A stretch of 64,000 nt of DNA from Otis tarda (Eukaryota > Chordata > Aves > Otidiformes > Otididae), in NCBI GenBank assembly GCA_026413225.1, contig CM048555.1, positions 82,529,785-82,593,784 of the forward strand, read 5' to 3'. Positions 1 through 64,000 of this stretch are shown here, one piece after another. The translations under genes were made by a program, and so were the position numbers. Below the pieces are notes generated by a model, which was not told where the DNA came from, did no database searches, and was given only the letters and a program-made list of their open reading frames with translations. The first letter of the stretch is position 1. Each line of letters begins with the position of its first letter.

Positions 1-128
1 TGCAGCCCCACTCCCAGAGGTGCAGGTGGTGAGGGGGGGGCTCAGCAGGGCCCCCGGCCACCCCCCTGAGACCCCACAGTGACCCCCAGCCCCAGGATGG
101 AGGAGGAACCCATGGGTGATTTTCCAGT

Positions 129-134
129 TTTATT
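129..134 (-). terminator. PCGF1: PCGF1 poly(A) signal AATAAA
   Basis: TTTATT on plus reads AATAAA on minus, about 105 bases past the PCGF1 stop. It implies a short 3' UTR of roughly 110-130 bases. Bases 1-120 beyond it are GC-rich and hold nothing recognisable. Confidence 0.8.
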
Positions 135-238
135 CAAAAAATAAACTTGAGCAGGAAGGGTGTTAAGTTAGGGGGAGTGGGGGGGGGGGGCACGGGAGCA
201 GGGCTGTGCTGCAGGGGGGCAGCGCCCGCCCCCAGCCC

Positions 239-3200
239 CTACCTCCGCTTGTCCTTGATGCTGTAGTGCAGCAGGAGTGGCGCGGGCTGCAAGGCAAGAG
301 AGGGGTCAAGGCCACCGGCACCCCCACCCCACGCCCCAGCCCAGACCCCCCCCCGCCAGCAGCACTGGCCCGGGGCTGCGCCGTGAACCTGCCCGAGCCC
401 CCCGGGACCTGCCACCCCCTGACCCGCGTGGGAACCGGCCGGCTGTGTCGCGGCCGTGGGTCGCTGCGCCAGTGAGCAACATCAATCATCCTTGATTCAG
501 CGATTGCCCGCTCCGCCGCCGCGTCCTCGGCACAGCGCTGCCCCGGGACGCCTCCCGGGACGCTGCCCCCGCCGAGCCCCCAGCCCGGGACGGGGCCCCT
601 GGGGACAACCCCCACGCGGCGGGACAGGCGCCCACCTTGCCGAACCAGCGCGAGAGCCAGAGCTGCTTCATCGTCATGTGGTCGGGGAGGGGCTCGTTGT
701 TGAACAGGATCTGCACCTACGCAGGGAGAGGCTGCGTCGGGGGGGCCCAGGACCCCCACCCAGGGCCCCCGGCCCCCCCAGGCCCCCAGACTCACGTGCT
801 GCAGCGGCAGCCCCAGCCGGTGGCACAGGACCCTCCGCAGGTGCCGGATCTGCGCCCGCACCGAGCACCTCACGTACTTCTGCTGCGAGGGGCAGAGCGG
901 CTCAGGGGGCTGCGCAGCCCCCAGCCCCGCGCCGAGGCACGGCGAGGCCCTGGCTCCCTCCGCCCACCCCGCCTGGGACCCCACGCACCAAGCCGAGCCC
1001 GGAGCGGGGGCTGTGGGGCCAGGTCTGGGCAGGGCTCGGGGGCTCAGGGCCCGGCGAAGCGGCAGGGCGGGCGCAGGGACCCCCGCTCACCTGCAGCACG
1101 GCTTTGCTCTTGTCCTTGCTGGAGCTGCGGAGGAAAGAGAAGGGGCAGCCGGCCCGCTCCGGCGCAGGGAGGGGGGGCCGCAGGCCATACTCCTGCCCCT
1201 TCCCTTGGTGCAGAGGTGCGGGGTGCCCCCCGCCCGCCCACCACGCGCGGTGCCGGCAGCTGCGCTGCAGCCATCGATCCCGTTCCGGCCCCCAGAGCCG
1301 CCGCTTATTGACTCTGCTGTCGGAGCCGGCAGGCAGCTGCGCAGCGCCCGCCGCGGCACCTACCAACACTGGCAGCTGCAGGGCTGCGGCCGCGGGGGAC
1401 AGAGCTGGCGTGGCAGGAGTCCCCCTGCCACCAGCCCCAGCCCTGGCCCCACCCAGCCAAGGGGCAGCGGCTCCGGGCGCCCCGCAGGCGCTCACTCACC
1501 TCTGCTTCTCCAGGCAGAGCGAGACGTGCTCGTCGTAGCGGAAGTAGTGGGCGCGCGAGTGGTCGAAGGTGCTGTAGGGGAGCCCCATGGGGTCCCCCCC
1601 AACCGTGTCTGGAGAGATGTGGAGAGGGGGCAGGCGTCAGCCCAGCTCCACCCGCAGGCACCGCAGCACTGCCCCGGCTGGCTCCCGGAGACGCCGCAGC
1701 GAGACCCCCTCATCCGACCCTGCTCCCGCCCGCAGACCCCTCCGCGCAGCCCCCGCGTGTGCCCACCCTCGCCGCTGGGCTGCGTCACCCGGTCGAGGCC
1801 GCGCGACTGGTAGAACTCCCGGATCCTCTTCTCTTCACCTGCGGGCGAGAGGCCGGCGCTGCTCAGGGACAGCCCCCCAGGCCCCCCCAGCCCACAACGG
1901 CTGCCCACCCCGTGGCACCCAGAGCGGGGGTCTTCGGGCTGCCCTTGGCCCCGCTGCTCCGGCCTCGGCTTTGCAACAGCTGAGCGCCGGCAGCTCTGGG
2001 CCAGAAGCGCAGACCCTCCCTTCCCCAGTCGCCTCCTCCGGGCTCTGCACCAAGCCCCCACTGCAGGCCAAGGACCCCTGGTCCTCTCCCTGTCCCCGTC
2101 GTCCCTCACACCACTCCCCACTTGCCCCCACTCCGCTGCGGGGCGGGGGACCAGGGCCCACTCCGCATGTTTGCCGTTTCCCGTCCAGCCCAGACCTCCA
2201 TCCCCGCAGCAGCGCCTGGCCGTGGCAGGGTGACACCTCTGCAGAGGTGTCCCCAGCGCCGGCCCCAGCCCCGTCCTGAGTGCTGGTGGGCAACCTCGAG
2301 CCTGGCGCTGTGCCTGCGGCGTGGGGGCTGCCCTCCCCGCACGCTGCTTTGCATTCACCCCCACCGACGGCCGGTTCACTGCGCCGTCGCTCAGCGCCTG
2401 GCCCCAGGGACGCCGCTCGCGGAGGCAGCCCCAGCTCCCATCCCCGCAGCGCCGCAGGGCCGGCTGCCAGAGCCCGAACCGACAGCAGGAACCCGCGCGG
2501 TTAAACACCCCCGGCCCAGCTCCCTGCTCCGCTCCCCACCGGACCCTGCCGCTGCTCCGCTCGCTGGCGTGGCCCAGGGGAAGGTGCCACCCCGGCAGCG
2601 GCACAGCCGGGGCCTCCTGCGCGTCCCCGCACCTGAACGTCCCAAACGGTGTGGTGCCAGCACTGAGTCCCCCCCAGCTCTGCTCTCCACCTCCAAGCAG
2701 CCCCACACACATCCCAGGCACAGTCCCACAGCCCCTGGGAGCGGGGCCGTTTGTCCTGCCTCCTCCCTTTCTCTACAACCGGTTTTAGACAGCAAGACGC
2801 CTCCCCCGCCCCCTCCGAGCCAGGCTCTGGCACTCACCATGGACATGATCGGTGTTTTGAGGACCCCGAGCCCCAGACAGAGTCACCCCCACCCAGCGGG
2901 GAGCAGCTGCCCCGAAAGCATCCGGTTCCTCCCGGGGCCCTCGCCCTCCCAGCTGCTCCCCACGCTGCTCCATGGGGCGTGGCGCCGGGGCCAGCAGGTC
3001 CCCCGAGGGACACTCACTCTCCTGCAGGCCGGGCACCAGCTTGTAGACGATGTCCTGCATGACGCGGTCCAGCTTCAGGTTGAGCAGCGGCTGCGTCTCG
3101 TGGATCTTGGTGTTGCACATGGGGCAGTACTTGCTGGTCTGCAGGTACTTGACGATGCAGCTCTTGCAGACTGCGCCCAGAGGGAGGGGGCGTCGGGGCG

Positions 3201-4234
3201 CTGGCGCGGCCCCGCTGCCCCCGGCGCTGAGCAGCGGGACACGGCCCCCTGGGCGGCTCTACTGACCCCGCGGACCCCCGCCCCGCCCAGGGACTCACAG
3301 GTGTGCAGGCACTCGGTGATGGTGGTGGCGTCGATGAAGTACCCGGCGCACAGGCAGCACACGATGTGCTCGTTCAGCTCCTTCATCTTCACCTTCACCT
3401 CCTCCTGCGGACACACGCCACCGTCACACGTCACCTGGCCCCCAGCCTCTGTGCCGCGCGCCCCACCACCCTCCGCAGCAGCCCTGCCCCGCCTCACTGA
3501 GGCCCCCCCCACCCCACAGAGCTCCCCCCTGCCCCGCGGTCAGCAGGAACCCCCAGGACACTGGGGCAGGACCCGAGGGACAGCACGGCGGGGGAACGCG
3601 GGGGTGGGGCAGCTCCCACCCAGCACAGGCAGAGGGACCCCGCACAGGGGCACGAGGAGACCCCGCTGCTGGGGCCGTCCCACGCCCCGGCTCACCCTCG
3701 GCCTCGCCCCACGGCCCGGCCTCGGGGGCTGGAGCGGAGCCGCCAGGGTGAGGGACCGGGACCGGGACCGGGACCGGGACCGGCCGGCACACACAGCCCC
3801 GTGAGCGCAGCCCAGCCACCGCGCCCAGGGCGGGGCTTAAAGCACCTGTGCCCCGCCCCCTGCCCCGCCCCCGCGCACGGCCCCGCCCCCCGCCCAACCC
3901 AGCACATGGCCCCGCCCCCCACCTGCGCCTCGCCCGCCACACCTGGCCCCGCCCCTCAACGTGCCCCCGACCCCGCCCCCCTTCTGCGTGGGCGGCCCGG
4001 CGCATGCGCAAGCCTGCACAAGGCGCCTGCGCGGCCCTGGCGACCTCCCCCTCCCTGCTCCCCCCCAAGCGGCGGCACAGCGCCCTCTTCCGCCCACGCA
4101 TGCGCCGCCCGGTGCCGCCGCCCGGTGCCGCCGCTCGCCTCGTTCCGGAGCGGATCCATCTTGTAGACGGCCTGGAGCTGGTTCCGCAGCCGCATGGCGA
4201 TCGCCATCGGGCCCCCCTGAGGAGGCGACGCCAT
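239..4234 (-). CDS. PCGF1: Polycomb group RING finger protein 1, 9 coding exons, 261 aa
   Basis: PCGF1 is the defining subunit of the variant Polycomb complex PRC1.1 (with RING1A/B, KDM2B and BCOR), which monoubiquitinates H2A K119 in the nucleus. Exons, 5' to 3' on minus: 4234-4139, 3404-3299, 3170-3018, 1838-1767, 1608-1500, 1124-1091, 882-796, 716-636, 286-239 (stop TGA/TAG class at 241-239). All phases close, giving 261 aa against 259 in human. The start MASPPQGG... matches the family N-terminus. A C3HC4 RING lies at residues 48-86 (Cys48, Cys51, Cys64, His66, Cys69, Cys72, Cys83, Cys86). Residues from about 150 to the end form the RAWUL domain that binds BCOR; the segment [15 protein letters not shown] is recognisable in exon 8. 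The C-terminus ends SIKDKRR. Oddity: the first intron begins with GC, not GT. Gene identity is near certain from the uninterrupted family match and synteny with TLX2. Confidence 0.97.
1839..3017 (-). other. PCGF1 intron between coding exons 3 and 4
   Basis: A 1.2 kb GC-rich intron. Acceptor ends CCCGCAG before 1838; donor GTGAGT at 3017. No second gene, RNA gene or clear repeat is visible. Long open frames here are a by-product of base composition. Confidence 0.7.
3995..4110. promoter_or_regulatory. NRF1-like palindromes in PCGF1 intron 1
   Basis: GCGCATGCGCA at 4000-4010 is a full NRF1-type palindrome, and a second related copy (CACGCATGCGCC) lies at about 4095-4106. Both sit just inside intron 1 of PCGF1 in CpG-dense sequence, as is usual for housekeeping CpG-island promoters. 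Binding is inferred from motif only. Confidence 0.5.
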
Positions 4235-4700
4235 CTTAGAACCTCCTCCGCCTCCCCGCTCACTTCCGGGTTCGGGGCGGGGCGGCGGCCGCCGCCCGCG
4301 CCCTGACTACAGCTCCCGCCGCGCCCCGCGCGCCGCACGGCATGCCGGGAGCGGCCGGGAACGGCGCCGAGCGCCGCCGCCCCCTGCTGGACGCGGCGGG
4401 GAGCGCGGCCTCGCGGCGCGGCGCTGGCCCCGGTGCTGACCCCTGACCCCGGCCCGCGGGGAGACCCCGCGATCTCGGGGCGCTCGGGAGGGGACCCGCG
4501 ACCGGCCCGGCCTTCACCCGGGGCCCCCGCCGCGCCGGTGCGGGCACCGCGCCGCGCTGGCCGTCCGGCCACGGAGCCCCCGGGCCCGCTTTGGGGGAGG
4601 GCGTTCTTCCGCCGCTGGCCAATAGCTGGGGGGGGACGCTTTTGACAGACCGCAGCAACAGCCAATCAGAGAGAGCGCTGCGTGCGCGCGGGGCCGCCGC
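4235..4700. promoter_or_regulatory. CpG-island promoter of PCGF1
   Basis: CpG-saturated sequence immediately upstream of the PCGF1 start. An ETS-type site CACTTCCGGG lies at 4261-4270, about 27 bases upstream of the ATG. CCAAT boxes occur at 4619-4623 and 4662-4666. There is no TATA box. This is a typical TATA-less CpG-island promoter; it could be bidirectional, but no plus-strand gene start was recognised. Confidence 0.6.
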
Positions 4701-5129
4701 CGGAGGGCAGCAGAGCACCGCGGGGTGCGGGGGCTCCGTGGGTCCGTGCGCCGGCCCCCCCCAGCCGCCCCGTGGGCCCCGCGCGGGGCCGTGCCCGCCG
4801 TGCCCCCGTCCCGCCGGGGCCCTCGGGGTCGCGGGAGCTGGCGGCTGCCCGCAGCGGGGGCTGCAAGGGGCCGCGGCCGGTCCCGGGGTGCGGGACCCCC
4901 CCCGAGCAGCGACCTCGGGGGCTGCAGGGCCCGCACGGACCCCGGTGGCAGCCCCCTCCCCGGGGCACCGCTGGGCCGGGGCGGCGGGGAGTGCAAGGGG
5001 CTGGGAGACGGGGGTGCAGGGGTACGGGGGGGACACGGCGGGGGCCGGGCTGGGGGCCGGGGGTGCAGGGGCTCGGGCTGGGGCCAGGGTGCGGGGTGGG
5101 TGCTGCTGGCGGGGCAGGGGGTGCGAGGG

Positions 5130-5345
5130 CTGCCGGTGCTGGCGCAGCGGGGGTGCCGGTGCCAGTGGAGCAGGGAGTACCGGTGCCGGTGCTGGCAGGG
5201 CGGGGGTGTCGATGGTGCCGGTGGCCGTACCGGTGCCGCGGGACAGGAGGTGCAGGTGGTGCCAGTGCCGGTACCGGGGGTGCCGGGGCGGGTGCCGGTG
5301 CTGGCGGGCCAGGGGTGCCGGTGGTGCCGGTGCCGGCGGAGGGGC
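5130..5345. repeat. Imperfect CCGGTGCCGGTGCTGG minisatellite
   Basis: Short degenerate hexamer-based units of the GTGCCG/GTACCG type recur across about 215 bases, interspersed with GCAGGG variants. No coding interpretation is favoured. Confidence 0.6.
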
Positions 5346-6544
5346 GGGCTCCCGGCGCAGCAGCCGGAGCCCGGGGCCGCGCTAATGGGGTGACCGGGTC
5401 AGGGCTCTGGAGGGGGAGGCGCGGCCCCGCTAATGCAGAGCAGACGCCGTTCCGCCCTGATGGCTCCGTGCGGCCGCCGTGATTGCTCCGATCCCGGCAC
5501 AAGTGCCGCCTGGGGAGCGGCGGGGGGGGCTCGGGACCCCGGGCCGGGGCTGCCACCCGCCGCAGACCGGCGGCACCGTCAGCCGAGGGGGGTCCCGGGG
5601 GGCTCCGGCGGGGATTAACTCCGGCCCGGCCCAGGCAAGGCCCCAGCACCGAACCGCGCTGCCGGGCCTGCTCCAGCACCGCCACCGGTACCGGCACCGC
5701 GCTGGCTGCCGCGGCCGGGGCCCAGCTGGGGCAGCGGCACGGCTGCTGCGGGTCGGGAGCCGCCTGGCTCCTCACCGCCGTGCTGGGGCCACGACCACCC
5801 GTTCCCTCGGTGCAGCGTGGGGGGCCGGGGGCCTGCGGCGCAGCGGGGAGCGGTGGCTGTGGGTGAGCCGGTACCGTTCCGGCGCCACCAGCCTCCCCGG
5901 CACGGCCCTCGGCTCGGGTGCTCCCGGACGGGCCCTGGTCCTGGAACTGGTCCCGGCCCTGCTCCCGGTCCCGGTCCCGGCCCTGGTCAGCGCACCCGTG
6001 TCCCAGCCCCTGTCACCGCAGCTCCCCCAGGTCCCAGTCAGCCCAGTGTGGCCCAGTCCAGCTGGCCAGGCTGGCTCGGTCCCCGTGCCCGACCGGAGCG
6101 GTTCAGGCTGGCCCGGTGCAGAGCAGCTGGCACCGGCCGAGCCGGCTGTCCCCCGGTGTCCCCCCACAGTGCCGGCTCCCCCGTCCCCGCCTCCCGCCCG
6201 TGGCCGGGCTCCAGCACCCACAGCCTTGAGCCCCGGGACGCGACCCCCCGCGAACTGCCTGGGCCCCCTCCCCGCTGCCGGGGCGCCCGCGGGCAGGACC
6301 AGCCCCCCACCCCAGGGTGCCCGCGGCCCCCGCAACGCCCACCGGAGCCTGCCCGCCCCTCCGGCCCCTCCTCGCCGGGAGGTGAGCAATGAGGCGGGGG
6401 CCGGGGTGACCCCCGCGGCCGGGGAGGGCCGGGCCCCATTTGTACCTGTCGGGAGCGGTTCCTGGGAGGGGCGGCCGGGCTGGGGGCTGCGGGGGTCACA
6501 GCCGGGCCAGCGCAGCCCTGGGGCAGGGCAGCATTGCTCCCCGC

Positions 6545-6665
6545 CCGCGTCGGCACCGCACCGAGCACCGGCACCGCAGCCAGCACCGGCACCGCAGCCA
6601 GCACCGGCACTGCGGCGGTACCAGCACCGCGCCGTAGTGACCACCGGCACCAGCACCGGCACCAC
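6545..6665. repeat. GCACCG-based minisatellite
   Basis: Units close to AGCACCGGCACCGCAGCC repeat with an 18-base register, followed by CACCGGCACCAG variants. Period-6 substructure is shared with the 5.1-5.3 kb and 10.2 kb arrays, so these may be related expansions. Confidence 0.6.
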
Positions 6666-7754
6666 CGCCCGGCCGCCCCCCGCAGGACCCGCTCACACCA
6701 GCGCAGGGCTCCGCACGCCCCGCACGCCGTCTCCTCGCACCCCTCCTGATGCACAGCTCCCGTGCTTGTGGCAGCGGCGGGTCCCCCCGCGCCTGCACCC
6801 ACTGTCACCCGCACTGACACCCCCGCGTGAAGGACTCATCCCACTCGTGTGCTGCCCCCACTCGCGCCCCCCGCACGCTCGCACCAGCCCGACACCAGCG
6901 GTGTGAGCCCCTGGGCTGGGCGAGGTGTGGGGTCTGCGGGGCGGCTCCAGCACCGCCCGGGCATGGGACCTGCGGAGACGAGGGGCTTCGGGGGGCTCGA
7001 GGTCCCGCCCGCGGCCCCTGCTGGCGCCGGGCACGGGGGCCGGGGGGCACGGGGGCCGGGGTGCCCGGCAGCCGGCGCTCCCCGGGGCCGTGCTTGCCAG
7101 CCTGGCACGCATGAGCCGCGCAGCTCCATCTCCCGGTAAATAATTAATGCCCGGGCGGCAGCCGGCACCGCTCCCAGCCTCAGAGCGGCTCCGGGGCTGG
7201 GCAGGCCGGCGCTTTTAGCAGAGACCTGCTCAAATATTCAGCTCCATTTCCGCTGCGGAGCCGCGCAGGGCCTGGGCGGCTCCTTCTGGTAAGCGCCTGC
7301 GGGGGGCTTTCCCGGCCGGGCCCCTCGTTGGGGCCGAGCGAGGCTGGGGCTGAGGTCGGACGCATTCGTGACGGCAGTGGGTGCAGGGCAGCAGCGCCCC
7401 AGCCCCCCTGGGCCAGGCGAGGTGGGGGCCACGGCCGGACATCCGTCCAGGGTGGCTGCCTGCAGGCAGGGACCCATGGGGCAGCAGGGGGGGACACGCC
7501 GGCCCACAGGCCCCCCACCCCGGGGTCCCGGTGCCGTGGCCGCTGGCCGGGTCCCTCTGCCCCAAGGCGATCGCGCTGCACCGCGGCCGGAGCTGGGGTC
7601 CCGTCCTGGATGGGGAGTCCCCGCGGCCGGAGCCGCTGTCCCAGCCCCACAGCGGCCCCACAGGCGGGGTCCTGGCCCCGCGGGGGCTCCAGGGCCAGCG
7701 GGTCCCGGGGCAGGGCAGGGTGGGCAGGGGTCCGCGGCAGGCCGCGGGCGGGGG

Positions 7755-7870
7755 GCTGGGCGCTTATGGACTGAACTCCTGGCTAATGCACCTGATTGGA
7801 TTTGCAGAATCCAATTACCTGCCCTCGGCCTTTGATAACGAGGTTCTGAGCGACGGCTTCTGTCAGCGGC
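7755..7870. promoter_or_regulatory. Candidate conserved non-coding element upstream of TLX2
   Basis: A sharply bounded drop in GC within CpG-rich flanks. It contains CTAATGCA, two ATTGGAT/ATCCAAT-like inverted halves and TTTGATAACGAG, arrangements typical of homeodomain and GATA/TCF-type sites. Function is inferred only from composition and motif density. Confidence 0.35.
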
Positions 7871-8589
7871 CACCGCGGCTGCGGCCACCGGCACCCGACG
7901 GCACCCCGGCCCACCGCGACGGCCAGCGCCGGCAGCCACGGCCCCGCGCCGGGCAGGACAGGACCCCCCGCTGCCCGCTGCCAAAGGGGCCCAGGGGCTG
8001 CGCACCCCCCGGCACCCCCGCTCCGTCTCCCAGCCCTCCCCTTCGTGCCGTCGCCCTGCCCAGGGCCCGGGGGCTCGGCTGCCGCCCCGGCGGCGTCGCA
8101 GCTGGCCGCGGTGGGTGTCCCCCGCCCGCAGGGCTCCCCACGACCTCCCCCCAGCCGGGGAGGTGCAACCACGGCACTGCTGCACGCCGCGCCCCCGGCC
8201 CGGGCCCCGGCACCCCCGGCTCTGCCGCCCTCCCCACCCCCCCAGGGGCTGCAGCCCGGGGACCCCCGGCGGGGAGCGGCCCGCCAGCAGCTCGGGGCCG
8301 GCATCACCCCGCAGCCGCGTCCCTGTCGCACCCGGCTCCTCCCCGAGGTCACTGCGTGGATGGCCGCCGCGGCGTCCGGCCGTCGAGGCCCCGGCAGCCC
8401 GCAGCCCGGCCGTCGAGGCCGCCCCTCGCCGTGCGCGGTGCTGCCCGCGCTGCCCCGTCCCGGCCCCGGTTCCTGGCCCGCTCGGACGGGTCGGCGTGGG
8501 GAGCCCGCGTCCGCCGGCTGCCACCCGCCTCACCCCGCGCACCCCGGCCGGGTGCCGGCGCCCAGGCCGGGGCGGGCGCGGGGGGCAGC

Positions 8590-8900
8590 GGGAGCGTTTC
8601 ATGCGGTTAAGAAGTGTCTGATTGAGGCAGGAGGCGCCAGCAGCTCCCCCGGGAGCCGCAAGCCAAGGACTGGAGGACCAAATGCAGGCTAAAGTAATCC
8701 AATCTGGGCCGGCTTCATCTAATTAGCCCAGAATTAACCCAGCAGCCAGAGAGGAGCTGACTGTCCCTACAGTTTGCCAGCGGGTTTGGGGGGAAGCGGG
8801 AGGAAGAAGGGGACGTCCAGCGGTAATGAGATTACGGGGGGGAGCGGGCGGGAGCGGGCGCTTGGCAGCGTCTTGCCGGTGGTAGCGTGGGGCCCTACCA
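8590..8900. promoter_or_regulatory. Candidate homeodomain-rich enhancer upstream of TLX2
   Basis: A lower-GC island with a dense set of homeodomain-like words: TAATCCAATC, TCTAATTAGCCC, GAATTAACCC, and GGTAATGAGATTACGG. It lies 3.7-4 kb upstream of the TLX2 start and downstream of no other gene start. The spacing and density are unusual against flanks that are nearly free of A/T runs. A TLX2 or PCGF1/LBX-type developmental enhancer is the inference. Confidence 0.45.
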
Positions 8901-10154
8901 GGCCTCCGCCGCTTAATTGCCGCGCGCTGGCCGGCGCGCAGGGAGCGGGCTGTCGGCGGCGAGGGGCAGGCAGGGACCCGTTTTAATGCCTCCTGCCCCG
9001 GCAGCAGCACCCGAGCCCGGCAGGAATCCCCGCGGGTGACGGGGACACCGGCACGGCTGGCCCGCGGGGACGTGGCGCCGCGAAGCTGCGCGGCCGCACC
9101 GGCTATGGCTGGCAGCCTCGCGGCCGCAGGCATGGTGGGGCATGGGGCAGGGGGCTGGCGGAGGGGCCGAGGGAGCCCCGGCAGCTCCCGGGCGGCCGCA
9201 GGGACGGGCAGTGCCGCTGGCTGGACCCCTGACGTGGAGCAGGGTGGGGAGCCGACCCCAATGCACCCATCCCTGACCTTGCAGCTCAGCTGTGGCGTGG
9301 GAGGCGCGCAACGGTGGGATGCCGGTGTGCAGCTCTGCTCCGGCTGCTGGCCCCCGCAGGAGCTGGCACAGCTGTGGTGGCAGTGGGGCCCGGTGCCACA
9401 GCGGCCACGGGCAGAGCTTCGTGGCCGAGGGCCGATGGCCTACCTGGCAGTGGGCAAATGCCCCGTCCTCTGCCGTGGGCCCCCTGCCCATCCCTGCCAC
9501 CCCGCTGCCAGGTCACGCTCCTGCCCCTGCGTGGGACACGTCCCCCTGTGCCCACGGGGCAGGAGGGGGCACACACCAGGGATGATGGTTGACACCGTGG
9601 CCGAAGAACAGGGAGCAGGTTTGTACCCGTGCACTGAGTGGTCCCAGCCCTCCCGGTGCAGGTGCGTGGGGGCAGGTGTGAGGGGTTGGCAGCCCTGGGG
9701 CCAGCAGGATCCCTGGAAGGGCAACCCCGCTGCAGCCACAGCTGGGGTGGCACAGGTCTAGTCTGAACGGTAATGGGATTTTGGGGACTCTCCCTGTGCC
9801 GTCCCAGGGCAGCCCTGACCCTGGCGCCGTGGGAGCCCACCCTGAGCAGGGGTCCCACACTGAGCAGGGGCCGAGCTGCACACCCACCTGGTGAGGCCCT
9901 GGCGGGGGGTGCCACTGGGCAGACCCCCATGGGCGCGGGGTGGACCGCGGCGCAGTCAGGCGCCGCGTGAGTCCGCACTGCCCCCGGCCCCGCCGCCTGC
10001 CCCCCAATCCATCTCCCGGGACCGGCAGCATTCCAGCCCCTGGGCGCACAAACATCTGCCTCCTGCTGCAGGTTAATTAACCTGCTGCCGCCCCCTCCCC
10101 CTGCGCCCGCCATCCCCTCCCCGCCCGCTCGGGGCCGCGGCAGGGGCCAACCGG

Positions 10155-10345
10155 GCCTGGGCCAGCGCCAGCGCCGGTGCCAATGGCAGCACCAAGCCTA
10201 ATGCCAGTGCCAACGCCAGTGCTGGTACCAGTGCCAGTGCCGGTGCCGGTACCAGTGCCGGTGCCTGTGCCAGTGCCAGTACCAGTGCCGGTGCTGGTAC
10301 CAGTGGCAGTGCCGGTACCAGTTCTGGTGCCGGTACCAGTACCTG
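10155..10345. repeat. Period-6/18 GTGCCAGTACCGGTGCC minisatellite
   Basis: Roughly 190 bases of alternating GTGCCA, GTGCCG, GTACCA and GTACCG hexamers. The reverse strand translates to Gly-Thr strings, explaining a spurious long minus frame across it. Confidence 0.85.
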
Positions 10346-10734
10346 CTGCACCCAGCAGGGCCAGGCGAGCCCCTCTCCCGCGGTGGGCCTGCAGCCGGTG
10401 GCGTCTCTGGGTGGGAGAGCCGCAGCCATGCTGTGCGCGTGCAGCTGGGGCACCGGGCAGGTTTCTGCTGGCACCTGCCAGGCCGCGAGCAAGAAACGCC
10501 AGATGCTGCCAGGGCTCGGTGCGGCAGGGTCTCGGTTCTGTGGGCCAGCGTGCAGCGTCCCCTCCCCTGCTGAGGCACCAGGGACCCGTGCCCGCAGCAT
10601 GGGGCTCCCGGGGGGCAGCGGGAAGGGAGATGCCCCTGGCGTGGAGAGCGGGTGGGACGCAGGCACAGCCAGTTCGGCACGGCATGAGGGTCAGGCAGGG
10701 CAGCACGCGGCCAGCCTGGGCCTGGTGGGGACAG

Positions 10735-10985
10735 ACGCACGTGTGCATGTGTGTGTGTGCATGTGTGTGCATGTGCGTGTGCAGTGGGGTCTGTGCCCGT
10801 GTGTGCAGCTGTGCTGTAGGGTGAGGTATGCACGTGTGTGCACGCTGGTGCTGTGTGTGCTGTAGATGTGTGTGTATGTGCATTTGTGTGTGTGTGTGAG
10901 AGCGTGGGTGTGGGTGTGGGTGTGTACGTGTGCATCTGTGCTTGCAGCGCCTGCGTGTACACGTGTACCTGTGCTGTGTAGTGTC
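10735..10985. repeat. TG-rich microsatellite tract
   Basis: Compound (TG)n with CATGTG and TGCG interruptions over about 250 bases, purine/pyrimidine alternating and so potentially Z-DNA-forming. Non-coding. Confidence 0.85.
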
Positions 10986-11207
10986 GGTGTGCGCAGCTGC
11001 GCTGTGCTGCACCCTGTGCATACACACGCGTGTGCAGGCAGCTGTGCCCCGCTCTCCGTGTGTCCGTGCATTGCCCCCTGCTCCCTGGCTGCATGCGTGC
11101 CCGTGCAGCCCCGGGTACCGTGGGTCCGCGCCCCGGCGGAGCTGCGGGTGTGGGGATGGCCACCCCGCGCTGCAGCGGCCTGGGTCCACCTGGTGCCCCC
11201 GGGTGCG

Positions 11208-11365
11208 GTGCCGTGCATGCGGTGCCCCCGGATCTGCCCAGTGCCGTGTGTGCGGTGCCCCCGGGATGTGCGGTGCCGTGCGTGCGGTGCCCCCGGATCT
11301 GCCCAGTGCCGTGTGTGCGGTGCCCCTGGGATGTGCGGTGCCGTGCGTGCGGTGCCGCGCGTGCT
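11208..11365. repeat. 65-bp tandem repeat, about 2.4 copies
   Basis: A unit beginning GTGCCGTGC starts at 11208, 11273 and 11338, an exact 65-base register with few mismatches. Each unit contains CCCCGGATCTGCCCAGTG. No family was recognised. Confidence 0.85.
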
Positions 11366-12149
11366 GTGCCCCGAGGCGCGGCAGCTGCAGCCCCGGTAAT
11401 GTCATTTGCCCCAGCCCGGTGGCGCCAGGGTGGCCGCCCCCCGCCCCCGCAGCCCCAACCTCCCGGGATCCAAGACCCCCAGCCCGGGAGCCGCCGGGAC
11501 CCCGCAGCCGCACTCCGCGGGCCGGATCCACCGCTCGGGGTGCAACTGTCGTGACAGTCGCCGGGAGGCCCGGCCCGGCCCGTGCTGCTCCCCGGTGGCC
11601 GTTACCAAGGGCCGGTCCCGCTCTGCCGAGCCGGGTCCGAGCGCCCCGACGGGGCCGGTCCGGGCTCCGAGCCCGGAGAACGGCGGGGTCAGGGGGCCGG
11701 GGTCGGTGTTCCGGGAGCGGCGGGCCAGGAGGGCCAGGATCCATCACCGGGAACGGCGGGGCAACGGAAAATGGGGTCGGCGCTGCAGGGACCGGCGGAT
11801 CCCGGGGAACGGGATCCGTTACCGGGACCAGCGGGGGAACGCAGCCTGCGTGCCCCGGGAGCAGCGGGGGCGGTGCCACGCCGTGCGCCCCGGGATGCGG
11901 GATAACGGCGCCGGGGTTCGCTCCGTGCGCCCGGGAGGACGGGGCGGGGGGTGCCTGATTCTGGCTCGGGGAGGCTCGGGGCGGCCGCGGCCCCTCCGCG
12001 CTGGGCGCCCCGACGCCCCCGGGGCACGGAGAGGCGCAAGTACCGCGGCGGCTCCGGTGGGCCCCGCGCCGTCCCCCTCGGGGAACAGGTCCGGAGCGCG
12101 GCGGGGTGACGCGGTGGCGGGCGGAGCGCCGTGCGCTCGGGGCTCGACG

Positions 12150-12646
12150 GGGCCGGTGCGGGGTGGAGGGGGCGGTGGCGGGGCGTGGCCCCGGGATGTG
12201 CGAGCCCCCGCCCCCGGGGTGCGGGGCCGTCCATCGCGGGGTGCGGCCGCCAATCAGGGCGCGGGCGGCCGGGATTTTGGCAGGTCCAGATGGAGCGGGG
12301 CAGAAAAGCGGGCGCCGCCGCGGCCCGCCGCGCACCCGCGCTCCCGCGCCGGGGCTGCCAGCAGCCGCGGGCCATGCCCCGGGCCCGACCCCTGCCCCGA
12401 CCCCCGCACCGACCACGGGCCCTGCCCCGACCCCCGCACCGGACCCGGACCGGGGCCCTGCCCCGACCCCGACACCTGCACCGGACCCGGCCGCTGCACC
12501 GGAGCCGACCCCAGCCTCAGACCCAGCCCCGGTCCCTGCCCCTGCCCCGCCCGGCCCGCAGCGCCCGCCCGCTGCCCGCCGCCGCCGCCCCCCGCCGCCC
12601 CCCGGCCATGCCCGCTCCCCGCCGGCTCTGAGCGCGGCCGGGGGCC
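12150..12646 (+). promoter_or_regulatory. TLX2: TLX2 promoter/5' UTR region with minisatellite
   Basis: CpG-dense sequence leading into TLX2. A CCAATCAG box lies at about 12249-12257. From about 12365 to 12550 a degenerate CCCTGCCCCGACCCCCGCAC repeat fills the likely 5' UTR. No TATA box was seen. The transcription start cannot be fixed from sequence alone. Confidence 0.5.
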
Positions 12647-15600
12647 ATGGAGGCGGCGGCGCTGGCGCGGGGGGGCGGCGGCCAGGGCCCCCCGCCCCAC
12701 GAGCCCATCAGCTTCGGCATCGACCAGATCCTCGGCGGCCCCGAGCCCGCGGGCGGCGGCGCGGGGCCGGCGCGGGAGCCCGACTACGGGCTGTACGGCG
12801 GCTACGGCCCCGCCTGCCCGCTGGGCTCCTACAACCTCAACATGAGCATGAACGTGAGCGTCAACGTGACCCCCGCGCCCGCCGCGCCGCCCGCCGGGGT
12901 CATCCGCGTCCCGGCGCACCGGCCCGCGCCCCCCGCGCCCCCCGCCGCCCCGCCGCCCGTGCCCGGGCTCCCGGGACTCACCTTCCCCTGGATGGAGACC
13001 ACGCGCCGCATCGCCAAGGACCGGCTCTCAGGTGAGCGCGGCGGGCGGCGCCGCCGACGGCTACCGACGGCTCTACCGGTGGCTACGGACGGCTACCGAC
13101 GGCTACCGGCGGGTAACGGCGGCTACCGAGGGCTCGATGCCGGCGGCTCTGCCGGGCAGCGCCGCGCCTCCGGTCGCGCTCTGGCCGCCGTCGGGGCCCG
13201 CGGAGAGCGGCTCGGGACTGGCACGGCCACCGCTGCCGCGCTCCAGCTCCCGGCAGCTCCGGGCTGGGGTCCCGCCGTGCTCCCGCCTCCGGCTCCGCTC
13301 CGCGTCCGGTCCCTTCCCTGGGCCCGGGGGCGCCGGGCGCCGGCCCCGTCCCGCCCATGGTGGGGAAGCTGCGGGAGCTGTGGGGTGCGGATAGCGGCGG
13401 TGCCGAGTGGGGTGTGGGACCCGCCGAGGGGCTGTGGGGCAAAACCCATCGCATGTGGGGCCGGGCACGGGGAGCTGGTGCCCCTGTCCCATGTGCCTGT
13501 GGGGATGGGGGCAGGCGGTGGGGGTGCCCGTGGCTCCCGGCTGTGGGGCGCAGGGACCCACGTGTGCGTGGATGGGTGTGGGGTGCTGGTGCTGTGCGAG
13601 AGGCCGGGGCTGGTGCAGGCCGGGGCCGGGGAGGACGGGTGGCGACGCAGACGGGAGGCGGTGCGGGGTCCTGGGGCTGCCGGGGGCTGAGCGCCTGTGG
13701 CGGGGGCTGGAGTGCCCAGTGCTGGGGCAAGGGTGCCAGTTGCTGCACCCCAGAGAAGGTGCGGGGTGCTGCGGCTGGGGTGCTGGGTGCGGGGGCTGCG
13801 ACTCAGGCGCCCGCGGGTGCGCCGGGGAGCTCTGGCCTGGCTTGGCTCCGCTCGGCTCTTTCCCAAGATGGCGGTGCTGCCACGTCCCCAACGCGCAGCT
13901 GCATGCGGGGTCGAGGCCGGGGGCTGCGTGGGGCTGGGGGCTGAGCGCTGGCTGTGGGGGTGCTGGGGCCATGTGGGGCGGGAGGCCGGGGGCTGCGGGG
14001 GCCCAGCCCAGGCGCCGGCAGAACCGTGTTCGCCTCCCGGCCCACCCCGCCATCGCAGCGGTGACGAAGCACCATCCCCGCGCAGGGGTGGCGGGTGACG
14101 TCCTCGTCTCCTGCCTGGCGCCAGCGATGGGTGGACGGGGCGGCCCCTCCCCGGCACGGGGTCTCCCAGCCACAGCCATCACTCAGCACCACCGGCCTTG
14201 GGGTGGTCTGCGGGCTGTCGGCATCTGTTCCCGGCGAGGGGCCGCCCTGCGCGGGGAGGGGGCCTCCATCCCCCCGACTGTGCAGCTCCACCTGCGTCAA
14301 CCGCGTCCACCCCCGCCGGCGGGCAGGCTGGCCTCCCGCCCGCGCCGCCCGCCCAGGTGCTGGGCGCCAGGCTGTCCCTGGGGCTGCTGCGGGGTCTGCC
14401 CCGCGCCCCTCAGGTGTGGGGTGCTGGGGCCGCGTGGAGACCCTGTGGGCCCGGCCATGTGCAGCGCTGCCGCACGGCGCCGGTGATGGCGAGGGCCGTG
14501 GTGCTGCGCGGCCATGGCTTGGGCGCGGGCTGCCAGCGGAGCGGAAGGGGAGCGGGAGCTGGGTGCTGCACTCAGGCCGAGCTCTCTCCTTTCTCCTCGC
14601 CCTTCGCTGCCCTGATGCTCCCGGTGGCTCCGGCCGCATCCGCAGCTGGGACGCGGCACACCAGCCTCACCATCCCCAGCTCGTGCTCTGGCCGTGCAGG
14701 GACAGCCCCTTCCCCGGCCCCTGGCCGCTGGCGGTGGCCGGCTGTGACACTGCCGGCACGCGGAGGGAGACCCTGGCCGCCTCCCGACAGTGTCCGGGGT
14801 CTGGTTCCCTCCCCGGGCGCGCTGGGACGCCCCGGCAGCGCCGTGGAGGCTGCTCAGGGGCTGCGGCAGCGCTCGGCCTGCAGCGCAGGGGTGGGCGTGC
14901 GCTGCCGGCAGCCTTGCCGGCCCCGCACCGGCCTGGGGACCGCGCTGGGGGAGCGCTCGGGCGGTGGCCGTGCGGTGGGGACGGGGCCTCCCGCCACCTC
15001 TTGGGCTGCCCCACGTGTCCCTGGGCTGGGGGACTGGCTGGGGGACTGAGGGGTCTCCTCGTCCCGAAGGCCCCCTCAGAGCTCCCCGTCCCCACGGCTG
15101 TGAGCATCCGAGCGTCCGCCCCGCGTTCCCGCGCTGCGACCGCTCCCACGCCGCCATCAGCAGGGGCTCTGCCGGCGCCCGCCCGTGCGGCAGCGGCCAT
15201 GGTTCCCCCGAGCCACCCCTCACCCCCGCTCTGCCCGCAGCCGCGCTGTCGCCCTTCGCGGCGACCCGGCGGATCGGGCACCCCTACCAGAACCGCACGC
15301 CGCCCAAGCGCAAGAAGCCGCGCACCTCCTTCAGCCGGGTGCAGATCTGCGAGCTGGAGAAGCGCTTCCACCGCCAGAAGTACCTGGCCTCGGCCGAGCG
15401 CGCCACCCTGGCCAAGGCCCTCAAGATGACGGACGCCCAGGTCAAGACCTGGTTCCAGAACCGCCGCACCAAGTGGAGGTAACTGGGCCGGCCCCGGGGC
15501 GGCTGTCGCAGCCCCCGCAGCTCCCACCCCGCCTCCCTCCTGCACCCCCGCGCCCCATGGCTGTTGCTCCTGGGAAGGCTGGGCTGGGGCGAGACGGGGT

Positions 15601-16258
15601 CCCTGTCCCCGCTGCGTCCCCCGTGCCCAGCTGGGAGAGGCACGGCGGTGCCGAGGGAGGGACGGGGCTGTGGGGCAGAGGCTGTGGAACATTGCCACGC
15701 CGGCACACATCGGTGCCGAGAGCGGGGCAGAGGCTGTGAGGGTCACTGCCGCGCTGGCACACAGCGGTGCCGAGAGCGGGGCAGAGGCTGTGAGGGTCAC
15801 TGCCGCTCTGGCACACAGCGGTGCCGAGAGCGGGATGAGGCTGCGGGGCAGGGGCTGCGAGGCAGTTCGGCACTGGTGCACGGCGGTACCACCAGCACAC
15901 AGTGGTGGTGAGAGCGGGACAGAGGTTGTGGGATGGGGCTGCAGGACAGAGGCTGCGGGGCAGGGCTGCGGTGCTGGCGGTGGGCGCGGGCGGTGGGCAC
16001 GGGCGGTGGGGTGGTGCTGGACGGGCCGTGTGTGCTGGCAGGAGGCAGACGGCGGAGGAGCGCGAGGCGGAGCGCCAGCAGGCCAACCGCCTGATGCTGC
16101 ACCTGCAGCAGGAGGCCTTCCAGAAGAGCCTGAGCCAGCCGCTGCCGCAGGACCCGCTCTGCATGCACAACTCCTCGCTCTACGCCCTGCAGAACCTGCA
16201 GCCCTGGGCTGAGGACAACAAGGTGACGTCCGTCTCGGGGGTGGCCTCCGTGGTGTGA
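12647..16258 (+). CDS. TLX2: T-cell leukemia homeobox 2 transcription factor, 3 exons, 279 aa
   Basis: TLX2 (HOX11L1) is a nuclear homeodomain factor of enteric neuron and neural crest derivatives. Exons 12647-13031, 15241-15478, 16042-16258 close in phase (279 aa; human 284). An EH1-like Groucho motif ISFGIDQIL lies at residues 21-29. A PBX-contact-like FPWMETTRR is at 113-121. The homeodomain spans residues 152-211 with TWFQNRR; Thr198 is the TLX-diagnostic Thr at homeodomain position 47. The TLX tail [19 protein letters not shown] is intact, ending ASVV. The N-terminal exon carries Ala/Pro-rich stretches longer than usual, in step with local GC. TLX1 and TLX3 are the alternatives, but position between PCGF1 and DQX1 and the tail favour TLX2. 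No AATAAA was seen within 1 kb downstream. Confidence 0.96.
13032..15240 (+). other. TLX2 intron 1
   Basis: Donor GTGAGC at 13032, acceptor CTGCCCGCAG ending 15240. The intron starts with a run of GGCTACGGAC-type short repeats (about 13040-13130) and is otherwise GC-rich unique sequence. No nested gene was recognised. Confidence 0.75.
15675..15930. repeat. 52-54-bp tandem repeat in TLX2 intron 2
   Basis: Units beginning GCAGAGGCTGTG start at 15675, 15727 and 15781, followed by one or two decayed copies. Each unit contains GGCACACAGCGGTGCCGAGA. The array fills nearly half of the 563-base intron. Confidence 0.8.
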
Positions 16259-17340
16259 GGGCCCCGGCGGCCGCGGACGTGCCCAGAGGCAGCGCTGGGC
16301 AGTGGGACCCCGGTGGGCTCTAAGCCCAGCCCGCGGCGGGGAGAGGGCCGCTGCTTCCCGGGACCCCCACGCCAGCAGCCCCCTCCCTGCCTCGGGCCCC
16401 CCTTGGCCACCCCACAGCCCTGGGAGGGCGGATGGACATGCCCCTGCCGTTGGACTGAAAGCTCTGCGGACCCCTGTGTGGACCCTCGCTGTGGGCAGCC
16501 CCATGCCCGGACCCTCCAAGGAGCCCAGAGCTGGGCCCCCGCACCCTGCGGGCTTCTGCCAGCCCAGCCCCCTCCCCCGGCCCCCACTCTGTGGGCAGCT
16601 CCTCGGGTGGTCCCCACTCAGGACCTGCTGCCCACCCATCAGCGACCCTCCTGGCCAGGCCAGGCCCCACTCCCCCAGGGCTGGGCCAAGCAGGGTGCAG
16701 CCCCCTGTTCCTGGAGCTGGGACCCCCCCTCGCCCTCTCTGGCGATCGCCGCAGGCTCTGCACCACCTGCGCGCTCTTGCCTTATCCCGGTTGGAGTTCA
16801 CCAGCTCCGGCTTCCAGCTGCGGCCCCCCCGGGCTGAACGAGGAACCTGCGGCCCCCAGCCCCCCGAGTGTCGGGACAGAGTGACGGACTGGGCTCGCCT
16901 GCCCCACAGCCCTGCACCCACCCGTTTGCCGTCTCCCTGCGGCCCCGGGCCCGGACGTGCCCCCGCAGCCCCCCCTGCGATGGACTCGGGGTGCCCCTGT
17001 GTGCCGAAGGATTGCACTCACCCGCCCCCCCCCCCCCAAGTCTCCAGGACCCCCTTCACCTTCCCCTGCGCTGCCTTCACTGATCCTGTGACCCCCAGTG
17101 CACTCGTGGGGGGGCAGAGGGGTCTGCTGGGGGCTAACCCCCCCCTCCTCCGGCAAATGTCTCACCCCTCCCTCCCCGCGGACGCCCAACCTCGGCCGGG
17201 GACCCCCCTCCCCCGCTCCGATCCCCTCGGCGCAGTCACCGGGACCCCCAACGCGGGCAGCTCCGGCTGGGACCGGCTGCGGTTCTGTCACGCGGCCCCG
17301 TTTTACCGGAGCGGAGCGAGGGGGGAGCCGCAAAACCGGC
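16259..17340. other. TLX2 3' flank
   Basis: GC-rich, pyrimidine-rich sequence presumed to contain the TLX2 3' UTR. No canonical poly(A) signal, gene or repeat family was recognised. Confidence 0.6.
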
Positions 17341-17398
17341 GCGATGAGCACGGCCGAGCGCCGGTCCCGGGGCGGGGGCGGGGGCGGGGGGAGGCGTT

Positions 17399-18363
17399 GC
17401 GTTGTGCGGGGCCGTGGGCGCCTGGCACCGGCGGCTGGAGGGGCTGCGGGACCGGCGGAGCGGGGAGCTCGCCAAGTACCAGGTGCGGAGCTGGGGGGGT
17501 CCCAGGCGGTTCGGGAGGGGGCAAGCAGCCGGGTGTGGGGAAGGGGGGAAGACGTTTGCGGGGGAGGGAGCGGTGCGGGGTCTGGACGGCCGAGGGGCTG
17601 GGGATCGGGGGAGAGGGGACAGGGGGTCCGGGGAGTGATGGAGGATGGGGGCCAGGATGGGGCTGGGAGGGGCAGGGGTCCGGGGATCTGGATGGAATTG
17701 AGGAGGGGGATACAAGGTGGGGCGGGGTATGGGGGCCAGGATGGGGCGGAGGAGGGGGGTCTGGTTGGGGTTATGGGACAGGAGTCGGGGGATCCGGATG
17801 GAATTGGGCGGGGGGCTCCGGCTGGGGTTACGGACACGAGTGGGAATGGCGCTGGGGGGTCCGGCCGCGCTGCGGGGCGGGCGGGGGCCGGGGGTCGTGG
17901 GCGCTGCGAGGGCCCAGCGCAGGAGCGGGCGGGAGCTCGGCGGGGCGGGGCCGGTGCCTGCGGGAGTGCCCGGCGCGGGTGCGGGCGGACCGGTGCGGGG
18001 GCGGGGGGGGGGGGGGCGCGGCGGGGGCTCAGCTCGGGCCTGTCTCTCGCAGGGAGACGCTGGACGGCGAGGAGCTGCGCCTGGGCCGCCCGGCCCCTCC
18101 ATGACGGGACCCCCGCGTCCCTAGACCCCCGACGAGCCCTACCCCCCGCCACCTCCGCCCCCGGACGCCCAGGCCACGGGACCCCCGCACCCTCTGGACT
18201 CCTGGAGCCCCCCTGTGCCGCGGGCCCCCCGGCTCCCCAGCCCGCAGCCCCGGGAGGCCCCGGCCCCCCCAGAGGGCAGCGCCCCCCGGGCCGCGCACTC
18301 TCACCAGCCTCTCCGGACAGCAGCGGGGTGGGGGCCCGGCCAGCGCGGGAGCACCCCAATAAA
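17399..18363 (+). other. Unassigned candidate transcript with CpG island and poly(A) signal
   Basis: A CpG-dense block holds an open segment ending GELAKYQ at 17482 directly followed by a GTGCGG donor. A strong acceptor (GTCTCTCGCAG) ends at 18052, followed by a segment readable as ETLDGEELRLGRPAPP then stop. AATAAA at 18358-18363 lies 240-260 bases later. Together this looks like the exon/intron/3' UTR of a short gene. However, the phase of the two segments does not join cleanly in the GELAKYQ frame, and no ATG opens it (TTG at 17402). An ATG at 17344 opens a different frame. I do not recognise the product; it could be a non-coding or partly misread gene. Confidence 0.3.
17600..17880. repeat. 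Imperfect G-rich repeat
   Basis: Degenerate units containing GGGGCCAGGATGGGG and GGATCTGGATGGAATTG recur with a 60-80-base spacing inside the candidate intron. A run of 14 or so G residues follows near 18003-18016. Potential G-quadruplex material; no coding role. Confidence 0.5.
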
Positions 18364-18369
18364 GCCCCG

Positions 18370-19003
18370 CGGCGTCACCCGGAGCCGGCCCGTCTGTGGT
18401 GGTGGGGCAGCGTCCCCCGCCCTGCGCCGGGGGCTCCCCGCCGCGCTCTGGGGGTCTGCAGCAGAGCCGGGCTGCGGGGCGGCTCCGTGGGAGCCTGGGT
18501 GCGGGGGCTGTGTCCCGCGGGGGCTGCCCGGCTACGTGGTCTTGGTCTGGCCGCGGCCCCCGGGCTGGGCACCCCACGGAGATGGCGAGTGGGGCACATC
18601 ATGAGGTGGTGGAGGGGTGTGTGCCCCAGTGGGAGCTGAGCCCCCCCATGCTGGCAGGTGGTCCCTGACCCGCCCATCGTGGCCGTATCCTGCCCAGTGA
18701 CCGGTGCCTCTGGGGTCAGGCAGGGATGCTGCACCCCGGGACGTGGGGCTGCCCCCCGGGCTGGCCCCCTTGGTGTAGGGCAGCACATCCCCCCTGGGCT
18801 GGGAGGTGGCCCCTTACGGAGCTGTGGGGCAGTGGGGGCTTGCACAAGCCTGTGACCCCGCCGTGGGGCAGGGGGCCCTTGAGCAGGCGGGAGCCCAGCC
18901 CAGCCTATGCCGTGCCCAGCTGGAGCCCACACAGCTTGGGGGCCCAGTCCCCCTGCCCCACACAAGGAGTAACCGAGGTTTGGCCCAGTAAAGCCAAGCT
19001 CAG
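18370..19003. other. Gap between candidate transcript and p40-like gene
   Basis: About 630 bases of GC-rich sequence. No gene, RNA or recognisable repeat was seen. Confidence 0.6.
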
Positions 19004-19006
19004 CTC

Positions 19007-19012
19007 TTTAAT
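19007..19012 (-). terminator. p40-like gene poly(A) signal ATTAAA
   Basis: TTTAAT on plus reads ATTAAA on minus, 165 bases past the stop codon at 19177. It is the common variant hexamer and the only good candidate downstream. Confidence 0.6.
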
Positions 19013-19176
19013 AGCGGGACATTGTCCCTTCCAAGCCCTACAGGAGAGCGGGACGGTGTCGGGTGCCTCTGGTCGCCACACCCACGGGTGCCCCCAGCCC
19101 TCGGCATCTCCACGCACAGGGAGGTGCTGCGGGGTGGGGTCCAGGTGCGAGGGGCAGGGGGTGTCCGTGCATGGGG

Positions 19177-21747
19177 TCAGCGCTGCTGGGCTGCATCGAC
19201 GTCCTGCCAGGCGCTCCAGGGGCTCCAGGCGGGGTGGGTGTAGGGGTCCCGGCAGCTGATACGCACCCGCCGCACGCCCTCCTGCAGCTGCGTCGCCTCC
19301 GCGCCCTCCACGTACTCATCAACCTGCAAAGCGGGGCAGCTGCGGCCTTGGGGAGCTCCCCGCACTAGGGCGGGGGGCAGCCGGCACAGGGGCTGCTGCG
19401 GGAAGGTGGGACAGGGCCGGAGCAGTGCTCGGCCCTGGGGGCTCAGGAGTGGGAGATGACACCTTCTCCCTGGCCCAGGCCGTGATGCTGCCTTCTGTGG
19501 GCAGCGCTGGCGGGGGGAGGCAGCGGTGACAGCCAGGGGTCACAATTCACTGCCCCGAGGAGAGAAGTGGCACAGTGGGGAGGGGGCCATTGCTGAGCCC
19601 CCGGCAAGTCCCTGCACCCAGTGGCAGCCCTGGGCGGGGGGCAGAGCCTGGGCTGGGGCAGGGGCGGGGTGGGCACGGGCATCACGCCGTTACCTGGGTG
19701 CCGTTGGGGAGCTCATACTGCAGCCGGTAGAGCAGGGCGAAGTAGGACTTGGGGAGCGGCCAGGAAGCCGGGGGGGCCCAGGCCAGCTGGAGATGCTCCC
19801 CCCGGCGCCGCACGGTCAGCTCCTGCGGCGGGTTGGGCTGCACTGTGGGCAAAGCGGGGCTCAGCGTGGGGCAGCCCTGCGGCCGAGCGCTCTGACAGGG
19901 CCCCAGCGCCCTGAGGACACCCCTGCTGCAGGTCTGAGCTCACCGATGTCGCGGAGGAAGAAGTGGACGGAGAAGTTGAAGTAGGAGGTGTTGGAGAGCC
20001 CCTCCAGCTGCAGCTGCAGCGGGCGCAGCTCCTCGGCGAAGGGGCAGAAGGAGGGGTCGGCCAGGCTGGCGCTGAACTGGCCACAGCAGCCGGCCGCTGG
20101 CACCCACTCGCCCAAGGAGCCGTCGCTGCTGGGGGGAGGCAGGTGTGAGGGCTGGGCAGCCGTGGGGCCGGGGCTGGGTGAGGGGGTCCCTGGGGCACCC
20201 ACCTGTGCGTGAGGCGGGCGCGGAAGACGGCAGAGTCGGGGCTGGCCCAGGAACAGTGGAAGGAGCCGCGGTAGGACTCAGCCTGGCAGGAGACGTTCAT
20301 CCCCTCCTGGCCTGGTGGGGCCGAGGGGCGATGGCTTGGGGGCTGCGCGGGGCTGGGAGCGCTGCCCCCTCCCTGTACGGCCCAGGCAAGGCTCCCCTGG
20401 CCCCGCACAGCCCTGCCCGCTGCACCCCCACAGCCCCATGGGCTGGGCACAGACGCCCGCAAGATGTACCAGCATCTCCTGGTCCCCAGCATTTGCAGGT
20501 CCCCAGCCTGCCCCCAACCCCCTGCATCCCCTCCCCCCATCACCCCCCATCCGCCTCCCGGCTCTCAGCCCGGGGTCCCCTGCTCAGCCCCACGCACGGG
20601 TGCCGCTGACCACCACGTAGGTGGAGTCCAGCAGGACGGCGCCGGCCCAGCAGCTGTAGTTGCCCGCGGCCGGCAGGTCCAAGCCGAAGATGGTGAGAGT
20701 CTGTCCCTCGGCCGCGAGCTGGGCCATGGGCTCGGGCTCCCCGTTCAGCGTCCAGGTCACCTCCTGCTCCGAGGTGTCGCACTTCACCACAACGTCCCCG
20801 TCCATTTCCCCCACCTGAACTGGAGACGAGAGGCAGAGACTGGGGTCAGAGACAGGCTATGGGATGGGCAGCCCGTCCCCCACACCGCGCTGGGGCTGGG
20901 TGCCCTCTCGTCCCAACCGGCCACACCCACCCTTCCCCCTGGTCCCGAGCCTGCTCCTGCACCCCATCTCCATGTCCCCTGCTCCCGCACCCCAGCTCCA
21001 TCTCCCCCTGCTCCCACACCCCATCCCATCTCCCCTGCTCCCGCACCCCATCCCATCTCCCCTGCTCCCGCACCCCAGCTCCATCTCCCCCTGCTCCCGC
21101 ACCCCATCCCATCTCCCCTGCTCCCGCACCCCAGCTCCATCTCCCCTGCTCCCGCACCCCAGCTCCATCTCCCCCTGCTCCCGCACCCCATCCCATCTTC
21201 CCCGCTCCCGCACCCCAGCTCCATCTCCCCCGCTCCCGCACCCCATCCCATCTCCCCCGCTCCCGCACCCCAGCTCCATCTCCCCCCACTCCCGCACCCC
21301 AGCTCCATCTCCCCCGCTCCCACACCCCAGCTCCATCTCCCCTGCTCCCACACCCCAGCTCCATCTCCCCTGCTCCCACACCCCATCTCCATCTCCCCCT
21401 GCTCCCACACCCCATCTCCATCTCCCCCTGCTCCCACACCCCATCCCATCTCCCCCGGCTCACCCCACGTCTTCCCCCACCTCACATCACTCTCGTGCCC
21501 ATCCTCCAGCCCCCTCCCCAGAGGAGCCGCCCCACCCCGGGCTCCCGTCTCCCCGTGTCAGAGGGATGTGGGATGTGGGTGCTCCCCACTCCCTCCAGCT
21601 GCTGCAGGTCCTGCAGCCCCCCTGCGTGGGTGTCCCCCCTCCGAGGTCCCCCGGTACCCGGGTGGGGTGGGACTCACACTTTGGGGGGAAGGAAGTCAGG
21701 GCGTCCGCAGGAGCGAGGAACAGCGCCATCCCCACCAGTACCAGCAT
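19177..21747 (-). CDS. Interleukin-12 subunit beta (p40)-like protein, 6 coding exons, 293 aa
   Basis: p40 is the secreted receptor-like subunit that pairs with p35 (IL-12) or p19 (IL-23). Exons on minus: 21747-21678, 20819-20598, 20311-20203, 20128-19944, 19842-19694, 19323-19177; all phases close (293 aa; human p40 328). Residues 1-17 form a signal peptide. An Ig-like domain follows with Cys37 and Cys80. The first FNIII domain opens with Cys106-Cys117, the same 11-residue spacing as p40, in VSCQAESYRGSFHCSW. SFCPFAEE (Cys162) aligns with the p40 segment carrying the interchain cysteine. FFLRDIVQPNPP marks the hinge and WSPWS (278-282) the cytokine-receptor signature. N-glycosylation sequons include NVS, NTS, NFS and NGT. 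EBI3 lacks the Ig domain, so p40 type is favoured. The C-terminal p40 cysteine pair is incomplete. It is not where IL12B is expected, so I call it a paralog. Confidence 0.85.
20940..21470. repeat. 27-29-bp minisatellite, about 19 copies, in intron of p40-like gene
   Basis: Two alternating unit types, CACCCCATCCCATCTCCC and CACCCCAGCTCCATCTCCC, each followed by CTGCTCCCG or variants, tile about 530 bases between coding exons 1 and 2. All plus and minus frames across it stay open, which explains several overlapping 200-aa spurious frames. Confidence 0.92.
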
Positions 21748-22032
21748 CTGGGAGGGGAAGGGCAGCAGTGGGGAATGGGGTAGGGCTGGGGAGGGGGCTG
21801 GGCTGCAGCCAGCAGCACCCGTGATGGCAGAGCCCCTGGCCCTGGGAGGGCAGCAGGGTCAGGCCAGAGGGGGAGCAGGGCAGTGGCGGACATGGCACCC
21901 CAACCCTTCCCACCGCACCCCGCCAGGACCCCCCCCAGGCATGGGTCCGCAGAGCCATCCCCGAGGCTCCCCGTGCCCAAAGTCTCCTGGGGCGCAGCGT
22001 AAGCCCCCCGGCAGCCCCCGCGCTGTGCCTAC

Positions 22033-22082
22033 CTTGCAGCCGTGGGTTGTGCTCTCTGGTGGGCTCTGGGCAGCATGGGCTG
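22033..22082 (-). other. Predicted 5' non-coding exon of the p40-like gene
   Basis: A donor GTAGGC follows CTGCAAG at 22033. The coding exon at 21747 is preceded by a good acceptor (CCCCTCCCAG) that abuts the ATG exactly, so an upstream exon is required. The ATG at 22076 within it would stop soon after splicing and is not the start. IL12B has the same arrangement, a non-coding exon 1 with the ATG in exon 2. Confidence 0.6.
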
Positions 22083-22100
22083 GGGGCCGGCGGGCACCGG

Positions 22101-22112
22101 GGTATTTATTGA
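22101..22112 (-). promoter_or_regulatory. TATA-like box of the p40-like gene
   Basis: Minus strand reads TCAATAAATACC, a TATA-type element about 25-30 bases upstream of the predicted exon 1. It is one of few A/T-rich words in the area and suggests an inducible, focused promoter rather than a CpG-island promoter. Confidence 0.5.
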
Positions 22113-22114
22113 GC

Positions 22115-23820
22115 CGGGACCCCGTGGGGCTGCCCCAAGGTGAAGCCAAACCACAGAAGCATCACAGTTCTCAGAAGAGAAAGCTGCCCTGGGTGGAGCT
22201 GCAAGATGGGCCCCGCGCTCAGCCCCCAACCCACCCGGCCCCGCCGTGCTGGGACTCACCGTGGGTGCTTCCCGGGCCGGGGGGCACCAGGGGCCACTGC
22301 CCTGCCCCGAGCGCGGGCATTGCCGGGGCGGTGAGGACGGGCCCCAGCCCGGGAACCGCTGGGCGAAGGGGCAGCACTGGGTGCTCCGGATGGTGCCACA
22401 GCCCCGGGTGCTCCCAGCTCCCGCAGAGCGGTCCTGAGCCCCACGACCGGCTGTAGGGTTTGCCCATCACCGTGTGCCCCACTGAGCATCTGCAGCCCCC
22501 TGCCACGGCTGGGGAAGGGGCCACCGCGGTCCAGCAGCACCTGTCCCGGGGGTCTGGAGGGGCCAGGCGCGGTGCTTGGCTCCGGCCGGTCGGGCTGCGA
22601 CGGGTCCCCGAGGAGGGGAGTGGGTTCCCAAAGGGCTCGGGGTGCTGCGCCCAGCCAAGCGCGGGCGGCACTCTCGTCTCGCCCCTTCCCAGGGCCACGC
22701 AGCTGCCCCGGCCGTGCCTCCCACGGGACGCTGTGCTGGGATGGGGACGCTGGGGGCCGAGGCAGCCACAGCCATCAGCCTCCTCCTCTCCACCATCCCT
22801 GTGAGCCACCAGCCCAGCTCCGCTGCACGGCCGCCTCCACTCAGCCCGGCACAGCGCAGCCCCTGCGCCAGCACCGGCACTGACCACGGGCCCACCGCCT
22901 GCAGCCCCGGGAGAGGGGACGGGGCAGCCCCCCATCCCCGGGGCAGGCGGCCCCAGGCCGAGGAGGGTGTGGGGCCGCAAGCCGTGCCCCACTGCTCCCA
23001 CTCATGTACTTTCTGGGTTTCCTAGAAAGTGAAGGGGAAGTTGGGGCTCCAAGGTGGCTGCGGGGAGGCCCAGTCCTCACCTTTCAGCCCGACCTTCGAG
23101 GCGCTGCGGCAGGACGGGGCGGTGGAACCTCCGGGCCCCTTCCCAGGAAGAGCAGAGCCCCCACATGTGGGCTGCGGGAAGGAGGGATGGAAGGATGGAG
23201 ATGGGGGGGTCAGCTGCCACCCCGTGCCTGTGCCAAGGGATCTGTCCTGGGGCAGGGGCTGGAGCACAGCGCCCACACCGCGACCCCCAGCCCCTGGCAG
23301 AAGCCCAGCCCTCGGCCATGGAGCCCCTAGGGAAGTGGGATTTGCTGGAAAGCTGGAGAGGACCCCGGGGCAGGAAGGGGGAGGGAGGGGGCACCGCGCC
23401 CCAGGGAGCCCCCGTGCCCTGTCTCGTCCTGGGGGGAGCAGGCGCTCGCTGCACCTCCAGGCTGCTGCCTGCCTCCCCGCCGGCCGCAGCTTCCCCTCTG
23501 CTTCTGCAGAAGAACGCGCGACCGCAGAGGGGAAGACCCGGCCCAAAGGCCAGGGCTGCCCCCGGCGCCTCGGCTGACGGGGGCCGCAGCAGGATACCCA
23601 GAACCGGAGGTGGGAGGTGAGCGAGACCAGGGATGCCTCATGTTCAGAAACCCCCCGGGAGAGGGGAGGCTGGGGAGGGGCGCGGAGCTGCCCCGCAGGG
23701 GTTTCGGGGCTGAGGGAGCCCTCACCTGGGGTGTGACAGAGCCCACCATCACCGGACCCCTGCGGCCCAAGCCGTCCTCGGCTGCAATCACAGACTCCAG
23801 GCCAGGAGCAAAGGTCACAA
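22115..23820. other. Gap between p40-like gene and DQX1 3' end
   Basis: About 1.7 kb. The p40-like promoter should occupy the first few hundred bases. Nothing else was recognised: open frames are proline/glycine/arginine-rich composition effects. Confidence 0.6.
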
Positions 23821-23823
23821 AAC

Positions 23824-23829
23824 TTTATA
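23824..23829 (-). terminator. DQX1: Possible DQX1 poly(A) signal TATAAA
   Basis: TTTATA on plus reads TATAAA on minus, about 390 bases past the DQX1 stop, in a locally A/T-rich patch. A variant hexamer; no AATAAA was seen nearer. Confidence 0.45.
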
Positions 23830-24218
23830 CAGGAGAGACCCGCAAGTGGCCTCTTGGCCCCGCGGCGCGGCTGCCCTGGGCGCGGGGGGTGCGGGACAGG
23901 CAGGGCCGGTGGCCCCAGCCCCACGGCAGCCCCCTGGGAAACACGGAGTGAAGGGCAGGGAGGGTCTGCACGATGCCCCCAGTGCAGGGCCAGCGCTCCC
24001 CGAACCCGGCTCTGTCCCTAGGGAGATGCCGGGGCCCGTCCCGTGGCCGCTGGCACCACGGCTGTGGCGCAGAGCTGTGCCGGCCGCAGTCTCTGCCTGC
24101 GCCTCCCTGGGGAGGGGGTCGGCCCCCACAGCAGCACGGCATCCCCGGGGCTCCCCCGTCCCCGGCGCTCACAGCCAAGCCCAGGCAGCCCCGCCGCGGG
24201 GGCTCCGGTGGCTCCAGC

Positions 24219-29778
<5,560 letters not shown>

Positions 29779-30420
29779 GGCGGGGACGCCGGCACCGGAG
29801 CTGCTGGGGCGGGCGGGAGCTGGAGCGGGACCGCCGGTGAGCCGCCCCCGCCTGTGTCCCGGGCAGCGGCGCGGGGCAGCGTCCCGCCCCGTCGGGGTGG
29901 GGGACCAGGCTGGGCCGGGCACGGGACCGGGCCGGGGTGCGCGGAGCCGGGGGACGGGCAGGGGGATCAGACCGGGTCACGGGAGAGCACGGCGGGGCGA
30001 GGGAGGTGCGGGGGACTGAGCCGGGGCGCGGGGGACGTGGGACGGGGCGGACCCGAGTGGCACGGGCCGTGCCGGGCCGGGGGGCACCGGGCTGGGTCGG
30101 GTCGAACCGGGCACCTGGACACCGGGCCCGGACCGGGGGCGCGGGGCGGGGCCAGGCCCTCCCACTCAGCCCCCGAGCCCCTGAGCTGCGGCTCCGGTCC
30201 CGGCTGCGGCTCCGGTTCCGGCCCCGGTTCCGGTTCCGGCTCCGGCCCGCCCGGGCCGCCGCTCACCTGCGCGCGCCGCCGCCACCTCGGGCCCTGCCTC
30301 GGGAGGCCGTCAGGTGACCGCGCGCTGTCACGTGGCCCGGCCCGCGGCCGCCAATCAGCGCGGGGGGGGCGTTCCCCGGCCGGCGGCGCGCGGCTCCGTG
30401 CCGGGCGCGGCTCTGCGTGC
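29779..30420. promoter_or_regulatory. DQX1: CpG-island promoter of DQX1
   Basis: CpG-dense flank upstream of the DQX1 ATG. A CCAATCAG box lies at about 30350-30357. A hexamer array of GGTTCC/GGCTCC type fills 30180-30260. No TATA box. Could fire in both directions, but no plus-strand gene starts here. Confidence 0.5.
30180..30260. repeat. GGTTCC/GGCTCC hexamer array
   Basis: About 13 tandem hexamers of the CGGCTC/CGGTTC type immediately upstream of DQX1. Non-coding. Confidence 0.7.
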
Positions 30421-32211
30421 GTGGCGACCGGACGGGCGGGGCCCCGGGGCCGCCCGCACCCGCTGCCCGGCATCCCGTGCCCGGGGCCCCGCGCCCCGAG
30501 CGGGCACCCGCAGCGTGCGCCCGGCGGGGGCCGGCAGGTGGAGCTGCCAGACCGGCCGACGGCACGGGGCAGCCCGGCACGGAGCCCCCGCCCGCACGGC
30601 CGGGGCCGCGGGGCAGACCCGGGCAGGGACCGCGCGGTTCTGGGGGGACCGGCCCGGGCCCCGGTCCGAGAGACACCCGCCGGCCCCGGCAGCCGCGTGG
30701 CGTGCCCGTGCCCGTGCCCGTGCCGTGACCCAGCCTCGGGCACCGCGGTGCGGGCGGGTCCGTGCCGGTGCGGGACGCGGGGCAGCTGCCTGCACGTCCC
30801 GGCCGTTGCCGAAGGATGGCAGTGGCTGCGGCCCCGCCCTCGCACCTCGGCCCCGGGCAGCGGCTCTCGTCCCGCCGCAGCCCCGCCGGCTCTGTCCGGC
30901 TGCCCTGGTGCTCCGCTGGCACTGCCGCCCCGGGCAGGGGCCCGCCGCGCGGGAGCGGACCCCCGGGCAGAGGGCAGCCGCCGGCGGAGCAGTGATGACC
31001 CCGGGTTATCCCCCCTGGCTCTCTGCGCTCGGGGGCCCTCAAACCGTCCCGGCCGCCTCCTTGCTCCCCGGTTCCCCTGTACGCCGGCAACTCACCCAAA
31101 CCCGCCCCTGCTCCCCTTCCCGCGGGGCTCCTGTCCCCTCCGCCATCTCTTCCTCGGGCTGGAGGGTCCGTGAGGGCTGCCTGGAGCGGGCTTTGGGCCA
31201 GGGCTGTCTGCCATGGGGCCAGGGGTGATCCATGGGGTGCGGGACCTGCACCTGGGAGTGACCGCTGTGCAGGTTCGGGCGGGCGGGGGGAGGTGGGGGC
31301 CTGCAAGGGGGGTGTGGGCAGCCCAGGGAAGGCGCCTGACGCTGGGGGGGCCGATGGAGAAGTGGTTCAAGCTGCAGGAGCGGCAGCCCGGCTGCAGCAG
31401 GCCAACAGCAAGTGTCGGGAGGGAGAACGGGGGTCCCGGGGCAGCGTGGCCATGCAGGGGGAGAGAACCCGGCCAGCGCTGTGTCAGGGCTCAGCAGGGC
31501 TGGGGGATGAGCGTCCGTCCCAGTGAACCCGTGGGCACCGGGCAGCTGGGGTTTGCAGCGGGCAGGAGGAAGGAAGTAGCTGGTGCTGAACCGTTGCTTC
31601 GCTCACCGTCGTGCTGCCGCAGGGAGCGGAGGGCTGGGCTCGAGCCCGGGTGCGGCCGTGCACCACGTTGGCATTCGCACCGCTGAGCCTCGTGCACGGA
31701 GGGATGGGACAGGCCAGACCTGGCTGGGGAGGCAGAGGCCTCATCCTGGCAGTGCTGGTCCAGAGCCGTGCGGTGGCTGGAGCGCGCGGTGCCCTGCGAG
31801 TCCCTGTGCCGTGGAGCACCTGGAGCCACACTTGCTCCATCCTCCGGGCTCCAGCCCCGTGTCCCGCTGGTGCCAGGCTCTGGCAGCGGTGCTCAGCCAG
31901 AGGGGTCGTGGTGCTGCAGCATCGCCTGGGGCGGCAGCCCCGTTGTGCCCCGCAGGCACGGCCGGTGACCCGCTCGAGCCTGGGCCTGTAGGTGGGCAGC
32001 GTGGTGGGGTCCCGGGGGCTTCGTCCCTGCCAGCCCTGCCCTGGCCCGTGGGGGGCACGGGGCGCTGGGGTGGGTCCCTGCAGCACCCAGCTGCGCGTTG
32101 AGGAAGCGGAGGTTTGCACAAGCCGGTGAGATGCACGTGACCCGGGGAGCGCGGCAGGAGGAACCAGCAGCCGCCCCTCGCAGGGCCCCGGTCCCCACGG
32201 CACAGCCAGCC
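30421..32211. other. DQX1 to DOCK-like gene interval
   Basis: GC-rich to about 31000, then somewhat less so towards the DOCK-like start. It should contain the DOCK-like promoter and 5' UTR, but no TATA box or clear core element was recognised. No other gene was seen. Confidence 0.6.
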
Positions 32212-35200
32212 ATGGCCCCGTGGCTGCCCACCAAGGAGGAGAAGTATGGCGTGGGTGAGTGCAGGCTCTGGGGCTGAGCGTGCCCCGGACCCTGTGGGCT
32301 TCCCCAGCTTGCCGGAGAGGTGCAGGGCTGGCGGGACGGGGCGCTCATGGCTGGGGTGACGCTGACGATGCCCCCAGGCTGCGGTGGCCCTGCGGCAGTG
32401 GGCTGTAGAGTGGCAGGCGGTGGCAACTGGGTGGTGGTGTGGGGCAAACGGTGGCAGTGGTGCTGGGCTGAGTGGGGCTGGCAGCAGTGTGGGGAGGGCT
32501 GGTCCCCGTGGTGCTGGCGCTGGGCGGGCCAGTGGGTGCACGAACGGACGGGAGGTCCGTGGGGGTGGCCCAGCGCAGGTGTCGGTGGGACCCACACACC
32601 CAGAGGCTGAGCACGGCTGATGCTGGGTGGGGACAGGGAGCTGTGGGGCTGAGCTGGGCTGGGGACAGAGCACTGGGCAGGGGGCTCAGCACAGGATCTG
32701 GCCCTCCCCTCTGATGGGGGTCCGGGCTCAGCCTGGCTGTTGCAGGGCGGAAGCCTCCACCCAAGGGGTGGTTAGTTCGTTAGCGGGGATCGTCACTCCT
32801 GTGTGACTGGCTCTCAGGGAGGTGCCCACAGCCGCCCCCGTCATTTGCCCTGGGTCCCAGCTGAGGCTCTGCTCCCAGCCCCTGCGCGGGTGACGGCAGA
32901 GCCCCGGGCAGCCCCGCTCCATGCGTTACCTCCCCAGCCCCCGTGCGAGCCCACCTCCCCGTGCCCCGCGCTGGCCCTTGCAGCCCTGCACCTCTTCCCG
33001 TTTCTGGCCAGGCTGTTTCCCGTGCCCTGCCCTCGCACTTCCAGCAGCATCCGGAGCAAGGGCTGAGCCCCCCGGGGTCCCAGGCAGCACCGCGAGCGGG
33101 GTCTCCTCTCAGCTCCTGCTTGTGCCCGGTGGGCACCGAAATCCTCCTGGCCTGGCTGGGGCCTGGGGGTGGGAAGGGGCTGAAGGGGAGCAAACCCACA
33201 CTGGGGCTGGGGGCTGGTTCAGGTTGGCTCAGGGTCCTCGTGTGGGGGGCATGAGGGGTCCCGTGGGACACTGGGGCTCCCAGCGCTGCGAGGTGAGCCG
33301 GGGCCAGCGCGAAGCGTCTCGATGAGCTGTGTGGGTCTGGGGGCATTGCGGCGTGAGCTGGCCCTGGCCGGGGCTGATGGCGCACACAGGCAGCGTCCGG
33401 CAGCCCCCCCCGGGCACAGGCACGGCTGCAGGGACCGTGCTGTGGTGCGGAGCGCGGCCAGCGCTGGGGCAGCGCCAGGGACCAGGCGCAGCGGCAGGAC
33501 GAACCGCAGCCCGGCCCGCCGCCGCTCACGCCACGGGAGGAAGCGTCTGGCTGCCAGCGAGCTCCCGCTGCCCACCGACGGTCCCGCTGCCATGCCACCA
33601 GCTGCCATGCCACCGGGGACTGGCCTGGCCTGTGTGCCCCCGAGCTGGCAGCCCCGGGCGGGGCTCGGCTGGTGGTTGCCTCCCCGCACCACTTGCGGTG
33701 GGATGGGACCGCCGGACTCGGCAGTCGCTAGGGCCCGTGCGGCTGGGCCGGGTGCCCGGGGTGCGGGTGACGGGAAGGGTGCCAGAGGGGGGACGCTGTG
33801 TGCTGGACAGGGGGCTGACGGCTCCTGCCGTGCCCCGCACCGCGCGGGGTCCCCCCCCAGCCCTGCTTCGCTGCGGCCAGCGCTCCTCTGCCTCGCACCG
33901 TGCCTGCTCGGGGGTCTCATGCCGTGGGGCTGTGCTGATAAGGGGGGCTGGGTGAGGGTCCCCTCCTCACGGCTGCCGGCCCCTGTCCCCGCAGCCGTGT
34001 GGAACTTCCCGCGCACCAGCGAGCATCACCTCCCGCTGCAGATCGGGGAGACGGTGCACATCCTGCAGGCCTCCGAGGGTAAGGGGCTCCAGCAGCCCGG
34101 GCCCCGCGCCCTCCCGTGCCGGGGGAGGCTGGGCTGGGAGCCCAGCTGCGTCCTGGCCCGGGGGCTTCGCGCACCAGCTCTTGGCCACGCTGCTGCGGGC
34201 CACTGACTCCCCCAGCCCCGCTGACGGCATCCCCCTCCCTCCCTTGCAGGTTGGTACCGCGGGTACTCGCTCAGGAACAGGGCTGTCTGGGTAGGTGAGG
34301 GGCTGCTGGGGGCTGGGCTGCGGCGGGGGGCTGTGGGCACGGCCGGCGGCTTGCCCCATCCACGCTGGGGGACGTGCCAGGCACCCTGCAGCACTGCCGG
34401 GCTGGGACCCTCTGCGAGACCCTCGCTCCCGGGGCAGGGGACCCCCAGTCGTGGTCCCCCAGGGTGGGCTGTCTCCTTCCCAGCCCGGCCCGCAGGTGCT
34501 GACGGCTCCGGCTCCCCCAGGGCATCTTCCCGGCATCGCTCATCCATCTGAAGGGCGCCGTGGTGGAGCGCAGGGGGTAGGTACCAGGCGCTGGCACCGA
34601 TGAGTGGGCACGTCCGCCTGCCCGGTGCGGGGGTCCGCGCGGTGCTGCGGGGCTCCAGGGCTGCCTGCACCTCTCCCCAGGGCGGAGGAGAGCGTGGTCC
34701 CCACCGAGATGCCCATGGTGCAGGAGATCACCACCACGCTGCGGGAGTGGGCCACCATCTGGAAGCAGCTCTATGTGGTGAGGGGCAGGGGCCCGGGAGG
34801 CCGCGGCCAGGGCTGGTGGGGACACGCGGTGACCCTGCGCCGCTGCCCGCAGGCAGGGCAGACAGAGCGGTACCGGCAGGTGAAGCGGATGATGTGCGAG
34901 CTGATGGAGCGGCGCTCGCAGCTGCTCTCGGGGACGCTGCCCAAGGACGAGCTGCTGCAGCTCAAGAAAGAGGTGACCGGCAAGATTGACTACGGCAACA
35001 AGTGAGCGCGGGGACGGGGCGCGGGGGGCTGGCTGCGCCGGGCCGGGCCGGGACTGCACCCTCAGACCCCACGCCAGCCCGTGCCCGAGGGCAGGCGAGT
35101 CCCGGTGGGATGCATGGACCCGTGTGCCCCTGGCCCAGCTGAGTGCCGGGTCCCACCTGACCCTGTCCCGGCCTCCGCAGGATCCTCGCGCTGGACCTGG

Positions 35201-38200
35201 TGGTGCGGGACGAGGATGAAAACATCCTGGACCCCGACAGGACCAGCGTCATCAGCCTCTTCCAGGCGCACAGGAAGGCTGCGCAGACCGTCACCCAGCG
35301 CATCCAGGAGGAGACGGTGAGAGCCCTCGCTGGCCCCTCCGTGCCGAGGCTGCTGCCCCACGTGTGGCCGTGCCGTGGGGCTCAGCGCCCTTGTGCCCCG
35401 CAGAGCCCGCAGCAGAGCACGCTGGGCTGCAGCGCCCGCCTGGCAGCTTCGCCCTCCCACAGCCTCTACCTCTGTGTGCGCAACTTCGTCTGCAACATCG
35501 GCGAGGAGGCGCAGCTCCTCATGGCACTGTACGACCCCGGCGAGCAGCGCATGATCAGGTGCGGCCCCAGCGGCGCGGGCCCAGGTCCGCTGCCGGACCC
35601 CTGCCACCGGCTCGGCTTGGCTGGGCTGGCAGCCTCCCGCCAGGCTGGGCCGGTCCGTGTGCCACAACTGGGGCCACTGGTCGGACAAGGGATCTGCGTG
35701 GTGGGAGCGGGCAGGGGCCAGGGACGCGAACCGGGGCCCAAGCGGCTCCCCACCCCTGGCCAAAGCGCTCCAGCCCATGTCGGGGTGCTTGCTCGTGGGC
35801 TGCTGGCCAGCAGCCTCTGCCCGACTGGACCCCCGCTGCGCCCCGGCTCTGCTGCCCAGCCCCTGCCGCGGGCTCCTCACCCCTCACCTTCCCTTGGCAG
35901 CGAGAACTACGTGATCCGCTGGGCCAGCACGGGCGTCCCCCAGGACATCGAGCTGCTCAACAACCTCAAGGCCATCTTCACGGTGAGCGCAGACCCCGGG
36001 GAGCAGCACTGCTCTGCCCTCAGAGGTGTCCCCGCCCCAGCATTTCGGATGCACCCAGCGCCATGTGCGGGGCTGCAGCCGGTGTCCCCCTGCAAGCAGC
36101 CGCTTGTCCCCTCTGCCCTCTCCTCCCGTGCCTCTCAGCCCCACGGCTCCTGCGCAGCCCCAGTCCTGGCAGCGGGACGTGGGCACCTGCAGTGGGGCTG
36201 GCCCCAGTGGCCTCCCCTCCCGGGGGCAGGGCTGCTGGGGCTGTCGAGGTGCTCGTGTCCCCATCTCTGCTCCGTCCCCTGCCTGCAGCCTGGCTTGGTG
36301 GTCCCTGGCAGGGGCAGGAGGTGGCTTGGGCAGTGCCTGCTGACTCAGCGTTCTCCCCTGCGCCAGCGGAGCTGAGCGGACCCTCGGGATGGCCCGAGCA
36401 GAGCTGTCGATGCACAGAGGAGCCAGGAAAATCAGTGCTAATGAGCAGCATCAGCACTCCCAGCCCTCGCGGTCCGGCTCCCTTGCCTCCCGCCCACTCC
36501 TGACCTGTGCCCACTGCTGGTGTCGGCCGCGCGTCCCCGTGTGCTGCGGCGTGACCTGGCCCCATGCTGCAGTCCCATGCCGCAGCCCCGCGGGAAGGTT
36601 CTCACTCAGGGGCAGCACCCGTGGGACCTGACCCCGCCAGGTGCCTGGAGCTGGGGCGCATGGCCACCCCACCAAATCCCGCACCGCGTCAGACCTCCTC
36701 CCTCCAGGCAGCGCGCCCTCCTCAGCCCGTGGGCGCCCCATGGGACCATCGGTCTCCACAGCCCTGGCACTGTCCCTGTCCCTTGGTGTGGGGCAGCAGG
36801 GCCGTGTGCCCACCAGCTGAGCCCCTCTGCAGGGTATTCCCTGGCCCCTGAAAGCAGGGCTGGGCACCAGGAGGAGGGACCCGCGGTGGCTCCGCACCCG
36901 CCGGTTCATCCTCCCGCGCAGCCCTGGGTATCCCGCGGTCACCTGGTGCTGGCACATCCCCGTGCGGTGCTGCCGGCGCCAGGCTCACGCAGCCCCTCTG
37001 TCCCCCAGGACCTGGGCAGCAAAGACCTGAAGAGGGAGAGGCTTTTCCTGGTCTGCCAGATCATCCGGGTGGGACGCATGGACCTCCGGGAGACCTACAG
37101 CCGCAAGCTCAGCACGGGTCTCCGGCGGCCCTTCGGCATCTCGGGTGAGAGCAGGATCTGCCGCGGGTGCTGGGAGGAGACCCCAGCCCTGCCTGAGCCA
37201 GCACCCCCGGCACCCACCCCACCGGGCTCCGTGGGGCTCACTGGCCTGGGGGTGCGGCGGTTCCCCTGCGGCCTGGCCCCACAGTGCACCCGTCCCGGCA
37301 GAGGAGAGGTCCCAGCCGTCCCTCCTCGCTGCGTGGCGCAGGGACCCCGGCCCGGCACTGCCGGGTGCCCCGGGGAGCAGCCCCGGCCCCTCCGTGGCTC
37401 CTGTCCCCAGCAGAGTGGGGAGCCCCCCCCCCGCCTCAGCCCGTGGCCCTGCTCTGGATATTGATCCCCGTTGGACGGACTTGCTGGGAAATTATTGATT
37501 TTACTTGGCCGATTAGCGTGCGTTAGGAGCTGGGCCACAGAGGAATTACCGGGTGAATGATGAACGTGTCGGCGGCTAATTGCGCTCGGAGCTGAGCGCA
37601 TCCCCGGGAGGGGCAGACGGATCGCGCTGGTGCCCGCCCTGCAGCGCCCCGTCTGTCCCGCACCAAACCCCTGCCCGTGGGCGGTGGGGAGGCTCTGGAT
37701 GTGGCTCGTTTTGGCCCAGATCTGCCCCGGAGTTCGGAGGTCACCTGTGGTGGCTGTGTGCTGTCCCAGGGGCTGGAGAGGACGCGGGGTGCGTGGTGTG
37801 AGCCCTGCAGCCAGCTCTGCCTCGGGGTGGCCGGAGGAGCGCGGGGCGCGGAGGGGAGAGCCCGAGGGGTGGGCTGTGCCCTAGCACGGGACCCTTCCCC
37901 GCGCCGGGGCCGGTGCTGCTGCAGACCTCTTGGCAGCGTTTCGTGGCGGGGCTATGCCGGGATGCCGGGTCCCAGCCCGCGTTGGCAGCACGTCTGTCTG
38001 CCGCAGAGCTGTGTGGGCACCGGGTTTCTCCCCGCTGAGAGCCCCGCGCAGCTCGGTGCTGCCTGGCACGGGGTGGCAGAGGAGTCTCGGTGGGCACGGT
38101 GACTGCCGCGCAGGGCACCTGGCCAGAGCACGGCGGGGTCAGTGCTGGGGGTGCAGAACGGGACAGAACGGCCCTGGGTGCTGCTCCCAGGAGGATTTGG

Positions 38201-41200
38201 TGCAGAGGACCACAGCGCTGGGGGCTGCTGGTGCCTGTGGCAGCCGCCCCACACCGCTGCCTCTGTGCTGCTGCAGTGATGGACATCACGGACATCACCA
38301 AGGGGAAGTGCGAGAACAACGAGGACAAGCAGCACTTCATCCCCGTGCACCTGTGAGTCCTGGGGGGCCAGCTGGTGGCCGGTGCCCAGCCACGGGGAGC
38401 AGCCACGCGGGGTGTCCCGTGTGTGCCCGGCCACGAGCTCCTCCGAATCGCCCCGCTCTGGTGCTTGCAGGGCGGCTGCTGACAACGACTTTCTTCACAA
38501 CATGATCAGGAAAGCGGTGGAAGGGAAGGACATCAACCACAAGGGACAAGGTAGAGCCCCCGCCGCCCCGGCGTGGCACCATGCGGCACGGCTCAGGCTG
38601 AGCTGGCGTGGGCCGTGGAACCGACGTCCCGTGCCCTGTCCTGGCAGGGTTCTGGGTGTCCCTGAAAATGCTCTGGGGAGACCTGAGCCAGGTGCGCAAG
38701 GACCATCCCCACCTCGTGGACCGCAGCACAGTGGTGGCACGCAAGCTGGGCTACCCGGAGGTCATCATGCCAGGCAAGCGGGGCTGTGGGCTGGACCCTC
38801 CCTGGGTGGTTTCTGGGGGGGTTACGGGGTGCCCTGCTGCGGAGGGGACCTGGCCTCGCTGACGGGGCTGTTCCCCCAGGAGACGTCAGGAACGACATCT
38901 ACCTGACGCTGGTGCAGGGCGAGTTTGACAAGGGCAACAAGAAGACGCAGAAGAACGTGGAGGTGACGGTGTGCGTCTGTGACGAGTCAGGCAGCGTGCT
39001 GCAGGTATGGCAGGCGCTGGATCGGCCACAGGGCGAGGGACCGTCCCCTGCGTCACCCCGCCTCGGGCAGAGGCAGCAGCTCCGCGGCGCCATGGTGCGG
39101 GTGCTGACACGAACCCGCTGGCAGAGCCTTGGGCTGCTGGAGCCCCTGAAGCCCTCCTGTAGAATACAGATTTGGAAAAGGGGAGGGAAGGGATGGAGAG
39201 AAAATTGTCCTCCCTTGGGGAAAGCCAGAACCCCCAGCCCTGCCGAGGACCCCAGGTGCAGGGGGTCCCAGCTTTCTGTGTCCCCAGGGCGTCAGGAAGG
39301 GGAAGGAGCCCCCTCCTCCTCCTCCGTCCCGGCCCGTGCCCTTCCTGTGGGGCAGTGGAGCTGAGCCGTGCCCGGCCCTGGGGGCTGCGTGTCCCTTGCT
39401 GCCTCTCTTCGCAGCTGCACCGGGCCCCCTGGAGCTGGAGGGGACAGGGATGGGGATGGGAAAGCCTTTCGCTGCCCCTCTGAGCCCGGCTGGAAGGGGC
39501 AGTCAGAAAGACGTCCCTGCGCTGGCCGGGTTGTGTAAAGGGGCACCTGTGCTGGGGGATTGGGGGGGGCTGCGGCGGGGTGGGGTGGGCAGGGGAGAGC
39601 AGCGTGGGGGGCTGGACCGCTCGGGGCTGGCCCGGGTCAGCAGGGGATGCCGAGTTCTCCAGCCCTTCGAGTTCGTTTGATCCGTAAGGAGTAAGGTCAG
39701 GAGCTGACTGTGCAGTGTCTGTGCTGCTGCCCTCTCCGCAGAACGTGATTTTCCACGGCGCAGGGGACAGGCCGGCGAGCGAGTACCGCTCCGTGGTCTA
39801 CTACCAGCAGCGGCACCAGCGGTGGATGGAGACAGTGAAGGTCGGTACTGGCCTCGGGGCACGGGGGCTGCGGGGGGACTGGGGCTGCGAGCCCCCAAGG
39901 CTGCGTCCCTAGCTCCCGTGCAGCCGAACTGAGATGCTGGGGGGGGGCTCCCAGCCAGGGCCGGCTTTTCAGGGGCAACATCCGCAGCTTCCCTGCTTGA
40001 GGGGGGCAGGAGGTGCTGCCAGTGTCACTGCTCGGCCCCGGGCTGGAGACCCAGGGTGCCCTGCGTCGCTCCTGCTGTCCCCACGCGCTCGTGGCCGCAT
40101 GCCGCCCACCCCGCACAGCCACCTGTGTTCCAGTTCAGCCCCGTTAATTGCCAGGAAAGCACCTGGGCTTGGCTTTAAGCGGCTGCCAGCTCAGCAGAGC
40201 CTTCGCCCGAGCATGGGGGGGCCTTGGCCAGCCGGGTCGCTCGGCCCCAGCCCTCCGGTCCTCACGCGGCCGCGCGTCCTCTCTCCCAGATTGCCGTTCC
40301 CATTGAAGACGTCCACAAGACCCACCTGAGGTTCACCTTCCGGCATCGCTCCTCCAGTGACTGTACGTGCCTCCTTCTGTCGGCTCCTCCTCCGCTGACC
40401 TGCCCAGCAAGGGCTGCGAGGGACGCGGGCTGGCGGCAGCTCGGGGGCTGCAGGGGCGGGAGGGCCCGTGCGCAGCCTGCATCTCGCACGGTGTGGGGAT
40501 GCTGTGAAACCTGCATTCACGTGTGGACGGAGCAGAACAGGGGTGACAGCTTCCTCCCCACTGCCCGTGGTGATCCGGGCACCGCTGCCTCTTGCATGCG
40601 GCTGCTCCCCGGGTGCCTGGCTCTCGGAGCGTCCGCGCCACATCCTGTGGGTTTGGCTGCAGCATGCGGCCAGGAGGATGGGCTGCTCCCGGGGCGGAGG
40701 TGCCGCTGCCAGTGCCTTGCAGAGCTGAGAACCACACGCGATGGGACGCAGCGTGGCACATTCTGCGCCCTTCCCCAGGGCCACTGCGGAGACAGCAGCT
40801 CAGGCTGCTGCTCGCCGCTCCGGCGCTGTGCGGGCCAAGCCCTGCCGATCAGCTCCCCGCTGCCTGCCTGCCCGGGGAACGCGTGCCGGCTCTCGGCTGC
40901 CCACCGGCTGGTGGCTGCCATCCCTCCCCTCTTTCCCTCCCCGAAGTCCCCAAACGGCAGCTGCTGCCTCTCCCGGTGCTCTGGGGAGACCGGGGGTCTC
41001 ACTGAGCGTGGGTGCAGCCTGTGGGCTCTGGGAACAGAAAAGCGATTTCCCCGGATGCTCTGGCAGCTGGAGGGCTGGAGCCCCCAGCCCGTTCCCCGCC
41101 CGCACCGTGCGTCCTCGGGCTCCTCCTGCGCCGCCTCACCTCGCCCCGTTTGTCTCTCCCAGCCAAAGACAAAAGCGAGCGGATTTTCTCCATGGCCTTC

Positions 41201-44200
41201 GTGAAGCTGATGCGCCCAGACGGCACCACGCTGCGTGACGGGGAGCACGACCTGGTGCTGTACAAGGTAGGGGGCTGGCAGCCCCCCCCGAAGTGGGGAG
41301 GTGCAGCAGGGCAGCTGGCTGCGCGGGGCTGGGGTCCCAGCCACTGCCCCAGCTGCTACACGGGTGGCACGCACACAAAGTCCCTGGGGGTTTCCAGCCC
41401 CTTTCTGTCCTCGGTGTGGAGGCTCCTGCCACAGCTCCCTGCCCATAGCAACTCCATCCCTGCGCTGCTCCCGTGGGAATGACAAGTTTTGTTTAGGAAA
41501 AGGTAACCTGAGTGTGTCTGACTTGGGCGCTTTACCTGATTTCACCAGCGTTTTGCTGCCTGAAATTCCGTAGTTTTTCTTCTGAGAGAGCAGAGAGACA
41601 CAAGGAGGGAGAACTCACTGTTCAGTTGTGAAAACGCAGGCGGCTCTGGTGCCGTGGCGTGACAGACCCCCTGAACGTGCTGCCCCCCGCCTCGGTGCCC
41701 CCCTCTCCAGAGCTGGGGCTGGCAGCGGGAGGTGCAGGCTGGCCCTCGCTGCAAGCACGGGCGCAGGGCCCTGGCTCCGTGTCGGCACGGCTTCAGCATT
41801 CCCCGCCGGCAGTGGGGCTCCAGCCTTCCGGCGACCTTCCCGCCTCAGCCCCTTGGTTGCTCTGGTATTTCACTGAAGTTTTCCCTGATTTTTCCCGCTG
41901 TTCCTGGTGATGTGACACACAGTCACTCAAGGCAGACCCGTCTCCCTTCCCAAGTCCCGCACCTTTTTGGGACGACCGGATCTGTCTCCCGCCTGCTGTG
42001 GCAGCCAACGCTTCCCATGACCCTGACGGAGGAGTTCCTCCTCTCCATCACACGTTTCCCTCCAGCACCCAGATGCTGCCTCTGCAGCGCCGTGCGCTGC
42101 GGCGGGCGCACCGAGCGCCTCCGGCACTCGCCGGTGCTGGCTGGGGCAGCGGGGTCAGACCCCGCACGTCCCCTCCTGGACGCGTTTGCTCCTCGAAGGG
42201 TTGGTGCTGCCCTTGCTGAGCCGTCCGCTCACCAGCGTCCTCCCCCCACGCCGGTGAAAGCGGCCACGCGCCGCTCCATCCTCTCCCGGCTGACTCCTGC
42301 TCCTCCTGGCAAACACCGGGGCTTGGTTCTGGGAGTCAGAAGCCGTTTCATCTTTTTGTCTTCGATTGCCAGAGGAATGGGAATTATAAGCTTTTAGCTC
42401 CCCAGACCTCTCGGTCTCATGCTGGTTGAGAGATGTCTGAGATTAAGCCATTTACCCTGCGAGGCTTAGCTGCCCTCGGAAGAGGCGCAGTGCTTCCTGC
42501 GAGTCGGCTGCCGCTGCGGGTGCGCTCGGTGAGAGAAAAGCCAAGAACAAACAATTTTGTGCTCTCCACCTGACCTTCGGCAGGAAGAGTTTTATCGCGC
42601 AAGGTTGCAGCAGGGAAGGAGAAACGCGCTGCTGCCGCGCTGTAACTGAGCGCTGGTGAGCTCGCGGCGGCACGGCTGCGGTCCGTCACCACGTGTCCGG
42701 CCAGCTCTGGATTTCCACCGTGTTCCCCGCCTTGCAAAGGAGCAGGGAAGGGTCATTTAGGAAGCCACCCCAGTGAGTCCTCCTAGATGTGATGTCTTGA
42801 TTCTTCAACTTAAGAGTAGGGGACGCACAGGAATGGGCTGTTCTGCCGCTGTGGAGAGAGACCCCAGGGTGCTCGGGCAGAAATGTCCTGTCAGGCTGGT
42901 GACAGATACTGTGGGACTGCGCCGGCTGTGCGGTCGGTGTCCGGCTGTGCGGTCGGTGTCCGGCTGCGTGTCCATCCCCACAGCAGTGTTCAGGCGCATG
43001 TTCTGTTTCCCGGTGCGCTGCTGCCCAGCCCCAGGCTCCTCCGTGCTGCTGGCCTCCCCCCGCGTGTTTCCTCCTGCCAGTTCCTGTGTCCCCCTGAGCG
43101 GCAAGGGCCAGGATTGAGCATCTCTCCCAGTCGGGTGTCCCAGTTGAGCAGGGGTCCCCGCGGAGCCCCACGGGGAGCAGCTTTGTTGGGTGCTCTGTTG
43201 AAATTAACGTTGGGTGCGGCGATTCCCCTGTGCCAGCTCCCGCGTCCCAGCAACTCCTGTGACCCCGCTCTGCCTTGCAGGGCGACAGCAGGAAGCTGGA
43301 GGATGTCAGCGCGTACCTGGCCCTGCCATCCATCAGGAACCTCTCCGAGCCAAAGCTCCTCTCCGGCTCCTCGTTCCGCGTGAGCGGGGGTGCATCCGGC
43401 TTAACCGTGTCTCCCCGGGACAGCTTCCAAATCTCAACGCTCGTCTGCTCCACAAAGCTGACCCAGAACGGTGAGTCCTGCTCCCCGCAGGGCTGTGCCC
43501 CCATTGCACCGGTGCCTCTCCACCCGCCAGACCGCTCATCGCCCAGCTCCCGTCTGCCGGCACGCGCTGGGCGCTGTGGGACGGAGTGCCGCCGCTGCTG
43601 TGGGAGTGCTGGGAGGCTGTGGCTGGGAGCGGGGAAGGCTGGGCTCTGCCCGTCAGCGCAGGGACCCGACCTGCCCAAAACCCGTGTGGTAAATAGAGCG
43701 TGTGCCCACCCATCCTGGGGCCTGGCCGGGCAGGGAGCGGCTGTCATCCCCTCGCGCGGGTGCCAAGCGGCGGCTGCGGGTGGGTGATTTACAGCCCCGC
43801 GTCAGAAGGCGAGAGCGGGGGGACGGCGCAGGGCGTGGGGAAGCTCAGCTGCTGCCCGCGCTGGGGTGTGTGCCAGCACCGGCCCCTCCAGCATGGCGCA
43901 GCCGAACCGGGGCTCCTTCCCGTCGCAAACGGCCCCGACCCAAAAACGAGGGGATAGCAGAAACGGTGGGCGTGGAGTTAGCGCTGCCCTCGCCCCATGG
44001 CCCCGCCGCAGCAGCACCCTGCGCCACGCTGCTTGGCGCCCACGCCGCTCCGATGGGACGCGGTTTGCTGCAGGCTCTGTTTGCGGATCGCTGGGTCCGT
44101 AGCTCCGGGCTGTACTCGGGGAGATTCCCGTTCTGTTCTCCCCTCTATCAAGGCTGTCTCTCGGCTCTCTGGCTCCGGAGCCCTCTCAGTTAGCAGCAGA

Positions 44201-47200
44201 TCGTTTTCCGAGGTGGGGGAACAGAACCAACAAGGGGCTGTGAGCGTTTCCGGGCGCCGTCCCGCCGCGCGCTGCGGGCAGTTGGCCTTTCCTGGCTGCG
44301 AACCCTCGCAGACGCCTCGCAGCGGCGCCGAGCCGCTGCCTGGGGCTGGGCGCTGCAGCGAGCGGCCCAGCGTGGCTGCCGAGGGCTCGGTCACCGCCCC
44401 TGGGCATCGGGGTGGGAGCTGGGGCTCTTCGGCTCCAAACCCCGTGCTCTGGCAGCCAGCACGGGCTTCCAGCCCCCGGCACTTGCGTGGCTCATTGCAA
44501 AGAGCGTACAGCCGCTGCAGCACCAGGGCGTCAGTGTTTGCAGGTGGGATTTTGCCGTGCACGGAATGTTTTGGGAGGTGGCAGAGCAAAGAGGTGTCGG
44601 TAGCCTTGAGCAGGCGCTGATGGGTACCGAACAGCTTCCCGCACCGCTCTGAAGCCAGGCAGGTGACGTGAATCCCTGAACGCAATGTCTCCCGCTGCCT
44701 GGAGCGTTAAACCCTGCGCCGGTGGCCAGCAGGCTCCGTGCTCAGGAGGTGAGCGGCGGCGGTGCCCAGAGAGGGGATGAGCACCCAGGGAAGCCGGGAT
44801 CCCTCCCGTCCGGCAGCGCTGTCTCTGCAAGGCTGATGGATGGGAAAGCTTTGCCCCGCTTTTGCTGAAGTGCAATGAGGCAGCTGGGGAGACCACAGCC
44901 ACGGCGCGGGGCGCGGGGGACGCAGCACGCGGTGACTCATCGCTGTCGGGCTCTGCAGGCGCTGTGGGTCGGTGCCAATAGGCTCAGGGCCCCTCCTCTT
45001 GGTTAATTCCCTTCCTGCAGCACAACCACAGCGTCTGCAGGAATGACCTTTTATTTCGCCGAGTTTTATGCTTTCGTGGAGCTGAGGTGGGGAAGCTTTC
45101 CCTGGGCACTGGGGAGCCGCGAGGGGTGTGGGGCCCTCGCCGCGTCCCAGCCGTGGCTGGTGGAGGGCAAGAGTGGGGCAGGACAGCGTCCCACGGCCCC
45201 CCTGGCCGAGGTCCCTTCTCCAAAACGTTTGTGGGGAGGCTGCAGCTCCAGTGCTGCTGTTGCAGGTCTGGGTTTCTGTCCCGTGGGGCCGTAAAGACGA
45301 AGGCAGCGCCTGCCTGCGCGGCCACACGATGGAGTGGCCGGAGCTCAGGCGTGGCGAGCGCTCGCCCAGCGCTTCCCCCAGCGCAGGGCCCGCAGCGGGC
45401 GGCACCGCGTCCCCCGGGATGGGCCCTCTCGGGCCAGCCGCCCTGGGCAGCGAGGGTGGGACGGGGGAGCCTGGGGGCCGGGAAGGCGTGGGGCCGGCAG
45501 CGAGCGAGGCTGTGCTGACCCCCGTCCCCCCGCCCAGTCAACCTGCTGGGGCTGCTGAAGTGGCGCGCCAAGCCCAGCCTCCTCGCCGGGAACCTCCAGA
45601 AGCTGATGCACGTGGACGGAGGGGAGGTCATCAAGGTACAGCCGGGACCTTCCCCCGCGTCCTCCCTTCCCAGCTCCGGCGCTCGCCACGTCCCCAGCAG
45701 CTGCTCCGGGACGGGGCAGAGGGACACGAAAGCTCCTGGGGGGCGGCAGGGTGGGCACCAGGGGTTTCTGGCCGCCTGGCCGGGCGTGCCACGGGCAGCT
45801 GCCGCAGCTGGGGGAGCCGCCCCGGGCTGGGGCCGGACTGGCCGCACTGGGAGCATCCTGCGCAGTCCCAGCGCCATTTCCTGGGGCTGCCTCTGCCTGC
45901 GGTGATCGCCCCCGTCGGCCCCGTGGAGCCTCGCTGGGGCCAGCGGCCGCCTGCGGGGTCGGTGCCGGGCTCCTCGCCGGGGCGCAGGCCGAGCCAGGGA
46001 GTTGGGTCCTGGCAAAGCACCGGACGCCCCGGGCTGAGGAGGGGGCACAGTGCGTCTGTGCCCAGGCGGGTCGCTCCTGTGCTCACAGCCGAGTCCGGGA
46101 CGATGCTGGGAGTTAGCGCTCGAGCCCTCACAGTCCTCTTGTCTCCCCCAGTTCCTCCAGGACACCCTGGATGCCTTGTTCTCTATCATGATGGAGAATT
46201 CGGACACAGATGTGTACGACACACTGGTCTTTGATGCCCTGGTAAGCGGGCCCGCTCCCCTGTGAGCCCCGAGTGGCTCTGACCCTGCTGACCGGTGCAG
46301 GCGCGTGGGACGGGACGGGGTCAGACCGGGGCAGGTTTGCGGTGGGGCACGCTGGTCTGGCCAGCCAAGCTGTGCAGCTCCTCCGGCTCCTGGCAGGCGT
46401 GCGGGGGCTCGGGGGGCCTCGGCAGCCCTCGCGAGGGGCCGGTGCTGCTCTGGCTGTGGCCGTGAGCACCCGGCTGTCCCGGGCGTCCAGCTGCCCGCAC
46501 CGAGCTGTGCCCGCTGCCCGCTCCCCAGGTTTTCATCGTGGGGCTGGTGGCCGACAGGAAGTTCCAGCACTTCAACACTGTCCTGGAGGCCTACATCCGC
46601 CAGCACTTCAGCGCCACGCTCGCCTACAAGTGCGTACCGGGCGGCTGCGGCGCGGGGAGGGCCGGGTTCGGGATGGCCGGCGTGGGGAGGGCCGGGGCCG
46701 GAGCCTGGGCAGTGCTGGGCAGGCAGCGCAGCACAGCTCCATGTCTGCCCCAAAGGCTGCCTGGCCGAGGCCGGGAAGCCTGCCGAGCCCTGGCCGCATG
46801 TGTCCCCATCCCGCAGGAAGCTGATCTCGGTGCTGACGCAGTACGTGGACCATGCCAGCCAGGGCGAGCCCTGCGAGCCGCTCATGCGCACCTTCAAGGC
46901 CTTGGAGTACGTCTTCAAGTTCATCGTCCGCTCCCGGCACCTCTTTGCCCAGTAAGTACCAGCGATTACTTCCACCAGCCCAAGTGCCGCGCTCAGCCGC
47001 ACTGCTGCCCCAGCGCCGCGTGTTGGCAGAGCCGCTGCAGCCCCTGGGGATGGGGTCTGCGGGAGGGAGGGAAGGAAAGGTCCCTGCCCGGTGCTGGTGC
47101 TGGCTGCTGGGGTTGGATGCGGCACCCAGGGGGTACCCGCGGCTCCTGGCACGCTGCGGACGTGCTGCCGCGTCGGCTGGTCCCCAGCCGGGCTCTCCTC

Positions 47201-50200
47201 CCGTGGCTGCTGGAGCGGTGGCGGTCTGGTGTGGCGGCAGGCAGTGCCGGCTGCCTCAGGGTGGGAGGGCTCCTGCGGGGCCACAGCGGGACGGGCACCG
47301 CCGCACAAACCGCTCTCTGGCCCACGAGCGGCGTTTCGCTGTGTTTGCGAAGCATGTTGGCAGCGCGGCAGTGCACCCGTTCGCACGACGCGAGCCTGTG
47401 GTTTGCTGCCTGCCAGGCTAGCGGCTGCGGGTTCCCTCTGCGCGTGTCTGCATCCAGAGCCGCGGTGCTGGTGGGACCGGCTTTGGCACCGCGGCGCGGC
47501 ATTGCCGTGAGCCTCGGCTGCAGCCAGCCGGTGGGAAGCCCACGCTCCCTCCCCACCGCACCGGTGGCTTTGCTCCGTCTCCGTGCAGCCAGGCCCTGAC
47601 CGCGCTCCCGCTGCTGCTGGCTGTGGCGCTGGGAAGCACCCAGCTCCGTCGCGTACGGCTAACCCCCGTGCCGTGGATGAGGGGCCCCGCGGTGCCCTGC
47701 TGCCGCAGGCGGGGCTCTGCCCCAGCCGCCCCGCGGACGGGATTTCCCAACGCGCTCGCATGATGGGGCCGGCAAAACCTCCCCGGGCAGCCTGCTCCCC
47801 TGCGCGGCCCGCACTGCGCCTGGAAAGGATTTCTGGGGTCCAGCCTTGCTCTTCCTGCTCATTCCCAGAAAGCTGCTGCCTGCTTGGCCCGTGCCATTCG
47901 GGAGGTTTTTGGTGGATTTTTCCTTAGAGAGGGAAAGGTTGCGCTTGCCCTCAGCAAGGCTCATCTTGCCATGGAGCGGCACTCCGCTCGGCTCTGACCA
48001 TCTCGGCGTTGCGTTCGCCGGCGTTACCCGCAGGCCTCCCTGCTCAGCACTAACGCCGCGATAGCAGTGTGGACGGCAGCGCAGGGGGACAGCGGCGGCT
48101 GTGGTGGCAGTGGCTCGGGCAGCGGGGTCTGTGCAGGGACCACCCAGCACGTCAGGGACAGGGACACAAATCGGGTGTCGGGGGTTCCTCTGGAGCGGCA
48201 CCCATGGCTCTCAGACCCCGTCCTGGGCGGCTCTCACACCTCAGCTGTCACTGGGCTTTCCAGTAATTTCCAGTGCAAGGTGTGTATTTGGCCTGGGATC
48301 CCTCGTGCCGCAAGGTGCCAGCCCCAGGGCCTGGGGAAGGGGTGCATGGGGTGGCCCCCGCTTGTCCTGGCCCAGCAGCTTGCCGCCCGGCACAGCACAA
48401 GCACTGAAGGGGGCTGTGAGAAAGAGAGAGACTTGTTACCAGGGCCTGCAGTGACGGGACAAGGGGTGACGGTTTTAACTGAAGGAGGGTTGGTGTAGAT
48501 TGGACGTAAGGGAGAAGTTTTCCGTGGAGGGGCACTGGCACAGGCTGCCCAGAGGAGCTGTGGGTGCCCCACCCCGGCAGTGCCCAAGGCCAGGTTGGAT
48601 GGGGCTCTGAGCGACCTGGGCTGGTGAAGATGTCCCTGCCCAGGGCAGGGTTTTGGACTGAGTGGTCTTTGGGGACCCTTCCTACCCAAACCCTTCAGTG
48701 ATCCCGTAGTGAGCAGCGTAAGGGGCTGGGAGCCTCGACGGCTCCTTGTTGCCGCTGGGGACAAGGTGAGAGTGCTCCCGGTACCTCCAAGTCCCTCCGG
48801 GACCTGGCTCTCAACAGGGCTCCCGTCCTGATCTCTGCGTGACGGACAAACGAGCCTTGCCCCGGGCAGCGTGGGCGAGCCTGTCCGGGCTGCTGCGCCA
48901 AAGCAGAAAACTGAAAACACAACCGACAAGAGTCACCCGAAAAAGAAGTTTTGTTCCTCTTTCATTCCACGTATGCGGCGCCGAAAGCTGAAGCGTGCCA
49001 AGGGAGAGGTGGGCGGTGAGGCCGCCCCGCACGCAGCGCCGCTGGGAAAGCGGCGGGGTCGCGCGGTGCTGTGGGCTGCGGCTCGGCAGGCGGGTGCTTT
49101 CCGGGGAGCGGAGTGAGAGCCCCGTGCCTGCCTGCACCGCGCAGAGGTGCCGGGATGGGTGTCGGTGTCCTGTCCGTGCGCTGTGCTGCGCTCGTGGTGA
49201 GGAGCTGTGCCGGGTTCTCGGTGTCCCCAGGGTGCTCAGACCTCGCCTGTCCCCGCCGCATCCCTGCCGTCGCGCTTTGCTGTCTGCCCGCGTCCCTCCT
49301 GCGGATCACACTGCAGAGCGCTGCGTCTGCCGGCCCTGTCCGTCCCTCCTCAGCGCTCTCGCCTCCCTGCCCGTCCCAGGGTCTCGCTCGCGGCCGGGCA
49401 GCTGCTCCAGGGCTCAGGGGTGCTCCGGCATTACACCGAGGTATCTCCCTCACCATCGTGTGAGAAAATACAGAGCAAATTCCCTGGCTTACAGAACTTC
49501 TGGCAGAGAAATTTAATTACGCGGAACATTTGCAAACAGCCCTGTGATTTAGTTTGCGTTGGAACGAAGACATCCCTGAAGACATTCAGTGTTCTTATTC
49601 ATCTTCCCTTTATCTCGGTGATCTTAACAGAGCAATAACATGGACTCCTCAGATCTTCTAAATACTTTAAACAGTGCTACAATTTTTACACCGTCTGTAA
49701 TTTAAAGAAATTAGATTGTAATTACAGTAAGTTACTGCAGATCGCTGTATTATTTGATTATGTGCTGCCGCTGGAATGGGATGCGCAGCCCCGTTGCCCG
49801 TTCGAGGGTCCCGGGTGGCCGCAAGGACGGTGAAGGGGGGCCCGGCCGGCGCGGGGTGCAAAGTTCGTCGCCCCAGCACCGTTGGCAGCTCTGTGGCTGC
49901 TGCGTGGGGAAAGGGCTGATCCCCGTCCCGCTTCGGGCAGGAGGCTGGTGGGCTGTGAAGGGGCTGGGTCCTGGCGTCGGCCGTGGGAGAAATGCGCTTT
50001 CCTGCGGGAACGCGCCACCAGCCCTCGCTCTGTCGGGAGGTGCTGTGCCACCTCTCCAGCCGCATTCCCCTTTGGCACCCCACACGCCGTGCCAGGGCAG
50101 GCGGGGACCGATGGAGCCCCTCAAAGCCCCCCGTGCCATTCGGGATGTCAGGGACCGCTCCCACCCTGCCATGGTAACCCTGGGACGCCCACGCCCGTGT

Positions 50201-53200
50201 AGCTCCACCGCCTCGGGGCTGGGGGAGCTGGGGCTTGGCGACGGCGCGGTGACCAGTGACGTGGTCCCTGCTTTCTGCTTCCTCCCTGCCAGTTCCTCTG
50301 GCTGCTTCTGCTTTTTGGCTGCCGCTGAGGGCGGGAAAGTTCTCCTGAACTTGCTTGTCGTCACCCAGGGTCTCGCCCCGCGCGGGGTCCCCTCTCCTGC
50401 CGACGCGGGGGAGCTGGCGTCGCTCACTCTTGCCAGCATCCCTCCGCAGCTGCCTGCCTTGCAGCTCACCGGCCCTTCATTCCTGCAGCCAGCTCCCACT
50501 CCGCCAGCTCCCGCTCCGCCAGCACCCACGGGCTCCGCCATGGCCCCCTCGTCCCTGCTCCCGTCCCGGGGCAGCCCAGCGCCCTAGCGAGGACTGGCCC
50601 CTTAGGACCCCTGACCTCGAGCCAGTCACTTGTGCAGCTGCGGACCCTGGCTGCTGAGCCTCCCCAGCGGCCCCCGTCCCGCAGGGACTGTGCTGGGGTC
50701 CCTGGGGTCCCCAAAGGCTGTGTGTCATTGCTGTGGGCCCTCGTTTCCTTTCGCTGCTTTTAACACAGGCAGGATTTTTCAAATTTCTCAGCCTCTGGTG
50801 GGGTTGTGGGTGGGAGGGGGGCAGCGGGGATGGAGCTGCAGGGATGGGGACTGCGGGGGCTCCCACCCTTCAGTAACTTCTGACACGCGGGGTGAGAGGG
50901 AGGGACCGTTCCTAAATCAGCCGGAGCTTTGTTTGGGCTTGGAAGCCGCTCAAGGGCTGGGAGCCAGCGTTGGCCTGAGCGCATCGGAGCTGCCTGGGGC
51001 GGGTAACGGGCGTGCTCCCGCCTGCTCCCGCTGCCAAACCCGCTGTCTTCCCGCGGGCCCCAGGCGCATTTACCAATGGGAAAGATGAGTTTGGAAGAAC
51101 GATCCAACTGTAATTATGTTAAACAAGGCAGCAGAGTTTTTACAAAACCTGGACTCAATAGAAATGGCTGGGAAGCAGAAAATGACAGACCTTGTTCCAC
51201 CGCTGTGCACACACTTAGAAACCAAACCACAATTAAGAACCACACACGTTTTGCTCGCTGTGGCGGCGGGCGGCATGCAGGGCTCGGGGCTGGAGGCGCG
51301 TGCGTCTCGTCGGCCGTGGGAGATTGGCGCCTTACCCCTCGTTTCCCCATCCCTACCTGTAATTGCTGCCCGCGGGCTCGCGCTCCGATCGCAGCCGTGA
51401 ATCAGCTCAGACGTGACCTCTTCTCGCAGGGAGTCACTGCAGCGACTTTACTGCTCTGATCGCGCCTTTGGTGAGCTGCCTGGGAACTTTCTCACGGGTC
51501 TGCACGTCTTGTGGGTAAAGCTCCCCACGAGAGCTGGGCTGTGCTGTGGCTGGTCGCACAGGTCGAGCTTGGGCTGGAGGGTGCAGGAGGCTTCCTGCTC
51601 TGGTGGGAACACATTAGCGTCCTTTGAGGGGGCTTCGGCATGCAAAATCATGTAAAAGAGCCTATTTGAACAAAAAAAGTATGTATGTGAGCACGAATAG
51701 GTGGTGTATGTAAATCGGTAAGGGGGCCATGGTGCACTGGTGACTCTGGCTGTTTCAGGCTCTACGAGGGGAAGGAGACGGCTGAGTTCCAGTGCTCGCT
51801 GCAGCGCTTCTTCCTCTCCCTCAACCAGCTGATGAAGTCCTCGCTGGAGGGTCCCACGCTGCTCTCCCAGGTACGGCGGGGGGCTCGGCTCTGGCGCGCG
51901 GCGGGGCGGGCACTGCCCCAGCGGGGGTGACACCGTCCGCCCTGCGTGCAGAGGGTCTCAGGAGGGCTCCTGGGGCTCGTCCCCGTCCCGGAGCTGACCT
52001 GGCCCCGCTCCCTGCACCCCGAGACCGGGCTGGCACGGGGGGCCAGAGAGAGCAGAAACGGTGCCCCTTGCACCATGGGTCCCTGCGGGCACGGCCGCGT
52101 CCTGTGCGAGGGTGCCGGGGTGGGAGCGGAGAACGCGGTGCAGCCACGTTCGCTCTGCAGCGTCAGTTAGCTGTTGAGCCCCTGCGATGGCCTGTGTCTG
52201 CTCCTCGGAGCAGGCTGTGGATGCTGGAAGTTTGCGCAGGTTTGCAAGCAGCTGTGCTGACCTGTGGAAGGAAAACCTGCCCAAGACTATTTAAATATAA
52301 AGACATTCCTGACTTGAGATGCCCTGACCTTGGGACGCACCACCGTGGGCTCGTGAGCCAGCAAGGTCCCGTCCTCGTCCCCTCGGAGCCTCGGACCAGG
52401 TGCCCCGTGCTGCCTGGCTCCCGGTGACCCTGCCCGGCCTTGCTGTTGTCCCCCATCCAGAGGGTCCACGGCTTCCCTGCTGTCCCGCCCACCGTCACCC
52501 CAGCCATGGTTCTTGTGCTGCGTCCTGCACTGGTTCCTGCTGGAGCCTGGCCACTGGTCCTGCTGTGTCCGGCCCTGATGGTGTCTCCTGGACATTGTCA
52601 GCGGGTTCTCCAAGGAGGGAGCGCTTTTTGTGTTCTCTCGGTGAGGCTGTAGCTGCTGTACGGCGCTGGGAGACGCTCTGCCTCGCTAGCTGCCACGGCC
52701 AGCTCTCCCGAGCAGCTGGAGGTTGACACCCCAGGATCTGTGAGTGGCTGACAGAAGCTTCGCAGCTTCTTCCTCTTCTCCCTCCTCTTTTCCTTAAAGC
52801 TGCAATTATCTGATCAGCTGAAGGCAGCACTGATGACAGCTCGTTAGCTGCAGCGCTCCTGCACAGGCTCTCTGGGTGCGGGCCCAGCCAGGGAGCAGGA
52901 GCAGCTCCTCAGCCAGCACCTCCAGCATGCCCAGCAAACGCCATCGCCTGGCGGGTGCTCTGAGGGGAGGGCGGCGGAAGGGACACCCTGCCTCGCGCAT
53001 CTCCAGCCGGGAGACGGGGATTCCGCTGCCACCGCTCCCTGCCACAGCCAGTGGGCCTCTGTGCGTCCCTCTGCTTCCCTCCTGGAGCCCTGGCCTTCTC
53101 TGCGCCAGCTGAGTTTTGGGGTGGGGCGGGGGGTACAGGCGTAAGCGAACGCTGAGGGTGGTGCCAGCTGCCAAGGTGCTGAGCAAGGCGGAGCGGAGCA

Positions 53201-56200
53201 GAGCGTTGCGCTGCTGCCAGCACAGTCTGCCTCAGGGCACCCAAACTGCACCCCACGCTTGGGGACAGCCCGCACGGGCTCGTAGCGACGGCCGGTCGCC
53301 GCTTGTGGTGGGTGTGCGTTCCTTGCTCACGCCTTGAGAAGGACAACCTGCTCCCCTCCGTCTTCCTTCGGTCCGGGTCCAGGCTCACCTGCCGCTCAGC
53401 GCGGCGGAGTGGAGGAGATGGGAGTACTGGGGTTTGACAGCCCGCGTCGGGGACCCCGCTGTCCTGGGGGGTCCTCGTGAGCGTCCGCAGCTGGAGCTCT
53501 GACTCTCCGCGCTCGCTCTGACTCTCCCCCTGTGGCTGCTGGCGCGCGGGTGGGTGGGCAGGACGCCCTGCTGCCAGCGTCACACAAAGGTGGCGGTCAC
53601 TGCCGCGCGCCAGGAGCAGCTCCTGCCCCAGGCCCGTGGCTGCCGGGCTCCGCGCCCATCCCCGCTCTGCGCTGGGGTCCCTGACAGTCGTCCCCTGCCC
53701 GCTCCCACCCGTCCGTCCTCCAGCCCCACGGCTCCCGTGCCTGAGCATCGCCAGGAGGGCGCGGAGCGGGGAGCTGGTTTAACAAACACTGCTGTTCTGC
53801 GGCTGGGGAGACGCCCGACCCAGCTCGTACGTCCTGGCCAGGCTGGCACTGCTGCGAGAAAAACCAGGCAGGAGGGGCCCATCCTCGGCAGTGACAGACG
53901 TTTTCGGTTCTGCAAGGCCAGGCAGTTACCGTAAAGCCAGAACCAGTTTCTGGAAGAAATCCTTTCTGAGGTGTTTGATGACGGTATTGAAGAAGTCTTG
54001 TAACACTGGAAAAATTCCTGAGGAATGGGAAAACTCTCTCTCAGCTCACGTTACAGAGGGCGAACCAGATGACCTTGCTAACGGTAGCCCAGAGAGGCTG
54101 GCCATTGATCCCGGCGCAGTCGTGGAGAGGATGCCATCAATTCAGAGTTAAGAGATGGCAGCATAATTACTGTTAATCAGTCCAGCTTTACTAAGCATGG
54201 AGTTTAATAAAAAAAAAATCAAATTTAGCTGTTACTTTTTGTGAAGTCGCTAATGTGACTGACTAAGATAACTGACATCACAGGCGAGACTAACGGCTGT
54301 TTGACTTCATGCAGGGTTCTGATTTAAAATGAGCATTGTGAGTTTATTAAAATAACTACTTTTAACTTCCTTAACATATATCTTCTCAGTTCTAAAAAAA
54401 GGAATTACAAATGGAGAACCGTGGTGCTGGGATGGGCATTTCCTCTGGCTCCCAGGGGAACCAGCTCCTGGCTCAGGAGTCTGGTCAGACGTGGCCGGTG
54501 CAGGGGCGCGGGCGGCAGTGGCAGCGCGGGGTGGCGGGGAAGCCTCTGCTCCGCGCCTGGGCTCTGCGGGCAGCGAGGGGCTGGGGCGCGGGCCGGGGCT
54601 GCGGGGCAGAGCTGGGAGCTCCCAGCAGTGAGCGGCCAGAGGCGAGGCCGAGTGCGGTGTCCTGATGTGCAGAGCGCTGGTGCAGTGTTTGCTTTTCCAA
54701 AAAAACCCAGCCAGGCGTCCCCCACCCTCACGGCACCAGGGGATGACGAGGGCGGTGGGCTGTGGGCCAGGCTGAGTGCAGCGCTGCTGAACGAGGCGGG
54801 GGACACGAGGATAGTGCTGGCACAGCACCCACAACCGGGGGGTGGCAGGAGGGGCCGGGGGTCATCTCCCTCCCTGCACAGCGTCCGCCCGTCTGTGTGT
54901 CCTGCCCGCGGCGCGGGGCACAGCGTGACGGGTGTGGAGTCAGCGCTCCCGTCTCTCTGCAGGGAGCAGCCCTGAAGTACCTGCCTTCCATCCTGGAGGA
55001 CGTGTTCGGGATCTTCGACTCCTCCGTGCTGGGGTAGGGTCTGCTTTGCCCCGTCCCGCCCCGTGCTCTGCAGAGTGCTCAGTGCCTGCCGCAGCCCCTC
55101 TGCCCCGCTCCCGTCCCGCAGCGACTCCTGTTCGGAGCTGCCGGCGGGATGCAGGCTGACACTGTTGGGCCGAGGGCAATGGCAGCTGGAGGGGTCTGGG
55201 TTTCCTGATGCCTGGGAGTCACCTCCTTATCCCCTTCCTAGTGCAAAACCAGAGGAGGGCTTCGCTCAGTTTTAGTGGTGGCCTGTGCTTCAGGCAGAGG
55301 CTGAACCCCGCTCAGTCCTAGACGGGTCCGTTTGGGGAGCTCAGCAGGGTTTTTATGCCAAGCATCTCCGCGTGGCCATCTGCGGCGGGCACGGGCTGCC
55401 TCGCGCTGTGGGGCCGTCCTGCCCTGCACCTCCCGGCACAGCTCTGCCCCCCTCGAGTGGCTCCCCCTGCCTGGCAGCCCCGTCCCGGCTGAAACACGGG
55501 GCAATGGGTACCCGAACCCCGCTGCTGCCTCTGCCTGGCTGAAACATGGGGCAATGGGTACCCGAACCCCGCTGCTGCCTCTGGCTCCTGCAGAGGGAAA
55601 GGGGCTGCGAGTGCCTGGGGCTGCGGAACGAGCGGGGGTCTCGCAAGCCTTGTGTTTAACCCTCATCAAATCCTCTCTCCTGCGCGGCAGGGCCTTGCTG
55701 CGGGACTTCATTGGGAACCTGCCGCCCCAGCGCCTGCTGAAGCAGAAGCTGCAGTCCCTGACCGACATCGTGAACAGCAAGGTCTTCCAGTCCTACGGTG
55801 AGAGGGGCAGCGGGGGTCCCGGTGGCACTGCCCGTGCTGAGCTCCCCGGGAGGGCCGGGGCGTCGGAGGGGGACGAGTCCCTGCACAGGGACCGCTCCTC
55901 TGCCCCAGACGGCTCCTGCGCCCGGGGTGGCTCTGCAGAGGGAGGCAGTTCCTCCAGCTTCCCCCGGACCCTGGCCGGGGTGCCGCTGGAGCCGCTGGAG
56001 CCGCTGGAGCCAGCCTCTCCGGTCTGAGGCGCTGCGGGCTGCGGGGGGGAAATGCGGTTTGGCTAAAGCCACGTGCGGCAGCGTGAGGACGGGTTAGCGT
56101 GGTGTTCCAGGAGGGGCTGTCGGGGGCTTGCTGGCGGGCTGGAGGGACGCAGGACTCCCCGGGTCTGCCCTGGCTCCAGCGCTGTCGGACATTCTTAGCC

Positions 56201-58823
56201 GTGATCTGGGTGATGGAAAAAAGAGCAGACTTGGTGAATTCTGCCCTGCAAGGCAGAAGCAGCTGGAGGCAGGCGGGAGGACAGACTCAGGGTTTAAAAT
56301 GATCTCAACAAGTTGGAGAAAAGGGTTTGGAAGATACAGACGATATTCAGGTTACCAACCATCGTGTGAAAGCAGTCCCCGAGCAAGCAGAGGGCAGAGC
56401 CCAGGGCGCAGCAGGGCTATGGGGCGGGGGCAGGGGCTCCGCGGTGCAGCCCGCACGGGGGGAGCGTCCCTCGGGCGTCGTGCTGGTCCCGTCTGTTCCC
56501 GTGCGGCCCTCTCCTGCGCCGAGGCGGTGGCGTGCCCGCCAGCCCCGTGCCTCGCTCTCCGCCCCACAGAGTGCCGGGAGCTGCTGCTGCAGACGGCGGT
56601 GCCCATCCTGCGGGAGCTGATCGAGAAGGGCGAGGAGGAGCACGCCTGCATTGAGCTGCTCAGCAACGTCCTGGAGGTGCTCTACAAGGCCCAGAAGGTA
56701 AACCCCGTCTGTTCTGCTGGCTCCATTTCCCTCCCCAGTAATCACCCTGGAAATCACCGGACTGAACCCGTGTGAGTGGGGCCAAGCGCTAATTACTGAC
56801 CACGATGTGGTCGGGACTGATGGCGATCCATCCGAACTCCAAGGGAGCGTTGGTGCCCCCCATCCCAGTGGGAACCTGCCCAAGATGAGGGTAAAACCCC
56901 TTTGATCTCCACCTCAGCTGGTCTTTGGTGGCCTCCCATCGGTCCCTGTAAGCGGGGAAGAGGCCTCGCCAGGGACAGCACCGACCCGAAGGCAAGGGGT
57001 GCATCGCCGGCCGTGCCTCCCGCTGCCCCTGCTCTGCCCTGCCCAGGAGGAAGGCGAGGAGGCAGCCGGCCAGCGATTTCCTGCTGGCCCCGGGCAGCAT
57101 TGCGCTCCGAAATTAGCAGCAATGGCCCAAAATGGGCCAGAGCCCTGGGGTGCAGGAGGTTCAGCCCCGCACCCTGCAGCAGAGCTCTGACCGTGCCCGG
57201 GGCAGTGGGGTGCCCCACACACCCCCTCCCCCTGCGCTGCCTGTGGGAGCCTGCCCGCTGCTGGGGTACCAAAGCGATGACAGCCGCACGCCGGCCCGGC
57301 TGCGCTCGGGGTCAGCGGGCTGGGCGTCCAGCCAGGCATGGTCCTGCTGTGGGTGCCGGACCGCCCAAACTCGACTCATCCCATGATGGCCTCCGGTGGG
57401 ACAAGGCCGTCCTTGCTGGCATCAGCACGATTTCCCGGGATGCTGTTTGTTGCAGAGAGCGGAGCAGCTGCAAGCACAGCACGGTGCGGGCAAGGGACGG
57501 CACAAGGACCGTGGGGACGCGGAGCTGGTGAGTGCCTCTCTGGTGGGCTTCGGCACGGTGGGCGACGGGAAGGAGCCAGGTGCCCCGTGCGTTTGGGAAG
57601 GGCTTATCTGCATCTCGCTCCGGCAGCAGACCCCGAACAGTCACCTGGTGTCAGTGCGCAGCGCTGGGCTGCTGCGGTGAGGGGGGCAGGGTGGGGAGGC
57701 CGGGGGTCTGTGTGGCTCTGGGCTTGCAGTGAGCCCTCAGTGCCATGTGTCCCACCCTGGGGTTGGGGGCGTCGGTGCCCAGACCCCCGCAGCCTCGGTG
57801 CTTTGCTGTGCACTGGCCAGCGGTCTCGGACCATTCTGGCTCCTCACTGGGGTGAGGAGTGATCGTGATCGCACAGCTCTCGGGGGGCATCGGGACTGCA
57901 GGGTGGCGCGGTGCCGCTCCCAGCACGGCAGGCGAGGTGCGCGCGAGGTGTGCTGTGCTCCAGAGCCGGCTCACGCTGGGTCACAGCCCCCGCAGCGTCC
58001 CCGTGGCCCCGCTGGGCTCGCTGCTCCCCAGGCGCCGGAAGGATAAAGCGTGGGCTTGCAACTGGAAGCAGCGTCCATGCTTACACCGGAGCGCATCGCC
58101 GTGTTCCGGCTCCGATGCCGCCAGCCCCACACAGCGACTCAATGAGCCGTACGTGCGGTGCTGTAGCGGACAAGTCTCTTACTTCAGTATTTCACACGAA
58201 TCACAAGTCCGCTGGTGGTTTCCCATCTCCCAGCGTGCTGCGAGCCTGTCCCTGCCGGCGGTGTGCTCCTGCCCGGCCACGGCACGGACCAGAGCTGTCT
58301 GGTCCCACGGCTGAGGATCCCAGGCGCGGGGCTTGTCCGACGGCCGTGGGCTCCCACAGCTGGAGCAGAGCTGCTTCCTCCTTGCTCCACGGGGCACTGC
58401 GGGTGCTGAGGGAACTTGTGCCCTCGGTCCTCTGCCGAGAATAACTGCCAATACTTCGCAGCCTCCTCGCCTGCTTTTTGTGATGAGCCGCAGTAATTGC
58501 AGCGGTGCCGCGGGGCCGATCGCTCGTGGCCCGGGACGTGGCATGCCCCGGCCCAGCCTGCCAGCACCGGGTGCCCGTGGGGGCTGGGGACCGCGTGCCG
58601 GCTCTGTGCCGCGGGGGCGATTCCCGTTGGCTGTGGCGATGGTGCCGTCACCCGCGCCCTCGCTCTTGGCACCAGGGCAGGCGGCAGCGGGTGCTCAGGC
58701 GGGGCCGTAACAGCTCTCGCCTTGCAGGTGGAGGTGAAGAAGCACATCCAGCTGATCCTGGAGCGGCTGCTGCACACCGTCAATCGGAGGGTGATCGTCC
58801 TGGACCGGGAGAACGCCCTGCGG
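32212..58823 (+). CDS. DOCK-A family Rac GEF, DOCK2-like, N-terminal half (27 exons, 930 codons, continues past window)
   Basis: DOCK-A proteins (DOCK1, 2, 5) bind ELMO and activate Rac. Exons: 32212-32254, 33995-34078, 34250-34290, 34521-34576, 34681-34777, 34853-35001, 35181-35316, 35404-35558, 35901-35982, 37009-37144, 38277-38352, 38471-38550, 38648-38773, 38880-39004, 39742-39840, 40290-40362, 41163-41266, 43281-43470, 45538-45635, 46152-46241, 46529-46629, 46817-46951, 51759-51870, 54963-55033, 55691-55797, 56570-56697, 58728-58823. All phases close (2790 nt). An SH3 domain spans residues 15-68 ([15 protein letters not shown]); DHR-1 starts about residue 421 ([20 protein letters not shown]). 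DOCK2-leaning features are the MAPW start, [12 protein letters not shown] and [12 protein letters not shown], and a Ser-rich linker before [20 protein letters not shown]-2, the catalytic part, is not in the window. Orthologous DOCK2 is expected elsewhere, so this is a fourth DOCK-A paralog by inference. Confidence 0.9.
32255..33994 (+). other. DOCK-like intron 1
   Basis: 1.7 kb between the 14-codon first coding exon and the SH3 exons; donor GTGAGT, acceptor CCCCGCAG. First introns often hold regulatory sites, but nothing distinctive was seen. Confidence 0.6.
37145..38276 (+). other. DOCK-like intron 10 with A/T-rich island
   Basis: Contains a lower-GC block at about 37450-37600 carrying ATTATTGATTTTAC, CCGATTAGCG, GGAATTACCG and GGCTAATTGC, reminiscent of homeodomain/PBX-type sites. 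Remaining sequence is unremarkable. The inference of a regulatory element rests on composition and motif density. Confidence 0.4.
38648..43470 (+). other. DOCK-like DHR-1 (C2-like) coding segment
   Basis: Exons 13-18 encode residues about 379-617. This covers the DHR-1 domain, which in DOCK1/2 binds PtdIns(3,4,5)P3 at the membrane. Recognisable segments are [56 protein letters not shown] and [18 protein letters not shown]. No frame break is visible. The intron after exon 13 has a GC donor (38774-38775, GCAAGC). Confidence 0.85.
41267..43280 (+). other. DOCK-like intron 17
   Basis: 2 kb, less GC-rich than average. A 20-base unit (GTGCGGTCGGTGTCCGGCT) is duplicated near 42925-42970. No exon or gene was recognised. 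Confidence 0.6.
43471..45537 (+). other. DOCK-like intron 18
   Basis: 2.1 kb with donor GTGAGT and acceptor CCGCCCAG. A very long minus frame crosses this intron and neighbouring exons (44984-47761) but is low-complexity shadow coding. Nothing else recognised. Confidence 0.6.
46952..51758 (+). other. DOCK-like intron 22
   Basis: 4.8 kb. Holds a CR1 3' end (48417-48708) and two strikingly A/T-rich islands, 49440-49760 and 51059-51260, the second with repeated AACCACA (RUNX-like) words. No additional DOCK exon is needed: exon 22 (CA|) joins exon 23 (|G CTC TAC GAG) in frame. Confidence 0.65.
48417..48708 (+). mobile_element. CR1 LINE 3'-end fragment
   Basis: The stretch has the hallmark CR1 3' sequence order: GGGCACTGGCACAGGCTGCC, GGCCAGGTTGGATGGGGCTC, TGTCCCTGCCCAGGGCAGGG, and GACCCTTCCTACCCAAACCC. 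It is 5'-truncated and diverged, so an old insertion. CR1 is the dominant avian retrotransposon, supporting a bird origin. Confidence 0.9.
51871..54962 (+). other. DOCK-like intron 23
   Basis: 3.1 kb containing a LINE reverse-transcriptase remnant (53930-54215) followed by an A/T-rich tail to about 54415. The rest is GC-rich with no recognised gene. Confidence 0.6.
53930..54215 (+). mobile_element. CR1-type LINE reverse transcriptase remnant
   Basis: Plus-strand translation gives [16 protein letters not shown], matching the start of the CR1-type reverse transcriptase (pattern W..GKIPEDW), and further on [10 protein letters not shown], matching the NQHGFTKGKS region. Stops separate the pieces, so the element is dead. 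It is old and heavily diverged. Confidence 0.7.
55487..55585. repeat. 50-bp direct repeat, 2 copies, in DOCK-like intron 24
   Basis: GGCTGAAACACGGGGCAATG... at 55487 is repeated at 55537 with one or two differences, both followed by GGTACCCGAACCCCGCTGCT. A near-identical tandem duplication. Confidence 0.9.
56185..56345 (+). mobile_element. Probable CR1 ORF2 remnant
   Basis: GATCTGGGTGATGGA near the start and AATGATCTCAACAAGTTGGA near the end correspond to CR1 reverse-transcriptase coding segments in the right order, with an internal deletion. Strongly decayed, so confidence is limited. Confidence 0.45.
57457..57528 (+). other. Candidate cassette exon (24 codons) in DOCK-like intron 26
   Basis: A segment flanked by TGTTTGTTGCAG and by CTG|GTGAGT. 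It is exactly 72 bases, open in the frame required, and phase 0 at both ends, as are exons 26 and 27. It would insert [20 protein letters not shown] plus DAEL between LYKAQK and [12 protein letters not shown]1/2/5 have no matching segment, so it would be alternative or lineage-specific, or a chance pseudo-exon. Confidence 0.35.
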
Positions 58824-61570
58824 GTGAGTACCACCGCCGCCGCCTTGCGCTGCGTGGGGCGTTAGGGCTGCGCTGCCTCCTGTGCTGCCTGAAAGGCGTC
58901 ACTGATTTTGGGGTGTGGGGCCGGATGACCAGCGCTGCTCCCCAGCCGGCAGCGCAGCGCGGTACCCAGCTGGCTGGGGCCGGGTGTGCCGGTGTCAAAC
59001 GCAGCTGGGTGCACCTGAAAGCCCCAAAGCGGGGGAGCCGTGCAAGGAGCAGGTCTGCAGCAGAGGGTGCGTTGCGGGGAGCAGGCGGGCTGTTTGCAAT
59101 GCAGGAAGCCCATTTTGAAAGCAGATGGGGTCTGGGCTGTGTTCTCCAGAAAACCAGTGGCTGGACCCGGTGAACCGTCACGATTTTACCTGCCGGGAAC
59201 ACGTGGGAGGAATGTGCCAGGACAGCCGCCTCTCGCGGGAGGGGTGGGCAGGTCGGAGCGCGGCTCAGCCAAAGCTTCCTGCGGAGCAGCTGCAGCGGGT
59301 GCGATGGTGCGATTGTGAAGGCGGGAAACAGCGCCGTGGCCAGCGTGGTTCGTGGGCGCTCTGACGTGGACGTGGCGGCAAACCCGGTGCGCTCGGCTGG
59401 GCAGTGAGGCGTGGGCCCGACAAGTTGCTCTGGGTCGTAAGGATGGGCGAGGGGCTGGGTCCGACTGCGTTCTGGGAGCCTGGAGCAAGCGGTGGAGCCG
59501 TGCGGCAGTGGAGAAGCGCCGTGCTGTGCTGCATCGTGCCGCGCTGCGTGCCGTTCCTGGGGAGGTGGGGGCATCCAGAGTGGCAGCTCAGCCCTTCGCT
59601 TGAGCCTTCTTGGGACAAGGTCGTAGGTTTGCCATCCTGTTCTTTGTTGTTGTTAATAACGACCTAAATAAACCGAGATGTTAAAGCTGGCGGGCGGGAC
59701 AGGAGCTTTACCCTCACTGGCCCTGCCCATGCTCTGCGGCGGACAACGCTGCCCGGCTCTGCGAGCGTCCCAGGTGCTGGCGTTGCTCCCGCTGACGCGC
59801 TGGGGCTGTTGCCGCTCCGTGCCCAGTGACCCCTTCTCGTACCCCTGAGGGACAGGGGGAGCGCGAGGTTCCCAGCTCAGCCTGCCCTCCCCTGCCCGCT
59901 CGGCCGCCCCGGTGGTGCAGCCCTATGGTGGCGTCTCCGACAGCGGCTCTGCCGTTGCGGGGTGGCTGTACCGGCCGAGCCGAAGGCGGGTGCGGTGCCA
60001 GCGCCAGTGGCCTCGTGGCCAGGCAGTGCCGCTTCGGCCGCAGCTCTGCTGCTGAGAACTGTGCCGGGTGGGCGCTGTGCCGGGCGGGCGCTGTGGCAGG
60101 TGCTGGGGTGGGTGCTGTGCCGGGCGGGCACGGCGGGTGCTCGGCGCTGGAGTGATTCAGGCAGGAGATGTGACTCAGGCAGGAGGCGCATACAGCACTG
60201 CGTTTGGTATCAGCTTGCTTCCAGCCTTTGTTCCCAGGCTGTGCGCGTCAGCGCCGGAGGAACAAGAGCAAAAAGAGCTGTCGGGCACGCTCTGCCAGGC
60301 TGTGACGGTGGTGAGCAGGGTGCTGGCTGCGCCTCGCTCCCACCACTTGCTCCCCTTCCCACGCACTGGCCCTGCTGCGCTCCACAAACGCCGTCTGCCA
60401 GCTTTCCCAGTTGTCCATGGTTTCCGCGCCGCTGCTCCGGCCCCTGCTTGCCCCCGCAGCCCGGGCCGCTCCCGCAGCAGTGGCTGCCAGGAAGGGTTGG
60501 GGGACCAGAGCCACGTGTGCCCACGCCGAGGGCGGCTGCCGTCCATCCTGGGCAAGAAGGGAGGAGCACCTGGCACAGGGGATGGAGCTCAGCATCGTGT
60601 CAGCTCCCACAGGTTCTCCTGCTTTGGTGTGCTGTGGTGTGTGTGCCAGGTGGAGAGGCCACGGCCAGACCTCCTGCCCTCTGCCTCGCCCGACCGCAGC
60701 CGCGTGCTGGGCGATGTCCCCCTCTCCGAGGCTGGTGGCCCCTGCCGGGAGAGCCGTGACTGCTGTGGGCGGATGCTGAGGGCATCGTGCGGGCAGCGTC
60801 ACCCGGGCTCCTTGGCGGCCGAGGGCGGTCAGGGAACGCTGCATCCCGGGAGCGTGGGGAGCCCTCGCTGCGCCGCACTCGGCATACGCTCGCCTCCCGC
60901 TGCTGCCGCCGGCCACTTTGATCCGAGACCCTCGTTAAACTGCTGCTGAATTTCTCCTCTCGCGGGCAGCCTTGCAGAGGCTGGAATATTGGAGCTGCTA
61001 ATTCCTTTCTCCCTGTAATTAGCCAGCGCATCCTGCAGCTGGGGAGACCCTGCCAGCCAGCCGCAAAGGGGGACAGAGAGGGCATTCCCAGTCCCCGCAG
61101 CCCCCGGCAGCCCCTGCTCCTATGGCAGCCCCGGGTACAGGCAGGCTGTGAGCCCCCCGGCCTTGCCCCGGGGAGCTCACTGGGAGGAGGGCCATGTCCC
61201 CGGGACCCCATGTAGCCCACCCTCCCACCTGGGAGGTCGCGGGGACAGGTCTCCTCTCTCCCGGCCAGGGTCTCACAGAGTGACAGGGGGTGCAGGAGAA
61301 ACCTTCGGCGCTCCCCGTTAACCCGCAGGCAGCAGCCGGGGGGGACGGGCAGGCAGCCCACGCTGTGGGGTGCAGGATGGGTGCCGATTTCAGCCAGGGC
61401 AGGCCGGGAGCACGGGGCTGCAGGGAGCCCCAAGGCAGAGGAGGGCCCGAGGCTGCTCTGGCTGAGGGGCTGTGGGCGCCTGGCGAGCGCCGCAGCCTGA
61501 GAGCAGGACGGCTGCTGGCCCCCTCTTCATCCTCATTCAGAACAGAAGTGCACAGGTGGGAGAGGATGTA
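58824..61570 (+). other. DOCK-like intron 27, first part
   Basis: After exon 27 (donor GTGAGT at 58824) no further DOCK exon is recognisable up to the end of the window. The next expected segment, with a pattern such as FVACMTA, was searched for and not found. The interval ends at the 3' end of the antisense gene. Lower-GC patches with TAATTAG-type words lie at 60895-61030. Confidence 0.65.
59667..59672 (+). terminator. AATAAA in DOCK-like intron 27
   Basis: AATAAA followed by a GT-containing tract, 840 bases past exon 27. Reading through the exon 27 donor would add 14 residues before a TAG at 58863. It could support intronic polyadenylation of a short DHR-1-only transcript, or be chance. 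Confidence 0.3.
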
Positions 61571-61593
61571 ACAAAAATAGTGTCTCTGTAGAA

Positions 61594-61640
61594 TTTATTG
61601 AATTCTCATTAAATACAGCCATTGTTCCCCTCGCTTTATT
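61594..61640 (-). terminator. Two AATAAA poly(A) signals of the antisense gene
   Basis: TTTATT on plus at 61594-61599 and 61635-61640 gives AATAAA twice on minus, 155-200 bases after the TGA at 61794. The whole 61570-61700 stretch is A/T-rich, typical of a 3' UTR end. It marks a real transcript terminus. Confidence 0.75.
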
Positions 61641-61793
61641 TACACAGGGGCTTCAATAGATGAAACTGAACGGTTAAAAATATAAAAGCTGGTGCTACCC
61701 AAACCCTACCATCAGAGGGAGGGAGAGGAGGAAGGAGGTGTGGGCAGGGGGTCAGTGCTGGGACGGTGCCCCCGCGCTCCTGGTGCCACCGGC

Positions 61794-61992
61794 TCACAGG
61801 AACCAGAAGCATTTCCGCCTGGATTTCTTTGCGTCCAGCTTCGCAGGCAGCTTCGTCACTGGCGATGGCTCTTGCCTGGGCAGGACAGCCGCTGCCGCTG
61901 CGGCCGCGGGGGAGCTCGGCGTTGCGTCGCCCTCGATATGGCTCAGCACCCGCTGGAAGCGGCCCTCCTGCTGCCGGAAATCGTGCTCCACG
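61794..61992 (-). CDS. Terminal coding exon of an INSYN2/FAM196-like gene, partial
   Basis: The exon opens at an acceptor GCTCACCCGCAG in phase 2 and codes 65 residues: VEHDFRQQEGRFQRVLSHIE (a likely short coiled coil), a poly-Ala tract, then a basic tail ending KKSRRKCFWFL and TGA. Two AATAAA signals follow, so this is a genuine last exon. INSYN2A and INSYN2B (inhibitory postsynaptic gephyrin-associated proteins) lie antisense inside mid-gene introns of DOCK1 and DOCK2. This exon lies antisense just past DOCK exon 27, in the same arrangement. The coiled-coil and basic-Cys tail are consistent with my recollection of the INSYN2 C-terminus, but the assignment leans heavily on position. Cys is fifth from the end, so not a standard CaaX box; palmitoylation is possible. 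Upstream exons were not found. Confidence 0.6.
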
Positions 61993-64000
61993 CTGCGGGT
62001 GAGCAGGGCGAGGGGACGGCGTTAGGGGCCATTGCCCACCACGGCCCCCTGCCCGCCGTAGCTCTGCGCCCCGGCACCCGCCTGCGCCCCTGCGCCCTGC
62101 CACGCAACACACCCCCCCGGGCTCAGTTTCCCCCACGGCTGAACCTGCTGTGCCGGAGACACCCAGAGACCTTCCCTTTCTTGGGACAGACCGATCGACG
62201 GCCCCTGACCGGGTGCAGGGGGTATTTTGGGATGGGTCACCCTCAGCCGCCCCCACACCTTCTTTCTTATCCAGCCTCAGACGCTGGCGCTGCCTCTGCG
62301 TTTCTCTGGGGCTTTACTCTGCTTTCTCCTGTTTCACCAGAGCTACTTTGCCTTAAATGCCTGCCCTGAACAGGGACAAACAGGCCGGGTCCCTCCGGGG
62401 GGGCTGATCTGCTGCAACGGGTCTCCCTGTGCCCGGGACGCACTGCTGGTGGCTCCGCAGGTGCTGGCCATCCTCGGCAGTGAGGGCAGAGGAAGGCTCT
62501 GGACACGCCAGCGCCCTGCAGTTGCCGGCCACAGCAGCAGGCTTCCCTTGCTGCCGCACTGCGACGTGCGCCCCGAGCAGGGCACGGCTTCTGGGGGTGC
62601 TGCGCCATCCCCGCGGGGCTGCGGGATCCCCCTGGCTCAGACTAACACAGCCTGAGACTTTGCCCAGGACACACCGAGGGTGAGGAGCCGGCCAGCCGCC
62701 TGAGCTGGGGACAGTGCTGGTGCAGGGGGCGAGCCCAGGGTCCCTGGGACGCCCCCAGAGAGGGGCTGCCTTTCCCAGTTTGTCCTGCCACCAGCACCGC
62801 ACCCGGCCCGCACGGGCTGAGAGCAGCTGCAGCTGCAGGAGGTGACACGAGTGTGCCAGGGCTGTGCTGCTGCCTGTCACACCGCTAGCGATGCACAGAA
62901 TTAGGGTGCCCCGTGTCTGGGTAGGTAAGAGGGGCTGTGCCCCCCACCACAGCCCGCAGGTTTCCGGCAAGCGCCGCAGCTCTCTGGTGTCCCCGCAGCA
63001 CCCTGCAGCGCAGGCTGGCTGCTGGTGGCCGCGTGCCGTGCAGATTCCTCACATGGAAAGCGCGCTGGTCTCCCCACACCAGCCACATCCCATCGGATCA
63101 GTGAGGTGCTGCGGTATGCGCCCGGGCCCATGCACGTGGTGTGGCTGCCCCGCACACGGGAGCGCCCCACGAGCCCCCGCGCAGCACGCTGACACCCCCG
63201 TCACCTCGCGCTGCAGGGACGCTGGCTGTCCCCAGCTGTTCCTAGGATAACGGGCCAGCCACGGCAGACAGCCCCTTGCAGGGGGGCAGCGTGGGAAGGA
63301 CCCCGCGTTCCCAGCGCAGAGGCAGAGGAAGGGCTGGGACTGCTACGGGGGTGCACAGCTGGCGCGTTTGTGCACGATCCTGGGATGGGACGCACACAGG
63401 TCTGCTCCCCTCTGCGGGCGATTGCCAAGGGTCAGTGCCAGCAGCGCTGCCCTGGCTCCTGGCACCCTGCGCTTGGGCTGGGCGCTGCCCCACTCCCCCT
63501 GCCCCGTGTCCCATGTCCCGTGTCCCACCGGAGCCTCTTCTCATCACGCGGATGGCAGTGGAGCCCAGAGGGACCCCGCAGCGGGAGCCTGGCGATTACA
63601 GGGAGCCACCTCGCTCAGATGTGACATCGCTCCCCGCTGCAGTGCCGCGTGGAGACAGGCTCGTCAGACCCAATTAGCGCTGAAGTCCCCCACGAGCTGC
63701 GGCAGGGTAGTTCATGGTGTAAATAAGCAGATAACAGGAGAGATGGATGCAGCGATGGATGCAGCACCGCTGCGGTGGCATGGGCAGGCAGGGCGGCCAG
63801 CACTTTGTATGAGGATGCTGCTGCGCAGCGGGGGCCGGCTCTGGGGCCCCCCCAGCCTGGAGGAGAGGGCGTCCGTCCCACGCACAGGAGCTCACAAAAG
63901 CACAGCGGGGCAGCGGCTAAACCGTCCCGTGTGCACACCGTGGAGCGCTGCTCGGTGCCAGCTCTGTGCTTACTCAGCAGAGTAAGCCTAATTAATAGCA
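61993..64000. other. Right-hand end of the window, no exon recognised
   Basis: Should be intron of both the DOCK-like gene (plus) and the antisense gene (minus). An A/T-richer block at about 63580-63740 contains CCCAATTAGCGC, GGTGTAAATAAGCAGATAAC and similar words that could be regulatory. The last 20 bases (CCTAATTAATAGCA) are also A/T-rich. No coding exon was identified on either strand. Confidence 0.55.

Follow-up and report, generated by a model that had tools for sequence, protein, structure and literature searches.

The TLX2 locus of birds raises the question of whether it preserves one copy of a gene block duplicated early in vertebrate history, including genes that mammals no longer carry. 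We addressed this in a 64-kb window of the Otis tarda genome (GCA_026413225.1, CM048555.1, positions 82,529,785-82,593,784, forward strand), by which we mean the whole stretch of DNA analysed. PCGF1, TLX2, a p40-like gene (p40L), DQX1, a DOCK-A gene (DOCK2L) and an antisense INSYN2/FAM196 terminal exon (INSYN2L) lie together in this window. An earlier note on the same DNA had listed the last five of these; all five are real and sit about where it placed them. Two genome duplications early in vertebrate history left four TLX blocks, and we consider it highly probable, at roughly 0.88, that this locus represents the one with TLX2.

Gene content of the TLX2 locus

PCGF1, partly modelled from its coding exons at 633..4207 on the minus strand, serves as a flanking marker; its best PDB match is PCGF1 (E 4.6e-89, for a query with one assumed junction residue). 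It was missing from the earlier gene list and adjoins TLX2, as it also does in human according to the available text of PMC2446394. TLX2 occupies 12647..16258 on the plus strand, with exon 1 starting at the ATG at 12647 and its 3' end not fixed, exon 2 at 15241-15478 and exon 3 at 16042-16258 including the stop. A homeodomain is matched in Pfam, and the top two PDB matches are an unnamed homeodomain protein (3a01_A) and the TLX2 homeodomain (3a03). The assignment to TLX2, not TLX1 or TLX3, rests on synteny and on a C-terminal motif which we take to be of the TLX2 type. The partly modelled DQX1 gene (24222..29718, minus strand) retains the DEAQ box of a DEAQ-box helicase and has DHX15/Prp43 as PDB relatives, DHX15 being the best; its name is based on this box and on synteny. 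The GC content of the locus is very high, reaching 0.80, which is a known risk in assemblies.

The first 28 coding exons of DOCK2L (32212..58823, plus strand) encode 954 residues comprising SH3, DOCK_N, DHR1/C2 and the start of the TPR region, and the gene extends past the window. This visible part is intact and free of stops, with 27 GT donors, one GC donor and 27 AG acceptors; splice-site reading places the GC-AG intron at 38774..38879 (plus strand). A Pfam search with an 888-residue model, to which two further exons were later added to give the 954 residues, returned SH3_2, DOCK_N, DOCK-C2 and TPR_DOCK above cut-off. The N-terminal SH3, C2/DOCK_N, DHR1 and helical scaffold place the protein in the DOCK-A family. 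Full-length relatives also contain PF06920, PF20422 and PF20421, which we take to be the DHR2 lobes; the corresponding region of the bird gene lies past the window end. An antisense coding signal at 43274-43483 proved to be the shadow of exon 18, and two candidate exons, 51095-51193 and 56739-56771, were left out because their neighbours join in frame without them, in agreement with the orthologs.

The intron after exon 28 of DOCK2L contains, in antisense orientation, a terminal coding exon (INSYN2L; 61794..61992, minus strand) of 65 residues plus a stop, with its acceptor and stop both read. Its match to Pfam FAM196 (E 2.1e-11; 44.5 bits against a cut-off of 27) covers profile positions 429-489 of 489, and this profile match over 65 residues identifies it as a putative INSYN2 family member.

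DOCK2L is an ancient sister of DOCK2

A tree of 41 sequences drawn from 240 listed DOCK proteins recovers DOCK2L as one clade (100/99) that extends from sharks to birds. DOCK2 forms the facing clade (100/100) and is equally deep, each of the two including both cartilaginous and bony fishes. Both clades are unchanged under a mixture model and when the long Huso sequence is removed. AU tests reject the placement of DOCK2L within avian DOCK2 (p 2.4e-37) and a duplication confined to amniotes (p 3.2e-31), which rules out both a recent avian copy and an amniote-only duplicate; one outcome that the earlier note had named as refuting its reading, a DOCK gene nested in the avian DOCK2 clade, thus did not occur.

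In a tree of the DHR1 domain, DOCK1 and DOCK5 sit together across from DOCK2 and DOCK2L (100/97). This tree retained 206 columns, with DOCK1 represented by the DHR1 domain of one sequence and C_Megalops left out as its start motif was not found. The alternatives pairing DOCK1 with DOCK2L (p 0.026) or with DOCK2 (p 0.010) are both rejected modestly by the AU test, and on this domain alone the DOCK2L clade reaches 94/93 only. The earlier suggestion that the gene branches before the split of DOCK1, DOCK2 and DOCK5 therefore has to be replaced: DOCK2L is the sister of DOCK2, and separated from it before the origin of jawed vertebrates. Sister TLX2 and TLX3 blocks would predict this relationship, and the DHR1 order equals the order of the four TLX paralogons given as 1/4 versus 2/3 in the available text of PMC2446394, where DOCK2 is located at the TLX3 locus. 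The accessible part of PMC6135963 places DOCK1 together with FAM196A and DOCK5 at the GnRH1 locus.

DOCK2 and DOCK2L lie on contigs of unequal size in all five species for which both sizes were listed. In four of these (Heterodontus, Ambystoma, Pleurodeles and Protopterus) the contigs are very large, which points to separate chromosomes for the two genes, while the scaffolds of Probosciger are short, so that their size difference says little. DOCK2L and p40L, in turn, are found on equal-sized contigs in 8/9 bird species with a size in both lists, two of the agreeing contigs measuring just 0.78 and 0.56 Mb. The exception is Cuculus, where the sizes are 0.2 and 80 Mb and apparently come from different assemblies. 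These sizes strongly indicate that the two genes lie together in other birds as well, and the DOCK2L-p40L linkage is not peculiar to this assembly, as the earlier note had allowed that it might be. Besides the agreeing entry, Columba and Dromaius each have another for DOCK2L whose contig is short (0.10 and 0.16 Mb). No mammal is named among the 120 DOCK2L relatives listed out of 2265; no squamate or frog DOCK2L is named among these 120 either, so retention of the gene may be patchy.

p40L is probably a divergent relative of IL12B

The p40L gene (19177..21747, minus strand) consists of six exons (21678-21747, 20598-20819, 20203-20311, 19944-20125, 19694-19842 and 19177-19323) and encodes 292 residues with a signal-like N-terminus, Ig and FNIII domains and a WSPWSAW motif near the end. 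An initial splice model contained stops and gave way to one using a GTGAGT donor. Searches with a 252-residue draft model gave IL-12 subunit beta as the best PDB match (E 3.3e-23), spanning the Ig and FNIII regions, and Pfam IL12p40_C above cut-off; Ig_3 scored 27.8 bits, below its cut-off of 30. The combination of an Ig domain with a p40-type FNIII domain is that of the IL12B family.

At least 84 relatives of p40L are listed, and the named ones come from birds, turtles and squamates only, making the gene sauropsid-wide. These listed relatives include no named mammal, and no canonical IL12B, even of mammals. The search depends on shared words of five residues and missed even mammalian IL12B, so the absence of p40L elsewhere says little. 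In alignment A1, which includes 21 of the 84, Cys161 of p40L is invariant (22/22 rows). A strict pattern around this cysteine matches 58/84 listed sequences; at least 3 of the 26 misses are turtle sequences of A1 that keep the cysteine, and many others are short fragments. Cys161 occupies the position of human Cys177, which forms the interchain bond of p40 according to the available text of PMC6479496. At the column of human Cys171 no cysteine is present in 15/15 p40L sequences aligned with IL12B. If, as we assume, Cys148 and Cys171 form the middle-domain disulfide of human p40, one intradomain disulfide is missing from p40L. The predicted p40L product is a secreted beta chain of the IL-12 family, disulfide-linked to a p35- or p19-type partner.

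In a competing explanation p40L is no ohnolog of IL12B but a duplicate of sauropsid age, or a different relative of class I receptors, inserted between TLX2 and DQX1. Its named relatives fit this, as does a second PDB match, to CNTFR (E 3.4e-12, draft model). The p40 tree, built from 14 of the 84 sequences and carrying a long-branch warning for Hemicordylus, joins p40L to IL12B by a branch of about 2.6 changes per column; its IL12B side consists of two PDB segments, presumably human and mouse, with no fish, frog or bird IL12B, and together with the large distance this allows a later origin of p40L. Nevertheless, the IL12B match is far stronger than that to CNTFR, the IL12p40_C domain is present, the interchain cysteine position is kept throughout A1, and the word-based search makes little of the missing relatives. 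We therefore regard this explanation as unlikely, though it deserves more weight than the other alternatives.

The locus as the probable TLX2 copy of an ancestral block

In the reading that we favor, the ancestral block would have held a TLX gene, a DOCK-A gene hosting INSYN2 in antisense, and a gene for a p40 cytokine subunit. The second duplication would then have split it into a TLX3 side (DOCK2, IL12B and INSYN2B) and a TLX2 side (DOCK2L, p40L and INSYN2L), the latter kept by birds within 50 kb and apparently lost by mammals. On this account p40L and INSYN2L probably go back to the same block as DOCK2L, and mammals have probably lost all three genes. To our knowledge human 2p13 has no INSYN2 gene. 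That it also lacks DOCK and p40 genes, as the earlier note maintained, fits the lack of named mammals among the listed relatives and the human gene list in the available text of PMC2446394, where DQX1 is followed by AUP1. Of the ohnolog block that the note proposed, the ancient DOCK paralog, the antisense INSYN2 exon inside it and the adjoining p40 gene all stand, and the basal position relative to DOCK1, DOCK2 and DOCK5 does not.

Alternatively, DOCK2 could have been duplicated before jawed vertebrates arose, as a single gene or as a segment, and the copy, DOCK2L, could have moved to TLX2 by itself, its neighbours arriving separately. The DOCK tree dates the split and not its mechanism, and it speaks for DOCK2L but not for p40L or INSYN2L. 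Against this, TLX, DOCK, p40 and INSYN2 recur together here, four families that also occur on the TLX3 side, the p40 and INSYN2 membership of that side being in part our assumption from the human map; DOCK2 and DOCK2L occupy contigs of unequal size in every species compared, four of them very large; and the DOCK genes branch in the order published for the paralogons (PMC2446394, available text). We judge such a lone transfer improbable. A recent avian duplication or an assembly artefact, for which we found no support beyond the high GC content, can be dismissed given the AU rejection for DOCK2L, its relatives from birds to sharks and the equal DOCK2L and p40L contig sizes in other birds.

On this account the TLX2 copy completes a known paralogon, in which each of the four TLX blocks now has a DOCK-A gene. 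On the best reading DOCK2L is the fourth DOCK-A gene, so far machine-annotated as 'DOCK2-like', and none of the open-access papers listed in our searches describes a DOCK or p40 gene linked to TLX2. Human has 11 DOCK proteins (PMC8063744, accessible part), and non-mammals have one more under this automatic name. ELMO binding and Rac exchange are family behaviour of DOCK-A proteins in the same text, and by analogy DOCK2L may be an ELMO-coupled Rac exchange factor.

More tentatively, and at somewhat short of even odds, the TLX2 paralogon may be a complete, immune-flavoured fourth copy of the TLX3 block. Sauropsids would then have an additional IL-12-family beta chain in at least one undescribed heterodimeric cytokine, together with a twelfth vertebrate DOCK acting through ELMO and Rac; the loss of this DOCK in mammals would have altered the way in which their leukocytes share out such work. 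If birds, turtles and squamates have an extra p40, this would affect how mouse and human IL-12 and IL-23 biology is transferred to poultry and reptiles. The bird locus also shows that the ancestral block cannot be read reliably from the genes that mammals have around TLX.

Comparison with known systems

The core PCGF1-TLX2-DQX1 is common to the bird window and the LBX2/TLX2 locus of Wotton et al. 2008 (PMC2446394). In the available text of that paper DOCK2 is given at the TLX3 locus only and neither 'IL12' nor 'interleukin' occurs, whereas the bird locus has DOCK2L near TLX2 and p40L beside it. Compared with IL12B, p40L has the same Ig and FNIII arrangement, the IL12p40_C domain, the Cys177 position and a WSxWS-like end; it differs in the cysteine at position 171 and in lying at the TLX2 locus and not at that of IL12B. 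The last 60-odd residues of INSYN2L match the profile of the INSYN2A/INSYN2B (FAM196A/FAM196B) family to its end. Like those genes it runs antisense within a DOCK-A gene; unlike them its host is DOCK2L, and its last exon alone falls within the window.

DOCK2L shares with DOCK2 of the TLX3/5q paralogon the order SH3, DOCK_N, DHR1 and TPR, with 59% identity to mammalian DOCK2 P0121 over 960 aligned columns, and an antisense FAM196-type gene inside, given that INSYN2B is, as we take it, nested in DOCK2. The two have formed separate clades since before cartilaginous and bony fishes split, and they differ at the C-terminus: a terminal proline motif closes all eight DOCK2L sequences compared (PPPPPPK in seven, PPRPPPK in the chimaera) and is not found in the last 60 residues of four DOCK2 sequences. 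DOCK1 and DOCK5 are DOCK-A members as DOCK2L is, and a proline-rich C-terminal region, described for DOCK-A proteins generally (PMC8063744) and for DOCK1 (PMC10152721) in the accessible parts of these sources, is likewise a feature of DOCK2L.

Gene content and order of the locus

The window has a very high GC content, of 0.62 to 0.80 per 2 kb. A codon-usage scan and a splice-aware scan gave the gene order PCGF1 (minus strand), TLX2 (plus strand, ATG at 12647), an IL-12 p40-like gene (p40L; minus strand, 21747-19177), DQX1 (minus strand, with its DEAQ box present) and a DOCK-A gene (DOCK2L, after its automatic public name 'DOCK2-like'; plus strand, from 32212), followed by an antisense exon (61992-61794). 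PCGF1, TLX2 and DQX1 also adjoin one another in human 2p13, where AUP1 comes next after DQX1 in the map of Wotton et al. (PMC2446394); the window is therefore the TLX2 locus, but with additional genes. The genes of this block are already in public databases under automatic names; among the open-access literature matches listed, we found no description of a DOCK gene linked to TLX2, of any fourth ohnolog in the DOCK-A family or of a p40 paralog in sauropsids.

The DOCK2L gene

The 28 exons of DOCK2L join in frame to encode 954 residues with zero stops, using 27 GT donors, one GC donor and 27 AG acceptors. Pfam identifies SH3, DOCK_N, DOCK-C2 and TPR_DOCK domains, as run on an 888-residue model with two exons fewer than the final one. 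The protein is 95% identical to its cormorant ortholog over 954 residues, whereas it shares 58-59% identity with the DOCK2 proteins from alpaca, alligator and ptarmigan. The nearest relative by local identity among the matches listed is a partial kori bustard 'DOCK2 protein' (P0033), which has 13 mismatches in 782 aligned residues when one 39-residue insertion is excluded; this makes a bustard the probable source of the DNA. This insertion is a read-through of intron 13 (38774-38879), which has the GC-AG boundary, and is a gene-model error in the public protein. A 72-base exon (57456-57527, RAEQLQ...) lacks a counterpart in PDB DOCK5 and is found in the cormorant, ostrich, turtle and alligator orthologs. 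In the long introns at 46960-51750 and 52000-54900 GC falls to about 0.62 in places, and AT-rich stretches there imitate coding signal.

Age of DOCK2L and its place among DOCK-A genes

A homolog search with DOCK2L returned 2265 proteins, and the best 120 include named relatives from birds, turtles, crocodilians, a caecilian, salamanders, a lungfish, sharks, a ray, a chimaera and a sturgeon. A nighthawk protein in this list (P0087), 82% identical to DOCK2L, carries the public name 'DOCK1', so automatic names in this family confuse paralogs. Canonical DOCK2, retrieved with the DOCK2 pieces of PDB entry 6tgb, spans mammals to sharks in the best 120 of 1944 matches.

A tree of 43 sequences (20 DOCK2-like including the window gene, 22 DOCK2, and as root the DOCK5 of PDB entry 7dpa, which we take to be the human protein) resolves a DOCK2-like clade (100/99) and a DOCK2 clade (100/100), in each of which cartilaginous fishes are outermost and bony vertebrates lie within. 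All six tested groupings were kept under a mixture model without the long Huso branch, with support of 91-100. Constraining the window gene to avian DOCK2 was 1054 log units worse (AU p = 2.4e-37), and grouping amniote DOCK2L with amniote DOCK2 was 528 log units worse (AU p = 3.2e-31); both arrangements are rejected. A recent avian duplicate of DOCK2, the outcome that the earlier note had set against its proposal of a TLX2-bearing ohnolog block, was thus not observed. The presence of cartilaginous fishes in both clades, with these rejections, places the DOCK2L/DOCK2 split before the divergence of cartilaginous and bony vertebrates, as judged from the protein sequences.

DOCK1 was represented by the DHR1 domain of one PDB entry. 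The corresponding DHR1 tree (206 columns, 43 rows) separates DOCK1 and DOCK5 from DOCK2 and DOCK2L (100/97), with the alternative pairings rejected at p = 0.026 and 0.010; on this short stretch alone the DOCK2L clade is supported at 94/93. The DOCK gene had been expected to branch before the split of DOCK1, DOCK2 and DOCK5; instead, it is the sister of DOCK2.

The antisense exon

The antisense exon encodes the 65 C-terminal residues of a FAM196/INSYN2 protein (Pfam, E = 2.1e-11, last 61 profile positions), is preceded by a clean splice acceptor and sits in the DOCK2L intron following exon 28, which bears out the antisense INSYN2-type terminal exon first noticed from the DNA. INSYN2A is nested in DOCK1 and INSYN2B in DOCK2.

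The p40-like gene

The six exons of p40L encode a 292-residue protein whose N-terminus is signal-like and which has a WSPWSAW motif close to its C-terminal end. The best PDB family is IL12B (E = 3.3e-23), followed by CNTFR (3.4e-12) and IL-27 beta (3.2e-10). Part of intron 1 (20950-21461) is a minisatellite, with a 28-bp unit repeated about 18 times. The named relatives among 84 listed are from birds, turtles and four squamates, and the others carry no species name. In a tree with 14 of the 84, birds, turtles and squamates form groups supported at 98/98, 98/99 and 93/89 respectively, all apart from two IL12B segments; on this phylogeny p40L is not an avian novelty.

Cys177 of human p40 forms the bond to p35 (PMC6479496). 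A cysteine occupies this position in 22/22 aligned p40L sequences, while the column of human Cys171 has a cysteine in 0/15. A strict Cys177-type motif matches 58 of the 84 listed sequences; the 26 misses include three turtle sequences that still have the cysteine, plus many short fragments. The pattern fits a beta chain that would still pair covalently. The trout p40 paralogs are described as having only 24% identity and overlapping yet distinct activities (PMC4929537).

Linkage in other species

Linkage was gauged from the printed contig sizes of the proteins, with equal size taken as the same contig. DOCK2L and p40L contigs are identical in size in 8/9 bird species with sizes in both lists (Phalacrocorax carbo, Struthio, Phaenicophaeus, Columba, Dromaius, Coturnix, Ara and Pterocles), and we infer that the two genes share a contig in these eight; Columba and Dromaius each have an additional DOCK2L entry on a short contig. 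The ninth species, Cuculus, has contigs of 0.2 and 80 Mb, apparently from two assemblies. Linkage is close where the shared contig is short, at 0.78 Mb in Dromaius and 0.56 Mb in Coturnix. A linkage peculiar to this assembly, which the earlier note had also set against the block, is therefore not what these sizes suggest for DOCK2L and p40L. DOCK2 and DOCK2L contigs differ in size in 5/5 species with both; these are very large in Heterodontus, Ambystoma, Pleurodeles and Protopterus, and the difference carries little weight in Probosciger, where the scaffolds are short.

A chicken p40L-related protein (P0298) lies on a contig of 90.6 Mb, presumably chromosome 4 from its size. Neighboring chicken genes were earlier put on a chromosome 4 contig by Wotton et al. 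(PMC2446394).

No mammal, squamate, frog or teleost is named among the best 120 of 2265 DOCK2L matches, although teleost proteins, being more distant, could rank below these. The four squamates have p40L, and the amphibians named there with DOCK2L are the salamanders and the caecilian. Among the matches listed, losses of the two genes look independent.

Inferred function and comparison with known DOCK-A loci

DOCK2L keeps the SH3-containing part encoded within the window, and its full-length relatives have the Pfam domains of the catalytic region, which we take to be DHR2. In DOCK-A proteins the SH3 domain binds ELMO and Rac is activated (PMC8063744), and by analogy DOCK2L would do the same. 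Eight DOCK2L proteins inspected at their C-terminal ends all have a PPPPPPK motif within the final 60 residues (PPRPPPK in the chimaera), whereas none of this type was found in the corresponding 60 residues of four DOCK2 proteins. Since a proline-rich C-terminal region is described as general in DOCK-A and -B proteins (PMC8063744), DOCK2L differs at the extreme end, not in kind. CRK is bound by DOCK1-type proline regions (PMC10152721), and DOCK2L may thus respond to CRK-like adaptors besides ELMO.

From the human map (10q, 8p) we take the DOCK1 and DOCK5 loci to be paralogons 1 and 4. Wotton et al. describe four LBX/TLX paralogons, with sister pairs 1 + 4 and 2 + 3, and DOCK2 is among the genes they assign to the TLX3 locus (PMC2446394); DOCK1 has been grouped with FAM196A and FOXI2, and DOCK5 placed at the GnRH1 locus (PMC6135963). 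Given DOCK2L at TLX2, a single DOCK-A gene falls to each of the four paralogons, and the order is the predicted one.
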